Positions 1-64,000 of a stretch of 64,000 nucleotides of DNA are shown here, in pieces. Source of the DNA: Shinella yambaruensis (GTDB lineage: Bacteria; Pseudomonadota; Alphaproteobacteria; Rhizobiales; Rhizobiaceae); contig NZ_JALJCK010000019.1 in the NCBI RefSeq assembly GCF_022899355.1, positions 1 through 64,000 on the forward strand, written 5' to 3'. The stretch's first letter is position 1. Each line of letters opens with the position of its first letter. A model generated the notes under the pieces. That model made no database searches and was not told the DNA's origin. It was given only the letters and a program-made list of their open reading frames with translations. The position numbers were made by a program, and so were the translations under genes.

Positions 1-1
1 C

Positions 2-40
2 TGCCTGGCCGTCGAGGCGGACGTCGGGGAAGTGGAATGA
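2..40 (+). CDS. Possible C-terminal end of a gene entering from the left
   Basis: Frame 2 is open from the window edge to a TGA at 38-40 and reads CLAVEADVGEVE. Third codon positions are almost all G or C, as in the real genes nearby. Only 12 residues are visible, so neither identity nor reality can be decided. If real, its stop lies about 80 bases before the FixK-like box of the next gene. Confidence 0.25.
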   Translation, partial: CLAVEADVGEVE

Positions 41-117
41 ACATCTGCGGCAGTCATGGCTACGTCTCCCGGAGTTCGAAGGTCTGGAAAGACTGCACCC
101 GATCCCCCCGCTCCGCC

Positions 118-131
118 TTGACCCGTGTCAA
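118..131. promoter_or_regulatory. FNR/FixK-type binding site upstream of the GNAT gene
   Basis: TTGAC-CCGT-GTCAA is a perfect dyad matching the alphaproteobacterial FixK/FnrN consensus TTGAY-N4-RTCAA. Its centre lies about 78 bases before the ATG at 203. A class II site at -41.5 would place the transcription start near 166. Similar boxes occur at 5037 and 12400 in the same gene island. Confidence 0.7.
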
Positions 132-202
132 AGCCGGGGCGCGGCGACGGGTGCACAATGACCGGTATCCGTAATCAATCGAACCGTGCGAAGGAGACTG
201 TG

Positions 203-781
203 ATGACGACTCTCGTTTACGAGGAACCGGAGCGGGCAGGCGGCGCATCCGCGCGGGATGCCGCCGACCTCTGGAGCTGCGATCTGGTCACCCGCAGCGG
301 GCTCGTGCTCCACATTCGCCCGGTCCGCCCCGAGGACGAGGCGCTTCTGGCCGACTTCTTCGCCCATGTGGCACCCGCAGACCTGCGCTTCCGTTTCCTC
401 GGTGGCGTGCGCGAGGTGAGCCATGAGCGCCTCCTCGCCATGACGCGGGTCGATCATCGTGCGACCGAACACTTCCTTGCCTTTGCCGATGGCGGCAAGG
501 CGATCGTCGCGGCGGCGATGGTGGCCTGTGATCCGTCGATGACGAAGGCGGAGGTGGCGATCTCGGTTCGCGCCGAGGACAAGCACAAGGGCGTCGCGTG
601 GGAAATGCTGCGCCATGCGGCGCGCTATGCGCAGGCCCGCGGCGTCGACGCGCTGGAATCGCTCGAGAGCCGCGAAAACTACGAGGCCATCGAACTCGAA
701 CGGGAACAGGGTTTCGTCGCTATCCCCTATCCCGACGACCCGACCCTCGTCCTGATCCGCAAGGACCTCCGCTCCGCCTGA
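203..781 (+). CDS. GNAT-family N-acetyltransferase
   Basis: The 192-residue protein has the segment IRPVRPEDEALLADFFAHV near residue 45, the usual start of the GNAT fold in proteins related to the acetyltransferase domain of protein-lysine acetylases. It probably moves an acetyl group from acetyl-CoA to a protein or small amine in the cytoplasm; the target is not visible. The ATG at 203 is chosen because AAGGAG (191-196) lies six bases before it; a longer reading from 125 has no such site and would begin at the FixK-like box. A link with the acetyl-P/acetyl-CoA genes that follow is plausible, since Pat-like enzymes tune acyl-CoA metabolism, but this is inference. Confidence 0.75.
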   Translation: MTTLVYEEPERAGGASARDAADLWSCDLVTRSGLVLHIRPVRPEDEALLADFFAHVAPADLRFRFLGGVREVSHERLLAMTRVDHRATEHFLAFADGGKAIVAAAMVACDPSMTKAEVAISVRAEDKHKGVAWEMLRHAARYAQARGVDALESLESRENYEAIELEREQGFVAIPYPDDPTLVLIRKDLRSA

Positions 782-798
782 GCCCGGCCTGCCGGGCT
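781..798. terminator. Bidirectional hairpin between convergent genes
   Basis: AGCCCGG and CCGGGCT pair around a four-base loop. The hairpin starts in the GNAT stop codon and ends in the stop codon of the opposing nuclease gene. There is no T-run, so intrinsic termination is likely but not certain. Confidence 0.55.
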
Positions 799-2155
799 CA
801 CAACACGAATTCCTGGTCGAGCCGCGGCACGACGCTCGCCCATCCAAGCTCCCGCGCGATGCGGATACGCAACGCTTCGGAGGCTTCGGCCTCGCCATGC
901 ACGATGAAGACCTTGCGCGGCGGGCGCGGGCAGGCGGAGAGCCAACGCATCAGTTCGTCGGCATCGGCATGGGCCGAGAGCATGTCGAGATGCGCCACCT
1001 CCGCGTTGACCGGCACCCAGGCCCCATGGATCTTCAATTCCCTGGCGCCCTCCTGAAGCGAGCGGCCGCGCGTGCCGGCCGCCTGGAAGCCGGCAAGCAG
1101 GATGGTGTTGCGCGCATCGGGCGCGAACGCCTTGAGGTGATGCAGGACACGCCCGCCCGTCGCCATGCCCGAAGCGGAAATGACGATCTTGGGGAACCGG
1201 TTGGTGCTGATCGCCTTCGAGGCCTCGACGTCGTCGGTGTAGCGCGCGATGGAGAACACGTCCTTGCAGGTTTCCATGTCGAGGCGGTGATCCTGCATGT
1301 GCCGGCCCATCAACCCGGTCGCGTCGATGGCCATGGGACTGTCGAGGAACAGCGGGACGGCCGGGAGGCGGCCCGCCCGTTTCAGCTTCCAGAAATAGTA
1401 GAGCAGCTCCTGCGCCCTGCCGACGGCGAAGGCCGGGACGACGAGCGTGCCGCCGCGCTTGACCGTCCGGTCGATGACCGCTTGCAGGGCATCGGCCGGG
1501 TCGGTCCTGTCGTGGATGCGGTTGTCGTAGGTGGATTCGATGAGGATATAGTCGGCCTCCGGCGGCGGAGCCGGGTCCGGCATGAGCGGATCGCCGTAGC
1601 GGCCGATATCGCCGGAAAAGACGACCCGGCGGCCGCCCCATTCGAGGTCCACGCTCGCCGCGCCGAGAATGTGCCCGGCGGGACGGAAGCGGAAGGTCGC
1701 GCCATTGGCAAACCGCACCGTCTGCCCGAATTCCACGGTCGAGACATGCTCGACGGCCCGTTGCGCGTCCCGCACGCCATAGAGCGGAAGGGCCGGCTGG
1801 TGGCGCGACAGCTTGTGCCGGTTGAGGAAGTCCGCATCCTTTTCCTGCAGATGGCCGCTGTCCATGAGGATCAGTTCGGCGACATCGCGGGTGGCCGGCG
1901 TCGCGTAGACCTTGCCGCGATAGCCCTCGCGCACCAGCCGCGGCAGGTATCCGCTATGATCGAGATGGGCATGGGTGAGGATCACCGCGTCGATGGCGTG
2001 CGGGGAGACCGGCAAGGGCGTCCAGTTGAGATCACGCAGGTTCTTCAGGCCCTGGAAGAGACCGCAATCGATCAGGATGGATGCTCGCCCAGGGAAAGCA
2101 GATGCTTCGAGCCGGTGACGGTTCCGGCGCCGCCGAGCGATTTCAATGACAGCAT
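798..2155 (-). pseudogene. MBL-fold/beta-CASP RNA exonuclease gene with an N-terminal frameshift
   Basis: The protein is a metallo-beta-lactamase-fold RNA-processing exonuclease. The metal motif THAHLDHSG, the FSGDIGRYGDPLM strand, the beta-CASP segment (VPAFAVGRAQELL) and the RMMBL-like C-terminus (VNAEVAHLDMLSAHAD) are all present. Translation should start at the ATG at 2155, which follows a strong GAGGGGAGGGG ribosome site, and reads MLSLKSLGGAGTVTGSKHLL, the classic start of this family. That frame stops eight codons after KHLL, while the rest of the protein continues in another frame from ASILIDCG on. Restoring one base near 2083-2087 joins the two parts. The gene is therefore either recently broken or carries a sequencing error. 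It lies 39 bases behind the phosphoketolase gene, probably in one transcript with it. Confidence 0.8.
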
Positions 2156-2194
2156 GATCCCCTCCCCTCGCGGACCGCTTTGCCCACAACACGG

Positions 2195-4561
2195 CTATTG
2201 CCGCGGATAGGGCCATTTCCAGTCCCGGATTTCCGGCATGTCCTCGCCGTGCTCGCGCACATAGGCATGGTGCTCGGCAAGCTTGCCCTTCAGCCCGGCG
2301 ACGATATCCGCCGCCTTCTCCCCCAGAACCGGCAGGCGTTCGACGGCCTCGATGGCGAGGTGGTAACGGTCGAGTTCGTTCATCACGGCCATGTCGAAGG
2401 GCGTCGTCGTCGTGCCCTCCTCGATGAAGCCCCTGACATGGATGTTCGCGTGGTTCGTGCGTTTGTAGACCAGGCGGTGGATGAGGTAGGGATAGCCGTG
2501 ATAGGCGAAGATCACCGGCCGGTCGCGCGTGAAGACCCGATCGAAATCCCCGTCCGAGACACCATGCGGATGGTGCTGCGGCGATTGCAGCGCCATCAGG
2601 TCGACGACGTTGACGACGCGGATGCGCAGATGCGGCAGCGCCTGGCGCAGGAGGTCGACGGCGGCGAGGGTTTCCATCGTTGGCACGTCGCCGGCGCAGG
2701 CCATCACGATGTCGGGGCCGAGCCCTTCTTCCGTGCCCGCCCAGTCCCATATCCCGAGCCCGGCCTCGCAATGGCGCACAGCCTCGTCCATCGTCAGCCA
2801 TTGCGGCGCCGGCTGCTTGCCGGCGACGATGACGTTGATGCGGTTCCAGGTCTTCAGGCAATGATCGCCGACCCAGAGCAGCGTGTTGGCGTCCGGCGGC
2901 AGGTAGACGCGCACGATATCCGCGCCCTTGTTGGCGACGAGGTCGACGAAACCGGGATCCTGATGCGAGAAGCCGTTGTGGTCCTGCCGCCAGACATGGG
3001 AGGTCAGGAGATAGTTGAGCGAGGAGACCGGCTTGCGCCAGGGCAGCTCGCGCGCGACCTTCAGCCACTTGGCATGCTGGTTGAACATCGAATCGACGAT
3101 GTGGATGAAGGCCTCGTAGCAGGAGAAGAAGCCGTGGCGGCCGGTGAGAAGGTAGCCTTCCAGCCAGCCCTGGCAGAGATGTTCGCTGAGCACCTCCATG
3201 ACGCGGCCGTCCGGCGCAAGATGATCGTCCGTCGGCAGCGTCTCGGCCATCCATATGCGATCCGTCGCCTCGAAGACGCTGCCGAGCCGGTTCGAGGCCG
3301 TCTCGTCCGGCCCGAAGACGCGGAAATTGTTCTCCGCCGCGTTCAGCCGGATCACATCGCGCAGACAATCGCCGAGAACCTTCGTCGCCTGCGCATCGAC
3401 AGCGCCGGGCCGCTCCAAGGCGACCGCATAGTCGCCGATATCGGGCGTGCGCAGCGCCTTGCGCAGGATGCCGCCATTGGCGTGCGGGCTGGCGCCCATG
3501 CGGCGTTCGCCGCTCGGCGCGAGCGCCCCCAGGTCCGGCTTGAGGCGGCCGGCCGCGTCAAAGAGGTCTTCCGGATCGTAGCTGCGCATCCAGGCTTCGA
3601 GGATGTCGCGGTGGGCGGCGTTCGTGCGGCATTCGGAAACCGGCACCTGGTGTGAGCGCCAATGGTTCTCGACCACCTTGCCGTCCACCTCCTTCGGGCC
3701 CGTCCAGCCCTTGGGGCTGCGCAGCACGATCATCGGCCAGCGCGGCCTTCGGGCGGGATCGTCCTTCGCCGCGGCGCGGATGGCCGCGATGCGGTCGAAG
3801 GCCGTATCGAGCGCGGCCGCCATGTCCCGGTGCATGGCCTGTGGCTCGTGGCCTTCCACGAAGATCGGATCGTAGCCATAGCCGGTGAAGAGATGGGCAA
3901 GCTCTTCGTCCGGCAGGCGCGCCAGCACGGTTGGGTTGGCGATCTTGTAGCCGTTGAGATGCAGGATCGGCAGCACCGTGCCGTCCCGCACAGGGCTCAA
4001 AAACTTGTTGGAATGCCAGGCGGCGGCGAGCGGGCCGGTCTCGGCCTCGCCATCTCCTACCACGCAGGCGACGACGAGGTCGGGATTGTCGAAGGCCGCG
4101 CCATAGGCATGCACCAGCGCATAGCCGAGCTCGCCGCCCTCGTGGATCGAGCCCGGCGTCTCGGGCGCCGCATGGCTCGGGATGCCGCCGGGGAAGGAGA
4201 ACTGCCGGAAGAGCTTTTTCAGCCCCGCCTCGTCCTCGCCGACTTCCGGATAGACTTCCGAATAGGTGCCCTCCAGATAGGTGTTGGCCACCATGCCGGG
4301 CCCGCCGTGGCCGGGGCCGCAGATGTAGAGGATGTCGGCATCGCGGGCCTTGATGATCCGATTGAGGTGGACGTAGATGAAATTGAGACCCGGCGTGGTG
4401 CCCCAGTGGCCGAGAAGGCGCGGCTTCACATGCTCCGCCTTCAGCGGCTCGCGCAGCAGCGGATTGTCCATCAGGTAGATCTGGCCGACGGAAAGATAAT
4501 TGGCCGCCCGCCAGTAGCGATCGATCAGCGCGAGGTCCCCGGTGTTCGGATCGTTTGCCAT
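2195..4561 (-). CDS. xfp: Xylulose-5-phosphate/fructose-6-phosphate phosphoketolase
   Basis: The thiamine-diphosphate enzyme cleaves xylulose-5-P (and often fructose-6-P) with phosphate to acetyl-P plus glyceraldehyde-3-P or erythrose-4-P. It is full length at 788 residues. Family hallmarks include [20 protein letters not shown] near the N-terminus, [19 protein letters not shown], the ThDP motif [40 protein letters not shown] and [16 protein letters not shown] 4561 is preceded by GGGAGAG; an upstream in-frame ATG at 4603 lacks a ribosome site. The phasin-like gene lies upstream and the nuclease gene downstream on the same strand. The FixK-like box at 5037 should drive the set in low oxygen. 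Pta and AckA, encoded divergently, use the acetyl-P. Confidence 0.97.
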
Positions 4562-4636
4562 GCACTCTCTCCCTGCCGCCTGTTCGAAGGCTTCAACGTC
4601 CATTCTGTCCGGTTTGCTCCGAAAAAGCGGAGATGC

Positions 4637-4975
4637 TTATTGCGGCAGTGCCCGGTCCACGATCAGCTGCTCGCAGGCCGTGTCCGTGATCGCGTCGACG
4701 CCGCGGCGCAATTCGTCGAGACCGGCCACGACGGATTTCTCGGCGAACTCCGTCTGGCAGACCAGCATGTTGAGGGGATCGTCGCATTCGGCGAGATTCT
4801 GGAGATAGGCGGACTGGTCCTGAAGCAGGCGCGACGATGCCCCGAGCCATTGCCGGTACATCGCAATGCCGATCTCGAACGGCATGCGGAACAGCGGGTC
4901 GGCGCCAACAGGAACCATCGGCCAGGTGAAGGCGGATGCAACTCGCTCCGCATCCGTCGTATTGCCATGAGACAT
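4637..4975 (-). CDS. Small phasin-like protein
   Basis: This 112-residue protein has a central stretch (PFEIGIAMYRQWLGASSRLLQDQSAYL, then QTEFAEKSVVAGLDELRRG) that resembles the helical phasin family, whose members coat polyhydroxyalkanoate granules or act as chaperone-like proteins. The start at 4975 follows CGGGAG at six bases. It is the first gene of the leftward phosphoketolase transcript, and its start lies about 68 bases from the centre of the FixK-like box at 5037, a good distance for class II activation. Phasin function would fit storage of acetyl units in low oxygen, but the assignment rests on composition and weak similarity; it may be an uncharacterised helical protein. Confidence 0.6.
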   Translation of the reverse strand: MSHGNTTDAERVASAFTWPMVPVGADPLFRMPFEIGIAMYRQWLGASSRLLQDQSAYLQNLAECDDPLNMLVCQTEFAEKSVVAGLDELRRGVDAITDTACEQLIVDRALPQ

Positions 4976-5036
4976 GACGAACTCCCGTTTTCCGTTTCGA
5001 CATGGTGTCATTCTAGGCGGTTTGGCGCAATGAAAC

Positions 5037-5050
5037 TTGATCTGTGTCAA
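5037..5050. promoter_or_regulatory. FNR/FixK-type site between divergent transcripts
   Basis: TTGAT-CTGT-GTCAA matches TTGAY-N4-RTCAA exactly. Leftward, a -41.5 position puts the start of the phasin-xfp transcript near 5002, leaving a leader of about 27 bases. Rightward it could drive the MaoC-Pta/ackA transcript with a longer leader of about 100 bases. Confidence 0.75.
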
Positions 5051-5182
5051 AGGACGTGGAGACTGCCCTCTATAGGGTGGCGCCATCCGCCGGGCTGGTG
5101 CGCCATCACCCGAACCCGGCCCCCGCCCTGAACACCGCTCGCGGATAGCCGGGCAGCCATGTCTTGCAAAGGTGAACCGCCG

Positions 5183-6583
5183 ATGGACGACTTTCTCCGC
5201 AACAGGACCTTCGATGAGCTGCAGCCCGGCGATACGGCCTCGATCGTCCGGCTCGTCGGGCACGACGACATCGACCTGTTCGCCGCCATCTCCGGCGACC
5301 AGAACCCGGCGCATCTCGACGCAGCCTTCGCGAAAACCGGCCTCTTCGGCCATGTCGTCGCCCATGGCATGTGGACGGCGGCCCTCGTCTCGGCCGTGCT
5401 CGGCACGCGGTTGCCGGGGCCGGGTACGATCTATCTCGGCCAGGACCTGCAGTTCCGCAAGCCCGTCGCCCCCGGCGACACCATCACCGCCACCGTCACG
5501 GTGAAGGAGAAGCAGCCGCAAAAACGCATCGTCGTGCTCGATACGGCCTGCACCAACCGCGAGGGCGAGGTCGTGCTGAAGGGGACGGCGACGGTGATCG
5601 CGCCGGAGCGCAGCATCGAATGGCCGCGCACGCGGCTGCCCGATGTATCGCTGAGAAGGCACGATCGCTACGAGGCCCTCGTGAAGCAGGCGCGGGCGCT
5701 TCCTTCGATCCGGGCCGCCATCGTGCATCCCTGCTCGGCCGCGGCCATCACCGGCGCTCTGGAAGCGCGCGAGGCGGGTCTGCTGGAACCGATCCTCGTC
5801 GGGCCGGAGGGCAAGATCCGGGCCGCCGCCGAAGCCGCGCAGGTCTCTCTCGACGGCATCGAGATCGACCCTGTCGCCCACAGCCATGCCGCGGCCGCGC
5901 GCGGCGTCGAGCTTGCCGTGGCGGGCAAGGTCGCCGTGCTGGTCAAGGGCAGCCTGCACACGGACGAGCTTCTCGGCGCCGTCGTCGCACCCGGCTCGGG
6001 CCTTCGCACCGAGCGGCGCATCAGCCATGTCTATGCCATGGACGTCCCGGCCTACGACAAGCCGCTTATCGTCACCGACGCGGCGATCAACATCCAGCCG
6101 ACGCTGGAGCACAAGCGCGACATCTGCCAGAACGCGGTCGATCTCCTGCGCCGCCTCGGCATGGCGGAGCCGAAGGTGGCGGTGCTTGCCGCCGTCGAGA
6201 CCGTGAACCCGAAGATGCCGGCGACGCTCGACGCCGCGGCGCTGACCGTGATGGCGGCGCGCGGGCAGATCACCGGCGCGAAGGTCGACGGGCCGCTCGC
6301 CTTCGACAATGCCATCAGCGTGGACGCCGCCCGCACCAAGGGCATCGTCTCCCCCGTCGCGGGCGAGGCCGACATCCTGCTCGTGCCGGACCTCGAGGCC
6401 GGCAACATGCTGGCCAAGCAGCTCATCTATTTCGCCGGTGCCACGGCGGCCGGGCTGGTGCTGGGCGCGCGGGTGCCCATCGTGCTGACCAGCCGTTCCG
6501 ATCCGCTTTCGGCCCGCATCGCTTCGGCGGCGCTCGCCAAGATGGCCGCCGCGCCGTATCCGGCGGAGGGATTGCCCGCGTGA
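5183..6583 (+). CDS. Fused MaoC-like enoyl-CoA hydratase / phosphate acetyltransferase
   Basis: Residues 1-150 are a MaoC/hot-dog hydratase domain (DLFAAISGDQNPAHLDAAFA with the catalytic Asp-His pair, then VAHGMW). Residues 165-466 are a phosphate acetyl/butyryltransferase domain (VHPCSAAAITGALEA, LVKGSLHTDELLGAVV, DAAINIQPTLEHKRDICQNAV). The Pta half interconverts acetyl-P and acetyl-CoA; the hydratase half may serve short-chain enoyl-CoA or PHA precursors. ATG 5183 is preferred because AAGGTG precedes it; ATG 5159 is in frame and possible. The stop overlaps the GTG of ackA, so the two are translationally coupled. This fusion is known in Rhizobiales and related bacteria. Confidence 0.92.
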   Translation: MDDFLRNRTFDELQPGDTASIVRLVGHDDIDLFAAISGDQNPAHLDAAFAKTGLFGHVVAHGMWTAALVSAVLGTRLPGPGTIYLGQDLQFRKPVAPGDTITATVTVKEKQPQKRIVVLDTACTNREGEVVLKGTATVIAPERSIEWPRTRLPDVSLRRHDRYEALVKQARALPSIRAAIVHPCSAAAITGALEAREAGLLEPILVGPEGKIRAAAEAAQVSLDGIEIDPVAHSHAAAARGVELAVAGKVAVLVKGSLHTDELLGAVVAPGSGLRTERRISHVYAMDVPAYDKPLIVTDAAINIQPTLEHKRDICQNAVDLLRRLGMAEPKVAVLAAVETVNPKMPATLDAAALTVMAARGQITGAKVDGPLAFDNAISVDAARTKGIVSPVAGEADILLVPDLEAGNMLAKQLIYFAGATAAGLVLGARVPIVLTSRSDPLSARIASAALAKMAAAPYPAEGLPA

Positions 6584-7761
6584 AGACCCTGCTGACCTTC
6601 AATGCCGGCTCCTCCACCGTGAAGATCGGCCTGTTCGCGCTTCGTGCCGGCGGTCCGGACCGGATTGCCCGCGGCGTAATCGATTTTCGCCACGATCCGC
6701 TGACGCTTCGGGTGAGCGAGGGGGAACGGCGGATCGAAACCGCGCTGGAAGCCCGGCCGGACGAGGATCTGAGCGGCATCCTGTCGGAGACCCTGGCTGT
6801 CCTCGGCCGCCACTTCGACCTGGGCGACGTGGCAGCGGCCGGGCACCGCGTCGTGCATGGCGGCGACCGGTTCGACGGCCCCGTGCCCCTCGATGCGGAC
6901 ACGATCGCGGCGGTCGACGCGCTGACGGCGCTGGCGCCGCTCCACCAGCCGCAGAGCCTGCGCCTGATCCGCGCGATCGCCGGCCTGCTGCCGGACCTGC
7001 CGCAGACCGCCTCCTTCGACACCGCCTTCCATCGGACGAACGACGCGCTCGTGCGCCGCTTCGCCATCCCGCGGGCCCTCCATGACCGCGGCATCAAGCG
7101 CTACGGCTTCCACGGCCTTTCCTACAGGTTCATCGCCAGCGAACTGGCCCGCGTGGCGCCGGAGGCGGCCAGCGGCCGGGTCGTGGTCGCCCATCTCGGC
7201 AGCGGCGCGAGCCTGTGCGGCATGCTTGGCGGCATCAGCCGCGACACCAGCATGGGCTTTTCGACCCTCGACGGCATCCCGATGGCGACGCGCTGCGGCG
7301 CGCTCGATCCCGGCGTGCTTTTGCATCTCCTGCGGCGCGAAGGACGGATGCCGACCGAGGTGGAAGACCTCCTCTACCACGAATCCGGCCTCCTCGGCGT
7401 CTCCGGCATCAGCGCCGACAGCCGCGACCTTCTTGCCAGCGATGCGCCGGAGGCGAGGGAGGCGATCGACCTCTTCACCTTCCGCATCGCCGGCGAGATC
7501 GCCCGGCTCGCCGCAACGCTCGGCGGCCTCGATGCCGTCGTCTTCACCGCCGGCGTCGGCGAGAACCAGCCGGCGGTACGGGCCGCTGTCTGCAAGCGGC
7601 TCGGCTGGCTCGGCCTCGATCTCGATCCCGCCGCCAATGCCGCGAACACGACCCGCATCGGCACCCCGGCAAGCCGCATCGCCGCCTTCGTCATCGCCAC
7701 CGACGAGGAACAGGTGATCGCCGAGGAAACCATCTCGATCCTGGGGGACACCGCCGGGTGA
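6580..7761 (+). CDS. ackA: Acetate kinase
   Basis: The 393-residue enzyme makes ATP and acetate from acetyl-P. Clear acetate/propionate kinase signatures are present: the N-terminal FNAGSSTVK, HRVVHGG, SFDTAFH, RYGFHGLSYRF, VVVAHLGSGASLCG, DTSMGFSTLDG and TAGVGENQ. GTG 6580 overlaps the preceding TGA and has GGAGGG nine bases upstream. It sits in the transcript with MaoC-Pta, USP and the cation ATPase. Across the shared promoter the phosphoketolase supplies acetyl-P, giving ATP without respiration. Confidence 0.97.
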   Translation: MKTLLTFNAGSSTVKIGLFALRAGGPDRIARGVIDFRHDPLTLRVSEGERRIETALEARPDEDLSGILSETLAVLGRHFDLGDVAAAGHRVVHGGDRFDGPVPLDADTIAAVDALTALAPLHQPQSLRLIRAIAGLLPDLPQTASFDTAFHRTNDALVRRFAIPRALHDRGIKRYGFHGLSYRFIASELARVAPEAASGRVVVAHLGSGASLCGMLGGISRDTSMGFSTLDGIPMATRCGALDPGVLLHLLRREGRMPTEVEDLLYHESGLLGVSGISADSRDLLASDAPEAREAIDLFTFRIAGEIARLAATLGGLDAVVFTAGVGENQPAVRAAVCKRLGWLGLDLDPAANAANTTRIGTPASRIAAFVIATDEEQVIAEETISILGDTAG

Positions 7762-7819
7762 GCCCCGCCGCCATCAACCGCGCTGCCTCGCTGCGCCAAC
7801 GCGACAAGGAAACGTGCCC

Positions 7820-8686
7820 ATGGCCGAAACGCCCCCTCGCCACCTTCTTCTTGCAACGGACCTCAGCGCACGCTGCGACAGGGCGCAGGACCGTGCGCTC
7901 GACCTCGCGCGGGCATGGAAGGCGAAGCTGACGATCGTGCATGCGCTCGACGTCGTGAGCATGACCGCCGCCGCCTCCACCGTCCTCGCCGCCGCCAGGC
8001 GGCGCGCGTCCAACCATCTCGATCGCGAGTTCGCGGATGTCGGCGATATCGCCTGGGATGTCGATATCCGCGAAGGAGAACCGGCCGACGTCATCCTCGC
8101 CGTCGCGCGCGAAAGGAAGTGCGACATGATCGTCACCGGCATTGCCGGCAACGATGCGCTGGGGCACATGCTGGTCGGCGGCACGACGGCAAGCGTGGTG
8201 CGCCAGGCCGGCCTGCCGGTGCTGGTGGTGAAGAAGCGGGCGCGGCAGGCCTATCGCCGCATCGTGGTAGCCAGCGATCTCTCTGAAGCCTCCGCCGGCG
8301 CGTTCCAAATGGGCGCCCTGCTCTTCCCGCCGTCGTGCATCACGCTTTTCCACGCCTTCGACATACCGTTCCGCAGTTTTCTCGACGACAAGGATGGTTC
8401 CGAACAAGGCCGGGCGAACCTGGCGCGGAAGGATGCGAAGACCTTCCTCGCAAGCCACCTGCCGGAAGGAGGAGAGGATGTCGGCATCCAGGTGGCCCAT
8501 GGCGATCCCGCGACCCTTCTGGCGGAATTCGCGGTGAGGGAAGACATCGACCTGCTCCTTTCCGGCACTTACGGGCGGACCGGCCTTCTCGGCGCGCTGA
8601 TCGGCAGCGTCGCCGAGGCGCTTCTCGACGGGGTGGAGTGCGACGTGATGATCGTCCCCGGCAGAGGCGTGCGATCGGATGGATGA
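7820..8686 (+). CDS. Universal stress protein, two tandem Usp domains
   Basis: The 288-residue protein is two Usp domains end to end. The first runs from about residue 8 to 140 (HLLLATDLSARCDRA, ending PVLVVKKR). The second runs from about 145 to 283 (RIVVASDLSEASAGAF, then LLLSGTYGRTGLLGALIGSVAEALL, the G-2x-G-9x-G-type ATP loop). Usp proteins bind nucleotides and help survival in low oxygen or stasis. ATG 7820 is preferred because AAGGA precedes it at nine bases; GTG 7814 is too close to it. It lies between ackA and the ATPase, in the same direction. Confidence 0.88.
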   Translation: MAETPPRHLLLATDLSARCDRAQDRALDLARAWKAKLTIVHALDVVSMTAAASTVLAAARRRASNHLDREFADVGDIAWDVDIREGEPADVILAVARERKCDMIVTGIAGNDALGHMLVGGTTASVVRQAGLPVLVVKKRARQAYRRIVVASDLSEASAGAFQMGALLFPPSCITLFHAFDIPFRSFLDDKDGSEQGRANLARKDAKTFLASHLPEGGEDVGIQVAHGDPATLLAEFAVREDIDLLLSGTYGRTGLLGALIGSVAEALLDGVECDVMIVPGRGVRSDG

Positions 8687-8729
8687 CGGGCATAGCGGAA
8701 AAGGAGGCATGATGGCGAAGGAGAAGGGC

Positions 8730-11447
<2,718 letters not shown>

Positions 11448-11456
11448 ACGGCGGCG

Positions 11457-11494
11457 GAAGCGCCCCGGCGCCGGGAGGGCGGCCGGGGCGCTTC
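11457..11494. terminator. Strong bidirectional hairpin terminator
   Basis: GAAGCGCCCCGGC pairs perfectly with GCCGGGGCGCTTC over 13 bases around a 12-base loop. It sits between the convergent ATPase and Usp genes. Confidence 0.8.
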
Positions 11495-11499
11495 GAGGG

Positions 11500-12330
11500 T
11501 CACCGCACCATGAAGACGGGCACGTCGCAGCTCTCCAGGATCGACGCGGTAACGCCGCCGAAGATCCGCTCGCGCAAACGCGAATGGCCATAGGCTCCCA
11601 TGACGATCATGTCGCAGCCGAGTTCGAGCGCATGCTGGCGGATGACGTCTTCCGCCTCGCGCTCCCCGCTCGAGCGCTGCTCGACGACGACTTTCGCCCC
11701 ATGGCGGGCCAGGAAGGCCGCCATGTCGGCGCCCGGCTCCTCGCCATTGCCGAAATAGGAGGTATCCGGATCGATGACGACGAGGCGGACTGCATCGGCC
11801 CCCACCAGCATCTCCATCGCGGCCTTCGCGGCGCTGGCAGCCTGCGGGCGGCCATTCCACGCCAGGAGGACGTTTTTCGGCTTCAGGCTGACACGGCCCG
11901 CCTTCGGCATCAGGAGAAGCGGTGTGCCGGAATGAAAAGCCGTGGCCGCAACGGCGGCGCTGCGCAGGTCGGCATCCGAACGGATCCCCTCGCCGGCAAC
12001 GACGACGTCGGCATACATCGCACGCATGCCGATATTGCTTTCGATCATGTAGCGGTCATCGTAGAGGTGATCGATGCCGAAGGACAGTCCGCCTTTCCGG
12101 CAACGGTCCTCGGCCATGCGCCGGACGTCCATCAGCCCGTCGATCTCCTTCTGGCGCGCATCCAGCCACGCGGCCGCGGCCGGGTAGCTTGTACCGAACG
12201 GCGATATCGCGGTTCGCAGCGCCAGCACGGACAGGTGCCCCTCCAGCTCTGCCGTCAGTGCCACGGCCTTGTCGATATCCGCTTCGGTGTCTGTCGTGCC
12301 GATGAGCGAGAGTATGGTCTTGAAAGGCAT
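11500..12330 (-). CDS. Universal stress protein, two-domain type
   Basis: This 276-residue Usp protein has a clear C-terminal Usp domain (KNVLLAWNGRPQAASAAKAA, ending MIVMGAYGHSRLRERIFGGVTASILESCDVPVFMVR) and a more divergent N-terminal one (FKTILSLIGTTDTEADIDKAV). It stands alone and leftward. The FixK-like site at 12400 is centred about 76 bases before its ATG, which suits low-oxygen induction with a leader near 35 bases. It differs clearly from the Usp at 7820 and is not a recent copy. Confidence 0.9.
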   Translation of the reverse strand: MPFKTILSLIGTTDTEADIDKAVALTAELEGHLSVLALRTAISPFGTSYPAAAAWLDARQKEIDGLMDVRRMAEDRCRKGGLSFGIDHLYDDRYMIESNIGMRAMYADVVVAGEGIRSDADLRSAAVAATAFHSGTPLLLMPKAGRVSLKPKNVLLAWNGRPQAASAAKAAMEMLVGADAVRLVVIDPDTSYFGNGEEPGADMAAFLARHGAKVVVEQRSSGEREAEDVIRQHALELGCDMIVMGAYGHSRLRERIFGGVTASILESCDVPVFMVR

Positions 12331-12399
12331 TTTCGAGCTCCTTCGCCTGAATGGTTACCCAATGGAGGAGAAGCTAGCCTTCGACCCGGCCATGCTGCG

Positions 12400-12413
12400 A
12401 TGATCTGCGTCAA
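12400..12413. promoter_or_regulatory. FNR/FixK-like site (one mismatch) upstream of the Usp gene
   Basis: ATGAT-CTGC-GTCAA differs from TTGAY-N4-RTCAA only at the first base. It is placed to activate the leftward Usp gene. It is about 200 bases from arsC, so an effect on arsC is less likely. Confidence 0.55.
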
Positions 12414-12610
12414 AACCGCTGCGCGGATCTGCCGAGACTTGACGAGGGCAACGCAGCGGCCGATGGCTTGGTGCCCGCGCCGCTGGTCGCCGAGCTTGCG
12501 CCCTGCCGTCGATCCGAGGCGACACCACCATGAGCATGATCAGGCTGGAAACTGTCCCGAGCACCCACCCCTCTCACGACGACCATCCCGTTCTTCGAAA
12601 GGCACTGACC

Positions 12611-13033
12611 ATGGACGCCGTCATCTACCACAACCCGTCCTGCGGAACGTCCCGCAACACGCTGGCGCTGATCCGCGCGGCCGGGATCGAGCCGACCGTC
12701 ATCGAATACCTGCAAGTTCCGCCGACGCGCGAGCAGCTCGAAACGATGATCGCGGATGCCGGGCTGACCGTTCGGCAGGCCATCCGTGAGAAAGGCACGC
12801 CCCATGCCAAACTCGGCCTCGGTAATCCGGACCTGACCGACGACCAGCTGCTCGACGCGATGATCGAGACGCCGATCCTCATCAACCGCCCTTTCGTCGT
12901 GACATCGCTCGGCACCAGGCTGGCCCGTCCTTCCGAGGTCGTCCTCGACATCCTGCCCGACACCTTCAAGGGGCCGTTCTTCAAGGAGGACGGCGAGCAG
13001 GTTCTCGATCGGGAAGGAAGGCGCATCGCCTGA
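12611..13033 (+). CDS. arsC: ArsC-family glutaredoxin-dependent arsenate reductase
   Basis: At 140 residues it has the normal length of the glutaredoxin-linked ArsC family. The active-site Cys is in the N-terminal HNPSCGTSRNTL. The Arg region INRPFVVTSLGTRLARPSEVVLDIL, which holds substrate, is intact. ATG 12611 begins exactly at the family's start, with AAAGG ten bases upstream; a longer in-frame reading from 12530 adds a sequence unlike the family. There is no ArsR, ArsB or ArsH nearby, so this is a lone copy that may serve arsenate or another thiol-linked task. Confidence 0.92.
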   Translation: MDAVIYHNPSCGTSRNTLALIRAAGIEPTVIEYLQVPPTREQLETMIADAGLTVRQAIREKGTPHAKLGLGNPDLTDDQLLDAMIETPILINRPFVVTSLGTRLARPSEVVLDILPDTFKGPFFKEDGEQVLDREGRRIA

Positions 13034-13117
13034 CACATTTCCCGCGCGGCACCCGGCATTTTTCGTTCTACGGCCTCCGTGTCGCTTACCTTCATAAGAA
13101 CGTCTCGATACGGTCCT

Positions 13118-13444
13118 TCACAGGAAGTCATCGCGGCGCGGCGTGAACGTGTCGATCAGCAGTCCCTTCGTCAAGGCGACCACGCCATGCACAAGATTGG
13201 GCGCGACGATGAAGCTGCCCCCCTGTTCGAGGCGTGTGGTGACGCCGTCCACCGTGACGTCGAACGCGCCTTCGGCGACGTAGCTGACTTGCGTGTGCGG
13301 ATGCGAATGCAGGGCGCCGACGGCGCCCTCGTCGAAGCTGAAGGCAACGAGCATCAGTTCCGGGCGCTCGCTCAGCACCGCACGGCGGTTGCCGGGGGCG
13401 ACTTCGGTCCAGACGGTATTCTCGGGCAGTGAATAGAACTGCAT
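13118..13444 (-). CDS. Cupin-domain protein of the uronate operon
   Basis: The 108-residue single cupin has the two metal-binding motifs in short form: HSHPHTQVSYVAEGAFDVTVDG (His-rich motif 1) and PNLVHGVVAL (motif 2). GAGAGGA precedes ATG 13444. It follows kduD by ten bases and ends the leftward operon. Related small cupins accompany hexuronate catabolism, but the reaction is not certain; sugar isomerase or sensing roles are possible. Confidence 0.8.
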   Translation of the reverse strand: MQFYSLPENTVWTEVAPGNRRAVLSERPELMLVAFSFDEGAVGALHSHPHTQVSYVAEGAFDVTVDGVTTRLEQGGSFIVAPNLVHGVVALTKGLLIDTFTPRRDDFL

Positions 13445-13454
13445 TTCGGTCCTC

Positions 13455-14210
13455 TCATCGGGCAAGCCATCCACCGTCGACCGGCAGGATGGCGCCATGT
13501 ACATAGTCGGAGGCCGGGCTCGCAAGGAAAACCGCGGCACCGGCCATGTCCTCCGGCCGCGCCCAGCGGCCCGCCGGAATACGCTTCAGGATATCGGCAT
13601 TGCGCTCGGCATCTGCCCGGAGCGCCATCGTGTTGTTGGTCTCGACATAGCCGGGGGCGATGGCATTCACATTGATGCCGCTCCCCGCCCATTCGTTGGC
13701 CAGAAGCCTGGTAATGCCGGCAAGGCCGCTCTTTGCCGCCGTGTAGGACGGCACGCGTATCCCGCCCTGGAAGGACAACATCGAGGCGATGTTGATGATC
13801 TTCGCCCGACGCTCCGCGGCCAGCGCGGCCCTTGCGAAGGCCTGGCACAGGAAGAAAACGGACTTGAGGTTGGTGTCGAGCACCGCGTCCCAGTCCTCCT
13901 CCGTGAAATCCAGCGAATCCCCCCGGCGGATGATGCCGGCATTGTTGACGAGAATGTCCGGCGTTGCGCCAGCCTCCAGCGCACCGGCAATGACCCTTGC
14001 CGCGCTGCCGGTCCGGGAAAGATCCGCCGAAACGGTGACAAATCTCCGGCCGAGGGAGCACACATCCGCCTCGGTTTGCGTTGTGGCGGAACGGCCGACG
14101 CCGACGATATCGGCGCCCGCATTCGCAAGCCCGACTGCGATGGCCTGGCCGATGCCGGTATTGGCACCGGTGACGATCGCCCAGCGGCCGGAGAGATCGA
14201 AGCGGCTCAT
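13455..14210 (-). CDS. kduD: KduD-like short-chain dehydrogenase
   Basis: The 251-residue SDR enzyme shows TGANTGIGQAIA (NAD motif), NNAGI, the catalytic Ser-Tyr-Lys (IASMLSFQGG, then SYTAAKSG) and the PVDGGW C-terminus. The closest match is 2-dehydro-3-deoxy-D-gluconate 5-dehydrogenase (KduD), which reduces 2,5-diketo-3-deoxygluconate to 2-keto-3-deoxygluconate in pectin and uronate breakdown. It overlaps kduI by four bases (ATGA), a sign of translational coupling. Pairing with KduI makes this call firm, although SDR specificity is hard to read from sequence alone. Confidence 0.9.
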   Translation of the reverse strand: MSRFDLSGRWAIVTGANTGIGQAIAVGLANAGADIVGVGRSATTQTEADVCSLGRRFVTVSADLSRTGSAARVIAGALEAGATPDILVNNAGIIRRGDSLDFTEEDWDAVLDTNLKSVFFLCQAFARAALAAERRAKIINIASMLSFQGGIRVPSYTAAKSGLAGITRLLANEWAGSGINVNAIAPGYVETNNTMALRADAERNADILKRIPAGRWARPEDMAGAAVFLASPASDYVHGAILPVDGGWLAR

Positions 14211-15049
14211 CGCAGAGATTCCATCGGCACCTTGTCCATGTCGGTGAAGCTCATATTGTCGCCGGCCATGGCCCAGATGAAGGCGTAGCGGCCCGTTCCC
14301 GCGCCCGAATGGATCGACCAGCCGGGCGACAGCACCGCCTCGCGGTTCTTCAGCACGACATGCCGCGTCTCGCCCGGTTCGCCCAGGAAATGGAAGATGC
14401 GGGTCGCTTCCTGCATATCGAAGTAGAGGTAGACCTCCATGCGCCGGTCGTGCACATGGGCCGGCATGGTGTTCCAGACGGAGCCCGGCTCGAACATGGT
14501 GAGGCCGACGAGCAGCTGGCAGCTCTCGCAGACATCCGGGTGCACATACTGGTTGATGGTGCGGGCGTTGCATTCCTCCGCCGACCCCAGATGCACCTTC
14601 TTCGCCATGTCGCGGGTGATGTGCACCGTCGGGCAGGTCCGGTGCGCCGGCGCACTCAGGACGTAGAACAGCGCAGGCTCTGCGGGGTCGTCGCTTGCAA
14701 AGCCAAGCGTCCCCTCGCCCATGCCGACATAGACGGCCTCCTGGAAGCCGAGCGGATAGTTCCTGCCGCCGACGCTCACCGTGCCGGCACCACCGATATT
14801 GATGATGGCGGCCTCGCGGCGCTCGAGGAACTGGCCCGTGCCGGTTTCGGCGACATGACCGATCTCGAGTTTTTCGCCCGTCGGCACGACACCGCCGACG
14901 ATCATGCGGTCGAGATGGCTATAGGTGAGGTTCACCTGACCGGGCTGGAACATCGCCTCGATGACGAAGCCGTCGCGAAGTCCCTGCGTGTTGCGCCGTG
15001 CGGCGTCCTGCGGCCCGACGACCTGGCGTACTGATACGGAAATAGTCAC
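14207..15049 (-). CDS. kduI: 5-dehydro-4-deoxy-D-glucuronate isomerase
   Basis: The 280-residue zinc cupin turns 5-keto-4-deoxyuronate into 2,5-diketo-3-deoxygluconate. It has the KduI marks GGVVPTGEKLEIG, FLERREAAIINIGG, HLGSAEECNARTINQYVHPDVCESCQLLVGLT, the metal ligands in MPAHVHDRRMEVYLYFD and WSIHSGAGTGRYAFIWAMAGDN. It is followed at once by kduD and preceded by an ABC transporter, so uptake and breakdown of unsaturated uronates share a transcript. Confidence 0.97.
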   Translation of the reverse strand: MTISVSVRQVVGPQDAARRNTQGLRDGFVIEAMFQPGQVNLTYSHLDRMIVGGVVPTGEKLEIGHVAETGTGQFLERREAAIINIGGAGTVSVGGRNYPLGFQEAVYVGMGEGTLGFASDDPAEPALFYVLSAPAHRTCPTVHITRDMAKKVHLGSAEECNARTINQYVHPDVCESCQLLVGLTMFEPGSVWNTMPAHVHDRRMEVYLYFDMQEATRIFHFLGEPGETRHVVLKNREAVLSPGWSIHSGAGTGRYAFIWAMAGDNMSFTDMDKVPMESLR

Positions 15050-15079
15050 GGCATTGCCTCTTGCTTTCAGAAATGAAGA

Positions 15080-15811
15080 TCAGGTGAGCACGACATATTC
15101 GGTGAGCTGGTTGATCGTCGTGTCCGCCTTGGCGACGTCGAAGACCTTGGTGCCATGGCTCATGATCACGAACCGGTCGCAAACCTGGTAGGCGTGGTAG
15201 ATGTTGTGCGTCACCAGCACGCTGGAGACGTTCTCCGCCTTCAGCTTCAACACCTGGTTCAGCAGCGCCTCCGTCTCGCGCACCGAGAGCGCCGAGGTCG
15301 GCTCGTCCAGCAGCAGCACGCGCTTCTTGAAGTAGACGGCGCGCGCGATGGCGACGGCCTGCTTCTGGCCGCCCGAGAGATTTCCGACCAGCGTATCCGG
15401 TGAATCGATGCCGGAGATGTGAACGGCGTTCTGCAAAACCTCCATGGCGATATCGCGCATCTCGGCCTGCCGGAGAAAGCCGAAGCGGTCCGTCAGCTCC
15501 CGCCCCATGAAGATGTTGCGGGTGATTGAGAGGCTGTCGACCAGTGCGGTGTGCTGGTAGATCGTCTCGATGCCGGCATCCGCCGAATCCGACCGGCAGG
15601 TGAAGAGCGTCTTCCTGCCGTCGACGCTGAGATAACCGTCGGTCGGCTTGTGGATGCCCGAGATCAGGTTGACCGTGGTGGACTTGCCGGCGCCGTTGTC
15701 CCCGAGCAGGCCCACCACCTCGCCTTCACCGATGTGGAAGCTGAGATTGCGAAGGGCGGTGAGCGCACCGAAGCTCTTGGAGATGTTGTGCAGTTCGAGG
15801 AGATGAGACAT
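15080..15811 (-). CDS. Sugar ABC transporter ATP-binding protein (CUT2, single domain)
   Basis: The 243-residue ATPase has Walker A GDNGAGKST, Q-loop, signature LSGGQKQAVAIARA and Walker B VLLLDEPTSALS. It is half the length of RbsA-type proteins, as in fructose-type (FrcA-like) CUT2 systems. Its ATG overlaps the permease stop. With the permease and binding protein it should import a pectin-derived uronate or oligomer. Confidence 0.93.
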   Translation of the reverse strand: MSHLLELHNISKSFGALTALRNLSFHIGEGEVVGLLGDNGAGKSTTVNLISGIHKPTDGYLSVDGRKTLFTCRSDSADAGIETIYQHTALVDSLSITRNIFMGRELTDRFGFLRQAEMRDIAMEVLQNAVHISGIDSPDTLVGNLSGGQKQAVAIARAVYFKKRVLLLDEPTSALSVRETEALLNQVLKLKAENVSSVLVTHNIYHAYQVCDRFVIMSHGTKVFDVAKADTTINQLTEYVVLT

Positions 15812-16875
15812 CACGCAAGCCCTCGCCGCTCGATGAGATGGTTGAAGATGGCGGCCAGCACGATCAGCGTCGCGATGAACATGTCGAGGTAGAAGCCGGG
15901 CGCGCGCAGCAGCAGCAGCACATCCGTGATGGTGTGGATCAGCAGCACGCCGAGGAAGATGCCGATGATCGATCCGCGGCCGCCCCGCAACGACAGGCCG
16001 CCGATGACACAGGCGGCGATGGCCTGGAGTTCGAGGCCGGCGCCCTGCCCCGGCTGCACGCTGCCGACGCGGGCCGTGGCAAGAATGCCCGCCATGGCCG
16101 CCATGCCGCCGGCGATCGCAAAGGCGATGAGCTTGACGCGGTTGGTGTTGATGCCGATCGCCTCCGCCGCGCCGCGATTGCCGCCTGTCGCAAAGACATG
16201 GTTGCCGAAGCGGTGGCGGTGCAGCAGGAAATGGAAGCCGACGACGAACAGCACGATCCAGATGAAGGCGGCGTTGATGCCGAGCAGCGTGCCGGAAAAC
16301 AGGCTCGTGAAGATCGGCTCGGGATCGAAGCGCACCTGCACCGCGCCGTTGTAGAGCAGCACGGCGCCGCGCCAGAACAGGAGGCCGCCAAGCGTGACGA
16401 TGAAGGACGGCAGGCCGAAGCGCAGCGTGATATGGCCGTTGAGGAGGCCGATCATCAGGCCGACGACGATGCCGAGCGGCGCGGCGATGAACGCGCTCAC
16501 GCCGGCGCCCACGAGGCTTGCCATCAGGACGGCGGTGAAGGTGTAGACGGAGCCGATGGAGAGATCGAACTCGCCCGCGATCATCAGCACGCCGGCACCG
16601 AGCGCCAGGCAGCCGAGCACGGGGATGGCCTTCATCAGGATCGTCAGGTTCTGCGGCGAGAGATAACGGAACTCGTTCGGATAGAGCAATGCGCCGGCGA
16701 TGCAGACGATCTGCAGCGTCATGAAGACGAGGAAGATCGCGCCGGCGGGCATGCCCATGATCTTCCTGAGAGTGGATTGTCTTTGCGTGCGCGAACGGGG
16801 CGCGGCACTGTCGGCGAGGATAGGTGTCACGGTCTGGCACTCGATCGTTGGGGAACGGGGAACCCGCCGGGTCAT
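15811..16875 (-). CDS. Sugar ABC transporter permease (CUT2)
   Basis: The 354-residue inner-membrane protein of the BPD_transp_2/RbsC family has about ten hydrophobic helices starting near residue 42. It has the family segments GVLMIAGEFDLSIGSVYTFTAV and FATGGNRGAAEAIGINTNRVKLIAFAIAGGMAAMAGI. It lies between the binding protein and the ATPase gene and is coupled to the latter. Confidence 0.93.
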   Translation of the reverse strand: MTRRVPRSPTIECQTVTPILADSAAPRSRTQRQSTLRKIMGMPAGAIFLVFMTLQIVCIAGALLYPNEFRYLSPQNLTILMKAIPVLGCLALGAGVLMIAGEFDLSIGSVYTFTAVLMASLVGAGVSAFIAAPLGIVVGLMIGLLNGHITLRFGLPSFIVTLGGLLFWRGAVLLYNGAVQVRFDPEPIFTSLFSGTLLGINAAFIWIVLFVVGFHFLLHRHRFGNHVFATGGNRGAAEAIGINTNRVKLIAFAIAGGMAAMAGILATARVGSVQPGQGAGLELQAIAACVIGGLSLRGGRGSIIGIFLGVLLIHTITDVLLLLRAPGFYLDMFIATLIVLAAIFNHLIERRGLA

Positions 16876-16899
16876 GCCGGCAGGTTCCCTCGGGTCCGG

Positions 16900-17850
16900 T
16901 TAGCGGAAACTGCCGATCAGCGGCTTGACCGAGCTGATGCGCGACTTGTCGAGGAAGGCGCCCTGCCCGGTGTCGACATCCGTCGGGGTCAGCCCGTACT
17001 TCTTGGCAAGCGCGATCTGGGCGATCGGGTAGTAGCCCTGGAGGTAGGGCTGCTGGTCCATGGTCGCGAACATCGCGCCGGATTCCACGGCGTTGACGAT
17101 CTCGACCGCCAGGTCGAAGCCGCCGAACGGGATGTCGACGCCGGCATCCTTGATGGCGCCGGCACCCACCGTCGAGGTGACCGAACCCGTGCCGAACAGC
17201 GCCTTCACGTTCGGATTGGCGATCAGGAACTGCGCGATGATGTTCTGCGCTTCCGCCGGGTCGAGACCGGCACGCACCGTTTCCACCTTGATGCCGTTTT
17301 CCGCCATGGCCTTCTCGATGCCGCCGCCACGGGCGACCGCGAAGCTCGCCTCCGGAATTTCGCGCGGATTGAAGACGACGTCGCCGGATTTCAGGCCGAA
17401 TTCCTTGATCATGCGGTTGCCGAGTTCATAGCCCGAGGCGAACTCGTCCATGCCGACATAAGCCTGGCGGCAATTGCCCTTGGCGCCTTCGAGGTCGTCG
17501 TTGTTGAAGCCGATGACGATGATGCCGGCTTTCACCGCGGCGCAGATGCTCTCGTCGAAGGCATCCGACGAGGAGATCGCCACCGCGATGCCGTCGACGC
17601 CGCTGGCCGTCGCGCTTTCGATCAAGTCGTTCTGGCGCACCGGGTCGTTGTTGGCATATTGCACGTCGAGATCGACGCCGAACTGGCTGGCGGCGTCTTG
17701 CGCGCCCTTCACCACGGGATTAAAGAACTGGACACTCGGATCGAGGTAGATGATCATCGTGGCCTTGACGTCTGCGGCAAGCGCCGTAGATGCCATCATG
17801 GCGGCAAGGCCCGCGGCCATGGCCACGGTTTTCAACCTGGTCAATTTCAT
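16900..17850 (-). CDS. Sugar ABC transporter substrate-binding protein
   Basis: This 316-residue periplasmic-binding protein of the ribose/CUT2 type (Peripla_BP_4) has a Sec signal peptide, residues 1-25, ending STALA-AD. VDGIAVAISSSDAF and NPNVKALFGTGSV are typical of the fold. ATG 17850 is set by AGGGAGG upstream. The gene lies between the aldehyde dehydrogenase and the permease. Its ligand is not certain; the KduI/KduD context suggests an unsaturated or keto uronate. Confidence 0.92.
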   Translation of the reverse strand: MKLTRLKTVAMAAGLAAMMASTALAADVKATMIIYLDPSVQFFNPVVKGAQDAASQFGVDLDVQYANNDPVRQNDLIESATASGVDGIAVAISSSDAFDESICAAVKAGIIVIGFNNDDLEGAKGNCRQAYVGMDEFASGYELGNRMIKEFGLKSGDVVFNPREIPEASFAVARGGGIEKAMAENGIKVETVRAGLDPAEAQNIIAQFLIANPNVKALFGTGSVTSTVGAGAIKDAGVDIPFGGFDLAVEIVNAVESGAMFATMDQQPYLQGYYPIAQIALAKKYGLTPTDVDTGQGAFLDKSRISSVKPLIGSFR

Positions 17851-17880
17851 TTGCGTATCCTCCCTTTGGATGTGCAATGC

Positions 17881-17940
17881 GGGTCCCAAGGGACCCAGGT
17901 CCCGGCTGGCGGGCTCCGACCAAAGATCGCGCCAGCCGGG
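17881..17940. terminator. Two intercistronic hairpins between ALDH and the binding-protein gene
   Basis: CCCGGCTGGCG (17901-17911) pairs with CGCCAGCCGGG (17930-17940), and GGGTCCC pairs with GGGACCC (17881-17896). There is no leftward T-run. Such hairpins often protect or attenuate transcripts so that the binding protein is made in a different amount from its neighbours. Confidence 0.5.
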
Positions 17941-17974
17941 ATTTTCCTCCTCCTGACCGCCGAACGGCAGCCGG

Positions 17975-19489
17975 TTATGCGAACCAGGGCGCAGGGCGCC
18001 CGAGCGTGACGTGCACGCCCTTGAACTGGGAATATTCGTCGAAGCCGTAGCGGCCGAGCTCGCGGCCGAGGCCGCTCTTCTTGTAGCCGCCGATGGGCAG
18101 CTCCGGCGTGCCGTCGATCACGCTGTTGATCCAGCAGCGGCCGGCGCGGATCCGGCGAATGCTCTGCAGCGCGTTTTCGAGATTGGTGGACCAGACGCTG
18201 GCCGACAGGCCGAACTCCGTGGCATTCGCCATCGCCACCGCCTCGTCCGCCGTCCTGAAGGTCAGCGTCGAGAGCACCGGCCCGAAGATCTCCTCGCGGG
18301 CAATCGACATGTCGGGCGTGACGCCCGCAAAGACGGTCGGCGCGTAATAGAGACCGGCCTGCCTGCCGACCCTCTCGCCGCCGAGCAGGAGTTCCGCGCC
18401 GGAGGCGACGCCCGCCTCGACATAGGAATGCACCTTCTCCGCATGGGCCTCCGAGATCAGCGCGCCGATCTTGGTGCGCTCGTTCAGCGGATCGCCGAAG
18501 GTGACCTTGCGGGAAATGTCGAGCAGGCGCTCCATCAGCGCATCGCGGATGCTTTCCTCGACCAGCAGGCGGCTGCCGGAAATGCAGCACTGGCCGGCAT
18601 TGTGGTAGACGCCGTAGGCGATGCCGTCGGCAGCGGCTTCCAGGTCCGCGTCGGCGAAGACGATCTGCGGCCCCTTGCCGCCGAGCTCCAGCCCGACGCG
18701 CTTGACGCTGCGCGCCGCGATCTCGCCGAGCTTCGTGCCGACACGCACGGAGCCGGTGAACGCGACCATGTCGACACCGGGATCCTCCGCCAGCACCTGG
18801 CCGGCCGGATCGCCGTAGCCGGTGACGACGTTGAAGACGCCGTCCGGAATGCCGGCCTCGCGCGCCAGCTCCGCCATGCGGATCGAGGTGCCGGAGGTGA
18901 ATTCGGAGGGCTTCAGCACCACCGTGCAGCCGGCGCCGATCGCCCACGGCACGCGCTCGGAGGCGATGATGAAGGGAAAATTCCACGGCGTGATGATGCC
19001 GACGACGCCGACCGGCTCGCGCAGCACGAGGCCGAGGCGATCATCGCCGATATTGTTGTGGCTCTGGCCTTCCAGCGCGCGGGCCTGGCCCGCGGCATAG
19101 GACCACAGGTCGGCGCAGAAGCCGATCTCGCCGCGCGCCTGGGCGATCGGCTTGCCGACCTCCAGGCTTTCCGCGAGCGCCAGGTCCTCCTGATGCGCAA
19201 GGATAAGGTCCGCCACCTTGAACATCAGGCGCGAGCGCTCGGCGCCCGACATGCGCGGCCAGGGGCCGGTATCGAAGGCCCGGCGCGCGGCGGCGACCGC
19301 CAGCCGCACATCATCCGCCGAGGCTTCCGGCCAGGTGCCGACCACGGCGCCGGCATGGCCGGGGCTCACGCGGTCGATCGTCCTGCCGGATGCCGCATCG
19401 ACGGACTTGCCATCGACAAGCATCTGATAGCGGGATTTAATATTCAGCCGCGGGTCACGGGAATCGGGTGCAATGAAATTGGACAGCAA
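17975..19489 (-). CDS. NAD(P)-dependent aldehyde dehydrogenase
   Basis: The 504-residue ALDH superfamily enzyme has the coenzyme segment ITPWNFPFIIASERVPWAIGAG, KPSEFTSGT, GFTGS-like AFTGSVRVGTKL, the general base Glu in LELGGKGPQIVF and the catalytic Cys near residue 301 in NAGQCCISGSR. It is the first gene of the leftward uronate operon, ahead of the binding protein. It probably oxidises an aldehyde formed from the imported sugar (for example an alpha-ketoglutarate-semialdehyde or lactaldehyde-type compound), but the substrate is not determined. Confidence 0.93.
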   Translation of the reverse strand: MLSNFIAPDSRDPRLNIKSRYQMLVDGKSVDAASGRTIDRVSPGHAGAVVGTWPEASADDVRLAVAAARRAFDTGPWPRMSGAERSRLMFKVADLILAHQEDLALAESLEVGKPIAQARGEIGFCADLWSYAAGQARALEGQSHNNIGDDRLGLVLREPVGVVGIITPWNFPFIIASERVPWAIGAGCTVVLKPSEFTSGTSIRMAELAREAGIPDGVFNVVTGYGDPAGQVLAEDPGVDMVAFTGSVRVGTKLGEIAARSVKRVGLELGGKGPQIVFADADLEAAADGIAYGVYHNAGQCCISGSRLLVEESIRDALMERLLDISRKVTFGDPLNERTKIGALISEAHAEKVHSYVEAGVASGAELLLGGERVGRQAGLYYAPTVFAGVTPDMSIAREEIFGPVLSTLTFRTADEAVAMANATEFGLSASVWSTNLENALQSIRRIRAGRCWINSVIDGTPELPIGGYKKSGLGRELGRYGFDEYSQFKGVHVTLGRPAPWFA

Positions 19490-19572
19490 TATCGTCTTCC
19501 GGCCGGCAAGATGGCGCCAGCCCTCCCTGTTGATCCGGTTCTCAGACCACCGGATTTTTGTTGCGCATGAAT

Positions 19573-19590
19573 TGTATGGTACTGTATGGT
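19573..19590. promoter_or_regulatory. Direct-repeat operator, likely for the GntR regulator
   Basis: TGTATGGT occurs twice with a two-base gap (10-base period) between the ALDH operon and the GntR gene. One turn of the helix per repeat puts both on the same DNA face. Direct binding is inferred. Confidence 0.45.
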
Positions 19591-19612
19591 GGCTTTAAAT
19601 GGATGTCAACGC

Positions 19613-20314
19613 ATGACGGCGGTAAAAGACGTGAACCTTGAATCCCTGAAGATCGATACCGGCGAAACCGCGGCGGCGCAGGTGGAACGGGACCTGCGCG
19701 AATCCATCATACGGCTGGAGCTCGCCCCCGGCACGCGGCTCTCCGAACAGGAGATCGCCACCCGCATGGGCGTCTCGCGCCAACCCGTTCGCGAGGCGCT
19801 GATCGCCCTCGGCAAGTCGAAGCTGGTGGATATCCGCCCGAACCGCGGCACCGTCGTGGTGCGCATCTCGGCGCGCCAGATGATGGAGGCGCGTTTCGTG
19901 CGCGAGGCCATCGAGACCGCCGTCGCGCGCCGCGCGAGCGAATCCTTCGACACCTGGACCCGGCGCAAGATCGACACGATCCTCGCCCGCCAGAAGGCCG
20001 CGCGCGATGCGAACGATCACAACGCCTTTCGTCGCGAGGACGAGCAGTTCCACATCGCGATTGCCGAAGGCGCCGGATGCGGCCTGGCCTGGAACGCGAT
20101 CTCGGACATCAAGGCGCACATGGACCGCGTCTGCAACCTGCAGCTCCGCCATCCGGACTCGATGACACGGCTGATCGGCGAGCACGAGGCGATCATCAAC
20201 GCCATCGACACGCGCGACGCCGAAACCGCCGAGGCCGCCATGCGCAGCCATCTCAACGGCATCCTCACGGACCTGCCGCAGATCGAGGCGGCCAACCCCG
20301 ACCTTTTCGAATAG
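19613..20314 (+). CDS. GntR-family (FadR/FCD) transcription regulator
   Basis: The 233-residue regulator has a winged helix near residues 20-80 (RLSEQEIATRMGVSRQPVREALIALGKSKLVDIRPNRGTVV). An FCD ligand domain follows from about residue 90, with metal-binding His residues (DEQFHIAIAE, GEHEAIINAID and MRSHLNGIL). It stands divergent to the uronate operon and most likely represses it until a sugar acid binds. ATG 19613 is preferred over ATG 19586, because the latter lies inside the TGTATGGT repeat. Confidence 0.92.
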   Translation: MTAVKDVNLESLKIDTGETAAAQVERDLRESIIRLELAPGTRLSEQEIATRMGVSRQPVREALIALGKSKLVDIRPNRGTVVVRISARQMMEARFVREAIETAVARRASESFDTWTRRKIDTILARQKAARDANDHNAFRREDEQFHIAIAEGAGCGLAWNAISDIKAHMDRVCNLQLRHPDSMTRLIGEHEAIINAIDTRDAETAEAAMRSHLNGILTDLPQIEAANPDLFE

Positions 20315-20321
20315 GGCGCGA

Positions 20322-20428
20322 TCTGGAGCATTTCCGCTTTTCTCCGAATCGCGAATACGCTCTATCCGTTTGTTTTTTTCGCAATTCCCGACGCGAAACC
20401 GCTGCGCACTTTGCTGGAATTGCGCTAG
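20322..20428. repeat. RIME-like rhizobial intergenic palindromic element
   Basis: A stretch of about 107 bases begins TCTGGAGCATTTCCGCTTTT and ends TGCTGGAATTGCGCTAG. From memory it resembles the rhizobial intergenic mosaic element family, with GGAGCA..GGAATTGC ends able to fold back. It fills the space between the convergent GntR and LacI genes and overlaps the LacI stop codon, so it may act as a transcript end. Confidence 0.55.
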
Positions 20429-21501
20429 CGAGCGGCTGTTTTCGCCGCCGTCGTGTCCCGGACCACGAGCGGCCCGTCGACCTTGATCGTCATGGCACGC
20501 GTCTGCTTGCCGTGGATCGCCATGTCGATGAGGATCTCGGCGGCCTTCTGGCCCATCTCGTAGTTGGGCAGGACAAGCGTCGAAAGCGGTGGATGGGTGT
20601 AGCGGGCGAGCTCCTGGTCGTCATAGCCCATGACGGAGAGGTCCTGCGGCACCCGCAGCCCCTTTTCCTGCGCCGCCTCCATGACGCCGATCGCCATCAG
20701 GTCGTTGCCGCAGAAGATCGCGGTCGGGGGATTGTCCAGGGAAAGCAGGTCGAGCCCGGCCTCGTAGCCGCGCAGCGGCAGCCAGTCGCCATCGCGCACC
20801 AGGCTCTCGTCAAAGGCGATGTCGGCGGTGGCAAGCGCCTGCTTGTAGCCCTTGAGACGGTCCATCGCCGCGTCCATCCAGGGCTCGCCGTTGATGAAGC
20901 CGATGCGTTTGTGGCCGAGCGCGGTCAGGTGCGCCGTCGCCGCAAAACCGCCCGCCACCTCGCCCGGCACGATCGCCACATGCTGGCGCGGCTCGCAATA
21001 GCAGTTGAGCAGCACGGTCGGGATGGATTTCAGCGCGGGCGGGACGGAGACCTTTCGCGTGAAGATCGTCGCATAGACGACGCCGGCAATGGCGGGGTCG
21101 CGCAGGACGGAGCGCAGCACCGCCTGCTCGAGGTCCGGATTGGAGCGCGTGGCATGGGCGGAAACCAGCAGTCCCTGCTCGAAGGCGTAGTCACGGATGC
21201 CGTCGAGGCTGACGACGGGATGGGGGCTGGTCGAGATTTCGTCGACGATGAAGGCGATCGTGTCCTTCTCCACCGTCGGGGCCGCCGCGACCGGACCGCG
21301 GGTCGCCGGTAATTTATAACCGATCTTATGAGCAGCCTCGCGCACCTTCTGCTGCGTCTCCGGCGAGATGCGCGAGCCGGACATCTCGTTGAGGACGAGC
21401 GAGACGCTGGATTGCGAGACGCCGGCAATCCGCGCGACATCCGTCATCGTCGGCCGTCCGCCGCCTTCCTTGCCCGAATTGCGCCCGTTACCCCTGGCCA
21501 T
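20425..21501 (-). CDS. LacI-family transcription regulator
   Basis: The 358-residue regulator has its LacI helix-turn-helix near residues 18-40 ([36 protein letters not shown]). A periplasmic-binding-like sugar domain follows ([35 protein letters not shown]). ATG 21501 has GCGAGG nine bases upstream; upstream in-frame ATGs are less likely. It is divergent from the Ytf-like transporter and should bind the palindrome at 21579, repressing until sugar is present. Confidence 0.93.
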
Positions 21502-21572
21502 GCGTCCGTTCCTCGCCTCGGCGTGCTTTGCACTGCACGCGGATTTTTTGCAAGTGCTCATAATTTTGGCTC

Positions 21573-21600
21573 TTGACTGCTAATATTATTAGCGCAAGAT
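21573..21600 (+). promoter_or_regulatory. Promoter and LacI-type operator of the Ytf-like operon
   Basis: A -35-like TTGACT (21573-21578) and a -10-like CAAGAT (21595-21600) flank the perfect palindrome GCTAATATTATTAGC (21579-21593). An operator between the two promoter boxes would block RNA polymerase directly. Confidence 0.6.
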
Positions 21601-21675
21601 TTGCCCATGTGAAGCAGGAATTTGCTCACGTCCGGTAGAGGAGCACCGGCCAGAACCTGGGAGGAGAACCCGCTC

Positions 21676-22656
21676 ATGACCATGATTTCCCGTCGCACCT
21701 TCATGCTCGCGGCCACGGCCGCCGGCGCGCTTGCCGTTGCCGGCGTTGCGATCGCCCAAGTGCCGAAGCTCGAACAGAAGGACACCTACAAGGTCGGCTT
21801 CGCGCAGACCGAATCCAACAATCCCTGGCGCATCGCCCAGACGAACAGCATGAAGGCCGAGGCTGAAAAGCTCGGCTACCAGCTCGTCTACACGGACGCC
21901 GCCGGTTCCGCCGCCAAGCAGGTCGCCGACGTCAACTCGATGATCGCCCAGGGCGTCGACGTCATCTTCCTTGCCCCGCGCGAGGAAAAGCCGCTGATTC
22001 CCGCCGTCATGGCCGCCAAGAAGGCGGGCATCCCGGTGATCCTGCTCGACCGCTCGGTCGATCCGTCGCTGGCCAAGGCCGGCGAGGATTACCTCACCTT
22101 CATCGGCTCGAACTTCGTCGAGGAAGGAAGGCGTATCGCAGAATGGCTGGTGAAGAACGCCAACGGCAAGTCCAAGATCATCGAATTGGAAGGCACGACC
22201 GGTTCATCGCCCGCCAACGACCGCAAGAAGGGCTTCGACGAGGCGATCCAGGCGGCCGGCGGCTTCGAGATCGTCGCCTCGCAGACCGGCGACTTCGCCC
22301 GCGACAAGGGCCGCCAGGTAGCCGAAGCCCTGCTTCAGGCGCATCCGGATGCCGACATCATCTACGCCCACAACGACGAAATGGCGATGGGCGCCATCGC
22401 CGCGCTGGAAGCGGCCGGCAAGGTGCCGGGCAAGGATGTGCTCGTCCTGTCCATCGACGGCGGCAAGGAAGCCGTGCAGGCGGTTGTCGACGGCAAGATC
22501 GCTGCGGTCGTCGAGTGCAATCCGCGCTTCGGGCCCAAGGCCTTCGAGACCATGCTGCGCTATGCCAAGGGCGAGACGATCGAGCCGATGATCATCAACG
22601 ACGACAAGTTCTACGACGCCTCCAACGCCGCCGCGGAACTCGCCGACGCCTACTGA
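21676..22656 (+). CDS. ytfQ: Sugar ABC transporter substrate-binding protein, YtfQ-like
   Basis: The 326-residue binding protein resembles E. coli YtfQ (galactofuranose): KVGFAQTESNNPWRIAQTNSM, MIAQGVDVIFLAPREEKPL, ELEGTTGSSPANDRKKGFDEAI, IIYAHNDEMAMGAI and SIDGGKEAVQAVV. The N-terminus MTMISRRTFMLAATAAG carries a twin-arginine motif (SRRTFM), so export may use Tat rather than Sec. ATG 21676 follows GGGAGGAG. It heads the rightward transporter operon and is controlled from the palindrome at 21579. Confidence 0.92.
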   Translation: MTMISRRTFMLAATAAGALAVAGVAIAQVPKLEQKDTYKVGFAQTESNNPWRIAQTNSMKAEAEKLGYQLVYTDAAGSAAKQVADVNSMIAQGVDVIFLAPREEKPLIPAVMAAKKAGIPVILLDRSVDPSLAKAGEDYLTFIGSNFVEEGRRIAEWLVKNANGKSKIIELEGTTGSSPANDRKKGFDEAIQAAGGFEIVASQTGDFARDKGRQVAEALLQAHPDADIIYAHNDEMAMGAIAALEAAGKVPGKDVLVLSIDGGKEAVQAVVDGKIAAVVECNPRFGPKAFETMLRYAKGETIEPMIINDDKFYDASNAAAELADAY

Positions 22657-22789
22657 CCAGAACTCCCAAGCCTCTTGCGGCCGGGGCGGCTCCACCGTCT
22701 CGGCCGTTTCTTGAACGGGCCTGACCTTTGGTTCGTTCGGGTGTAGGCTCGTGATGCCCGTCCCGGAGGGCGGATAGAGGAGGAACCCG

Positions 22790-24280
22790 ATGCTTCTGTC
22801 CATGCAGGGCGTTTCAAAGGCGTTTGCCGGCGTCGCCGCGCTGAAATCCGCCTCGCTCGAGGTCGAGCCGGCGGAGGTCATGGCGCTCGTCGGCCAGAAC
22901 GGCGCGGGCAAGTCCACGCTGATCAAGATCCTCACCGGCGTCTACCGCCGCGACGAGGGCAGCATCGCCTTCGACGGCAGGGAGGTCGACTTCTCGATGC
23001 CGGCAGAGGCGCAAGGCGCCGGCATCGCGACGATCTACCAGGAAATCAACCTCGCCCCGCAGCGCTCGGTGGCGGAAAACATCTACCTTTCCCGCGAGCC
23101 GAAGCGCTTCGGCCTGATCGACCATGCCGCCATGCGGCGCGGCGCCGAGGCCGTGCTGAAAACCTTCAACCTCTCCATCGATGTCGACCGGCCCGTCGCG
23201 CATTTCGATGCCGCGACCCGGCAGATGGTGGCCATCGCCCGCGCCGTCACGCAAAAGGCCCGCCTCGTCATCATGGACGAGCCCACCTCCTCGCTCGACG
23301 AGCGCGAGGTCGCCGTGCTCTTCGAGACGATCCGCACGCTGAAACGCGCGGGCGTCGCCGTCATCTTCATCGGGCACCGGCTCGACGAGCTCTACGCGAT
23401 CTGCGACCGGGTGACGATCATGCGGGACGGCCAGACGGTCGCGAAAAGCCCGATGGCGGACATGCCCAAGATGGCGCTGGTGCGCCACATGCTCGGCAAG
23501 GAGCTCGCCGCCTTCCAGGCGATCGCGCCGGATGAGGACGCGCCCGAGCGGCCCGTCCGCCTCGCGGTCGAGAATGCCGGTGCAGGCGTGCGTGTCCGCG
23601 ATGTCAGCCTCGACGTGCGCGAGGGCGAGATATCGGGCCTTGCCGGCCTGCTCGGCTCGGGCCGTACGGAGACGGCGCGCCTGATCTTCGGTGCCGACAA
23701 GATGCAGCGCGGCACGATCCGCATGGACGGCCGCGCGCGCACCTATCGCGAGCCGGCCGACGCCATCGCCGATGGCATCGGCCTCGTCTCGGAAGACCGC
23801 AAGATCGACGGCATCGTGCCCGACATGAGCATCCGCGAGAACATGACGCTGGCGCTGCTGCCGAGGCTGAAGAAGGCCGGCATCGTCGACCGCGCGCGGC
23901 AGGACGAGATCGTCACCCGCTACATCCGCGCCCTCGGCGTCAAATGCGCCTCGCCTGACCAGCCGATCAGGGAGCTCTCCGGCGGCAACCAGCAGAAGGT
24001 GCTGCTTGCCCGCTGGCTCGCCACCGACCCGCGTGTCCTGATCATCGACGAGCCGACCCGCGGCATCGATATCGGCGCCAAATCGGAAATCCTCAAGCTG
24101 TTGCGCAGCCTCGCCGACGAGGGCCTCAGCGTGCTGATGATCTCCTCCGAACTGGAGGAGCTGCTCGCCGCCGCCGACCGCGTGACCGTGCTCAGCGACG
24201 GCACGTCCGTCGCGACCCTGCCGCGCAAGGACTTGAGCGAAGCGGCGCTGCTTTCCGCCATGGCCCATCAGGTTGAATGA
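22790..24280 (+). CDS. ytfR: Sugar ABC transporter ATP-binding protein, two domains, YtfR-like
   Basis: The 496-residue RbsA/YtfR-type ATPase has two ABC domains. The first has Walker A GQNGAGKST and Walker B VIMDEPTSSLD. The second has the degenerate LGSGRTET loop usual for this family and LSGGNQQKVLLARWLATDPRVLIIDEPTRGIDIG. GAGGAGG precedes the ATG. A 133-base gap with weak hairpins separates it from ytfQ, which may let the binding protein be made in excess. Confidence 0.95.
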   Translation: MLLSMQGVSKAFAGVAALKSASLEVEPAEVMALVGQNGAGKSTLIKILTGVYRRDEGSIAFDGREVDFSMPAEAQGAGIATIYQEINLAPQRSVAENIYLSREPKRFGLIDHAAMRRGAEAVLKTFNLSIDVDRPVAHFDAATRQMVAIARAVTQKARLVIMDEPTSSLDEREVAVLFETIRTLKRAGVAVIFIGHRLDELYAICDRVTIMRDGQTVAKSPMADMPKMALVRHMLGKELAAFQAIAPDEDAPERPVRLAVENAGAGVRVRDVSLDVREGEISGLAGLLGSGRTETARLIFGADKMQRGTIRMDGRARTYREPADAIADGIGLVSEDRKIDGIVPDMSIRENMTLALLPRLKKAGIVDRARQDEIVTRYIRALGVKCASPDQPIRELSGGNQQKVLLARWLATDPRVLIIDEPTRGIDIGAKSEILKLLRSLADEGLSVLMISSELEELLAAADRVTVLSDGTSVATLPRKDLSEAALLSAMAHQVE

Positions 24281-24281
24281 C

Positions 24282-25292
24282 ATGACGACGATCGAGACCC
24301 CCGCCCCGCAGCCCTCCGGCACACTTTCTCCCGGCAGCCGGCTGTTCACGCTGGCGAGCCGCTACGGCACGTTCGTCGCCTTCCTGGCGCTCATCGTCTT
24401 CAACGTCGCGGTGACGCCGAACTTCCTTTCCTGGCAGACGCTCAACGTGAACCTCACGCAGGTCGCGACCATCGTCATCGTCGCGACCGGCATGACGCTC
24501 GTCATCGCCACCGGCGGCATCGACCTGTCGGTCGGCTCGCTGATGGCGATAGCGGGCGCGCTCGCGCCGATGATCTTCATGGGCCAGTTCTGGCAGGTGG
24601 AGAACATGGCATTCGCCGTGGCGCTCGCCTTCCTCCTTCCCGTCGTCGTCGCCGGCCTCTTCGGCCTGTTCAACGGGCTGCTCGTCACGCGCTTTTCCAT
24701 CCAGCCGATCATCGCGACGCTCGTGCTCTTCATCGCCGGACGCGGCATCGCGCAGGTCATGACCAACGGCAACCTGCAGGTCTTCAGGAACGAGGGCTTC
24801 CAGTTCATCGCCATGGGCCGCATCGCCGGCATTCCGGCGCAGGTCGTGCTGATGACCGTCATCGTCGCCCTCACCTTTGCGATGATCCGCTACACGGTCA
24901 TCGGCCGGCAGATCATCGCCGTCGGCGGCAACGAGAAGGCCGCAAGGCTCACCGGCGTGCCGGTGAAGCGGGTCAAGCTCTTCGTCTACATGATCAGCGG
25001 CGCGCTTGCGGGGCTTGCCGGCCTCGTCGTGGTGGCGCGCAACTCCGCCAGCGACGCCAACCTCGTCGGCCTCGGCATGGAACTCGACGCCATCGCCGCC
25101 GTCGCCGTCGGCGGCACGCTGCTCACGGGCGGGCGGGCGAACATCATCGGCACCGTGCTCGGCGCCTTCGTCATCCAGCTCGTCCGCTACACGCTATTGG
25201 CCAACGGCGTGCCGGATGCGGCCGCCCTCATCGTCAAGGCCGGGCTGATCGTGCTCGCCGTCTTCATCCAGCAACGCGCCGACAAGTCTTGA
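24282..25292 (+). CDS. ytfT: Sugar ABC transporter permease, YtfT-like
   Basis: The 336-residue BPD_transp_2 family protein has about ten membrane helices and the segments TGMTLVIATGGIDLSVGSLMAIAGAL and IAVGGNEKAARLTGVPVKRVKLFVYMISGALAG. ATG 24282 is preferred; it lies just after the YtfR stop. It pairs with the next gene to form a two-subunit pore. Confidence 0.94.
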   Translation: MTTIETPAPQPSGTLSPGSRLFTLASRYGTFVAFLALIVFNVAVTPNFLSWQTLNVNLTQVATIVIVATGMTLVIATGGIDLSVGSLMAIAGALAPMIFMGQFWQVENMAFAVALAFLLPVVVAGLFGLFNGLLVTRFSIQPIIATLVLFIAGRGIAQVMTNGNLQVFRNEGFQFIAMGRIAGIPAQVVLMTVIVALTFAMIRYTVIGRQIIAVGGNEKAARLTGVPVKRVKLFVYMISGALAGLAGLVVVARNSASDANLVGLGMELDAIAAVAVGGTLLTGGRANIIGTVLGAFVIQLVRYTLLANGVPDAAALIVKAGLIVLAVFIQQRADKS

Positions 25293-25303
25293 GGAGACCC
25301 ATC

Positions 25304-26287
25304 ATGCACACCCTCCTCCGCCCCTTCGCCATCAAATCCTCCGGCGACATCGCCCGGCTCGGCGTCCTCCTCGCGCTTTTCGGCCTCATCCTCTTCGGGG
25401 CGCTGCGTTACGACAACTTCCTTTCGTCCTACAACATCCTCTCGTTCCTGCGCTACAATTCCATGTTCGCGCTGATCGCCCTCGGCATGGCCTTCGTCAT
25501 CATCACCGGCGGCATCGACCTTTCGGTCGGCGGCACGGCGGCAATGGCGAGCGTGGTGGCGGCGCTCCTTTCGCCCTGGCACTGGGCGGCAGGTCTCCTC
25601 GGCGGCATGGCCGCCGGCTGCGCGGTCGGCGCGCTCAATGGCTTCATCATCACGAAGATGCGCATCCAGCCCTTCATCGCAACGCTCGCGACCATGCTCG
25701 CCGCCTATGGCACGGGCCTGCTCATCGCCAACAACCAGTCGGTCTCCGTCTCCTACGACAGCGGCTTCACGGTGATCGGCCAGGACGATTTCCTGGGCTT
25801 TCCCATTCCTGCCTGGATCGCGCTCGCCGCCTATATCCTCGGCTGGCTGGTGCTCGAAAAGCTGCCCGTCGGCCGCCACGTCCTCGCCATCGGCGACGGC
25901 GAGGCGACAGCCGGCCTGATGGGCCTGAAAGTCGAGCGCACGCTTGCCGCCGTCTATCTCGCCTCCGGCACGCTCGCCGGCCTTGCCGGCGTCATCCTCG
26001 CCTCGCAGTTCGGCGCCGGCCAGCCGACGGAAGGCGTCGGCTGGGAGCTTTTCGCGATCGCGTCCGTCGTGGTCGGCGGCACGCTGCTGACGGGCGGTTC
26101 GGGCTCGGTCGGCGCGACGCTGGCCGGCGCGCTCCTCCTGGCCATGGTGTTCAACATCCTGAACTTCGAAAACGGCCTCGGCTGGATCTCGTTGTCCGCC
26201 TACTGGCAGTCCGTCATCCGCGGCGCCTTCCTGCTCGTCGTCGTCGTGCTGCAGGCCAAGTTGATGGCGCGCCACAGGAGCGCCTGA
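25304..26287 (+). CDS. yjfF: Sugar ABC transporter permease, YjfF-like
   Basis: The 327-residue second permease of the same family has LGMAFVIITGGIDLSVGGTAAMASVV and LAIGDGEATAGLMGLKVERTLAAVYLASGTLAGLAGVI. GAGGAG lies seven bases before ATG 25304. With YtfT, YtfR and YtfQ it completes a galactofuranose-type importer; the true sugar could be another furanose or aldose. Confidence 0.94.
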   Translation: MHTLLRPFAIKSSGDIARLGVLLALFGLILFGALRYDNFLSSYNILSFLRYNSMFALIALGMAFVIITGGIDLSVGGTAAMASVVAALLSPWHWAAGLLGGMAAGCAVGALNGFIITKMRIQPFIATLATMLAAYGTGLLIANNQSVSVSYDSGFTVIGQDDFLGFPIPAWIALAAYILGWLVLEKLPVGRHVLAIGDGEATAGLMGLKVERTLAAVYLASGTLAGLAGVILASQFGAGQPTEGVGWELFAIASVVVGGTLLTGGSGSVGATLAGALLLAMVFNILNFENGLGWISLSAYWQSVIRGAFLLVVVVLQAKLMARHRSA

Positions 26288-26306
26288 AGCGGGCATGGCC
26301 CATCCG

Positions 26307-26750
26307 TCACGCGCGCCCGTCATGGCCCTGCGCCAGCCGCAAGGCCGGTGGCATCATATCTGGACACTGCACGTCCCGGTGGGCCTCCACGAGATCCGCG
26401 ATCGAATGGCAATCCAGAAGGTCGAGCATGGAGTTGGTGAGATCGCGCAGAAGCGGTCCCAGAAATGCCTCCTGATTGCTGGTTTCGAGGGCAAAGGCGC
26501 GCGGCTGCGTCAACCGCACGACGTCGCCGAGCAGGATGTGGTCAGGCGGTTGAAGCAGCTTGAGCCCGCCGAACCGGCCGCGGCGCGTGGCAATCCATCC
26601 GGCTTTCGAGAGCTGAAGCACGACATGGGCGGCGCGGTCCTTCGACGTTCCGGCCTCCGCTGCCGCAAGGTTGGTGTCGATCTGCCTGCGGCGTCGGGCG
26701 CAGGACACGAGAATGCTGATTGCGATTTCCGTTTGCCGTGTCAGGCGCAT
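26307..26750 (-). CDS. Rrf2-family transcription regulator lacking the usual cluster cysteines
   Basis: The 147-residue protein has the Rrf2 winged helix (MRLTRQTEIAISILVSCARR; AAEAGTSKDRAAHVVLQLSKAGWIATRRGRFGGLKL). NsrR, IscR and RirA hold three Cys at about positions 91-106 for an iron-sulfur cluster. Here Cys occur only at 17, 114 and 129, so a standard cluster is doubtful. GGGAGGAG precedes ATG 26750. It is convergent with the Ytf operon and upstream of the metallophore uptake genes; its target is unknown, but redox or iron sensing would suit the location. Confidence 0.85.
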   Translation of the reverse strand: MRLTRQTEIAISILVSCARRRRQIDTNLAAAEAGTSKDRAAHVVLQLSKAGWIATRRGRFGGLKLLQPPDHILLGDVVRLTQPRAFALETSNQEAFLGPLLRDLTNSMLDLLDCHSIADLVEAHRDVQCPDMMPPALRLAQGHDGRA

Positions 26751-26775
26751 GCTGCCTCCTCCCGATCCCGGTTGC

Positions 26776-26820
26776 GCTGGAGCAATTCCGGTGGAATCCG
26801 GTTCACGGAATTGCTCCAGC
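26776..26820. repeat. Perfect inverted repeat, 15-base arms
   Basis: GCTGGAGCAATTCCG pairs with CGGAATTGCTCCAGC around a 15-base loop. The GGAGCAATTCC core is shared with the ends of RIME-like elements such as that at 20322, so this is probably a short form of the same family. It lies between two leftward regulators and may end the AraC transcript. Confidence 0.6.
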
Positions 26821-26862
26821 ATCTGTTTTCACCGCGGCGATGCCGCTTCGGCTGGAAATGCG

Positions 26863-27828
26863 TCAGAGCGCAAGGCTCGTCTCCCGGCCGACCCGCCCGA
26901 TCTGCGTATGGGACGTCTTCTTCATCGCCTTCGGGGTCGTGCCGAACTGCTTGCGGAACGCCGCGGCGAAGTGGCCGAGATTGGTGTAGCCGACCTGGTT
27001 CGCCACCGTCGTCACCGACTGCTCGCCCGCCAGCAACGCGCTGCGCGCAACGATCATCCGCCGTTCCTTGAGATAGCCGAAGGGCGTCGTGTCGAAGAGG
27101 ACCTTGAAGCCCTTCTTGAGCTTGAAATCGTTGATGCCGACCTCATGGGCGAGCGCCACCAGCGAGGGCGGATCGGAGAGGTTCTCGCTGAGGATATCGC
27201 GCGCCCGCTTCAGCCGCTCGATATCGCCCGGTGAAAGGGCGCAATCGCAATGGGCCATGCACAGCCGCTCGAGGCCAAGCGCGATCAGCTCGTAGGCCTT
27301 GCTGGTCAGGAAGACCGAGCGCAGGGGCTCGCTGACCTGTGCGGTAGCCATCTGGTGCAGCACGGCCTGAATGGAGGCGGACGGCAGGATTTCGCGGCTG
27401 AGCCCGCGCGCGCCGTCGCCGGCGAGAAACATCCGGATCGCCTCCGGGCAGGCCGCACTGAAGACGCGGCTCATATAAGCGTGCGGCAGGCCGACGATGA
27501 CGACGGAGAGCGCCTCATCGCGCCCGACCGTCGCCGGTTCGGCCGAAAAACCGTTCGAGACGAGCGCCGCCTCGCCGCTGCCGAAGGCAATCCCGCGCTG
27601 CCCGGCCCGCCCGGGCAGGGTGAGCGTGCCGGCAACGACGAAAACCATCGCCGATCCGCGTCGCGGCAGCGCCAGCGGCAGGTCGCAACCCGTATGGGCC
27701 GCGCCGCTCACCATGGTAAGGCTGATGCCGTGATCGAGATGCACGACTTCGGTGCGGATGCCGAACGCCTCTTCGCAATCGGCACTGTCGAAAACCTTGA
27801 TGTCTTCGCGCTGTCTGGTCTGCATCAT
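26863..27828 (-). CDS. AraC-family regulator, PchR/YbtA-like
   Basis: The 321-residue protein has a C-terminal AraC domain whose first helix-turn-helix reads SLVALAHEVGINDFKLKKGFKVLFDTTPFGYLKERRM. This wording is typical of PchR, YbtA and related siderophore regulators. The second helix-turn-helix is SVTTVANQVGYTNLGHFAAAFRKQFGTTPKAM. PchR-type proteins bind the ferric siderophore in the cell and activate synthesis and uptake genes, recognising repeats upstream. Candidate repeats lie at 37337 and 55044. ATG 27828 follows GAGGTG. It is adjacent to the permease and receptor genes, as in pyochelin and yersiniabactin loci. Confidence 0.9.
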   Translation of the reverse strand: MMQTRQREDIKVFDSADCEEAFGIRTEVVHLDHGISLTMVSGAAHTGCDLPLALPRRGSAMVFVVAGTLTLPGRAGQRGIAFGSGEAALVSNGFSAEPATVGRDEALSVVIVGLPHAYMSRVFSAACPEAIRMFLAGDGARGLSREILPSASIQAVLHQMATAQVSEPLRSVFLTSKAYELIALGLERLCMAHCDCALSPGDIERLKRARDILSENLSDPPSLVALAHEVGINDFKLKKGFKVLFDTTPFGYLKERRMIVARSALLAGEQSVTTVANQVGYTNLGHFAAAFRKQFGTTPKAMKKTSHTQIGRVGRETSLAL

Positions 27829-27908
27829 GGGACACCTCACGCATTATGGAAGAAGGGACAGAGTCTTCCCGCTGGCATTGGCATCGGCATTTCCCGGCCC
27901 GCGCGCCT

Positions 27909-29141
27909 TCAGCCGGAGACGCCGTAGGCCGGCGCGCCCGCCGCCGGACTGTCCGCCACCGCCCGGTCTTCGCGGTAAAGCTTCAGGGCGAGCAGGCCGG
28001 CGAGGACCGCAAGGCCTGCCGCGATCAGCACCAGCGCCTGGTAACCCACCGCCCCGGCGACCTGGAGGGCGACGGCGCCCGACAGGAAGCCCATGAAGCT
28101 GTAGAGGCTGTACTGCGCCGTGAAATCGGTGCCCTCGCTGCCCGCCGCCGACCGGTCCATCATGATGGTCAGCATCACGGTGGCGATCGGGTTGTAGATC
28201 AGGAAAACGAGAACCAGGCCGGGCACGATCAGCAACGTCTCGCGCGCGCCGCCGGCAAGCGGCAGGACCGAAAGAATAATCGCCGCCTGCGCAAAGGCCG
28301 CGCTCACCAGCATGCGCTTGCGGCCGAAGCGGCGGATCAGCAGGCCCGCGCCGAAGACGGCGAGAAGGCCGACCAGCGAACCGACGATGTTGAGCGTGAA
28401 GCCGACGGCCTCCAGCGGCCAGCCGATATCGACCAGCATGGGGCTCAGCATGGCGAAGATCATGCCGATGCCGAGCGGCACGATGACCATCAGCGCCGCC
28501 CAGCCCGCCATGCCCGGCCGCGCCCAGACGCGCCAGATGCGGCCGTAACCGGCGGCGGAGAGGGACGCCGGAACCTGCGGTTCGCGGAAGAAGAGGATCT
28601 GCACGAAGCAGGCGGCGAGCACGCCGGCCATCAGGAGGAAGCAGCCGGTCCAGCCGATCGTCGGGTAGAGCGCGAGCGTAAGCCCGCCGCCGAGCACGAT
28701 GCCGACGAGGCCGCCGGCCACCTGCACGCTGTTGCCGAGGCCGCGCAGCTCCGCCGGCAGGAGACGGCAGGTAACGGCGTCCGTCGCAATATCCTGCGTT
28801 GCCGAGAAGACGGTAAGCACAAGCCCGAGCACGACCAGCAGCGGGAAATTGGCGAGGCCGTCGATCTGGCCGATGAGGACGAGCATGGCGATCATCGCCG
28901 CCTGCATCATAAGCAGCCAGCCGCGATAATGGCCGAGCCGGCCGAAGGAGACGCGGTCGACGAGCGGCGCCCAGAGGATCTTGAACACCCAGACGAAGCC
29001 GAGCAGGTAGAGCGCGCCGATCTCTTCCAGCGTGCGGCCCTGTTCGCGCAGGATCGCCGGCAGGCCCATGAAGAAGAAGGAGACCGGCAGGAACTGCGTG
29101 ACGTAGAGGCTGGCGATCAGGATCCAGTTCGCGGGTTTCAT
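27909..29141 (-). CDS. MFS siderophore permease, RhtX/FptX-like
   Basis: The 410-residue inner-membrane protein has about twelve hydrophobic helices. FMGLPAILREQGRTLEEIGALYLLGFVWVFKILWAPLVDR and FSATQDIATDAVTCRLLP match the RhtX/FptX family, single-protein importers of rhizobactin 1021 and pyochelin, and are also close to AmpG. It likely moves the metal-loaded metallophore from periplasm to cytoplasm. GAGGA precedes ATG 29141. It lies behind the receptor gene, separated by a hairpin. Confidence 0.9.
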   Translation of the reverse strand: MKPANWILIASLYVTQFLPVSFFFMGLPAILREQGRTLEEIGALYLLGFVWVFKILWAPLVDRVSFGRLGHYRGWLLMMQAAMIAMLVLIGQIDGLANFPLLVVLGLVLTVFSATQDIATDAVTCRLLPAELRGLGNSVQVAGGLVGIVLGGGLTLALYPTIGWTGCFLLMAGVLAACFVQILFFREPQVPASLSAAGYGRIWRVWARPGMAGWAALMVIVPLGIGMIFAMLSPMLVDIGWPLEAVGFTLNIVGSLVGLLAVFGAGLLIRRFGRKRMLVSAAFAQAAIILSVLPLAGGARETLLIVPGLVLVFLIYNPIATVMLTIMMDRSAAGSEGTDFTAQYSLYSFMGFLSGAVALQVAGAVGYQALVLIAAGLAVLAGLLALKLYREDRAVADSPAAGAPAYGVSG

Positions 29142-29166
29142 TTCGGTCCTCGTCTTTCGTTTTCAC

Positions 29167-29190
29167 CGGCCCGGGCACTGGCCCGGGCCG
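29167..29190. terminator. Hairpin between receptor and permease genes
   Basis: CGGCCCGGGC pairs perfectly with GCCCGGGCCG around ACTG. There is no T-run on the leftward side, so it may attenuate rather than stop transcription between receptor and permease. Confidence 0.55.
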
Positions 29191-29210
29191 TCATTTCTTC
29201 AGGGTGGCGA

Positions 29211-31499
29211 TCAGAACCTGGTCGTGATGCCGAGGCCGATCGTGCGGCCGCGCGAGACCAGGACGGAGTTGATGTTCGCCGTCATATGCGCGCCCTGCTG
29301 CTCCAGCCGGTCGCCGATGAGGTTTTCGCCGAACACATAGAATTCCGTCTGGTCGATCTTCAGGCCCACCCGCGCATCGATGATGTGCTGGGCGTCGAGA
29401 TCGAAATTGTTGCCGGTGTCGCCGGCGCGCTTGCCGACGAAACGGTAGCCGAGATAGCCGGTGAGCATCGGATCGCCCGACATGTTGAGGAAGTCCGCCT
29501 CGCCCTGGTAGGTGAGGCCGAGATTGGCCGACCAGAGCGGCACGTTCGGCACCTCGTTGCCGACCTTGGCCTGCAGGACGCCGCCCGCCGGGATACCGGT
29601 GATCTCCGAATGGGTGAGCGTGACGCCGGCGAAGACGCCGAAGCCGTTGTCGAACTCCTTGCGGACCTCCGCCTCGACGCCATAGGTCTTCAGGTCGAAG
29701 TTCTCGATCGGGAAGGTCATGGTCGCCGGGTCGAAGCCGAAGATCGCCTCGTCCGTCACGTCGTTGTAGAAGCCGGCGACGGCGAAGCTCGTGCCGCTGT
29801 CGATGAGGTCGCCCTTCCAGCCCACTTCATAGGTCCAGATCGAGGTGGCGTCGTACCCGTCTTCCGGCAGGCCGATCGCGGCATTGCCGGTGAAGCGCGG
29901 GAAGCCGCCCGCCTTGTTGCCGCGGCTGACGCTGCCGTAGATCAGGTTCTCGTCGTTGAGCTTGTAGCTGAGCGAGACGCGGCCGGAGAACATGTCGAAG
30001 TTGCGCGCGCTGTCCTGCGCGAAGCTCGCCACCGTGCCCGGGAAGCCGGTGCCCGTGTAGAGGGCGTCGATCTTCTTGCGTTCATGGGTGTAGCGCAGCC
30101 CCCCGCCGATCTCGAAGCGTTCCGCGAAAGGCTGGGCGATGTCGAAGAAGATCGCCGAGGACGTCGAGGTGAGGTTGACGTCGCGCGTGCCGTTGATCGA
30201 GGCCGACATGGTCGAGGTCCCGAAGGCATCTTCATGGAAATCGTTATAGGAGAAGACGCCGCCGACCACCCACTTCGTCTCCGAATCGTCGAGCGATTGC
30301 AGGCGGACTTCCTGGTAGAACTGGCTTTCGCGCTGGTCCGTGACGTTGAACTCGCCGTCATTGGTGTAGAATTCCGGCGGAATGACCATGCCGAACGCGC
30401 CGAAGGTGGCGCTGTTGATGTAACCGTCCGAATTGTCGGTCCAGTTGTAGATGTCGTAATAGGTGAAGCCCGTCGTGGTCTTCAGCGCGAAGGTCTCGAA
30501 ATCGTGCGAGGTGTTCAGCGTGACATAGCCGAGGTCGCGCCTGAACTCGGGCGTCTCCTGATAGGCGTGGCTGTCGCGCAGGAGGTACGGATAGCCGGTG
30601 TCGCCGTCGTATTTCTCGTAGCCGAGCGTGAGCTTGACCTCCGTCGTATCGCCCGGCGTCCAAAGCAGGGTGCTCTTGATCGCGCCGACGTCGAAGCCGC
30701 CGATGTCCTTCTCGCCGGGATGATCGTTTTTGACGTAGGCCCCGCGGCCCTGGTAACGCACGGCGAAGCGGCCGAAGAGCTCCTCGTTGATCGCGCCGCC
30801 GAGGATGAACTCGCCCTTGCGGTAGCCCTCGGTGCCGACTTCCGCGGTGATCTGGCGGATCGTCTCCGCATCGGGAACCATGCTCGTGATGTTGATCGCG
30901 CCGCCCGTCGAGTTGCGGCCGAAGAGCGTGCCCTGCGGCCCGCGCAGCACGTCGATCTGGCCGACGTCGAGCATCTGCCCGCTTGCCGCGAAGGCCGGCA
31001 TGGGCACGCCGTCGATGATGGTCGGCGCGGTCGAGTTGTCGGGCGACAGCAGCGTCGAGAGCGTGCCGACGCCGCGCACGATCGGCTGGGCGGTGCGCGG
31101 ATCGTCACCGTAATTGGGGATCTGTAGGCCGACGACGCGGTCCGAAAGATCCTGCACGTCGTTGATCCGCTCGTTCGTCAGCTTCTGGTCCGTCACCACG
31201 GAGACGCTGACGGGCACGTCGAGCGGGTTTTCGGCATAGCGGCGGGCTTCGACGGTGATCGCCTCCAGCGTGGTCGAACCGTCGGCGGCCTGGGTCTGGC
31301 TCGTCGTCACGCGGTCGGTCTTGTCCTCCTCGCGCACGTCCTGCGCCAGCGCCGAGCCCGCCGCAGCCATCGTCACCGTGAAGACGACGCCGGCCAGAAG
31401 CCGCGCCCGCCGGGTCGGCGCGCCGATCCGTTTGACGCCGGTCGCCGCATGGGTGCGGGCGAGGAAGGTGCGACGCGGTTCAGTCTGTGCGGGCGGCAT
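29211..31499 (-). CDS. TonB-dependent outer-membrane metallophore receptor, FyuA-like
   Basis: At 762 residues this is a full-length TonB receptor. A long signal peptide ends near residue 52 (AAAGSALA-QD), and the TonB box is ITVEA at 81-85. A plug domain contains VRGVGTLSTLLSPDNSTAPTIIDGVPM and QIDVLRGPQGTLFGRNSTGGAINI. The beta-barrel ends in an aromatic residue (GITTRF), as required for BAM insertion. It is likely the receptor for the product of the neighbouring PKS/NRPS genes. An arginine pair with TFLAR at residues 9-15 in the leader is unusual. Confidence 0.93.
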   Translation of the reverse strand: MPPAQTEPRRTFLARTHAATGVKRIGAPTRRARLLAGVVFTVTMAAAGSALAQDVREEDKTDRVTTSQTQAADGSTTLEAITVEARRYAENPLDVPVSVSVVTDQKLTNERINDVQDLSDRVVGLQIPNYGDDPRTAQPIVRGVGTLSTLLSPDNSTAPTIIDGVPMPAFAASGQMLDVGQIDVLRGPQGTLFGRNSTGGAINITSMVPDAETIRQITAEVGTEGYRKGEFILGGAINEELFGRFAVRYQGRGAYVKNDHPGEKDIGGFDVGAIKSTLLWTPGDTTEVKLTLGYEKYDGDTGYPYLLRDSHAYQETPEFRRDLGYVTLNTSHDFETFALKTTTGFTYYDIYNWTDNSDGYINSATFGAFGMVIPPEFYTNDGEFNVTDQRESQFYQEVRLQSLDDSETKWVVGGVFSYNDFHEDAFGTSTMSASINGTRDVNLTSTSSAIFFDIAQPFAERFEIGGGLRYTHERKKIDALYTGTGFPGTVASFAQDSARNFDMFSGRVSLSYKLNDENLIYGSVSRGNKAGGFPRFTGNAAIGLPEDGYDATSIWTYEVGWKGDLIDSGTSFAVAGFYNDVTDEAIFGFDPATMTFPIENFDLKTYGVEAEVRKEFDNGFGVFAGVTLTHSEITGIPAGGVLQAKVGNEVPNVPLWSANLGLTYQGEADFLNMSGDPMLTGYLGYRFVGKRAGDTGNNFDLDAQHIIDARVGLKIDQTEFYVFGENLIGDRLEQQGAHMTANINSVLVSRGRTIGLGITTRF

Positions 31500-31646
31500 T
31501 CGATACTCCAGTCGAATGGGCGAAGTGCACCGGCGCGGACCAAAAGGCCCACGGTCGGCTTCGCTTCGCGGTTTGAAATCAAAGGAAGATTATTGTCTCG
31601 GCTCCGGCATCGCCATAGGGCGGGTTTATGCCGGCGGGCAGTTTCC

Positions 31647-32645
31647 TTATGCGTGCGGATAAATCTCGCCGCGCGTCAATTGTCCCGGCGAATAACCGAA
31701 ATAGCGCTGGAATGCGGTCGAGAAATTGCTGCCATGGCGGTAACCGGCGAAGTGCGCCGCCTGGGTCACGGTCCAGCCGTCGCGTTCCAACCCGTCGCGC
31801 GCCTTCTCCATGCGCACGTCATGCAGGAAGGCGATGACGGACTGGCCGTAGACTTCGCGGAACTTGATCTTCAGGCTGGAAACGCTGACGCCGGCCTCGC
31901 GGGCGAGCGAGGTGAGGCTGTGCTCGGCCCCGGGTTCCGACATCATCAGGTCGCGGATGCGCGCCATGCGCATGCGGTCGTTGCCCCTGACATGCGAGCG
32001 CTCGTCGGGACCCTCCCGGCCGGCGGCCTGGATGGCGAGGGCCACGACCTCCAGCGTGTAGCTTTCGACGAGCAGGCAGCCCACCGTGCCGCACAGTTGC
32101 GGATTGAAGAGCTGGCCGCAGAGCGCGCTCATGCGCACGCCCGTGCCGAAGGGAACGATCTCGCTGCTGCGCGTGCGTGCATCGACGAAATCGGCGAGAT
32201 TGGCCTCGGCGATCACCTCGGGCCGAAGCTGGATCAGCATGGACTTGCAGCGATGGCCGCGGCTGTAGCGACCGGTGGTACGTACGTCGTCGGCGAAGGA
32301 GAAGAACGCGGCCTCGCCCGGTTGCAGCACCATGGTCTGGCAGCCGTTGCCCGGATTGAACTCGGAGGGCCGGCCCTCCAGCGACAGCACGATGGAGAGC
32401 GAGCGCGGAAAGATCGCCGAATGGTCGCTGTCGCTCAGCGCCGTCATCTGCGCGGTGCTGAGATTGATGCCCGTGCTCAGCTCGCGCAACCCCAGCCAGC
32501 CTTCGAAGAGCGGGCTTTCCTCGTCGCCGCCGGCCTTTTGCGTCAAAAGCGCATAGTCGTCACAGAACACCATCGACGCCTTGGAGAAATCCCGCGCGGA
32601 AACCGCAGGTCGATGCGCTTGAGAATGATCCGACAATCCCGTCAT
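31647..32645 (-). CDS. AraC-family transcription regulator
   Basis: The 332-residue protein has a cupin-like N-terminal half (NPGNGCQTMVLQPGEAAFFSF) and a C-terminal AraC domain (SLTSLAREAGVSVSSLKIKFREVYGQSVIAFLHDVRMEKA; TVTQAAHFAGYRHGSNFSTAFQRYFGYSPGQL). It is also of the PchR-like type but distinct from the regulator at 26863. It lies 147 bases before the receptor gene and may activate it. Confidence 0.9.
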   Translation of the reverse strand: MTGLSDHSQAHRPAVSARDFSKASMVFCDDYALLTQKAGGDEESPLFEGWLGLRELSTGINLSTAQMTALSDSDHSAIFPRSLSIVLSLEGRPSEFNPGNGCQTMVLQPGEAAFFSFADDVRTTGRYSRGHRCKSMLIQLRPEVIAEANLADFVDARTRSSEIVPFGTGVRMSALCGQLFNPQLCGTVGCLLVESYTLEVVALAIQAAGREGPDERSHVRGNDRMRMARIRDLMMSEPGAEHSLTSLAREAGVSVSSLKIKFREVYGQSVIAFLHDVRMEKARDGLERDGWTVTQAAHFAGYRHGSNFSTAFQRYFGYSPGQLTRGEIYPHA

Positions 32646-32693
32646 CTACGACAACCCGTTCAAGGTGGAACCGCTTGGAGCATAGACGAATGC

Positions 32694-32728
32694 AACCGCC
32701 GGATCGGACCACGGCCGTTCCGGCGGTT
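32694..32728. terminator. Hairpin between TetR and AraC genes
   Basis: AACCGCCGGA pairs with TCCGGCGGTT around a 15-base loop in the 200-base gap after the TetR gene. It may end the leftward ABC-TetR transcript. The A7 run at 32788-32794 is upstream on that strand. Confidence 0.5.
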
Positions 32729-32847
32729 GATGCGCCGCCATGTCGCAGACACTAAGTCATGAATTTGCATTTAGCAATAAACATGACAAAAAAACTCCAG
32801 ATATATAACCCGCCGCGGAAGATCGGGCCATGCCGGGCGCTTCGCGG

Positions 32848-33560
32848 TCAGCCGTTTCCGCCCTGCGCGTCTGGCGGGCGCAGCGTCGCGGCTCCCGCAA
32901 GGATCACCTCCAGCTTGCGCCGCCACCATTGTCGCGGATGGCTGCGCAGGACCTCCGCCATGGTGTTGAGCGCGGTGGCGATCGACGCGTCGATCCTGCC
33001 CGCCTCGCTCCACGCGCCTGCGACCTTCTCGCCGAGCGTGTCGCCCTCCTCGCGCGGCTGCTGGAGGCTCTGCCAGGCGGAGACGCTTTCCGTCGTCATG
33101 TCGATGATCATGTCGACGACGAGGGCGGCATCGGACGTCGAAAAACCGAGGGCTTCAAGCCGGCGCACCGCTTCGGCGAAGGCCTCTATGCCGGACTGAG
33201 GGGTGTTGCCCAGCCGCCCCAGCACCTGTGCGAGGCCCGGATGGGTTTCGTAGAGGTCCCACACGGCCTCCGCCATGGTCCTGAGGTAATCCTGCCAGTC
33301 CTCTGTCTCGGATCGCCAGTCGAGCCGGCCGATCGCGAGGTCGGCCGCCGCGAGCAGGATATCGTCCCGGCTCCTGGCGTGGCGATAGAGCGAGGAATGG
33401 TCGACGCCGAGGCGGGCGGCGATCCGCACCAGCGTCGCCCCGTCGAGGCCGATGTCGAGGGCCGCCACCGCGATCGCCTCACGCGAGATAAGCGCCGGGC
33501 GTCCGGGACGGGCCTCTCCCTCCACGCCGCCGCGCGGCGCGCGCTTGCGTCCCGTCGTGC

Positions 33561-33564
<4 letters not shown>
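32848..33564 (-). CDS. TetR-family transcription regulator
   Basis: The 238-residue regulator has the TetR helix-turn-helix (ALISREAIAVAALDIGLDGATLVRIAARLGVDHSSLYRHARSRDDIL) and a longer C-terminal ligand domain (TetR_C-like, W- and L-rich). It overlaps the ABC gene at 33561 by four bases and is therefore cotranscribed with the two half-transporters. It may repress the uptake genes or sense the metallophore; the ligand is unknown. Confidence 0.9.
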
Positions 33565-35362
<1,798 letters not shown>

Positions 35363-35366
<4 letters not shown>

Positions 35367-37201
35367 TGCGCCGCCTCCGGCATCCTGTTTTCCCCGGTGA
35401 AGGCGGCCGAACGCACCGCTTCCCAATCCGCCCACAGGTCGGCATAGAGGCCGCGCCGGTGCAGCAGGGCGTCATGGCCGCCGCGCTCGGCCACACGGCC
35501 CTCCGACAGGACGACGATCTCCGACGCCGCCGCGATGGTGTGAAGCCGATGGGCGACGACGATCAGCGTGCGGCCCTGGGCAAGCGCGCTGATCCCCGCC
35601 TGGATGGCCGCCTCGCTGTCCGGATCGGCAAAGGCCGTCGCCTCGTCGAGCACGATGATCGACGCATCCTTCAGGATGGCACGGGCGATGGCGATGCGCT
35701 GGCGTTCACCGCCGGAAAGTTGCACGCCACGGCTGCCGATAGCTGTGTCATAGCCCTGCGGCAGGGCCGAGATGAAGCCGTCCGCCTGGGCCGCCCGCGC
35801 CGCCGCACGCACCTCCTGCCGGCTCGCGCCCGGCCGGGCGATCGCTATGTTGGCGGCGATCGTATCGGAGAACAGGAAGACGTCCTGGAAGACGAAGGCG
35901 ATCTCGTCCATCAGCTGCGCCGTCGGGATGTCGCGCAGGTCGACGCCGCCGAGCGTGATGCGCCCGGCGGCGACATCGTTGAACCGCGCGACGAGCGTCG
36001 CCGCCGTGCTCTTGCCCGAACCGGACGGGCCGACCAGCGCCGTGACCACGCCGGCGCGCGCTGTGAAGGACACATCCCGCAGCACGAGGCGCTCGCCATA
36101 GGCAAAGGAAACATTGTCGAAAACCACATCGCGGCCGGAAAACGCCACGCGACATGCCGCCTCCGGCTGGGCCGGCGTCGCCAGCAGGTCCTCCACCGCC
36201 CGCGAGGCGACGGAAATCTGCGCGAGATGCTGGAACAGCGCGAAGAGTTTCATCAGCGGCAGGCTGTAGCCCGCGCCGAGAATGACGAAGAAGACGAAGG
36301 TCGCGACATCCAGCGTGCCGGCCGCCATGAGCCAGAGGCCCGCCGGCAGGATCAGCGTGATATTGGCAAGGACGAGCGCGTTGAACGCCCCGCCGAGCGG
36401 CACATAGGCCCGCGTGATCTCCGTTTCGATGCGCACATAGTCGCGCACGGCGGCCGCCGCCCCGGCGAGGCTCTCGCCGCTGCGGTTGAAGATCTTCACC
36501 ACCGGCATGCCTGCGACATATTCCACCACGGCGGCGTTCATGCGCGCGCTCGCCCCCTGGAACGCCGGCACCTTGCGCGCGGAGCGCAGCATGGCGATGC
36601 CGATCAGCAGGAAGGAGAGCGGCGTCAGGAACACCGAGGCGAGCGCCATGCGCCAGTCGACGGCAAAGAGCCAGGCGGAGACCGCGAGCCATGTGACGAC
36701 GGCACCCGTGCCCTCCGGGATGCCGTGCGCCGCGATCATCTCCAGCCGCTCCGGCTCGTCGATGACCAGCGCCTTCGCCTCCCCGCCGGTGCGGGCGGAA
36801 AGCCAGCCGAGCGGCAAACGCGAAAGATGCGCCGCGACGGCGAGGCGCAGGTTGCGGATGACGCCGAAGGCGGCGGCATGGCCTTTGGCGACGGCGGCTG
36901 CCTGCGCCGCGTGGCCGAGCAGGACGACACCGGCGGCAAGCCCCGCCGACGACAGGACGGAAGAAAGCGACACGGTGCCCTCGATCACCGAAACGACGAC
37001 CCGCCAGACGATGTAGAGCGGCACAAGCTCGAAGGCGGCGGCGAGCGTGGCGAGCAGCATCGACAGGACGATGGCGCGCCGCGCGCCGCCGGCATGGCCG
37101 AGCAACAGGCGGAAGCTCGAAAGGTAGTCCACCCTTTCTTGCGCGCCGGCCGGCCGACAGGTCCGTCCGCGCCGCGCCGTTTGCGTTTCGTCACACTCCA
37201 T
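35363..37201 (-). CDS. ABC half-transporter, partner of the preceding protein, YbtP/YbtQ-like
   Basis: The 612-residue protein has a membrane domain at about residues 40-330 and an ABC domain with GPSGSGKST, LSGGERQRIAIARAI, IIVLDEATAFAD and VAHRLHT. ATG 37201 is preferred because GGGAG lies upstream; an in-frame ATG at 37264 exists. It heads the leftward uptake transcript, divergent from the first PKS/NRPS gene with 290 bases between, so both sets can share iron- or metallophore-dependent control. Confidence 0.92.
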
Positions 37202-37336
37202 CACGCACTCCCGGGCACACAGGCTGACGGCAGCACTAAACGGCTCGGCGACATTTTGCAACATACTGTTTCAAATTCTCCATGGCGCTACTCGCAAGAC
37301 TTGTTTTCCTCAACACTTTCAAGGTCGTAAATCGAA

Positions 37337-37377
37337 AAACTCCGCAAGTGCCTCCCGCACCTAAACTCCGCATCCGG
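37337..37377. promoter_or_regulatory. Direct repeats, candidate AraC-regulator site upstream of the first PKS/NRPS gene
   Basis: AAACTCCGCA occurs at 37337-37346 and again at 37363-37372, 26 bases apart. The second copy extends to ACTCCGCATCCGG. A similar pair lies before the second biosynthetic block at 55044-55077. The spacing in relation to the gene suits a PchR/YbtA-like activator. Confidence 0.5.
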
Positions 37378-37493
37378 CCTAATTCGCTCCTCTGCGGAGC
37401 GGTCCGTACCCGGCGCTTCATTGTTTAAGGGACAACAGACCCGCGACCGCCGGCCGGCGGCGCGTGAACGAGTGCCGGACTGCGGAGAACGCC

Positions 37494-40400
37494 GTGACTG
37501 TTGAACCCGTTGCGATCATCGGAATGACCTGCCGGTTTCCGGATGCGCCCGACGTCGAGACCTTCTGGAAGAACCTCGTCGAGGGGCATGAGGCGATCCG
37601 CCCGCTCTCGCGCGAGGAGATGGAGCGCCAGGGCGTCGACCCGGCGCTCGCCGCACGGCCGGATTATGTGAACGCCGGCACGGTGGTCGCGGACGCCGAC
37701 TGCTTCGATTTCGCCTTCTTCGGCTATTCGCCGCGCGAGGCAGAACTGATGGACCCGCAGCACCGGCTGTTCCTGGAGGAATGCCGGCGGCTGATGGACA
37801 GTGCCAACCTGACGCGCAGCGGCCTCAAGGTCGGCGCCTTCGCCGGCTGCCGCCAGAGCACCTACCAGCCGCTCCTGCCGCCGATCCGGGCCGAGGAGAT
37901 CACCCGTACGGAAAGTTTCCAGCAGCTGATGGGCAACGACAAGGACTATCTCGTCACCCGCGCCGCCTACAAGCTGAACCTCACCGGTCCGGCAATGACG
38001 ATACAGACCGCCTGCTCCAGCTCGCTCGTCGCCGTGCACCAGGCGGTGGAAAGCCTTTTGGCGCGCGACTGCGACGCGGCGCTTGCCGGCGGGGTCGCCA
38101 TCTCCTTCCCGCAGGGCGCGGGTTATTTCCGCCAGTCCGGCATGATCTTTTCCGAGGACGGCCATTGCCGGCCCTTCGGCGCGGCCGGCACGGGCATCGT
38201 CGCCGGCAACGGCCTCGGCCTCGTCGCCCTCAAGCGGCTGGCGGATGCGGAGCGGGAGGGCGACACGATCCACGCCGTCATCCTCGGGTCGGCCGTCTCC
38301 AACGACGGCAGCGCCAAGATCGGCTATACTGCGCCCGGCCGGGACGGGCAGCAGCGCGCGATCCGCGAGGCGCTCGCGCGAAGCGGCGTTTCCCCCTTGG
38401 ACATCGGCATGCTGGAGGCGCACGGCACCGGCACGCCGCTCGGCGATCCCGTCGAGATTGGTGCGATCTCGGAGATTTACCGCGCCGCCGGCGCTGATTC
38501 GCAGAACACGGCCCTTGGCTCGGTGAAGGGCAATGTCGGCCATCTCGATACCGCCGCGGGGGTCGCAAGCCTCATCAAGGCGACGCTTTCGGTGCGCGAG
38601 GCCCGCATTCCCGCAAGCCTCCATTGCAAGCCGGAAAATCCCCGCATCGATTTCGCCGCCTCCCCTTTCGACCTGGCCGTCGAAACGGCGGAATGGCCCG
38701 CGCGCTTCGACAGACGCATCTCGGCGGTCAGTTCCTTCGGCATCGGCGGCACCAATTGCCATATGATCGTCGCGGCCGCCCCGACACGGAAGGCATCGGC
38801 CGGGATCGCCCCGCCGCGACAGGTGCTCGTCTGGTCGGGCCATGGCGCGGAGACGCTCGGCGAAAGCCTTCCCCTCATCGCCGATCGGCTCGACGACGGC
38901 CGCCTCACCGCCCAATGCGCGACCGCCGCGCTGCGCCGGCAGCATTTCGGCCATCGCATCGCCGTGACCGGCCGGACGGCGGAAGAGCTTGCGGATGCGC
39001 TTCGGGCGGCAAGGCCCGCCAAGGCCGGCGGAGGCCGCACCGCCTGGATGTTCAGCGGCCAGGGCAGTCAATATGCGGGCATGGGCGCGGCTCTCCATCG
39101 CGAGAGCGCGCCGTTCCGCGACGCTATCGAGACCTGCCTCGCCGGTTTCGCCGCGAACGGGATTTCCGATCTCGACCGCGTGCTCTTCGATCCCGAGCGG
39201 GCGAGCGACCTCGACCGTACGCTCTATACCCAGCCGGCCCTCTTCAGCTGGCAATACGCCTTCGCCGAGATGCTGCGCGGCTGGGACCTTGCGCCCGATC
39301 TCGTCTTCGGCCATTCGGTCGGCGAGTTCGCCGCCGCGGTGACGGCCGGGCTTTTGCCGCTCGACGCCGCCATCCGCCTCGTTGCGGCGCGCGCCCAGCT
39401 GATGGAAAACGGCACGGAACCCGGCGCGATGATCGCCCTCTCCCTGCCGGCGGAACAGCTCGAAGCCCTGCTGAAAAACCATACCGAGATCAGCCTCGCC
39501 GCCATCAACGGCCCCGAGCGCTACAGCCTGAGCGGCCCGGAGCGTGCCGTAACGACGCTCGCCGTCGATCTCGCACGCCAGAAAATCGCCCATCGCCGCC
39601 TCGCGGTGAACCGTGCCTTCCATTCGCGGACCATGGAGGCGATCCGCGCCGACTTCACCGCAGCCTGCCCGGCACCGCAGCAAGACGACGAGAGCTGCAT
39701 CATGCTCTCGACGCTGACGGCCTATGCTGTCGAGCCCGAAGAACTCGACGCCGCCTATTGGTATCGGCAGCTGCGCGAGCCCGTGAATTTTTACGGCGCG
39801 GCGCAGCGGCTTGCCGAATTCGAGATCGACCATGTGCTGGAAATCGGCCCGGACGGCAGCTTCTCGCGTCTGCTCCGCAGCATGGAGCTGCCCCAGACCA
39901 TCGGGACCGTCGTCGACAGGAACGAAGCGGACCTTGCCGCCGTCATCGCGGCACTCTACCGGCTCGGCTGTGACGAACCGGTGGAGTCTCTTTATCGCGC
40001 GTCCGGCGCGGCGTTCACCGAAATGCCCGCCATCCGCCTCGCCAAAAGCCGGTGCTGGCCGGATGGCGACACTGTGGCGACCGCGCGCAGCGGCACGGCG
40101 TCCGGCCTCGCGCCGCTGCTTTCGCCCCTGTGGCAACCGCTTGCAGGACGCGACAGCGGCTTCCGCCTTTCCTTCGCACACCCGCTGCCGCTGGCGGCCC
40201 GTCCCCTGCACGCAACGGACAGCCGCGGCTTCCTCGGCCGCGGCGCGATCAGCCTCTCGCTCGAAGATGCGACAATCGACGCAACCTACGAGCCGGCCTG
40301 CGGGTCCGATCTGCCGGACGCCCCCTCGCTGCCGCTCGCCGCGTGGCTGGCAGCCGCCGCGAGCGCCGGCAGGGCGATTTCGGGCGGCTGGCTCTCGCCC

Positions 40401-43400
40401 GGCTGGCAGGCCGCGACGGATGTCAGGGAGGTGGAGGACGGCGCCTATCTCACCGATGGCCTGCGCTGCCTCGCCCGCCTCGATCTCGTCACGCCGAAAA
40501 GCGCCGAGGAAGACCAACCCGTCCAGCTCTGGCGCTGGCGCTGGCAGGAGCTTGCGCGCCTCTACCAGCAAAAGCTCAGCCGCTCGTCGATCGCGGCCGC
40601 CGAGGACTGGCTGATCGTCGGCGACAATGCGGTGGCCGGCGACCTCGCCGCCATCGGCCGCTGGATCGGCCACAACGTCATCCTGCGAGATGCGCCGGTC
40701 GAGGGCGATTTCGCCCAGGTGGTGGATTGCCGCGGAGCCGGCGCCGCCGACGCGTTCGGCGACGGCCATGCCCATCTCCGAACGGCGGTGACGCGCGCGC
40801 TCGAATGGCTGCACTACGGTCTCGCCCATCCGGCCTGCCGCATCGCCAATCTCGTCTCGCATGCCTGCGACCCGTTCGACGCCACGGCCTTCGGGCCGGA
40901 CTGGGCGGTCATGCAGCTTTGGCGCAGCCTGCGCAACGAGCAGCCACACCTGCCGATCGCCTGCCTCGACATCGGCGACGCCACGGACATCGAGACGCTG
41001 GCGGCTCATCTCGAGCACCTGCACGATCTCGGCGCTGCGCTCGCCTTGCGGGGTGGAAAACTCTACGAGCCGACGCTGGAGAGCCACCCGGCGATACGCG
41101 ACACCGTGCCCGTCGCCTGGCCGCAGGACAGGCTGACGCTGGTCGCCGGTTTCGGCGCGGTCGGCCGGGAACTCGCCCTGTGGCTCGCCGATCAGGGATG
41201 CCGTCATCTCGCCATCGTCCTCCACCGCGCGCCGGACGCCGCGCAGGACGCCTGCCTTGCGGCCCTCTCCGCCGCTGGCGTCACCGTCACCATGGTCGAA
41301 ACCAGCCTCACCGATGTCGAAGCCCTGCGCAAAGGCATCGCCGCGCTCCCCCGGCCGGTCGGCCAGGTGTTCCACACCGCCCATGCCGGAACCAGCCAGT
41401 TGCTGGCCGACGAGACCGCGGAGCGCTTCGCCTCCGCCATCGCCGTGAAGGTGGCGGGCAGCCTTGCGCTCTACGAGGCCGTGGCGGACCAGCCGCTGGC
41501 GCTGTTCTGCCTGTTCAGTTCCGCCGCCTCGCTGCTCGCCATGCCGGGCGCGGCCTACAACGCCGCCAATGCCTGGCAGGATTCTTTCGCCGCCCATCTT
41601 CGGGCAAAGGGCGCGCCGGCGCTCTCCATCGCCTGGGGCCAGTTCGCCATGGACCGGCGCGCCGACAAGCTGGAACAGCTCGGCAAGACGAGCCTTCGCC
41701 CGATCCCCGCCGAGACCGGCTTTGCCGTGATGAACCGCCTCCTGAAGGACGGCGTGAGCGGCCTCGTGCCCATCTCGGTCGATCCGTCCGCCCTCGCCGC
41801 CGCCACCGGCGGCATGCCGGCGACGCGCGGCCTGCTGCGCCCGCTGCTCGCCGCCGAGATGGAGCGCGCGCGGGAGGAGGAAACTGTCGTCGACCTCGCG
41901 CTCGGCGGCCTTTCCCCGGCCGAACGCGCCGCGCGCATCGCCCGCTATCTGCGCCAGGTCATCGGCAAGCGGCTGAAATTCGCCAGCGACGCGCTGGACG
42001 CCGCCAAGCCCTTGACCGAACAGGGCGTCGATTCTCTTATCTTCCTCGAACTTGTGCACATCATAAACGGCCAGTTCGCCCTGACGCTGCCACCGACCGC
42101 CGGCTACGAGCACGGCACGATCGACGCGCTGTCGAAACACATCGCCGGCCTCCTCGCCGAAGGCGACGACATCGATTTCTCCAAGCCGCTCGGCAAGGGC
42201 GAGATCGAGATTATCGCGCGCCCGCAAGAACGCTTCGAGCCTTTCCCGCTCACCGACCTGCAACAGGCCTTCTGGGTCGGCCGCAGCGGCGGCATGCAGC
42301 TCGGCAGCGTCTCCTGCCACGAATATATCGAGATCGATCTCGACGACCTCGACGTCTGCGCGCTGGAGACGGCCTGGAACCGGCTCATCCGCCGCCATGA
42401 GATGATGCGCTGCGTCATCACGCCGGCCGGCCGCCAGCGCATTCTCGAAACCGCGCCGCACTATGCCGTCAAGGAACGCGACCTCACCCGCCTCGCCGAG
42501 GCCGAGCGTGACGAAAAGCTCGGCGCGATCCGCGAGCGCATGTCCTATCAGGTCTTCGATCCGCAGGCCTGGCCGCTCTTCGAGCTGACGGTGAGCCATC
42601 TGCCGGGCGGCCTGTCGCGCATCCATCTCGACATGGATCTCCTGGTCTTCGACATCCAGAGTTTTCGCGTGGTCTTCGGCGAGCTCGCCACGCTGCTCGC
42701 CGACCCCGACGCCGAGCTGCCGGACCTCACCCTCTCCTTCCGCGACTATGTGCTCGCCGAGGAAGTCGCGCGCCGCGGCCCGCAATGGGAGCGCGCGAAA
42801 GCATTCTGGCTGGAAAAGCTCGACACCTTCCCGGCCGCGCCCGACCTGCCGCTCCGCCGCGCACCGGCCGAGGTAACGCGCCCGACCTTCCGCACGCTCG
42901 ACCATCGCCTGTCCTCCGCCCATTGGAAGCGGTTCCAGGCGCAGGCCGCCAAGCTCGGCCTGACAGCGAGCGGCGCGCTGCTCACCGCCTTCACCCATGT
43001 GCTGTCGACCTACAGCAAGGCGCCAGACTTCACCCTCAACATCACCTATTTCAACCGCAAGGCCGTGCATCCGCAGGTCATGGACATCTGCGGCGATTTC
43101 ACCTCGCTGATGCTGCTGCCCGTCGCCGCGCGCGAGGGCGAGACCTTCCTTGCCGCCGCCCGCCGCACGCAGGATGACCTCTGGCAGGCCTTGGCCCACC
43201 GCGAATTCAACGGCATCCGCCTGATGCGCGAGCTCGGCCGCCACCGCAGGACGGGGGCCGACAGCGTCGACATGCCCGTGGTCTTCACCAGCATGATCGG
43301 CATGGATTTCGACGATCCCGCCCGCGCCGACTGGCCGCTGACCAGCCGCCAGGTCTTCCAGATCAACCAGACGCCGCAGGTCTGGCTCGACTATCAGGCG

Positions 43401-46400
43401 ACCGAATATGGCGGGGCGCTGGTGACGCGCTGGTTCATCGCCGACGACCTGTTCGAACCGCGGCTGATCGAGGGCATGTTCCGCGCCTATACCGACTTTC
43501 TTCAGATGCTGTCCGAAGAGAACGGACTCTGGGAGACGCTGGTTCCGGACCTCCGCCCCGCGGAAGACCGCAGCCTCGCCGCCGGCCTCGCCGTCGCCGG
43601 AGAGCGGCCTTCCGGCTCCCTCATGCCCTCGCTTCTGCAACGCAGCGCCGAGGCGCGGCCGGAGAGCGTCGCCATTCTCAGCCCGCAGGGCGACCGGACC
43701 TACGCCGCGCTCCGGGCCGACGTGAACCGCCTCGCGCACCACCTGATCGCGCTCGGCGTAAAACCGTCCGAACCCGTCGCCGTGGTCATGGCGCGCCAGC
43801 CGGATGCGGTGCTCGCGGCCCTCGCGATCCAGGCCGCGGGCGCGTGCTACGTCCCGGTCAACGGCGACTACGAGAACGAGCGGCTTGCCGCCATCCTTCG
43901 CGACCTCTCGCCCTTCGCCGTGCTGACCAGCGGCACCCGTCCCGCCCTGCCGCCCGAATTCCGCCGGATCGAGCTTTCGGGCCTTACCCTCGACGGCCTG
44001 CCGGAGACGGCCCCGGAACCGCGGCAGACGGAAACGGACCTTGCCTACATCATCTACACCTCGGGCACGACCGGCCAGCCGAAGGGCGCGATGCTCGACC
44101 ATCGCGGCCCGCTGAACACCATCGCCGCGCTCATCCGCCGCCTCGCCGTCACCGAGGCCGACCGCACACTCTCGCTCTGCGCCTTCCATCACGACATGTC
44201 GGTCTTCGACGTCTACGCCATGATGGCGACCGGCGGGGCCGTGATCCTGCCGGACCGCGAGCGCTCGAAGGACGCCATGCACTGGCTGGACCTCGTAAAG
44301 CGCCATCGCCCGACCATCATCAACGCCGTCCCGGCCTTCGTCTCCATGCTGCTCGACGCGCAGGCGCTGAGGGGGGCGGACCTGCCCGCCCCGCGCCATG
44401 TCATGATGGGCGGCGACTGGATTCCCCTTGAGTTGGTGCGCCGCCTGAAGGCGCTGTGGCCGGACTGCGCGATCCACAGCATCGGCGGGCCGACGGAGAC
44501 CGCGATCGTCTCGGCCTACTATCCCCTCGCCGCGCTCGACCCGGCCTGGACGAAAATCCCCTATGGTCGGCCGCTGGAGAACCAGACCTGCCGCATCCTC
44601 AACCCGGCCGGGCAGGAGTGCCCGACCGGCGTCGTCGGCGAGATCTGCACCGGGGGCCTTGCCATGTCGCTCGGCTACTGGCGCGACGAGGCACGCACGG
44701 CGGAGCGCTACCGCCTGCATGCGCCGAGCGGCGAGCGGCTGTTCCACACCGGCGACCTCGGCCGGCTCGGCGCGGACGGCGAGATCGAGATCGTCGGCCG
44801 CATCGACAACCAGCTGAAGATCAACGGCATGCGCATCGAGCCGAGCGAGATCGAGGCCGTGCTCGGCGAGCATCCGCATGTGGCGGAGGCGGCCGTGGTC
44901 TATGGCGGCGCGCCGCTGAAGCAGCTGCACGCCTATTTCACCCTGACTGCCGATGCGCCGGCGCAGCGCGGCGAAACGAACGGCGACAACGGCTGGCACC
45001 GCGCGCTCACCGTGGGCGACTGGGCCTGCAACGACCTGCCCGACGATTTCGACCTCGACCGCTACGGCGCGCACTTCGCCGCCATGGAGCAACTCAGCAC
45101 CTGGGTCATGCTCGGCGCGATGCAGGAGGCCGGCTATTTCCGCAAGGCCGGCGACACGGCGCGGGAGGACGAAATCTCGTCCGCGCTCAGTGTGAAGGAG
45201 AACTACGCAAAACTCTTCCGAAGCTGGCTCGACGTGCTGGAGGCGGACGGCTATCTCGACCGCGCCGCGGACGTCTACCGCGCCACGCCGCGCATCGCCG
45301 AGGCCGACGGCCGCGCAGAATTGCAGGTCAGCATCGCGGCCCGCGCGGCGGCGGGGGCGGATTACGATCGCCGCATCTGGTCGCTTTACGAGCGCTGCAT
45401 CGCCAATCCGCGCGCCCTGCTCGACGGCACGCTCAATCCGCTCGAACTGATGTTCGAGGGCGGGCGCACCGATTTCGTCGAAAGCTGGTATCGCGAGAAC
45501 CCGGTCTCGAAACACTTCAACATGGTGGCCGGGGAAACCGTGCGCGGCCTGTTCGAGGGCCACGATCCCGCCCGCCCCATCCGTATCCTGGAGTTCGGCG
45601 CCGGCATCGGTTCCGTCACGCACGACATCCTGAAGGCCCTGCCGCACGAAAACTTCACCTACACCTTCACCGACCTCTCGCGCTACTTCCTCGAAAACGC
45701 GCAGAATGTCTTCGCCGACTGGCCGCAGATGCGCTTCGGCCTCTACGACATCAACGAAGACCCGGCGCTGCAAGGGCTGGAGCCCACCGCCTACGACCTC
45801 ATCATCGGCGCGAACGTGCTGCACGACGCGATGGACGTGAACCGCAGCAGCCGGTTCATCCGCTCGCTGCTGAAACCGTCCGGCCATCTCCTCCTGGTGG
45901 AAGGCACGCGCAATCCGCGCTTCCAGCTCGTCAGCCTCGGCTTCGTGGAAGGTCTCAGCCACTACGAGGACGAGCGGCTGGAGACCCATCTGCCCATGCT
46001 GAGCGCGGATGCCTGGCAGGCCGTGTTCGAACGGGCGGGCTTTGCGCGCCGCACCGCGCTGCCGAAACCCGGCAACCCGGTCGAGCGGATGAACTATCAC
46101 GTCGTGCTGGCGCAGAACGGCGATACGGCGACCGTCCTCTCCCGCGAGACGCTCGACGCCTGGCTGAAAACCCGCCTGCCCGACTACATGGCCCCGCAGC
46201 AATGGCATCAGCTCTCCGCCATGCCGCTGACCGCCAACGGCAAGGTCGACCGCTCGCGCCTCGGCGCCGCCGTCGAGAGCGCGGTGCGCGAGGTCGAGCA
46301 GGCCGACGATCCCCTCGCCGAGGGGCTGGAAACCGTGCTCGCCGTGCTCTGGGGCGAGGTGCTGGGCCAGGAGATCGTCTCGGCCTCGGCGAATTTCTTC

Positions 46401-46586
46401 GTGCTCGGCGGCGATTCCCTGCTGATGACGCGGCTTTCGAGCCTCATCCAGCACCGCTTCGGCGCCGCGCCGGATCTCGCTTCGCTGCTGCGCGCGCCGC
46501 TCTTGAAGGATCAGGCGCGGCTCGTCGCCGATCTTCCGGCGGCAGAGGCCATCGAGGACGAAACCTTCGAAAGCGGAGTGATCTGA
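37494..46586 (+). CDS. Hybrid PKS/NRPS: KS-AT-KR-ACP-Cy-A(MT)-PCP
   Basis: The 3,030-residue protein resembles yersiniabactin HMWP1 but differs in layout. KS (1-430) has Cys174 in QTACSSS. AT (~515-820) has Ser608 in GHSVGE and a RAFH motif that suggests malonyl-CoA. A KR region (~1040-1400) has the NADPH loop GFGAVG at 1219 and Tyr1355. ACP has Ser1514. The heterocyclisation domain (~1560-2020) has DLLVFDIQS at 1715-1723, Thr1932 and Asp1966. The A domain (~2060-2485, resuming ~2905-2950) has TSGTTGQPKG and a non-cysteine code. A methyltransferase (ILEFGAGIGSVT at 2698) is inserted between A8 and A10. PCP has Ser2975. GTG 37494 has GGAG six bases upstream; GTG 37464 is in frame. The first HMWP1 methyltransferase and the TE are absent. 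Confidence 0.95.
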   Translation: MTVEPVAIIGMTCRFPDAPDVETFWKNLVEGHEAIRPLSREEMERQGVDPALAARPDYVNAGTVVADADCFDFAFFGYSPREAELMDPQHRLFLEECRRLMDSANLTRSGLKVGAFAGCRQSTYQPLLPPIRAEEITRTESFQQLMGNDKDYLVTRAAYKLNLTGPAMTIQTACSSSLVAVHQAVESLLARDCDAALAGGVAISFPQGAGYFRQSGMIFSEDGHCRPFGAAGTGIVAGNGLGLVALKRLADAEREGDTIHAVILGSAVSNDGSAKIGYTAPGRDGQQRAIREALARSGVSPLDIGMLEAHGTGTPLGDPVEIGAISEIYRAAGADSQNTALGSVKGNVGHLDTAAGVASLIKATLSVREARIPASLHCKPENPRIDFAASPFDLAVETAEWPARFDRRISAVSSFGIGGTNCHMIVAAAPTRKASAGIAPPRQVLVWSGHGAETLGESLPLIADRLDDGRLTAQCATAALRRQHFGHRIAVTGRTAEELADALRAARPAKAGGGRTAWMFSGQGSQYAGMGAALHRESAPFRDAIETCLAGFAANGISDLDRVLFDPERASDLDRTLYTQPALFSWQYAFAEMLRGWDLAPDLVFGHSVGEFAAAVTAGLLPLDAAIRLVAARAQLMENGTEPGAMIALSLPAEQLEALLKNHTEISLAAINGPERYSLSGPERAVTTLAVDLARQKIAHRRLAVNRAFHSRTMEAIRADFTAACPAPQQDDESCIMLSTLTAYAVEPEELDAAYWYRQLREPVNFYGAAQRLAEFEIDHVLEIGPDGSFSRLLRSMELPQTIGTVVDRNEADLAAVIAALYRLGCDEPVESLYRASGAAFTEMPAIRLAKSRCWPDGDTVATARSGTASGLAPLLSPLWQPLAGRDSGFRLSFAHPLPLAARPLHATDSRGFLGRGAISLSLEDATIDATYEPACGSDLPDAPSLPLAAWLAAAASAGRAISGGWLSPGWQAATDVREVEDGAYLTDGLRCLARLDLVTPKSAEEDQPVQLWRWRWQELARLYQQKLSRSSIAAAEDWLIVGDNAVAGDLAAIGRWIGHNVILRDAPVEGDFAQVVDCRGAGAADAFGDGHAHLRTAVTRALEWLHYGLAHPACRIANLVSHACDPFDATAFGPDWAVMQLWRSLRNEQPHLPIACLDIGDATDIETLAAHLEHLHDLGAALALRGGKLYEPTLESHPAIRDTVPVAWPQDRLTLVAGFGAVGRELALWLADQGCRHLAIVLHRAPDAAQDACLAALSAAGVTVTMVETSLTDVEALRKGIAALPRPVGQVFHTAHAGTSQLLADETAERFASAIAVKVAGSLALYEAVADQPLALFCLFSSAASLLAMPGAAYNAANAWQDSFAAHLRAKGAPALSIAWGQFAMDRRADKLEQLGKTSLRPIPAETGFAVMNRLLKDGVSGLVPISVDPSALAAATGGMPATRGLLRPLLAAEMERAREEETVVDLALGGLSPAERAARIARYLRQVIGKRLKFASDALDAAKPLTEQGVDSLIFLELVHIINGQFALTLPPTAGYEHGTIDALSKHIAGLLAEGDDIDFSKPLGKGEIEIIARPQERFEPFPLTDLQQAFWVGRSGGMQLGSVSCHEYIEIDLDDLDVCALETAWNRLIRRHEMMRCVITPAGRQRILETAPHYAVKERDLTRLAEAERDEKLGAIRERMSYQVFDPQAWPLFELTVSHLPGGLSRIHLDMDLLVFDIQSFRVVFGELATLLADPDAELPDLTLSFRDYVLAEEVARRGPQWERAKAFWLEKLDTFPAAPDLPLRRAPAEVTRPTFRTLDHRLSSAHWKRFQAQAAKLGLTASGALLTAFTHVLSTYSKAPDFTLNITYFNRKAVHPQVMDICGDFTSLMLLPVAAREGETFLAAARRTQDDLWQALAHREFNGIRLMRELGRHRRTGADSVDMPVVFTSMIGMDFDDPARADWPLTSRQVFQINQTPQVWLDYQATEYGGALVTRWFIADDLFEPRLIEGMFRAYTDFLQMLSEENGLWETLVPDLRPAEDRSLAAGLAVAGERPSGSLMPSLLQRSAEARPESVAILSPQGDRTYAALRADVNRLAHHLIALGVKPSEPVAVVMARQPDAVLAALAIQAAGACYVPVNGDYENERLAAILRDLSPFAVLTSGTRPALPPEFRRIELSGLTLDGLPETAPEPRQTETDLAYIIYTSGTTGQPKGAMLDHRGPLNTIAALIRRLAVTEADRTLSLCAFHHDMSVFDVYAMMATGGAVILPDRERSKDAMHWLDLVKRHRPTIINAVPAFVSMLLDAQALRGADLPAPRHVMMGGDWIPLELVRRLKALWPDCAIHSIGGPTETAIVSAYYPLAALDPAWTKIPYGRPLENQTCRILNPAGQECPTGVVGEICTGGLAMSLGYWRDEARTAERYRLHAPSGERLFHTGDLGRLGADGEIEIVGRIDNQLKINGMRIEPSEIEAVLGEHPHVAEAAVVYGGAPLKQLHAYFTLTADAPAQRGETNGDNGWHRALTVGDWACNDLPDDFDLDRYGAHFAAMEQLSTWVMLGAMQEAGYFRKAGDTAREDEISSALSVKENYAKLFRSWLDVLEADGYLDRAADVYRATPRIAEADGRAELQVSIAARAAAGADYDRRIWSLYERCIANPRALLDGTLNPLELMFEGGRTDFVESWYRENPVSKHFNMVAGETVRGLFEGHDPARPIRILEFGAGIGSVTHDILKALPHENFTYTFTDLSRYFLENAQNVFADWPQMRFGLYDINEDPALQGLEPTAYDLIIGANVLHDAMDVNRSSRFIRSLLKPSGHLLLVEGTRNPRFQLVSLGFVEGLSHYEDERLETHLPMLSADAWQAVFERAGFARRTALPKPGNPVERMNYHVVLAQNGDTATVLSRETLDAWLKTRLPDYMAPQQWHQLSAMPLTANGKVDRSRLGAAVESAVREVEQADDPLAEGLETVLAVLWGEVLGQEIVSASANFFVLGGDSLLMTRLSSLIQHRFGAAPDLASLLRAPLLKDQARLVADLPAAEAIEDETFESGVI

Positions 46587-49500
46587 TGACCGGCGCGGAA
46601 CCGATGACGCTCGGCGAACTCAAGCGCCGCATGCAGGAAAGCCGCATCCGGCTGTGGGTGGCGGAGGGTGAATTGCGCTATGCCGCCCCGCAGGGCTTGA
46701 TGACCGCCGCGCTGCGCTCGGCGCTCGGCCACCACAAGGCGGCGCTGATCGGCGAGCTGACGCAGGCCGCGCCCCTGCTTGTCGCGCGGCCGGAAGCGCG
46801 GCACGAGCCCTATCCGATGACCGACCTCCAGCAAGCCTATTGGGTGGGCGAGCATGGCGGCTACGCGCAATCGGCGATTCCCTGCTTCTTCCACCATTGC
46901 CGCTTCGAAGCGATCGAGCCCGAGACCGTGCAGACGGCCCTCCAGCGCCTGCAACGCCGCCATGAGGCGCTGACCGCCCGCTTCCTGCCGAGCGGCGAAC
47001 AGGTGATCCCGCCGCCCGGCGCAAACCCCTGCCGGCTTTCGGTGGTCGATCTTCGCGCGCTCGCGCCGGACGAAGCGGCATCGCGGCTCGGCGCGCTCTG
47101 CGAAGCCTATCCGGAAACGCTGCCGCCGCTGGAAAAGGGCCCGCCGCTCGCCGCCACGCTGGTCCGGCTCGACGGCAGCGACCGCCTCCTCATCGCCTTC
47201 CGCCTGATCGCGATCGACGGACCGTCGCTCGCCATGATCTTCCGCGACCTGCTGCGCTATCTCTTCGACGACATCACCGGGGAGGAACCGCCGCCGAGCC
47301 TCAGCCACCGCGACTATGCGCTTGCCCTGAAGGACGCGACGTCCGCCGAGAGCATCGCCTACTGGGAAAAAACCCTGCCGACGCTGCCCGGCCCGCCGGA
47401 CCTGCCGGCGACGGGGGAAACGCCGCTCTGGTCGGATTTCCGCCGCCTCGCCGGCAAGCTCGACGCCGAACGCTGGCGGCGTCTCAAGAGCCGAGCGGCC
47501 GAACAAGGCGTCACGGCCAATGCGGCCATGCTGGCGCTCTATGCCGCGGCGTTGCGGCCCTTCGCCACGCACCCGGATTTCACTCTCAACGTGCTGGCGA
47601 ACCACCGGCCCTTCCAGCACCCCGAGCTTTCGCTGATGACCGGCAATTGCTCGAACACGACGCTGATCGACTGCACGGGAACGGGCAGCTTCGCCGATCA
47701 GGCACGGCGGCTTCAGGCGCTGATGGCCGAACGCCTCGCCCATGCGAGCGTCAGCGGCGTCTCGCTGATCCGCCGGCTGCAACTTTCCGCGAGCGCCGAA
47801 ACGCCCGCCGCCCCCTTCGTCTTCACCAGCGGCATCAGCAGCGGCCGCCCGGTCCTGCCGGACGAACACACGAGCCGCTTCGAACTTGTCGGCAGCCACC
47901 TGCGCACGCCGCAGGTCTCGATGGACCACCAGGTCATCGAGAACCATGAGGGCCTGATTTACTACTGGGACTATGTGACCGGCGTCTTCACCGAGAACCT
48001 TCCGGAAACGATCTTTGCCCGCTACGAGGCGGCGCTCCTGGCGCTCGTCGATGATCCGTCCGCATGGCTCCGCGACGATCCGGCGGAGGCCGAGGCGCCT
48101 TCCCTGCAAGCCCTCACAGAAGATCATCCGGACGACCGCGCCGGCACGCTGCCCGACCTCTTCCTCGCGACAGCGCAGGCGAGCCCGTCGGCCACCGCGA
48201 TCATCGACGCCGAGGGTGCAGCCCTCACCTATGCCGACCTGCGCCGGAAAGCCGAAGCGGTCGCCGCAGCGCTCCTTGCCCGAGGCGCACGGGCGGGCGA
48301 CATCGTCGGGATCGCGCTGCCGAAAGGCCTTGCCCAGATCGTCGCCGTCGTCGGCGTCAGCCTCGCCGGCCTCGTCTGGCTGCCGCTCGACAGCCGCCTG
48401 CCCGTCGAACGGCGCAACACCATCCTCAGCCACAGCGGCTGCCGCTGGCTGATCGCCGACGACCTGCGCGACCTGCCCGCGGATGCGCGCGCCGTGACGG
48501 CCGATGACATCGCGGCGCATGCGGGTGAAGCCGCCATCCCGTCCCGCCGCGCGCCTTCGGATCGGGCCTATGTCATCTACACGTCGGGCTCCACCGGCGC
48601 ACCGAAGGGCGTGGTGATCAGCCACGCCGCCGCACGCAACACGATCCTCGACATCAACCGGCGCTTCGCCATCACGGCGGCAGATCGCGTGCTCGCGCTT
48701 TCCGCCCTGAGCTTCGACCTCTCGGTCTACGATATCTGGGGCACGCTCGCCGCTGGCGGGGCCATCGTCGTCCCGGCGGACAGCGAATTCCCCGACCCGC
48801 ACGCGACGCTCGCCCTTTGCGCCCGCGCCGGCGTCACCGTCTGGAATTCCGTGCCGGCCCTCATCGACATGGCGCTCAGCGCCGCGCGCCGCCGACCCGC
48901 GCCGGAACTGTCGCAGCTGAAGACCATCATGCTCAGCGGCGACTGGATTCCCCTGCCGCTCGCCCGCCGCCTGCGTGCGGACTATCCCGAAACGCGCCTT
49001 TGGAGCCTCGGCGGCGCGACGGAGGCGGCGATCTGGTCGAATTTCTATCCGGTCGAAACGGTCGAAAACCATTGGACCTCCGTGCCCTACGGTTTTGCGC
49101 TGGCCGGCCAGCAACTGCATGTGCTCGACGCACGCGGCCGCCCCTGCCCGGCGGGCGTCACCGGCGAAATCCACATCGAGGGTTTCGGGCTTGCCGAGGG
49201 CTACCTGAACGACGCGGCGAAGACCGCCGCGAGCTTCATCCGCCACGCCAGCGGCCGGCGGCTTTACCGCACCGGCGATCTCGGCCGGATCATGCCTTGC
49301 GGCGCGATCGAATTCCTCGGCCGCAAGGATTTTCAGATGAAGATTCGCGGCCACCGCATCGAGGCGGGCGATATAGAGGCGCATCTGACGCGCCACCCCG
49401 ACGTGGATCAGGCGCTCGCCCTTGCCGTGCCGGGGCCGGACGGCGCGCCCATGCTCATCGCCTGCCATACCGGCGCGGCCGATCCGTCGATCCCGCTCGC

Positions 49501-49933
49501 CGCCTGGCTCGCCGAGCGCCTGCCGCGCTACATGGTGCCCGACCGCTTCGTCCATCTCGACGCCCTGCCGCTCAGCGCCAACGGCAAGCGTGACCGCAAG
49601 GCAGCCGCCGCGCTCGTCGTCGCCGGCCTCACGCATACGGACACTATGGAAAAACCGGCGCTCGGTGAAACGCTTGGCCCGCTTGCCAGCCTCTGGGCCG
49701 AGGTCACCGGCCGCATGCCGCTTTCGCCGGACGAGAATTTTTTCCAGAGCGGCGGCAACTCCCTGCTCGCCGTCCACCTCGCCCGCGCGATCTGCGAGCG
49801 TTTCGGCGTGGAGATCGGCCTTGCCGAAATTTTCCGCGAACCGACGCTCGGCGGCCTCCAGGCGGCGATCGCCAGCCGCAGCCCCGCCGCCGAAAGCGCC
49901 CTTCCCCAGGAAACCCGACGAGCCGCCTCATGA
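46586..49933 (+). CDS. NRPS module: docking-Cy-A(Cys)-PCP
   Basis: The 1,115-residue protein starts with a TubC-like N-terminal docking domain (~5-62; RIRLWVAEGELRYAAP). A Cy-type domain follows (~75-500) with a degenerate DxxxxDxxS: Arg206 replaces the first Asp, while Asp211 and Ser214 remain. GDFT is replaced by GNCSN, but Thr414 (VFTS) and Asp447 (TPQVSMD), linked to cyclodehydration, are kept. The A domain has TSGSTGAPKG and the code D-L-Y-N-M-S-L-I-W-K, matching cysteine. PCP Ser is 1059. The ATG overlaps the TGA of the previous gene. Confidence 0.93.
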   Translation: MTGAEPMTLGELKRRMQESRIRLWVAEGELRYAAPQGLMTAALRSALGHHKAALIGELTQAAPLLVARPEARHEPYPMTDLQQAYWVGEHGGYAQSAIPCFFHHCRFEAIEPETVQTALQRLQRRHEALTARFLPSGEQVIPPPGANPCRLSVVDLRALAPDEAASRLGALCEAYPETLPPLEKGPPLAATLVRLDGSDRLLIAFRLIAIDGPSLAMIFRDLLRYLFDDITGEEPPPSLSHRDYALALKDATSAESIAYWEKTLPTLPGPPDLPATGETPLWSDFRRLAGKLDAERWRRLKSRAAEQGVTANAAMLALYAAALRPFATHPDFTLNVLANHRPFQHPELSLMTGNCSNTTLIDCTGTGSFADQARRLQALMAERLAHASVSGVSLIRRLQLSASAETPAAPFVFTSGISSGRPVLPDEHTSRFELVGSHLRTPQVSMDHQVIENHEGLIYYWDYVTGVFTENLPETIFARYEAALLALVDDPSAWLRDDPAEAEAPSLQALTEDHPDDRAGTLPDLFLATAQASPSATAIIDAEGAALTYADLRRKAEAVAAALLARGARAGDIVGIALPKGLAQIVAVVGVSLAGLVWLPLDSRLPVERRNTILSHSGCRWLIADDLRDLPADARAVTADDIAAHAGEAAIPSRRAPSDRAYVIYTSGSTGAPKGVVISHAAARNTILDINRRFAITAADRVLALSALSFDLSVYDIWGTLAAGGAIVVPADSEFPDPHATLALCARAGVTVWNSVPALIDMALSAARRRPAPELSQLKTIMLSGDWIPLPLARRLRADYPETRLWSLGGATEAAIWSNFYPVETVENHWTSVPYGFALAGQQLHVLDARGRPCPAGVTGEIHIEGFGLAEGYLNDAAKTAASFIRHASGRRLYRTGDLGRIMPCGAIEFLGRKDFQMKIRGHRIEAGDIEAHLTRHPDVDQALALAVPGPDGAPMLIACHTGAADPSIPLAAWLAERLPRYMVPDRFVHLDALPLSANGKRDRKAAAALVVAGLTHTDTMEKPALGETLGPLASLWAEVTGRMPLSPDENFFQSGGNSLLAVHLARAICERFGVEIGLAEIFREPTLGGLQAAIASRSPAAESALPQETRRAAS

Positions 49934-50700
49934 CCTGCCTTCCCTTCTCCGACACGAAACCGCTCGCGACCGTCGATCTCTTCTGCCTCACCTATGCCGG
50001 CGGCAGCACGGCGGTCTATCGCGACTGGAACCGCCTCTTCCCGGACTGGATATCCGTGCGCCCCGTCGAATATCCCGGCCGCGGCACGCGCATGGGCGAG
50101 CGGCTGGAAAGCGACCCGGCCCGCCTCGCCGACCAGTTGCTCGCCGAACTGAGACCGCATCTCGCACGCCCCTATGCGCTCTTCGGCCACAGCCTCGGCG
50201 CGGCGCTCGGCTACCGCATCGCGCTCGGCCTGATGGAGAGACTGCCGCCGCTCGCCTTCTTCCCATCCGGCCGGCACAGCCCGGATTGCGAGGACCCCGC
50301 GCCGAAACGCGCCCATCTTGACGATGCCGGCCTTCTCGATGAGGTGCGCGCCCTCAACGGTTCGCCCCGCGAGGTGCTGGACAACCGGGAACTGATGGCG
50401 CTGCTGCTGCCGATCATCCGCAGCGATTTCCGGCTCAGCGAGACGATCCGCGCCGAACGGGACGCACGCCCGCTCGCCTGCCCGCTGCATGTCTTCGGCG
50501 GCACCGGCGATCCGGAAGTGCCGGTCGAAGGCATCGGGCGCTGGCGCACCGTCGCAGCCGGCGATTTTTCGCAGACGCTGATCGAGGGCGACCATTTCTT
50601 CCTGCACCACGCCAGCCATGTGCAGACGATCGCCGACCGCATCGCCGCCGTGCTGGCCCCGCTCGCGGCAAGCCCGCCCGCCGCGCGGCGGCGCGCCTAG
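49930..50700 (+). CDS. Type II thioesterase (YbtT/PchC-like)
   Basis: The 256-residue alpha/beta hydrolase has Ser88 in GHSLGAALGYRIA, the Asp in GTGDPEVP and the His in GDHFFLHH. Type II thioesterases remove wrong or stalled acyl groups from carrier proteins. The N-terminal FCLTYAGGSTAVYRDW is typical of the family. It is coupled to the NRPS gene by ATGA. It is not fused to a module, so final release of the product must use another domain, probably beyond the window. Confidence 0.92.
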   Translation: MTCLPFSDTKPLATVDLFCLTYAGGSTAVYRDWNRLFPDWISVRPVEYPGRGTRMGERLESDPARLADQLLAELRPHLARPYALFGHSLGAALGYRIALGLMERLPPLAFFPSGRHSPDCEDPAPKRAHLDDAGLLDEVRALNGSPREVLDNRELMALLLPIIRSDFRLSETIRAERDARPLACPLHVFGGTGDPEVPVEGIGRWRTVAAGDFSQTLIEGDHFFLHHASHVQTIADRIAAVLAPLAASPPAARRRA

Positions 50701-50714
50701 CGAAGGAGAACACG

Positions 50715-51980
50715 ATGTCCCGCCCCTTCTGCCAGATCGTCGGGTTCGGCCCGGCCTGCATCAGCCTCCTCGTCAGCGCCGACCGGCGCGGGCTTCTGCC
50801 GGACTTGCTGGCGCGCGGCCTCGTCATCCACGAGCGGCGAGCCGGCGATGAAGAGTTGCTGCTCGCCGGCGCCAACTACGATATCCCCTCCAATTCCGAC
50901 GCCAGCGACTTCCTCGACGGCATTTCCGCAGACGGCCTCTTCGCCCCGGTTCTCGACAGCGCGCCGGCTCGTCTGATCCGCGCCCGTGGCACGCAATCCG
51001 TGCCGCTCCAGCTGGTAGCCCTCCTGACCGCCGAACTGCGCCGCACCTTTCTTGACGCCGCCGGACGACATCCCAACCTGCACATTCATCGCGGCCATGC
51101 CACCCGGGAGATCACGCAATCGTCATCGGGCTGGGAGGCGCATTTCGACAACGGCCCCTGCGTCGAAAGCCGGATCGCCGTGCTCGCCGCTGGCAGCACG
51201 CCGCATCTTGCCCCCGATCTCCGGCGCATTACCGGCGAGGCCGGCGTGCCGCTCCTCCATTCGGAGGAAACGCTGCGGCCCGTCGACCTTCAAAATCTTC
51301 TGCCGGAAAACGCCCGGCGCATCGTCGTCGTCGGCGCGTCGCACAGCGCCTTCTCCGTGCTGCACAAGCTGATCGAGGCCCTTCCCGAGCGCGACACGGC
51401 GCTGACGCTCCTCCATCGTACGCCGATCCGCCGCATGCATCGCAGCGCCGCGCTGGCCGAGGCGGCCGGCGAAACCTTCGATCCCGTCGCCGACATCTGC
51501 CCTTCCAGCGGCCGCGTCTTTCGCTTCCAGGGCCTCTACACCCGCTCGAAGGCGCTCTACGAGCAGATCCTCGCCGGGCGGCACCCGGCGGTCACGCTCC
51601 GCCATTGCCCCGATCCGGCGGAGGCCGAAGCGGTGCTGCGCGGCGCGGACGTCGTGATCGCGGCGACGGGCTACCGCCCGAACATCCCGCTGCTCGCCAC
51701 GGCGGCGGGCCGGCCGATCCGCATCGGCCGCAACGGCAGCGCGGCGCTTGTCGACGCCTCCGGGCATCTCTGCGACACGCAGAAGCGGGCCTTGCCGGGC
51801 CTCCTCGGCATCGGCCTCGGCTTCGGGCGCATCCGCTCGGATATCGGCGAGCCGTCCTACCGGGGCGCGGCCGTCGGCATCAACATCTTCCAGGGCCCGG
51901 ACGGCGACGCGCTCTGCGACAGCATCCTCTCGACACTCCAACAACAGGCAGGAGAACCTCTTGGCAAAGAGTATTCTTAA
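50715..51980 (+). CDS. FAD/NAD(P)-binding oxidoreductase, N-hydroxylase-like fold
   Basis: The 421-residue flavoprotein has an FAD motif IVGFGPACISLL at the N-terminus, a second dinucleotide motif VVVGASHSAFS near residue 200 and the ATGYRPNIP segment seen in class B flavin monooxygenases such as ornithine/lysine N-hydroxylases. AAGGAG precedes ATG 50715. It sits inside the biosynthetic transcript. It could oxidise or reduce a thiazoline/thiazolidine intermediate, or hydroxylate an amino acid; it is not the usual YbtU/PchG-type reductase. The exact reaction is unknown. Confidence 0.8.
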   Translation: MSRPFCQIVGFGPACISLLVSADRRGLLPDLLARGLVIHERRAGDEELLLAGANYDIPSNSDASDFLDGISADGLFAPVLDSAPARLIRARGTQSVPLQLVALLTAELRRTFLDAAGRHPNLHIHRGHATREITQSSSGWEAHFDNGPCVESRIAVLAAGSTPHLAPDLRRITGEAGVPLLHSEETLRPVDLQNLLPENARRIVVVGASHSAFSVLHKLIEALPERDTALTLLHRTPIRRMHRSAALAEAAGETFDPVADICPSSGRVFRFQGLYTRSKALYEQILAGRHPAVTLRHCPDPAEAEAVLRGADVVIAATGYRPNIPLLATAAGRPIRIGRNGSAALVDASGHLCDTQKRALPGLLGIGLGFGRIRSDIGEPSYRGAAVGINIFQGPDGDALCDSILSTLQQQAGEPLGKEYS

Positions 51981-53292
51981 GGAATGGGCCGGGCGCTTCC
52001 GCAGCGAAGCCACCGGCGTTTCGGCGAAGACGGAATGGGCCGACCAGCTCACCCGCGCCCGCAACGCCGGCCCGCGCATGACCAACCAGACCACCATCGA
52101 CCCCGCCCGCCACGGGCCGGGCACGCTCGCCGTGCATGCCGGCACCTATAACGACCCGATCACCGGGGCGGTCGGCACGCCGGTCTTCGCCGCCACCACC
52201 TTCCTCTTCCAGAAGGAAAGCTACGAAGCCTTCGACCAGGGCATGATCCGCGACTACCCGATCTACACCCGCTACGGCAACCCGAACCAATGGGCCGTGC
52301 AGGAGAAGGTGGCCGCGCTGGAACACGCCGAAAGCGCCATCGTCTTCTCCTCCGGCATGGCGGCGATCAGCACGACGCTTCTCGCGCTCACCAACAAGGG
52401 CGGCCACATCGTCACCGCGCGCGACCTCTACGGCGGCAGCTACAACCTGATGCGCGAGGACATGCACCAGTTCGGCCGCGAGGTGACCTTCGTCGACCCG
52501 ATGGATATCGACGCGATCACGGCGGCGGTGCGGAGCAACACGGAGGTGCTGTTCTTCGAAACGCTGACCAATCCGCTCCTGAAGTTCGCCCCCGTCAAGG
52601 CGCTGGCGAAGCTCGCCGCGGAGAACAACATCTTCCTCGTGCTCGACAACACCTTCCTCTCGCCCTGCTGCCTGACGCCGATCGACGACGGCGCGCATGT
52701 GGTGATCCACAGCGGCACGAAATATCTCAACGGCCACAGCGACCTCATCGCCGGCACCGCCGCCGGCAGCCGCAAGTATCTCGACATGATCTGGGCGCAG
52801 ATGCTCAAACTCGGCGGCAGCCTCAACCCGCAGGATTGCGCCGTCCTCGAACGCGGTATGAAGACCTTGGCGCTGCGCATGAAGGCGCATACGGAAAACG
52901 CGTTGGCGCTGGCCGAATGGCTCGCCCGCCATCCCGCCGTCGCGCGCGTCTACCACCCCGCTTTGCCGGGCTATCCCTACTCTTGGGCGGCGGAATCGCT
53001 AGCGCGCGGCAGCGGCGGCATGGTCTCATTCGAGGTGAAGGGCGGCGACAAGGCGGGCCTCAAGCTGATGGAGAACCTGAAGCTCGTCCATGCGGCGACC
53101 AGTCTCGGCGGCGTCGAATCGCTCATCAGCATGCCGTTCAACACCAGCCACAGCAGCCTCATCGACCGGCAGCGCCGCGAGGTCGGCATCAATCCCGGCC
53201 TGATGCGGCTTTCCGTCGGCATCGAGGATATCGAAGACCTCAAGGCCGACCTCGACCGCGCGCTCGGCGCAATCGGAGACATCAGACAATGA
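51961..53292 (+). CDS. PLP-dependent Cys/Met metabolism enzyme (gamma-lyase/synthase family)
   Basis: This fold-type I PLP enzyme has YTRYGNPNQWAVQEKVAALE, SSGMAAISTT, DNTFLSPCCLTPI, the PLP lysine in HSGTKYLNGH (residue 254 from the TTG) and SLGGVESLISMPFNTSHSS. The family includes methionine gamma-lyase, cystathionine gamma-synthase and O-acetylhomoserine sulfhydrylase. TTG 51961 is preferred because GGAGA lies five bases before it; it adds 39 residues to the ATG at 52078, which has no ribosome site, and overlaps the flavoprotein gene by 20 bases. Its place in an NRPS operon suggests supply or modification of a sulfur amino acid. Confidence 0.88.
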   Translation: MAKSILKEWAGRFRSEATGVSAKTEWADQLTRARNAGPRMTNQTTIDPARHGPGTLAVHAGTYNDPITGAVGTPVFAATTFLFQKESYEAFDQGMIRDYPIYTRYGNPNQWAVQEKVAALEHAESAIVFSSGMAAISTTLLALTNKGGHIVTARDLYGGSYNLMREDMHQFGREVTFVDPMDIDAITAAVRSNTEVLFFETLTNPLLKFAPVKALAKLAAENNIFLVLDNTFLSPCCLTPIDDGAHVVIHSGTKYLNGHSDLIAGTAAGSRKYLDMIWAQMLKLGGSLNPQDCAVLERGMKTLALRMKAHTENALALAEWLARHPAVARVYHPALPGYPYSWAAESLARGSGGMVSFEVKGGDKAGLKLMENLKLVHAATSLGGVESLISMPFNTSHSSLIDRQRREVGINPGLMRLSVGIEDIEDLKADLDRALGAIGDIRQ

Positions 53293-54335
53293 AGAACGGC
53301 ATCAACGTCGCCGCCGTCAGCGAACTCGTGCACGAAATCCGCAAAGTGCCGGGCGAAAGCGAGATCTTCTACGGCGTCGACCTCGAATGGCTCGGCGGCC
53401 TGACCATGGACATCCGCACCAAGCCGCTGCGCTTCGGCAGCAAGCGGCTCGGCCGGGATTTCTCCTTCCGCGTCAGCCACCACGACGATCCGAGCCCGGA
53501 AGCGGCCCCAACGCCTGCGGATTACTTCACCACCGGCCTCGGCTCCTGCGTCGCCAACATCCTGGTGCAGGGCGCGTCCTACAAGGGCATGACCATCGAC
53601 AAGCTGCAGGTGGACACAGTGACGCAGCGCAGCGACGGAACGCTTTCCGGCACCGCCGTGACGGTGAAGCTGGAGGCGGACGGCAGCTGGCTGCAATACA
53701 AGCAGATGATGATGAACGTCGCGCGCTTTTCGCCGAACTACATCACCGTCACCCTGCCGAACCGCATTGACCTCACCTATCGCCACGTCCCCTCCGCCTT
53801 CCGCAAGAACGGCGCGGCAGCGAACGGCGACGGCCATGCGCCGGCCACCGCCCAGGCGGGCTCCAACGCGCCGATCCATCTCGGCGTCGACATCGCCTGG
53901 CGCAACGCCACGCAGTTCGACGTTTCTTTGCGCGACAGGCAGTACCAGGACGAGCGCTGGTCGCTGCCCGCCCGCTTTTCTGTCGACCAGCCGGCACCGG
54001 CGCTCGGGCTGAACGAAGCGCCCAACCCGCAGGAATACCTGCTGGCCGCCGTGCTCTCCGATCTCGCCCAGCAGCTCGTCATCGTCTGCCGCGAGCGGGG
54101 CAAGCCGCTGCGCCAGCTCAACGCCTCCATGCGCTGCAGGCTGGATATGCGCGGCTGCTTCAACATCTTCGACAAGTCCGCCGTGCAGCTTCAGGACAAC
54201 CATGTCGAGATCGCCGCCGTCAGCGACAACAGCGAAGAGGAGATGAAGGATTTTCTCAAGCAGGCGCAGGCCGCCTCCGCCTGCTGGCAGGGTTTCGTCA
54301 ACGCGACGCCCGCATCGCTGGATCGAGCCGGCTGA
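53289..54335 (+). CDS. Double OsmC-like protein
   Basis: The 348-residue protein consists of two OsmC/Ohr-like halves. The first (~35-165) has the Cys in DYFTTGLGSCVANILVQGA. The second (~195-340) has QEYLLAAVLSDLAQQLVIVCRERG, where the usual Cys is replaced by Ser, although Cys remain later. OsmC proteins reduce organic hydroperoxides through a cysteine pair. ATG 53289 overlaps the PLP stop, so the two are coupled. Possible roles are peroxide defence, thiol handling of the PLP product or redox repair of the thiazoline assembly line; none is shown by sequence. Confidence 0.8.
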   Translation: MKNGINVAAVSELVHEIRKVPGESEIFYGVDLEWLGGLTMDIRTKPLRFGSKRLGRDFSFRVSHHDDPSPEAAPTPADYFTTGLGSCVANILVQGASYKGMTIDKLQVDTVTQRSDGTLSGTAVTVKLEADGSWLQYKQMMMNVARFSPNYITVTLPNRIDLTYRHVPSAFRKNGAAANGDGHAPATAQAGSNAPIHLGVDIAWRNATQFDVSLRDRQYQDERWSLPARFSVDQPAPALGLNEAPNPQEYLLAAVLSDLAQQLVIVCRERGKPLRQLNASMRCRLDMRGCFNIFDKSAVQLQDNHVEIAAVSDNSEEEMKDFLKQAQAASACWQGFVNATPASLDRAG

Positions 54336-55032
54336 GCTCGGCAAGAACCGCCCCGAGGTCGCCGGCGTTCTCGCAAACAGCGATCTCGGGCACCGAACCA
54401 TCGGCGGCGACGGCGAGCACATGCCCGTCGCCCAGCCGACGCCAGACGCCGGAAAAATGATCCGCGGGAAGGCGCGCCGCGAACCCTGCACCCTCTGCCG
54501 TCACGGTCACGCTCTCCGGCGGAATGGCGAAGCCCGCGCCATGCGCCTTGAGAGCGGCTTCCTTCGCCGTCCAGATCTGCTGGTGACCAATGGCGCTCGC
54601 CGCGATCTCGGACGGCGCGAGGAACGAGGCGGCGATCTCGTCCCAGAAATGCTGCGGCCGGTCTGCCTCCACATCGACGCCGATCCGGCCCGACCGGGAC
54701 AGCGCCACGGCCACCCAGCCGCCGCCATGGGAAAGATTGAAATCGAGCGAACCCGTATCGACAAGGAACGGTTTGCCCCCGGGCCTGCGCGAAAAGGATA
54801 GGCTGGCGGGATTTCGCCCCGTCGCCGCGCTGAGCAGCCGCCGCACCAGCCCATGCGCCGCGCGATACCGCTCCGTATCCTCCGGCTTCAGGAAACGCCC
54901 CGCCTGGGATCGCTCGGCGGAATCCAGCACGGCGTCCGGATCGAAGCTGCCGAGAACGGCGGAAACCGGCATGGCGATGGCGACGCCCGCGCACAGCCAT
55001 TCTCCATCCGCCGTCTTCGACCACTCGAACAT
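54298..55032 (-). CDS. 4'-phosphopantetheinyl transferase, Sfp/EntD-like
   Basis: The 244-residue enzyme loads phosphopantetheine from CoA onto carrier proteins of the PKS/NRPS line. FNLSHGGGWVAVALSR, GVDVEADRP and the metal/catalytic WTAKEAALKAHGAG are the family motifs. It is leftward between the two rightward biosynthetic blocks; its 3' end overlaps the OsmC gene by 38 bases in the opposite direction. Confidence 0.93.
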   Translation of the reverse strand: MFEWSKTADGEWLCAGVAIAMPVSAVLGSFDPDAVLDSAERSQAGRFLKPEDTERYRAAHGLVRRLLSAATGRNPASLSFSRRPGGKPFLVDTGSLDFNLSHGGGWVAVALSRSGRIGVDVEADRPQHFWDEIAASFLAPSEIAASAIGHQQIWTAKEAALKAHGAGFAIPPESVTVTAEGAGFAARLPADHFSGVWRRLGDGHVLAVAADGSVPEIAVCENAGDLGAVLAELSRLDPAMRASR

Positions 55033-55043
55033 TGCGTCCAGTC

Positions 55044-55077
55044 ACTCCGCCAAGGGCACTTATTTCTCCGCATCTGG
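55044..55077. promoter_or_regulatory. Repeat pair, candidate AraC-regulator site before the second biosynthetic block
   Basis: ACTCCGC (55044-55050) and TCTCCGCATCTGG (55065-55077) echo the ACTCCGC..ACTCCGCATCCGG pair at 37337-37377. Only these two places show this pair among the intergenic regions I read. The leftward PPTase gene starts 12 bases away, so both it and the PKS could be controlled. Confidence 0.45.
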
Positions 55078-55110
55078 TCGGACAGGAAGCGCCGAGCAAG
55101 CTTAGGATGC

Positions 55111-55129
55111 CCTTGTTCCGGAAACAAGG
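55111..55129. promoter_or_regulatory. Inverted repeat in the PPTase/PKS intergenic region
   Basis: CCTTGTT and AACAAGG pair around CCGGA. It may be a repressor site (for example for the TetR protein) or a leader hairpin; there is no T-run. Which gene it serves is not clear. Confidence 0.35.
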
Positions 55130-55252
55130 CCGGATCACATATTCATAAATTGAATCATCCACTTAACCGTGGAATGCAGACATGTGCCCGATGATTGACC
55201 CTGCTCTCTCGAAAATCCTCGCCCCGGCACAGCCGAAGCACGGGCCATCCGC

Positions 55253-58200
55253 GTGACCGGCGTGGCGGCGCACGACATGCAAGAGGTTTCGGAAGCAATG
55301 GACGAACGGGTCGCCGTCATCGGCCTCGCCGGCCGCTTTCCCGGCGCGCCGGATGTGCACGCCTTCTGGAAGATGCTGGAGGCCGGCGCGTCGGGCCTTA
55401 CACAGGTGGAAAGCCGGCCGGATGTGGTCGGTGCACGCTTCGCCCTTGCCGACAAGGAATGCTTCGACGCCGCCTTCTTCGGCTTCGCGCCCTCCGAAGC
55501 GGCTTTGATGGACCCGCAGCAGCGCGTCTTCCTCGAAACCGCCTGGCACGCCATGGAGGACGCCGGCTACGGCGAGGGCGAGGGCGGGCGCGTGACCGGC
55601 GTCTTCGCCGCCGCCGGGTTCGGCGACTATGTGCTGCGGCATGTCGGCCTGCGCTCCTATGCCGACAGCGCCGCCGACTATTTCGCCATGCTGATCGGCA
55701 ACGACAAGGATTTCCTCGCCTCCCGCGTCGCCTACCTGCTCGACCTGAAGGGGCCGGCCGTCGTCGTTCAAAGCGCCTGCTCCAGCGGGCTGCTCGCCGT
55801 CCACCAGGCCGTCCAGTCGCTGCTGTCGCGCGAGATCGACATGGCGCTCGTCGGGGCCGTCTCCATCTCGATGGACATCGAAGAGGGCTATCATGCCGAT
55901 CCCGGCGGGCCGATGTCGCCGACCGGCAAGATCGCGCCCTTCAGCGCGGGCGCGAACGGCATCGTCGGCGGCAACGGCGTCGCTGCCCTCGTCCTGAAAC
56001 GCCTCGGCGAGGCCGAGCGGGACGGCGATTTCATCTACGCGGTCATCGAGGCCAGCGCCGCCAACAACGATGGGCGTGAGCGCGGGAATTTCACCGCGCC
56101 GGGCGTTGCCGGTCAGAAGCGGGTGCTTTCCGAGGCGCTCGGCCTCAGCGGCCTTTCCCCCGCCGACGTCAGCTATATCGAGGCCCACGGCACCGGCACG
56201 CCGATCGGCGACCCGATCGAGATGGAGGCCATTCGCGCCGTTTACGGCGACGGCGACGCGCCATGCCTCGTCGGCTCGGTCAAGGCGAATACCGGCCATC
56301 TCAACACGGTGGCCGGGCTCGCCGGCCTCATCAAGGCCATCGGTGTCGTGCGCACCGGCACCGTGCCGCCGACACTCAACTTCACCACGGCCAATCCGCT
56401 GCTGGATCTTGCCGGCTCGCGCTTTTCCATCTGCGATCGCCCGACACGCCTTCCGCCCGCCGAGCGCCATGTCGCGGCCGTCAGCTCCTTCGGCTTCGGC
56501 GGCACCAATGTACACATGCTGCTCTCCAGCCCGCCCCGCCGCGATGCGATCGCGACGGAGGAGCCCGCGCTTCTCTGCTGGTCCGCCCGCACGCCGGATG
56601 ACCTTGCGGCCATGGAACGATCCCTTGCCGCCGTCTGGACCGCCGACAGCGGCGCAAGCCTCGTCGATCAGGCCGGGACGCTGCTGTTCGGCCGCCGGCA
56701 CTTTCCGCACCGCCGGGCGCTCACGGCCCGCAACCCCGCGGAGGCGCTGCGCAAGCTGGAAGCCGGCGCCGCCACCCATTCTGCCATGGCCGCACCTAGC
56801 CGGCCGATCTTCATCTTCCCCGGCCAGGGCACGCAATTCGCCGGCATGGGCAGCCCCTTCCACGACAGCCTGCCGGTCTACCGCGAGACGCTGGACCTTT
56901 GCGCCGCCCTGACCGAACCGATGCTGGGGGAGGACATCCGCCCCCTGATCTTCGGCACCGAGGACGACGCGCTGAAGCCGACGCTGGTCACGCAATTCGC
57001 CCTGTTCGCGACGGAATACGCCCTCGCCCGCAGCCTGATGGCGGCCGGCCTCACGCCTGCGGCGCTGCTCGGGCACAGCATCGGCGAATATGTCGCCGCC
57101 TGCCTTGCCGGCGTCTTTTCGCTGGAGGACGCGCTGCGGCTCGTCCATGCCCGCGCGCGGCTGATGTCACGCCTGCCGGCGGCCGCCATGCTGTCCGTTC
57201 ATGCCGGAAGGGAAGCGCTCGTACCCTATCTGCGGGACGGCAGCATATCGCTCGCCGTCGTCAACCGCCACGATCGCTGCGTCGTCTCCGGTGCGCCCGA
57301 AGCCCTCGGCATCCTTGCGGAGACGCTCGCCGCCGAGAGCATCGCGACGCGCATGCTGGCCGTCTCGCATGGCTTCCATTCCCACCTGATGGAACCGATC
57401 CTCGAGGAGTTTGCAGCGGCCTGCAGTACCGTAGCCTTCGCTGCACCATCGATCCCCGTGCTCAGCAACACCAGCGGCGATGTCGCGGCCGCAACGGAGA
57501 TCACCACCCCGGATTACTGGGTCCGGCATCTGCGCCAGACCGTCCGCTTCTCCGACGACGTCGCCAGCCTCGCCCGCCTGTGGCCCGGTGCGACCTGCCT
57601 GGAGCTCGGCCCCGGCACGAGCTGCACCGCCGCCGTCACGGGCGCCGCCGCGGATCTTCGCGCCCTGCCGACACTCGCCTCGAACGCCTCGCAGGCGGAA
57701 GACCTCCTGTCGGCGCTCGGCCGGCTCTGGGTAGAGGGGCACGACGTCGACCCCGACCTCCTGATGCTGCACCGCGCCTGGCGGCGCACGCCGATGCCGG
57801 GCTATCCCTTCCAGCGCGTGGCCCATCTGCTGCCGCAGATAGAGCCGGGGCGGGAAAGCATGGCGAACCGGCCGCGGGTCCTGCCGCCCGACGAATGGTT
57901 CCATGCCCCGCAATGGCGCACGCTGGCCTTGCCGAAAACGCCCTCGACGCCGGACCGCGGGCCACGCGTGCTCTTCCTGCCCGAGGGCGAGGCGGGGCCG
58001 GCCGGCCTCGGCGATATCCGCATCCATCCCGGCGAACACTATGCCGCGCTGCCGGACGGCGGGTTCCGGCTTCGTCCGGGACATGCCGGCGACTTCTTAA
58101 AGCTTGCCGACACCTTGCAGGCGCGCGGCGTCACCGGCGCGGATTGCCTCTTCGGCTGGCTGATGGACGAGAAGGCCGACGCCCGAACGCATGGCCATGA

Positions 58201-59632
58201 CAGCCTCGTGCGCCTTGTCCAGGCCTTTGCCCCCGCCGGCCTTCTCTCCCATATTGTGCTCTGCACGCGCACGCTGGCCGCGCTCTGCGGCGACGAGGCG
58301 CCCGATGCGGAGCAGGCGCTTGCCCTCGGGGTTCTGAGAGCGATCCCGTTCGAGCAGGCCGGCCTTCGTGCAACCTGGCTGGATGCCGACCGGCTCCCCG
58401 CTCAGCCCGACCTCGATCGGCTGGAGGCGGTAGAGATCGCAGGCGGCCTGCACGCGGGTGCCTTCGCCCTGCGGCGCGGCCGTTTCTGGCGGAGGGACGT
58501 TCCGCCGGTCGCGCTTGCGCCGGCGACGCTTCCCGACGTCATCCGCCCCGGCGGAACCTATCTCGTCGCCGGCGGCAATGGCGGGCTCGGCCGCCGCCTG
58601 GTCCAGGCGCTCGCGGCCGAGGGCCGCCATGTCGTGGTGATCGCCCGTTCGCTCGACGAAGACGCCCCGAATTTCGCCGAATGCCGGCGAAACGGCGGCC
58701 GTCTCACCCTTATACGGGGTTCTGCCGCAGACCGGGATCTTCTGCGCTCCGTCGCCGCAAGGCTCGTCGCGGCGGGCGAACGGCTCGATGGCATCTTCAA
58801 CCTCGCCGGCCGCTACATCTCCCAGACGATCGCGGACATGACGCTCACGGCGACGGACGGCAATCGTGCCGCGAAGGTCGAAACGACGCGCGCGCTCCTC
58901 GACGTCTTCGGTCCAATGGAACCGGATTTCCTCGTCGCCTTTTCCTCGCTCGCCGGCGAAACCTCGGGCTACGGCAACAGCGACTACATGGCCGGCAACC
59001 TGTTCCTCGATTTTCTTGCCGAAAGCCGCGGGCCAGGCCCGCGCCTCGTCAGCATCGGCTGGGACAATTGGCGGGAAGGCGCGTTCGGGGCCGCGCAGGA
59101 CGACGGAAAGGCGCTTTTCGCCGGTGCGGCGGCCGACGCCATCGGCGTCGAGGCGGGCCTTGCCGCCCTCTGGCGGATCATCGCGAGCGGCCTCTCCCAT
59201 GTGATCGTCACGCCACGCAATCTCGACGACCGCCTGCGGGAAACGAGCGAGGCCGCCCGGCAACGCCTGGAGCGCATGGCCACGCCTGCGCAGCCGGCCA
59301 CCATCGTGGCGGACGAAGGCTCCCCGCAGGAACAGGCAGTACGGCTGCTGTTCGCGCAGACGCTGGGCCTTCCGGGCGTCGCCCCCACGGACGACTTCCT
59401 GCAGCTCGGCGGCGATTCCATCCTCGCCGTCCGCTTCCTCTCGAAACTGCGCCGCATCTTCCAAGTCGATCTGGGGCTGCCGGATTTTCTTTCGAACCGG
59501 ACGGCCGCCCTCCTGTCGCGCCGGCTGGAAGCCGTCGCCGGGACGGAGCAGGTCGCCCTCGCCTACCTCCATATTCACGCCCTCCCGGACGCCGAGCGGC
59601 AGACGCTCGCGCGCCAGGTCGCCACAGCCTGA
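55253..59632 (+). CDS. Type I PKS module: KS-AT-KR-ACP
   Basis: The 1,459-residue protein has KS (15-435; Cys176 in QSACSSG, His in EAHGTGTP and NTGHLN). AT (~520-820) has Ser609 in GHSIGE and a HGFH motif that suggests malonyl-CoA. KR (~1095-1290) has GGNGGLG at 1107 and Tyr1245. ACP has Ser1389 in LGGDSI. It adds and reduces one malonate unit to a beta-hydroxy group. There is no methyltransferase, dehydratase or TE. GTG 55253 is the longest plausible start; ATG 55298 (MDERVAVIGL) begins right at the KS and is an alternative. The C-terminus hands over to the Cy protein that follows. Confidence 0.93.
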   Translation: MTGVAAHDMQEVSEAMDERVAVIGLAGRFPGAPDVHAFWKMLEAGASGLTQVESRPDVVGARFALADKECFDAAFFGFAPSEAALMDPQQRVFLETAWHAMEDAGYGEGEGGRVTGVFAAAGFGDYVLRHVGLRSYADSAADYFAMLIGNDKDFLASRVAYLLDLKGPAVVVQSACSSGLLAVHQAVQSLLSREIDMALVGAVSISMDIEEGYHADPGGPMSPTGKIAPFSAGANGIVGGNGVAALVLKRLGEAERDGDFIYAVIEASAANNDGRERGNFTAPGVAGQKRVLSEALGLSGLSPADVSYIEAHGTGTPIGDPIEMEAIRAVYGDGDAPCLVGSVKANTGHLNTVAGLAGLIKAIGVVRTGTVPPTLNFTTANPLLDLAGSRFSICDRPTRLPPAERHVAAVSSFGFGGTNVHMLLSSPPRRDAIATEEPALLCWSARTPDDLAAMERSLAAVWTADSGASLVDQAGTLLFGRRHFPHRRALTARNPAEALRKLEAGAATHSAMAAPSRPIFIFPGQGTQFAGMGSPFHDSLPVYRETLDLCAALTEPMLGEDIRPLIFGTEDDALKPTLVTQFALFATEYALARSLMAAGLTPAALLGHSIGEYVAACLAGVFSLEDALRLVHARARLMSRLPAAAMLSVHAGREALVPYLRDGSISLAVVNRHDRCVVSGAPEALGILAETLAAESIATRMLAVSHGFHSHLMEPILEEFAAACSTVAFAAPSIPVLSNTSGDVAAATEITTPDYWVRHLRQTVRFSDDVASLARLWPGATCLELGPGTSCTAAVTGAAADLRALPTLASNASQAEDLLSALGRLWVEGHDVDPDLLMLHRAWRRTPMPGYPFQRVAHLLPQIEPGRESMANRPRVLPPDEWFHAPQWRTLALPKTPSTPDRGPRVLFLPEGEAGPAGLGDIRIHPGEHYAALPDGGFRLRPGHAGDFLKLADTLQARGVTGADCLFGWLMDEKADARTHGHDSLVRLVQAFAPAGLLSHIVLCTRTLAALCGDEAPDAEQALALGVLRAIPFEQAGLRATWLDADRLPAQPDLDRLEAVEIAGGLHAGAFALRRGRFWRRDVPPVALAPATLPDVIRPGGTYLVAGGNGGLGRRLVQALAAEGRHVVVIARSLDEDAPNFAECRRNGGRLTLIRGSAADRDLLRSVAARLVAAGERLDGIFNLAGRYISQTIADMTLTATDGNRAAKVETTRALLDVFGPMEPDFLVAFSSLAGETSGYGNSDYMAGNLFLDFLAESRGPGPRLVSIGWDNWREGAFGAAQDDGKALFAGAAADAIGVEAGLAALWRIIASGLSHVIVTPRNLDDRLRETSEAARQRLERMATPAQPATIVADEGSPQEQAVRLLFAQTLGLPGVAPTDDFLQLGGDSILAVRFLSKLRRIFQVDLGLPDFLSNRTAALLSRRLEAVAGTEQVALAYLHIHALPDAERQTLARQVATA

Positions 59633-59643
59633 GACGGAACGTC

Positions 59644-62600
59644 ATGTCGAGCAGCAGCACAGCCCTCTCCTTCGATCCGGCGCTTCTGAGCCGGCTCCTC
59701 GGCGTCGAAGCAGGCGCGGCACCGCCACAGCAGCGCACGGAGGACATTCAAACGCCCTTCCCGCTGACGGAGATCCAGCGCGGCTACCTGCTCGGCCGCG
59801 ATTCGTCGCTGCCGCTCGGCGGCGCGGCCTGCCAGTTCTACTACGAGCTGGATTGCGAGACGCTCGACATCGCGCGCTACCGGGCGGCATGGGGCATCGT
59901 GATGGCGCGCCACCCGATGCTGCGCGCCCGCATCCTCGACGCGACGCGCCAGGAGATCGCCGAAACCATGCCGGAGCTGGAGATCGTCGTGCGCGATCTG
60001 AGCGACGACGAGGCGCGGGACGCGACGATCGACGCCATTCGCCGGCGCCTCGCGCGCGCCCTTCCGGCGCAGGACCGCTGGCCGATGATCGATGTGGAGC
60101 TCAGTCTCCTGCCGGCCGGCCGCGTGCGTGTCCATCTGCGCTTCGACCTCCTGATTGCCGACCAGCAGAGCATCCTCATCCTTCTCGACGAAGTAGCCCG
60201 CTTCTACCGCGATCCGGACCTTCACCTGCCCACGCCCGACATCACCTTCCGCGACTGCGTGCTCAGCGAGCCGGACGAGGCCGATCTCACCCGCGCCCGC
60301 CGCTATTGGCGGGAGCGCGCAGAAAGTCTGCCGGATGCGCCGGCCCTGCCGGTGATCGCGCCCCCGAACGAGGCCGGCACGCCGGTCTACGACCGCCTCT
60401 CGCACACCGTCGACAAAACGCGGTGGGACCGTCTCAAGGCCACGGCGGCGACGCTCGGCGTCACGCCCTCGACCACGCTGCTCTCGCTGTTCGGCGAAGC
60501 GCTCTGCGCCTTCGCGGCCGACCCGCATTTCTGCCTCAACATGACGCTCTTCAACCGGCCGCCGATCCACCCGGATGTCGATCGCGTGGTCGGCGATTTC
60601 ACCACCAACATGCTGTTCGAGGCCGATCTCCGGCAGGCCGAGACCCGACGCGCCCGCTTTACCCGGCTCCAGGCGCTGCTCTGGCGCGACATGGAGCACA
60701 GCCTGGTCAGCGGCACGGCCGTCACCCGCGAAATGGCCGTGGCGCGTGGCCATCTCGACCGCCCCCTGATGCCCGTCGTCTTCACCAGCACGCTGACGCA
60801 GAACGACACGCGCCTCTATTCCGACGCCGCCGCCCAGCCGGGTGAGCCGGTGCTGGCCCTTTCCCAGACGCCGCAGGTCATGCTCGACAACCAGGTGATG
60901 GAATGGTCCGGCGCGCTGACGATCAACTGGGACATCGCCGTCAACGTGCTGGACATCGCCGTCGCCCGACCGCTCTTCGACCGCTTCGTCACTCTCGTCG
61001 AAGCCGTCGCCGCCGATCCGGCCATGCTGGAGGAGACGGTGGGCGGACGCGCCGACCCGTCCGAAGCGCTGATCGCCCCGGCGATCGTATCGGAAGCCGA
61101 GCGGCGCGAACGGCTCGCCGACCTGTGGCTGCGCGCCCTGCCGGACGCGATGGAGCGACCCGCGATCGCCACGTCGGGCATTGTGCTGACCCATGGGGCG
61201 CTCGCCCGGCAGGTGGCGGGAATCGCAAACGCCCTCGTTGTCGCCGGCGTCCGCCGCGGCGAGACGGTGGCGATCCGCCTCGAAAAATCGCCGGAACAGA
61301 TCGCCGCCTGCCTCGCCGTCGCGCTCGTCGGCGGCGTCTATGTGCCGCTGGACACGGCTCAGCCGCTCGCCCGCCAGGCCCGCATCCTCGAAGATCTCAC
61401 ACCGGCCGCCATGCTGGAGCGCGGCGCGACTCCCGACGCCCTTGCAACCGGCGCGCCGGCCGCGACGATCGACCTTTCCCGTCTTGGCGAAGGCGACCCC
61501 GCGCTGTTGCATCACCTCGCCGGTGCGCAGCCGGATGATCCCGCCTACATCATCTATACGTCCGGCTCGACCGGAAACCCCAAGGGCGTGACGGTGACGC
61601 ATGCGGCGGCCGTGAACACGATCGCGGATGTCAGCCGGCGCTTCGGCATCGGCGGCGCGGATTGCGTGCTCGGCCTTTCGCAGCTTCACTTCGACCTCTC
61701 GGTCTACGACATTTTCGGCGTGCTCGGCGCCGGCGGTACGCTCGTCCTGCCCAATCCCGCCGAACAGCAGAACCCCGCCCATTGGCACGCGCTCGCGACC
61801 CGCCATGGCGTGACGCTCTGGAACAGCGTTCCCGGGCTCTTTTCGCTCTATGTCGACTATCACGAGGTCGCAGGCATCGCGCCGCCGCCGGCGCTGAAGA
61901 CGGTGATGCTGAGCGGCGACTGGATCGGCCTCGACCTGCCGGGCCGCGCCCGCCGGCTCTGGCCGGAGGCCGCACAATACAGCCTCGGCGGCGCGACGGA
62001 GGCGGCGATCTGGTCGATCTTCCATGCCATCGACGAGGTCGATCCGGCCTGGACGAGCATCCCCTACGGCCGGGCGCTCGGCCGCCAGCAGGTCTTCGTC
62101 CTCGACGACGACCTCGCCATCGCGCCGATCGGCCATACCGGCGATCTCTACATCGCCGGCGACGGGCTCGCGCTCGGCTATCTCAACGATGCGGAAAAGA
62201 CGGCCGCGCACTTCTTCCCCCATCCGCGCACGGGCCTCGCCCTCTACCGGACGGGTGACCTCGGCGCCTATGACCCTGACGGCGCGATCATCTTCCAGGG
62301 ACGCGCCGACACGCAGGTGAAGATCAACGGTTTTCGCGTAGAGCCCGGCGAGGTGGCGCGCGCCCTGCAGCGGCATGCGGATGTCGAGGAGGCGCAGGTG
62401 CTCGCCGTGGGCGATCCGCGCCGGCCGCGGCTCGTCGCCTTCTTCCGGCCGGCCCGGGCAGGAGTCGGGGAAGCAGGGCTTGCGGCCCACCTCACCCAGG
62501 AATTGCCCGCCTACATGGTTCCCGCCGCGTTCAAGGCCGTCGATGCCTGGCCGCTTACGCCGAACGGCAAGCTCGATCGCAAGGCGCTCCTCGCCCTCGT

Positions 62601-63669
62601 GACGCAAGAGCCTGCCGCCACTCCTTCACGGCATCCACCGTCATCGGGCGCGGAGGTCGAGCGGGCGGTGCTGGAGATGGTCGCCGCGATCCTCCAGCGC
62701 CCCGACGTCTCGCTCGACGACAATCTGGTCCATCTCGGGGCCTCGTCGCTCGAACTGATCGCACTCGCCAACCGCATCGAGGCCTTCGCCGGCGCGCGCC
62801 CGCCCCTGACGGACCTCGCCCGCGCCGTGCGCCTGCCGGACCTCGTCGCCCTAGTGCAGGCGCTGGCGCCGCAAGGGGCGGCGCAGCCCGCCGAGCTCGT
62901 CGCCGGAGCCGCGGCCTTGCGCGCCCACCTTTCCCGCAACCCGGTTCTCACCGACCCGGTCGCCCGTCGCCTTTTCAAGAGCCGCCCCCGCCCGGTTGCC
63001 GCCGCCGAAGCACCGGTCTTCCTGTCCGGGGCAGCCGAGCCGCCCGCCGCGGCGGCACGACGCAGCTGGCGCGATTTCATCGACCGTCCGCTGACGACCG
63101 ACGAGCTTTCCGCCCTGCTCGCCCCGCTTCGCCGCCACTACAGGGATGGCGAGGAGCGCCGGCTCTACGCCTCGGCCGGCGGGCTCTATCCCGTCGAAAC
63201 CTATCTTGCCGTTCCGCCGGGCGGGATCGAGGACCTCGCGCCGGGCGGCTATCGCTACGACCCGCAGGCGCACGCCCTATCGCCCTGCACGGCGCCGGAC
63301 GGTTTTACGGACCTCGCGCTGCTCAGCTCCGGAAGCCGCGAGACGCTGGCCGCAAGCCGCCTCATCCTCTGCTTCGTGCTGTCGCTGGACGCCATCGCGC
63401 CGCTCTACGACGCCGCGAGCCTCGGCTTCGGGCTCATCGAATGCGGGGCGATGTGCCAGGCGCTCGAACAGCAGGCCGTCGGCCGGCCGTTCGGCCTTTG
63501 CCAGATCGGCGACCTGCCGCTCGACGAGATGGGCCGCCGCTTCGCCCTCTCGCCGGACCATGTCTGCCTGCATGCCATGGCCGCCGGCGCGCTGGAGCCG
63601 CAGGCGCGCGAACACTGGCTTTCCGCGACGACCGCCTATGTCCAGGACATGACGGAGGGCACGCTATGA
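59644..63669 (+). CDS. NRPS module with thiazoline oxidase: Cy-A(Cys)-PCP-Ox
   Basis: The 1,341-residue protein has a Cy domain (~35-470) with the intact DLLIADQQS at 168-176, GDFTTN, VFTS and QTPQVMLD. The A domain (~510-985) has TSGSTGNPKG and the code D-L-Y-N-M-S-L-I-W-K for cysteine. PCP Ser is 1035 in LGASSLE. A C-terminal SagB/McbC-type FMN oxidase domain (~1130-1330) has SAGGLYPVETYLAV, GGYRYDPQAHAL and LILCFVLSLDAI. Such domains, as in bleomycin and epothilone synthetases, oxidise a thiazoline to a thiazole on the carrier protein. The gene follows the PKS by 11 bases and is coupled to the next by ATGA. Confidence 0.93.
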   Translation: MSSSSTALSFDPALLSRLLGVEAGAAPPQQRTEDIQTPFPLTEIQRGYLLGRDSSLPLGGAACQFYYELDCETLDIARYRAAWGIVMARHPMLRARILDATRQEIAETMPELEIVVRDLSDDEARDATIDAIRRRLARALPAQDRWPMIDVELSLLPAGRVRVHLRFDLLIADQQSILILLDEVARFYRDPDLHLPTPDITFRDCVLSEPDEADLTRARRYWRERAESLPDAPALPVIAPPNEAGTPVYDRLSHTVDKTRWDRLKATAATLGVTPSTTLLSLFGEALCAFAADPHFCLNMTLFNRPPIHPDVDRVVGDFTTNMLFEADLRQAETRRARFTRLQALLWRDMEHSLVSGTAVTREMAVARGHLDRPLMPVVFTSTLTQNDTRLYSDAAAQPGEPVLALSQTPQVMLDNQVMEWSGALTINWDIAVNVLDIAVARPLFDRFVTLVEAVAADPAMLEETVGGRADPSEALIAPAIVSEAERRERLADLWLRALPDAMERPAIATSGIVLTHGALARQVAGIANALVVAGVRRGETVAIRLEKSPEQIAACLAVALVGGVYVPLDTAQPLARQARILEDLTPAAMLERGATPDALATGAPAATIDLSRLGEGDPALLHHLAGAQPDDPAYIIYTSGSTGNPKGVTVTHAAAVNTIADVSRRFGIGGADCVLGLSQLHFDLSVYDIFGVLGAGGTLVLPNPAEQQNPAHWHALATRHGVTLWNSVPGLFSLYVDYHEVAGIAPPPALKTVMLSGDWIGLDLPGRARRLWPEAAQYSLGGATEAAIWSIFHAIDEVDPAWTSIPYGRALGRQQVFVLDDDLAIAPIGHTGDLYIAGDGLALGYLNDAEKTAAHFFPHPRTGLALYRTGDLGAYDPDGAIIFQGRADTQVKINGFRVEPGEVARALQRHADVEEAQVLAVGDPRRPRLVAFFRPARAGVGEAGLAAHLTQELPAYMVPAAFKAVDAWPLTPNGKLDRKALLALVTQEPAATPSRHPPSSGAEVERAVLEMVAAILQRPDVSLDDNLVHLGASSLELIALANRIEAFAGARPPLTDLARAVRLPDLVALVQALAPQGAAQPAELVAGAAALRAHLSRNPVLTDPVARRLFKSRPRPVAAAEAPVFLSGAAEPPAAAARRSWRDFIDRPLTTDELSALLAPLRRHYRDGEERRLYASAGGLYPVETYLAVPPGGIEDLAPGGYRYDPQAHALSPCTAPDGFTDLALLSSGSRETLAASRLILCFVLSLDAIAPLYDAASLGFGLIECGAMCQALEQQAVGRPFGLCQIGDLPLDEMGRRFALSPDHVCLHAMAAGALEPQAREHWLSATTAYVQDMTEGTL

Positions 63670-64000
63670 GCCTCACGCAGCTTCTCGACGAGCTCGAACG
63701 CCACCGCATCCACCTCTGGGTCGAGGAGGGCCAGCTGCGCTTTCGCGCGCCCGCCGGCGCGATGACCGCCACCCTCAAGGCGAAGGTCGCGGAACAGAAG
63801 CAGGCGCTGCTCCAGCGGCTGTCGAACGCCGCCGGCGCAGAGGCCGATCGCTTCGCGCCCTTCCCGCAGACGCCGATCCAGCAGGCCTATCTCGTCGGCC
63901 GCACCGGCGCGCTCGACCTCGGCGGCGTCTCCGCCAACAGCTATCTCGAATTCGAGCACGACGCCGTCGACTTCAGCCATGCCGACGCCTGCCTCAACGC
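63666..64000 (+). CDS. NRPS, N-terminal part (docking-Cy), runs off the window
   Basis: The first 111 residues show a TubC-like docking domain (LTQLLDELERHRIHLWVEEGQLRFRAP), similar in plan to the NRPS at 46586, then the start of a Cy/C domain (FPQTPIQQAYLVGRTGALDLGG). The ATG overlaps the stop of the previous gene. Remaining domains, perhaps including the releasing TE or reductase, lie to the right of the window. Confidence 0.9.
   Translation, partial: MSLTQLLDELERHRIHLWVEEGQLRFRAPAGAMTATLKAKVAEQKQALLQRLSNAAGAEADRFAPFPQTPIQQAYLVGRTGALDLGGVSANSYLEFEHDAVDFSHADACLN

Follow-up and report, generated by a model that had tools for sequence, protein, structure and literature searches.

The yersiniabactin and pyochelin systems combine salicylate, Cy domains, an AraC regulator, a TonB receptor, a YbtPQ-like ABC pair, and a type II thioesterase (TE). 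All of these features were shared by the Shinella locus described here, as far as the partial accounts of those systems extend. Relative to the same accounts, the locus contained in addition a second PKS, a thiazole oxidase, and a PLP lyase with an OsmC-like protein, while a thiazolinyl reductase, a fused TE, and, by Pfam, an extra domain inside the A domain of NRPS1 were not found.

The inferred module order was the same as that of the lusichelin (lus) system of Lusitaniella coriacea, namely salicyl-Cys, PKS, Cys with an Ox thiazole, Cys thiazoline, PKS, and Cys(cMT), and TonB, MFS, ABC, and AraC genes likewise accompany that system in the available portions of its publication (PMC12210259). 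According to these portions, the first lus PKS module has a DH and the second a DH-ER, whereas KR alone was found here, and the lus line ends in a type I TE with a proposed esterifying methyltransferase, whereas no fused TE was found here. The Shinella locus had one more Cys module and a two-enzyme salicylate route. It also encoded a PLP lyase, an OsmC-like protein, and a flavoprotein, none of which is named in the available lus text, the comparison being by description rather than by sequence.

Photoxenobactin and piscibactin (pxb and irp) have the same salicylate start, along with thiocarboxylic and other odd termini, in the accessible parts of their descriptions (PMC9396620, PMC12421891). 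There, the tail KS-AT-KR-T / Cy-MT-T / Cy-A-T without the first MT resembled PKS1 and NRPS2 (PMC9396620), except that the Cy-MT module of PKS1 has an A domain and that of pxb does not. As described in these parts, the pxb line has fewer modules, no Ox, a reductase of the YbtU type, and a PxbG that carries a TE; in contrast, more modules and an Ox were present here, and neither the reductase nor such a TE was found. Additionally, pxb Cy4 has the first Asp where the NRPS2 Cy has Arg.

An earlier note on this DNA had judged a new scaffold likely. Going by these partial sources, the inferred ring order is already published for the lusichelins and the tail is photoxenobactin/piscibactin-like, so the scaffold is less new than first thought. 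What stands is that the locus is set apart by three features: the last Cy domain, the lack of a detectable fused TE, and the PLP/OsmC pair. A description of the cluster was not found among the best-matching open-licence PMC papers, and within the literature searched the thiazole/thiazoline metallophore locus is uncatalogued, as the note had proposed. The words Shinella, Neorhizobium, and Azospirillum were absent from the accessible main text of an eLife metallophore survey (PMC12971057).

Gene content and conservation

The cluster spans positions 26863 to ~73741 of the contig and reaches 9.7 kb beyond the end of the window (the whole stretch of 64,000 nucleotides that was analyzed). Encoded beyond the window are the isochorismate synthase, the salicyl-AMP ligase, the isochorismate lyase, most of the fourth Cy-A-PCP, and the ArCP-Cy-A-PCP loader. 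The core gene order was kept in two Neorhizobium, one Rhizobiales isolate, and Azospirillum agricola; these are the four related loci below, and five species include Shinella itself. The features were as follows.

26863..27840, minus: AraC-family regulator 1 (domain search; ortholog in 4/4 related loci, 52-62% identity)
27909..29141, minus: MFS permease, RhtX/FptX-like by resemblance, below model cut-off (4/4 related loci)
29211..31499, minus: TonB-dependent receptor (domain search; 4/4 related loci)
31647..32645, minus: AraC-family regulator 2, PchR/YbtA-like by position (4/4 related loci, 62-81%)
32848..33564, minus: TetR-family regulator (among the four related loci, only in Azospirillum)
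33561..35435, minus: ABC transporter, membrane and ATPase, YbtQ-like position (4/4 related loci)
35363..37264, minus: ABC transporter, membrane and ATPase, YbtP-like position (4/4 related loci)
37386..37400, unstranded: inverted repeat GCTCC-N5-GGAGC in the divergent promoter, candidate operator
37464..46586, plus: PKS1, KS-AT-KR-ACP-Cy-A(MT inserted)-PCP (A code DMFNMGIIVK; intact Cy motif)
~46586..49933, plus: NRPS2, TubC dock-Cy-A-PCP (Cys-type A code; altered Cy; TE not found)
49930..50700, plus: stand-alone (type II) thioesterase (GHSLG and GDH motifs kept in 5/5 species)
50715..51980, plus: FAD/NAD(P)H flavoprotein (record annotation: SidA/IucD/PvdA family monooxygenase)
52078..53292, plus: PLP C-S lyase, methionine gamma-lyase/cystathionine gamma-lyase group (81-92% identity in 4/4 related loci)
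53289..54335, plus: tandem OsmC-like protein (73-85% identity in 4/4 related loci)
54298..55032, minus: 4'-phosphopantetheinyl transferase (annotation of a near-identical Shinella record; 2/4 related loci)
55253..59632, plus: PKS2, KS-AT-KR-ACP (domain search)
~59644..63669, plus: NRPS3, Cy-A(Cys)-PCP-Ox, nitroreductase-type thiazoline oxidase (domains, A code, Cy alignment, Ox match)
63666..66968, plus: NRPS4, TubC dock-Cy-A(Cys)-PCP, window ending at 64000 (domains, codes)
66968-68185: isochorismate synthase (annotation in a near-identical locus)
68189-69841: salicyl-AMP ligase, DhbE/YbtE-like (profile match)
69845-70192: isochorismate lyase (PRK07075 match)
70196-73741: NRPS1, ArCP-Cy-A(Cys)-PCP (domains, A code)

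Gene content, domains, codes, and conservation, together with the Cy changes discussed below, were read from the sequence. Synteny with all four relatives, which represent two orders, covered the six synthetases and the salicylate genes, while the three flank genes tested occurred in 0/4 of the relatives' 60-kb regions. The isochorismate lyase scored 149.5 against a cut-off of 126 for the equivalog PRK07075, and the salicyl-AMP ligase scored 695.8 with a DHB-AMP ligase model, just below the cut-off of 723.6. The locus, its odd last module included, probably encodes the whole of an NRPS/PKS line that makes a salicylate-capped poly-thiazol(in)e metallophore, together with genes for uptake, export, and regulation, a reading in which the metal role and the chemistry are deduced. 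An agrobactin/fabrubactin-type locus was considered and rejected: NRPS regions of an Agrobacterium plasmid and of Bradyrhizobium had no more than ~42% identity to NRPS1 and differed in gene content.

Every part named in the earlier note was recovered: its HMWP1-like PKS/NRPS corresponds to PKS1, its FMN oxidase domain to the Ox of NRPS3, and its TE II, PPTase, PchR-like regulator, and YbtPQ-like pair to the stand-alone thioesterase, the transferase at 54298-55032, the two AraC genes, and the ABC exporter pair. The domain search likewise returned three Cy domains plus the start of a fourth in the window and two A domains with Cys-type codes, the third A domain there having a different code, and the genome it had called Rhizobiaceae-like belongs to Shinella. 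By domain content, the first methyltransferase of HMWP1 was absent and the Ox and two PKS modules were present, as claimed; the absence of a YbtU/PchG reductase extended to the whole genome, where the YbtU/PchG/PxbH-type model (NCBIfam TIGR01761) gave no matches at E 0.001. Its FyuA-like receptor and FptX-like permease exist as a TonB receptor and an MFS permease, with those names resting on resemblance: the TonB-siderophore model gave 140 bits against a cut-off of 224, and the RhtX/FptX model 162 bits against 356. The flavoprotein, the PLP lyase, and the tandem OsmC gene also lie inside the window and were not mentioned in that note.

The GCTCC-N5-GGAGC repeat occurred without mismatches at the identical place in all five species. 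Taken alone it is weak, as a search allowing up to two mismatches gave 5 matches in the window and 5.95 in shuffles. A clear Fur box or rhizobial iron-response (IRO) box was not found in a scan of the upstream promoter; one TGA-N9-TCA site was present in each of two relatives and absent in the others, and was rejected as such a box.

Assembly line and the last Cy domain

The whole cluster comprised five Cy domains, five A domains, and eight carriers by Pfam. In all five species, a Cys-type code, which presumably denotes cysteine, was found in each of NRPS1-4 (one row lacked the last position), while the code of the fifth A domain, in PKS1, differed; because of this, the PKS1 ring could be another azoline. 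In both PKS modules the KR was the only reductive domain found by Pfam, and no DH, ER, or TE was detected in PKS1, PKS2, or NRPS2 (E 0.001). The closest solved relative of the Ox domain was BmdC (7ly5; E 1.6e-16), which is a separate chain, whereas the Ox here is fused after the PCP of NRPS3.

The module order, like the chemistry, was inferred rather than read directly. TubC docks were found on NRPS2 and NRPS4, whose genes directly follow those of their presumed donors (PKS1 and NRPS3, respectively), and these docks together with the gene order suggested the sequence NRPS1 > PKS2 > NRPS3-Ox > NRPS4 > PKS1 > NRPS2. The lusichelin ring order and the likeness of PKS1 plus NRPS2 to the modules of PxbG favor the same sequence. 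Chorismate would be converted to salicylate by the isochorismate synthase and isochorismate lyase, and salicylate would be activated by the DhbE/YbtE-like ligase and loaded onto the ArCP of NRPS1, which would add Cys to form a hydroxyphenyl-thiazoline. PKS2 would then add one malonate reduced to the beta-hydroxy stage, NRPS3 a Cys whose ring the Ox would turn into a thiazole, NRPS4 a thiazoline, and PKS1 another malonate, again reduced to beta-hydroxy, followed by a C-methylated azoline, before NRPS2 loads the last Cys. The predicted chain is salicyl-thiazoline-PK-thiazole-thiazoline-PK-(methyl)azoline, followed by a final cysteine. The earlier sketch of thiazolines, a thiazole, and two beta-hydroxy malonate units was too short, as the salicylate starter and the fifth Cy domain lie outside the window.

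Six positions of the NRPS2 Cy domain were changed identically in all five species, while its active-site T/D/Q was retained. The changes included a charge-reversed D/R pair, in which Arg replaces the first Asp of DxxxxD and Glu replaces Arg, and the loss of the gating Phe (5/5 species). In the other four Cy domains, the Arg, both Asp, the gating Phe, and T/D/Q were intact in 20/20 rows. The gating Phe was also present in all five aligned solved Cy domains; Thr1753, another of the six changed positions, was non-Thr in two of these five. As reported in the available part of one study, cyclodehydration by other Cy domains drops severely once the gating Phe is mutated (PMC9547227). The first Asp alone is not decisive, because its change to Ala in photoxenobactin Cy4 merely halved product 5 in the portion of that study available (PMC9396620). 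The substitution pattern suggests that the NRPS2 Cy probably condenses and joins the last Cys with the ring left open.

Chain release and the PLP lyase-OsmC pair

Pfam detected no TE fused to any of the six synthetases (E 0.001), which makes a non-standard release probable. Among the cluster genes, the PLP lyase ranked first and the OsmC gene second in identity in all four relatives, above the synthetases. The motifs SGTKY and LMRLSVGIE, which we take to supply the PLP Lys and the carboxylate-binding Arg, were present in all five species. In 5/5 species the enzyme reads YGG at the place of a YGC in the two roseobacter methionine gamma-lyases of the set; the Cys of YGC is presumably the methionine gamma-lyase active-site position, which is Gly in the cluster enzyme. 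Peroxidatic OsmC/Ohr proteins have two active-site Cys; OsmC domain 1 retains the first and reads SPNY where the second is expected, and domain 2 lacks the first.

For the flavoprotein, profile searches returned weak flavoprotein matches. A homolog search (E 1e-15, own genome excluded, up to four candidates scored per genome, so that counts are minimum values) found matches in at least 7 of 384 class genomes and at least 11 of 397 phylum genomes, two genomes being common to both, and thus in at least 16 in all. In the contexts of ten of these 16 genomes, no other cluster gene was found, generic ABC matches in two excepted, and a sugar-aminotransferase-type gene adjoined in five of seven genomes scanned. 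Similarly, other cluster genes were absent from 21 kb around a Pseudonocardiaceae match (~30%). Given such contexts, distant flavoprotein homologs were rejected as cluster markers.

In the accessible part of their paper, the photoxenobactin authors propose a cysteine-lyase-like C-S cleavage whose enzyme was not found in their cluster (PMC9396620), and a siderophore ending in a thiocarboxylic group of the photoxenobactin type is known (PMC12421891, available in part). In the release proposed here, the chain would sit as an S-acyl thioester on the NRPS2 Cys with the amine free, and the PLP lyase would form an aldimine with that amine and cut the C-S bond, giving a thiocarboxylic acid (C24H26N4O4S5, predicted [M+H]+ 595.063), while the type II TE would clear the leftover. 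With an amide as the last bond, no aldimine could form on this Cys. Taken alone, release by the PLP lyase is a tentative proposal; a dedicated off-loading in full, with a re-programmed non-cyclizing Cy, the chain held by the sulfur of a Cys on the carrier, and the PLP lyase with its OsmC partner yielding a thiocarboxylic acid, is slightly more tentative.

A serious possibility, still short of probable, is that the PLP lyase could instead serve ordinary sulfur metabolism, forming with OsmC a sulfur-supply or housekeeping pair, while the stand-alone TE, whose motifs are intact, hydrolyzes the chain to a normal carboxylic acid. A cystathionine lyase would then give Cys to a line that needs four to five, and OsmC would guard thiols. 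This agrees with the membership of the enzyme in the cystathionine/methionine lyase group, with Gly for the methionine gamma-lyase Cys, and with the pairing seen elsewhere: the PLP lyase and OsmC genes together follow a methionine gamma-lyase gene in both roseobacter plasmids examined, and the nearest relatives found of the PLP lyase lie outside NRPS clusters. However, the genome already encodes nine further proteins of the PLP group, and neither the conserved altered Cy nor the higher conservation of the PLP and OsmC genes than of the synthetases would be explained.

The housekeeping explanation is compatible with closure of a fifth azoline by the last Cy, which could still cyclize, as its putative catalytic T/D/Q is kept and the swapped E/R pair may restore a salt bridge and preserve the fold. 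The product would be a five-ring acid (C27H29N5O5S5, predicted [M+H]+ 664.0845), an outcome made unlikely by the gating Phe, whose loss and reported effect are described above. Alternatively, a condensing, non-cyclizing Cy would be expected to leave the last cysteine stably N-acylated and its thiol free (C27H31N5O6S5, [M+H]+ 682.0951); such a product would bind soft metals, copper or zinc, and the flavoprotein and OsmC would keep its thiol in order; the related cyanobacterial metallophores fatuamide A and lusichelins bind copper, according to partial accounts. As the PLP lyase would have no role, this product appears less likely still.

If C-S cleavage by the PLP lyase holds, it would represent the enzyme type that the photoxenobactin work proposed and did not find, and a thiocarboxylate route without a sulfur-carrier protein. 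The PLP-OsmC pair appears to be a recurring two-gene unit, and the paired swaps in the NRPS2 Cy offer a natural experiment on condensation versus cyclization. The cluster comes with precise masses to look for, and provides, in Alphaproteobacteria of soil and plant-associated genera, a counterpart to a ring order whose only description found comes from a cyanobacterium of marine origin.

Extent and domain organization of the cluster

The cluster begins with an AraC gene at 26863 (araC1) and closes with NRPS1, which ends at 73741. It lies on a contig of 87,537 bases, whose first 64,000 bases make up the window, in a genome of 6.87 Mb. The locus reported in the earlier note (26863 to 64000) ended with the window and therefore lacked both the salicylate genes and the start module. 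Six synthetases were identified.

Synthetases and other features of the cluster
37386-37400: inverted repeat GCTCC-N5-GGAGC
37464-46586: PKS1, KS-AT-KR-ACP-Cy-A(MT)-PCP
46586-49933: NRPS2, TubC-Cy-A-PCP
49930-50700: type II TE
50715-51980: flavoprotein of 421 amino acids
52078-53292: C-S-lyase-like PLP enzyme
53289-54335: OsmC protein
55253-59632: PKS2, KS-AT-KR-ACP
59644-63669: NRPS3, Cy-A-PCP-Ox
63666-66968: NRPS4, TubC-Cy-A-PCP
70196-73741: NRPS1, ArCP-Cy-A-PCP

No DH, ER, or TE domain was detected in the six synthetases at E 0.001, and the Ox domain of NRPS3 matched the thiazoline oxidase BmdC (E 1.6e-16). The A domains of NRPS1, 2, 3, and 4 carried the code DL(Y/F/H)N(M/L)SL(I/V)WK, which we take to specify cysteine, in all five species each (this genome and four relatives), with one NRPS3 row lacking the last residue at a frame break. 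The A domain of PKS1, which has an inserted MT, carried DM(F/Y)NMGIIVK, conserved in 5/5 species. The NRPS3 ortholog of Rhizobiales bacterium AFS080716 (G300:C43) is divided between two frames at around query residue 836, through either a sequencing error or a true break.

Since each of the two TubC-bearing proteins is encoded right behind its presumed donor, the docks and the gene order suggest the module order NRPS1 > PKS2 > NRPS3-Ox > NRPS4 > PKS1 > NRPS2. The ring order given for lusichelin in excerpts of its report (salicyl-thiazoline, PKS, thiazole, thiazoline, PKS, thiazoline; PMC12210259) matches this suggested order, and the PKS1 and NRPS2 end resembles the PxbG modules of photoxenobactin (PMC9396620, excerpts). 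If the PKS modules are KR-only, the computed four-ring acid would be C24H26N4O5S4, for which we infer C-methylation and a metal role. The locus very probably encodes a line for a salicylate-capped poly-thiazoline metallophore of some kind, and the line is likely to run as proposed up to its odd last module.

The last Cy domain and release of the chain

Residue names for the Cy domains were taken from excerpts of PMC9547227 and placed onto the cluster rows by motif. Rows from NRPS1, NRPS3, NRPS4, and PKS1 retained, in 20/20 cases, the Arg of helix 1, the two Asp and one Ser of DxxxxDxxS, Thr1753, the gating Phe1755, Arg1757, Thr1830, Asp1862, and Gln1864; two further positions varied, with Phe for Tyr1505 in the PKS1 rows and Glu for the Asp of the GDF motif in the NRPS4 rows. 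In all five NRPS2 rows, the helix-1 Arg was replaced by Glu, the first Asp by Arg, Thr1753 by Leu, Phe1755 by Asn, and GDF by GNC, while Thr1830, Asp1862, and Gln1864 were retained. The NRPS2 of Shinella sp. WSC3-e likewise has Arg at the DxxxxD motif. In an alignment of five solved Cy domains, helix-1 Arg, first Asp, and gating Phe each occurred in all five, whereas Thr1753 was Pro in two and GDF was variable.

Judged from sequence, the Glu and Arg substitutions resemble a salt bridge with its charges reversed, and the domain therefore seems re-tuned rather than decayed. Mutation of the gating Phe severely reduced cyclodehydration (PMC9547227, excerpts). The first Asp to Ala change in photoxenobactin Cy4 still gave half of product 5 (PMC9396620, excerpts), which cautions against leaning too heavily on the NRPS2 Asp change. 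The NRPS2 Cy is probably without ring closure.

With no fused TE found and the last Cy probably not closing its ring, the end product could leave the line as a thiocarboxylic acid, where the PLP lyase of the cluster would cut the C-S bond of the last cysteine. Such chemistry would require a free cysteine amine, and hence a thioester rather than an amide. The available photoxenobactin text suggested S-acyl intermediates on a poorly cyclizing Cy, followed by a cysteine-beta-lyase-like cut or hydroxylation, and no enzyme for the C-S cut was found in the cluster described there (PMC9396620). In the present cluster, a PLP lyase is encoded. Photoxenobactin E, with its thiocarboxylic terminus, was supported as the terminal product in Vibrio anguillarum (PMC12421891, excerpts). 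Release by the PLP lyase is nevertheless a tentative and rather doubtful proposal. Its main rival, a credible one at somewhat less than an even chance, is that the PLP enzyme has a supply role and the chain is plainly hydrolysed by the type II TE. The PLP enzyme is a member of the methionine/cystathionine gamma-lyase group, retaining the PLP Lys and an Arg motif, with Gly at the position of the Cys in both roseobacter methionine gamma-lyases compared. In a tree of 19 rows, the five cluster PLP enzymes and three that adjoin OsmC (Roseovarius, Sulfitobacter, and Polaromonas) formed one clade with support of 100/100, separate from two methionine gamma-lyases and nine host paralogs.

PLP matches occurred in 1378 records of the plasmid collection; among the best 25, nine had at least 54% identity (the next had 44.6%), and an OsmC match directly adjoined the PLP in all nine, based on match coordinates, with gene tables for four records and tblastn for Kocuria. 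OsmC matches occurred in 11 plasmid records, the two others being an unannotated Vibrio record and Leisingera, where a PLP gene was absent within 12.5 kb of gene table. The adjacent pair, at 52078-54335 in this cluster, recurs in roseobacters as well as in Polaromonas and Kocuria. Two roseobacter gene tables listed a methionine gamma-lyase, the pair, and then a gene annotated as a DXS N-terminal-domain protein. The OsmC of the cluster is a fused tandem with the Cys kept in domain 1 and absent in domain 2. Against the NCBIfam model for OsmC-related (seleno)proteins, the OsmC domain scored 46 bits, short of the cut-off of 95.

Regulation and distribution of the cluster

A promoter scan revealed no clear iron-response promoter. 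The inverted repeat lies in the divergent abcP/PKS1 promoter, at a position common to 5/5 species, and may be the operator of an AraC protein; loose matches to it were not more frequent than chance.

When genome contigs were searched with the flavoprotein, five loci emerged. Four, in Neorhizobium sp. JUb45, N. huautlense, AFS080716, and Azospirillum agricola, had identities of 63-76%; the fifth, in a Pseudonocardiaceae genome, had about 30%, and other cluster genes were absent within its 21 kb. Distant relatives of the flavoprotein at about 27-33% identity, an uncharacterised family, sit outside NRPS clusters, and several adjoin DegT/DesI-type sugar aminotransferases. N. huautlense also has a second NRPS region (G298:C10:5461-31253) with high-scoring condensation domains.

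The gene order from araC1 to NRPS1 was the same in all four relatives, with every gene found save TetR (in one of four) and PPTase (in two). The PLP enzyme (81-92%) and OsmC (73-85%) ranked first and second in identity in each relative, and the synthetases had 58-73%. The flavoprotein occurred in one of 21 genomes of the genus, its own, which was also the sole strong match among 297 family genomes, besides two marginal ones (E 5e-4 and 9e-4). The three flank genes tested were absent from the 60-kb regions of all four relatives. The 4,970 bases at 58700-63669 shared 96.6% identity with a plasmid of WSC3-e (428 kb) and 90.6% with a second Shinella plasmid, which points to Shinella as the host. 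In the plasmid part covered (12025-53068), the annotated WSC3-e copy contains all the same genes, TetR through NRPS1. The patchy presence, the plasmid location in WSC3-e, and the unshared flanks point to a transfer of the whole cluster as a unit.
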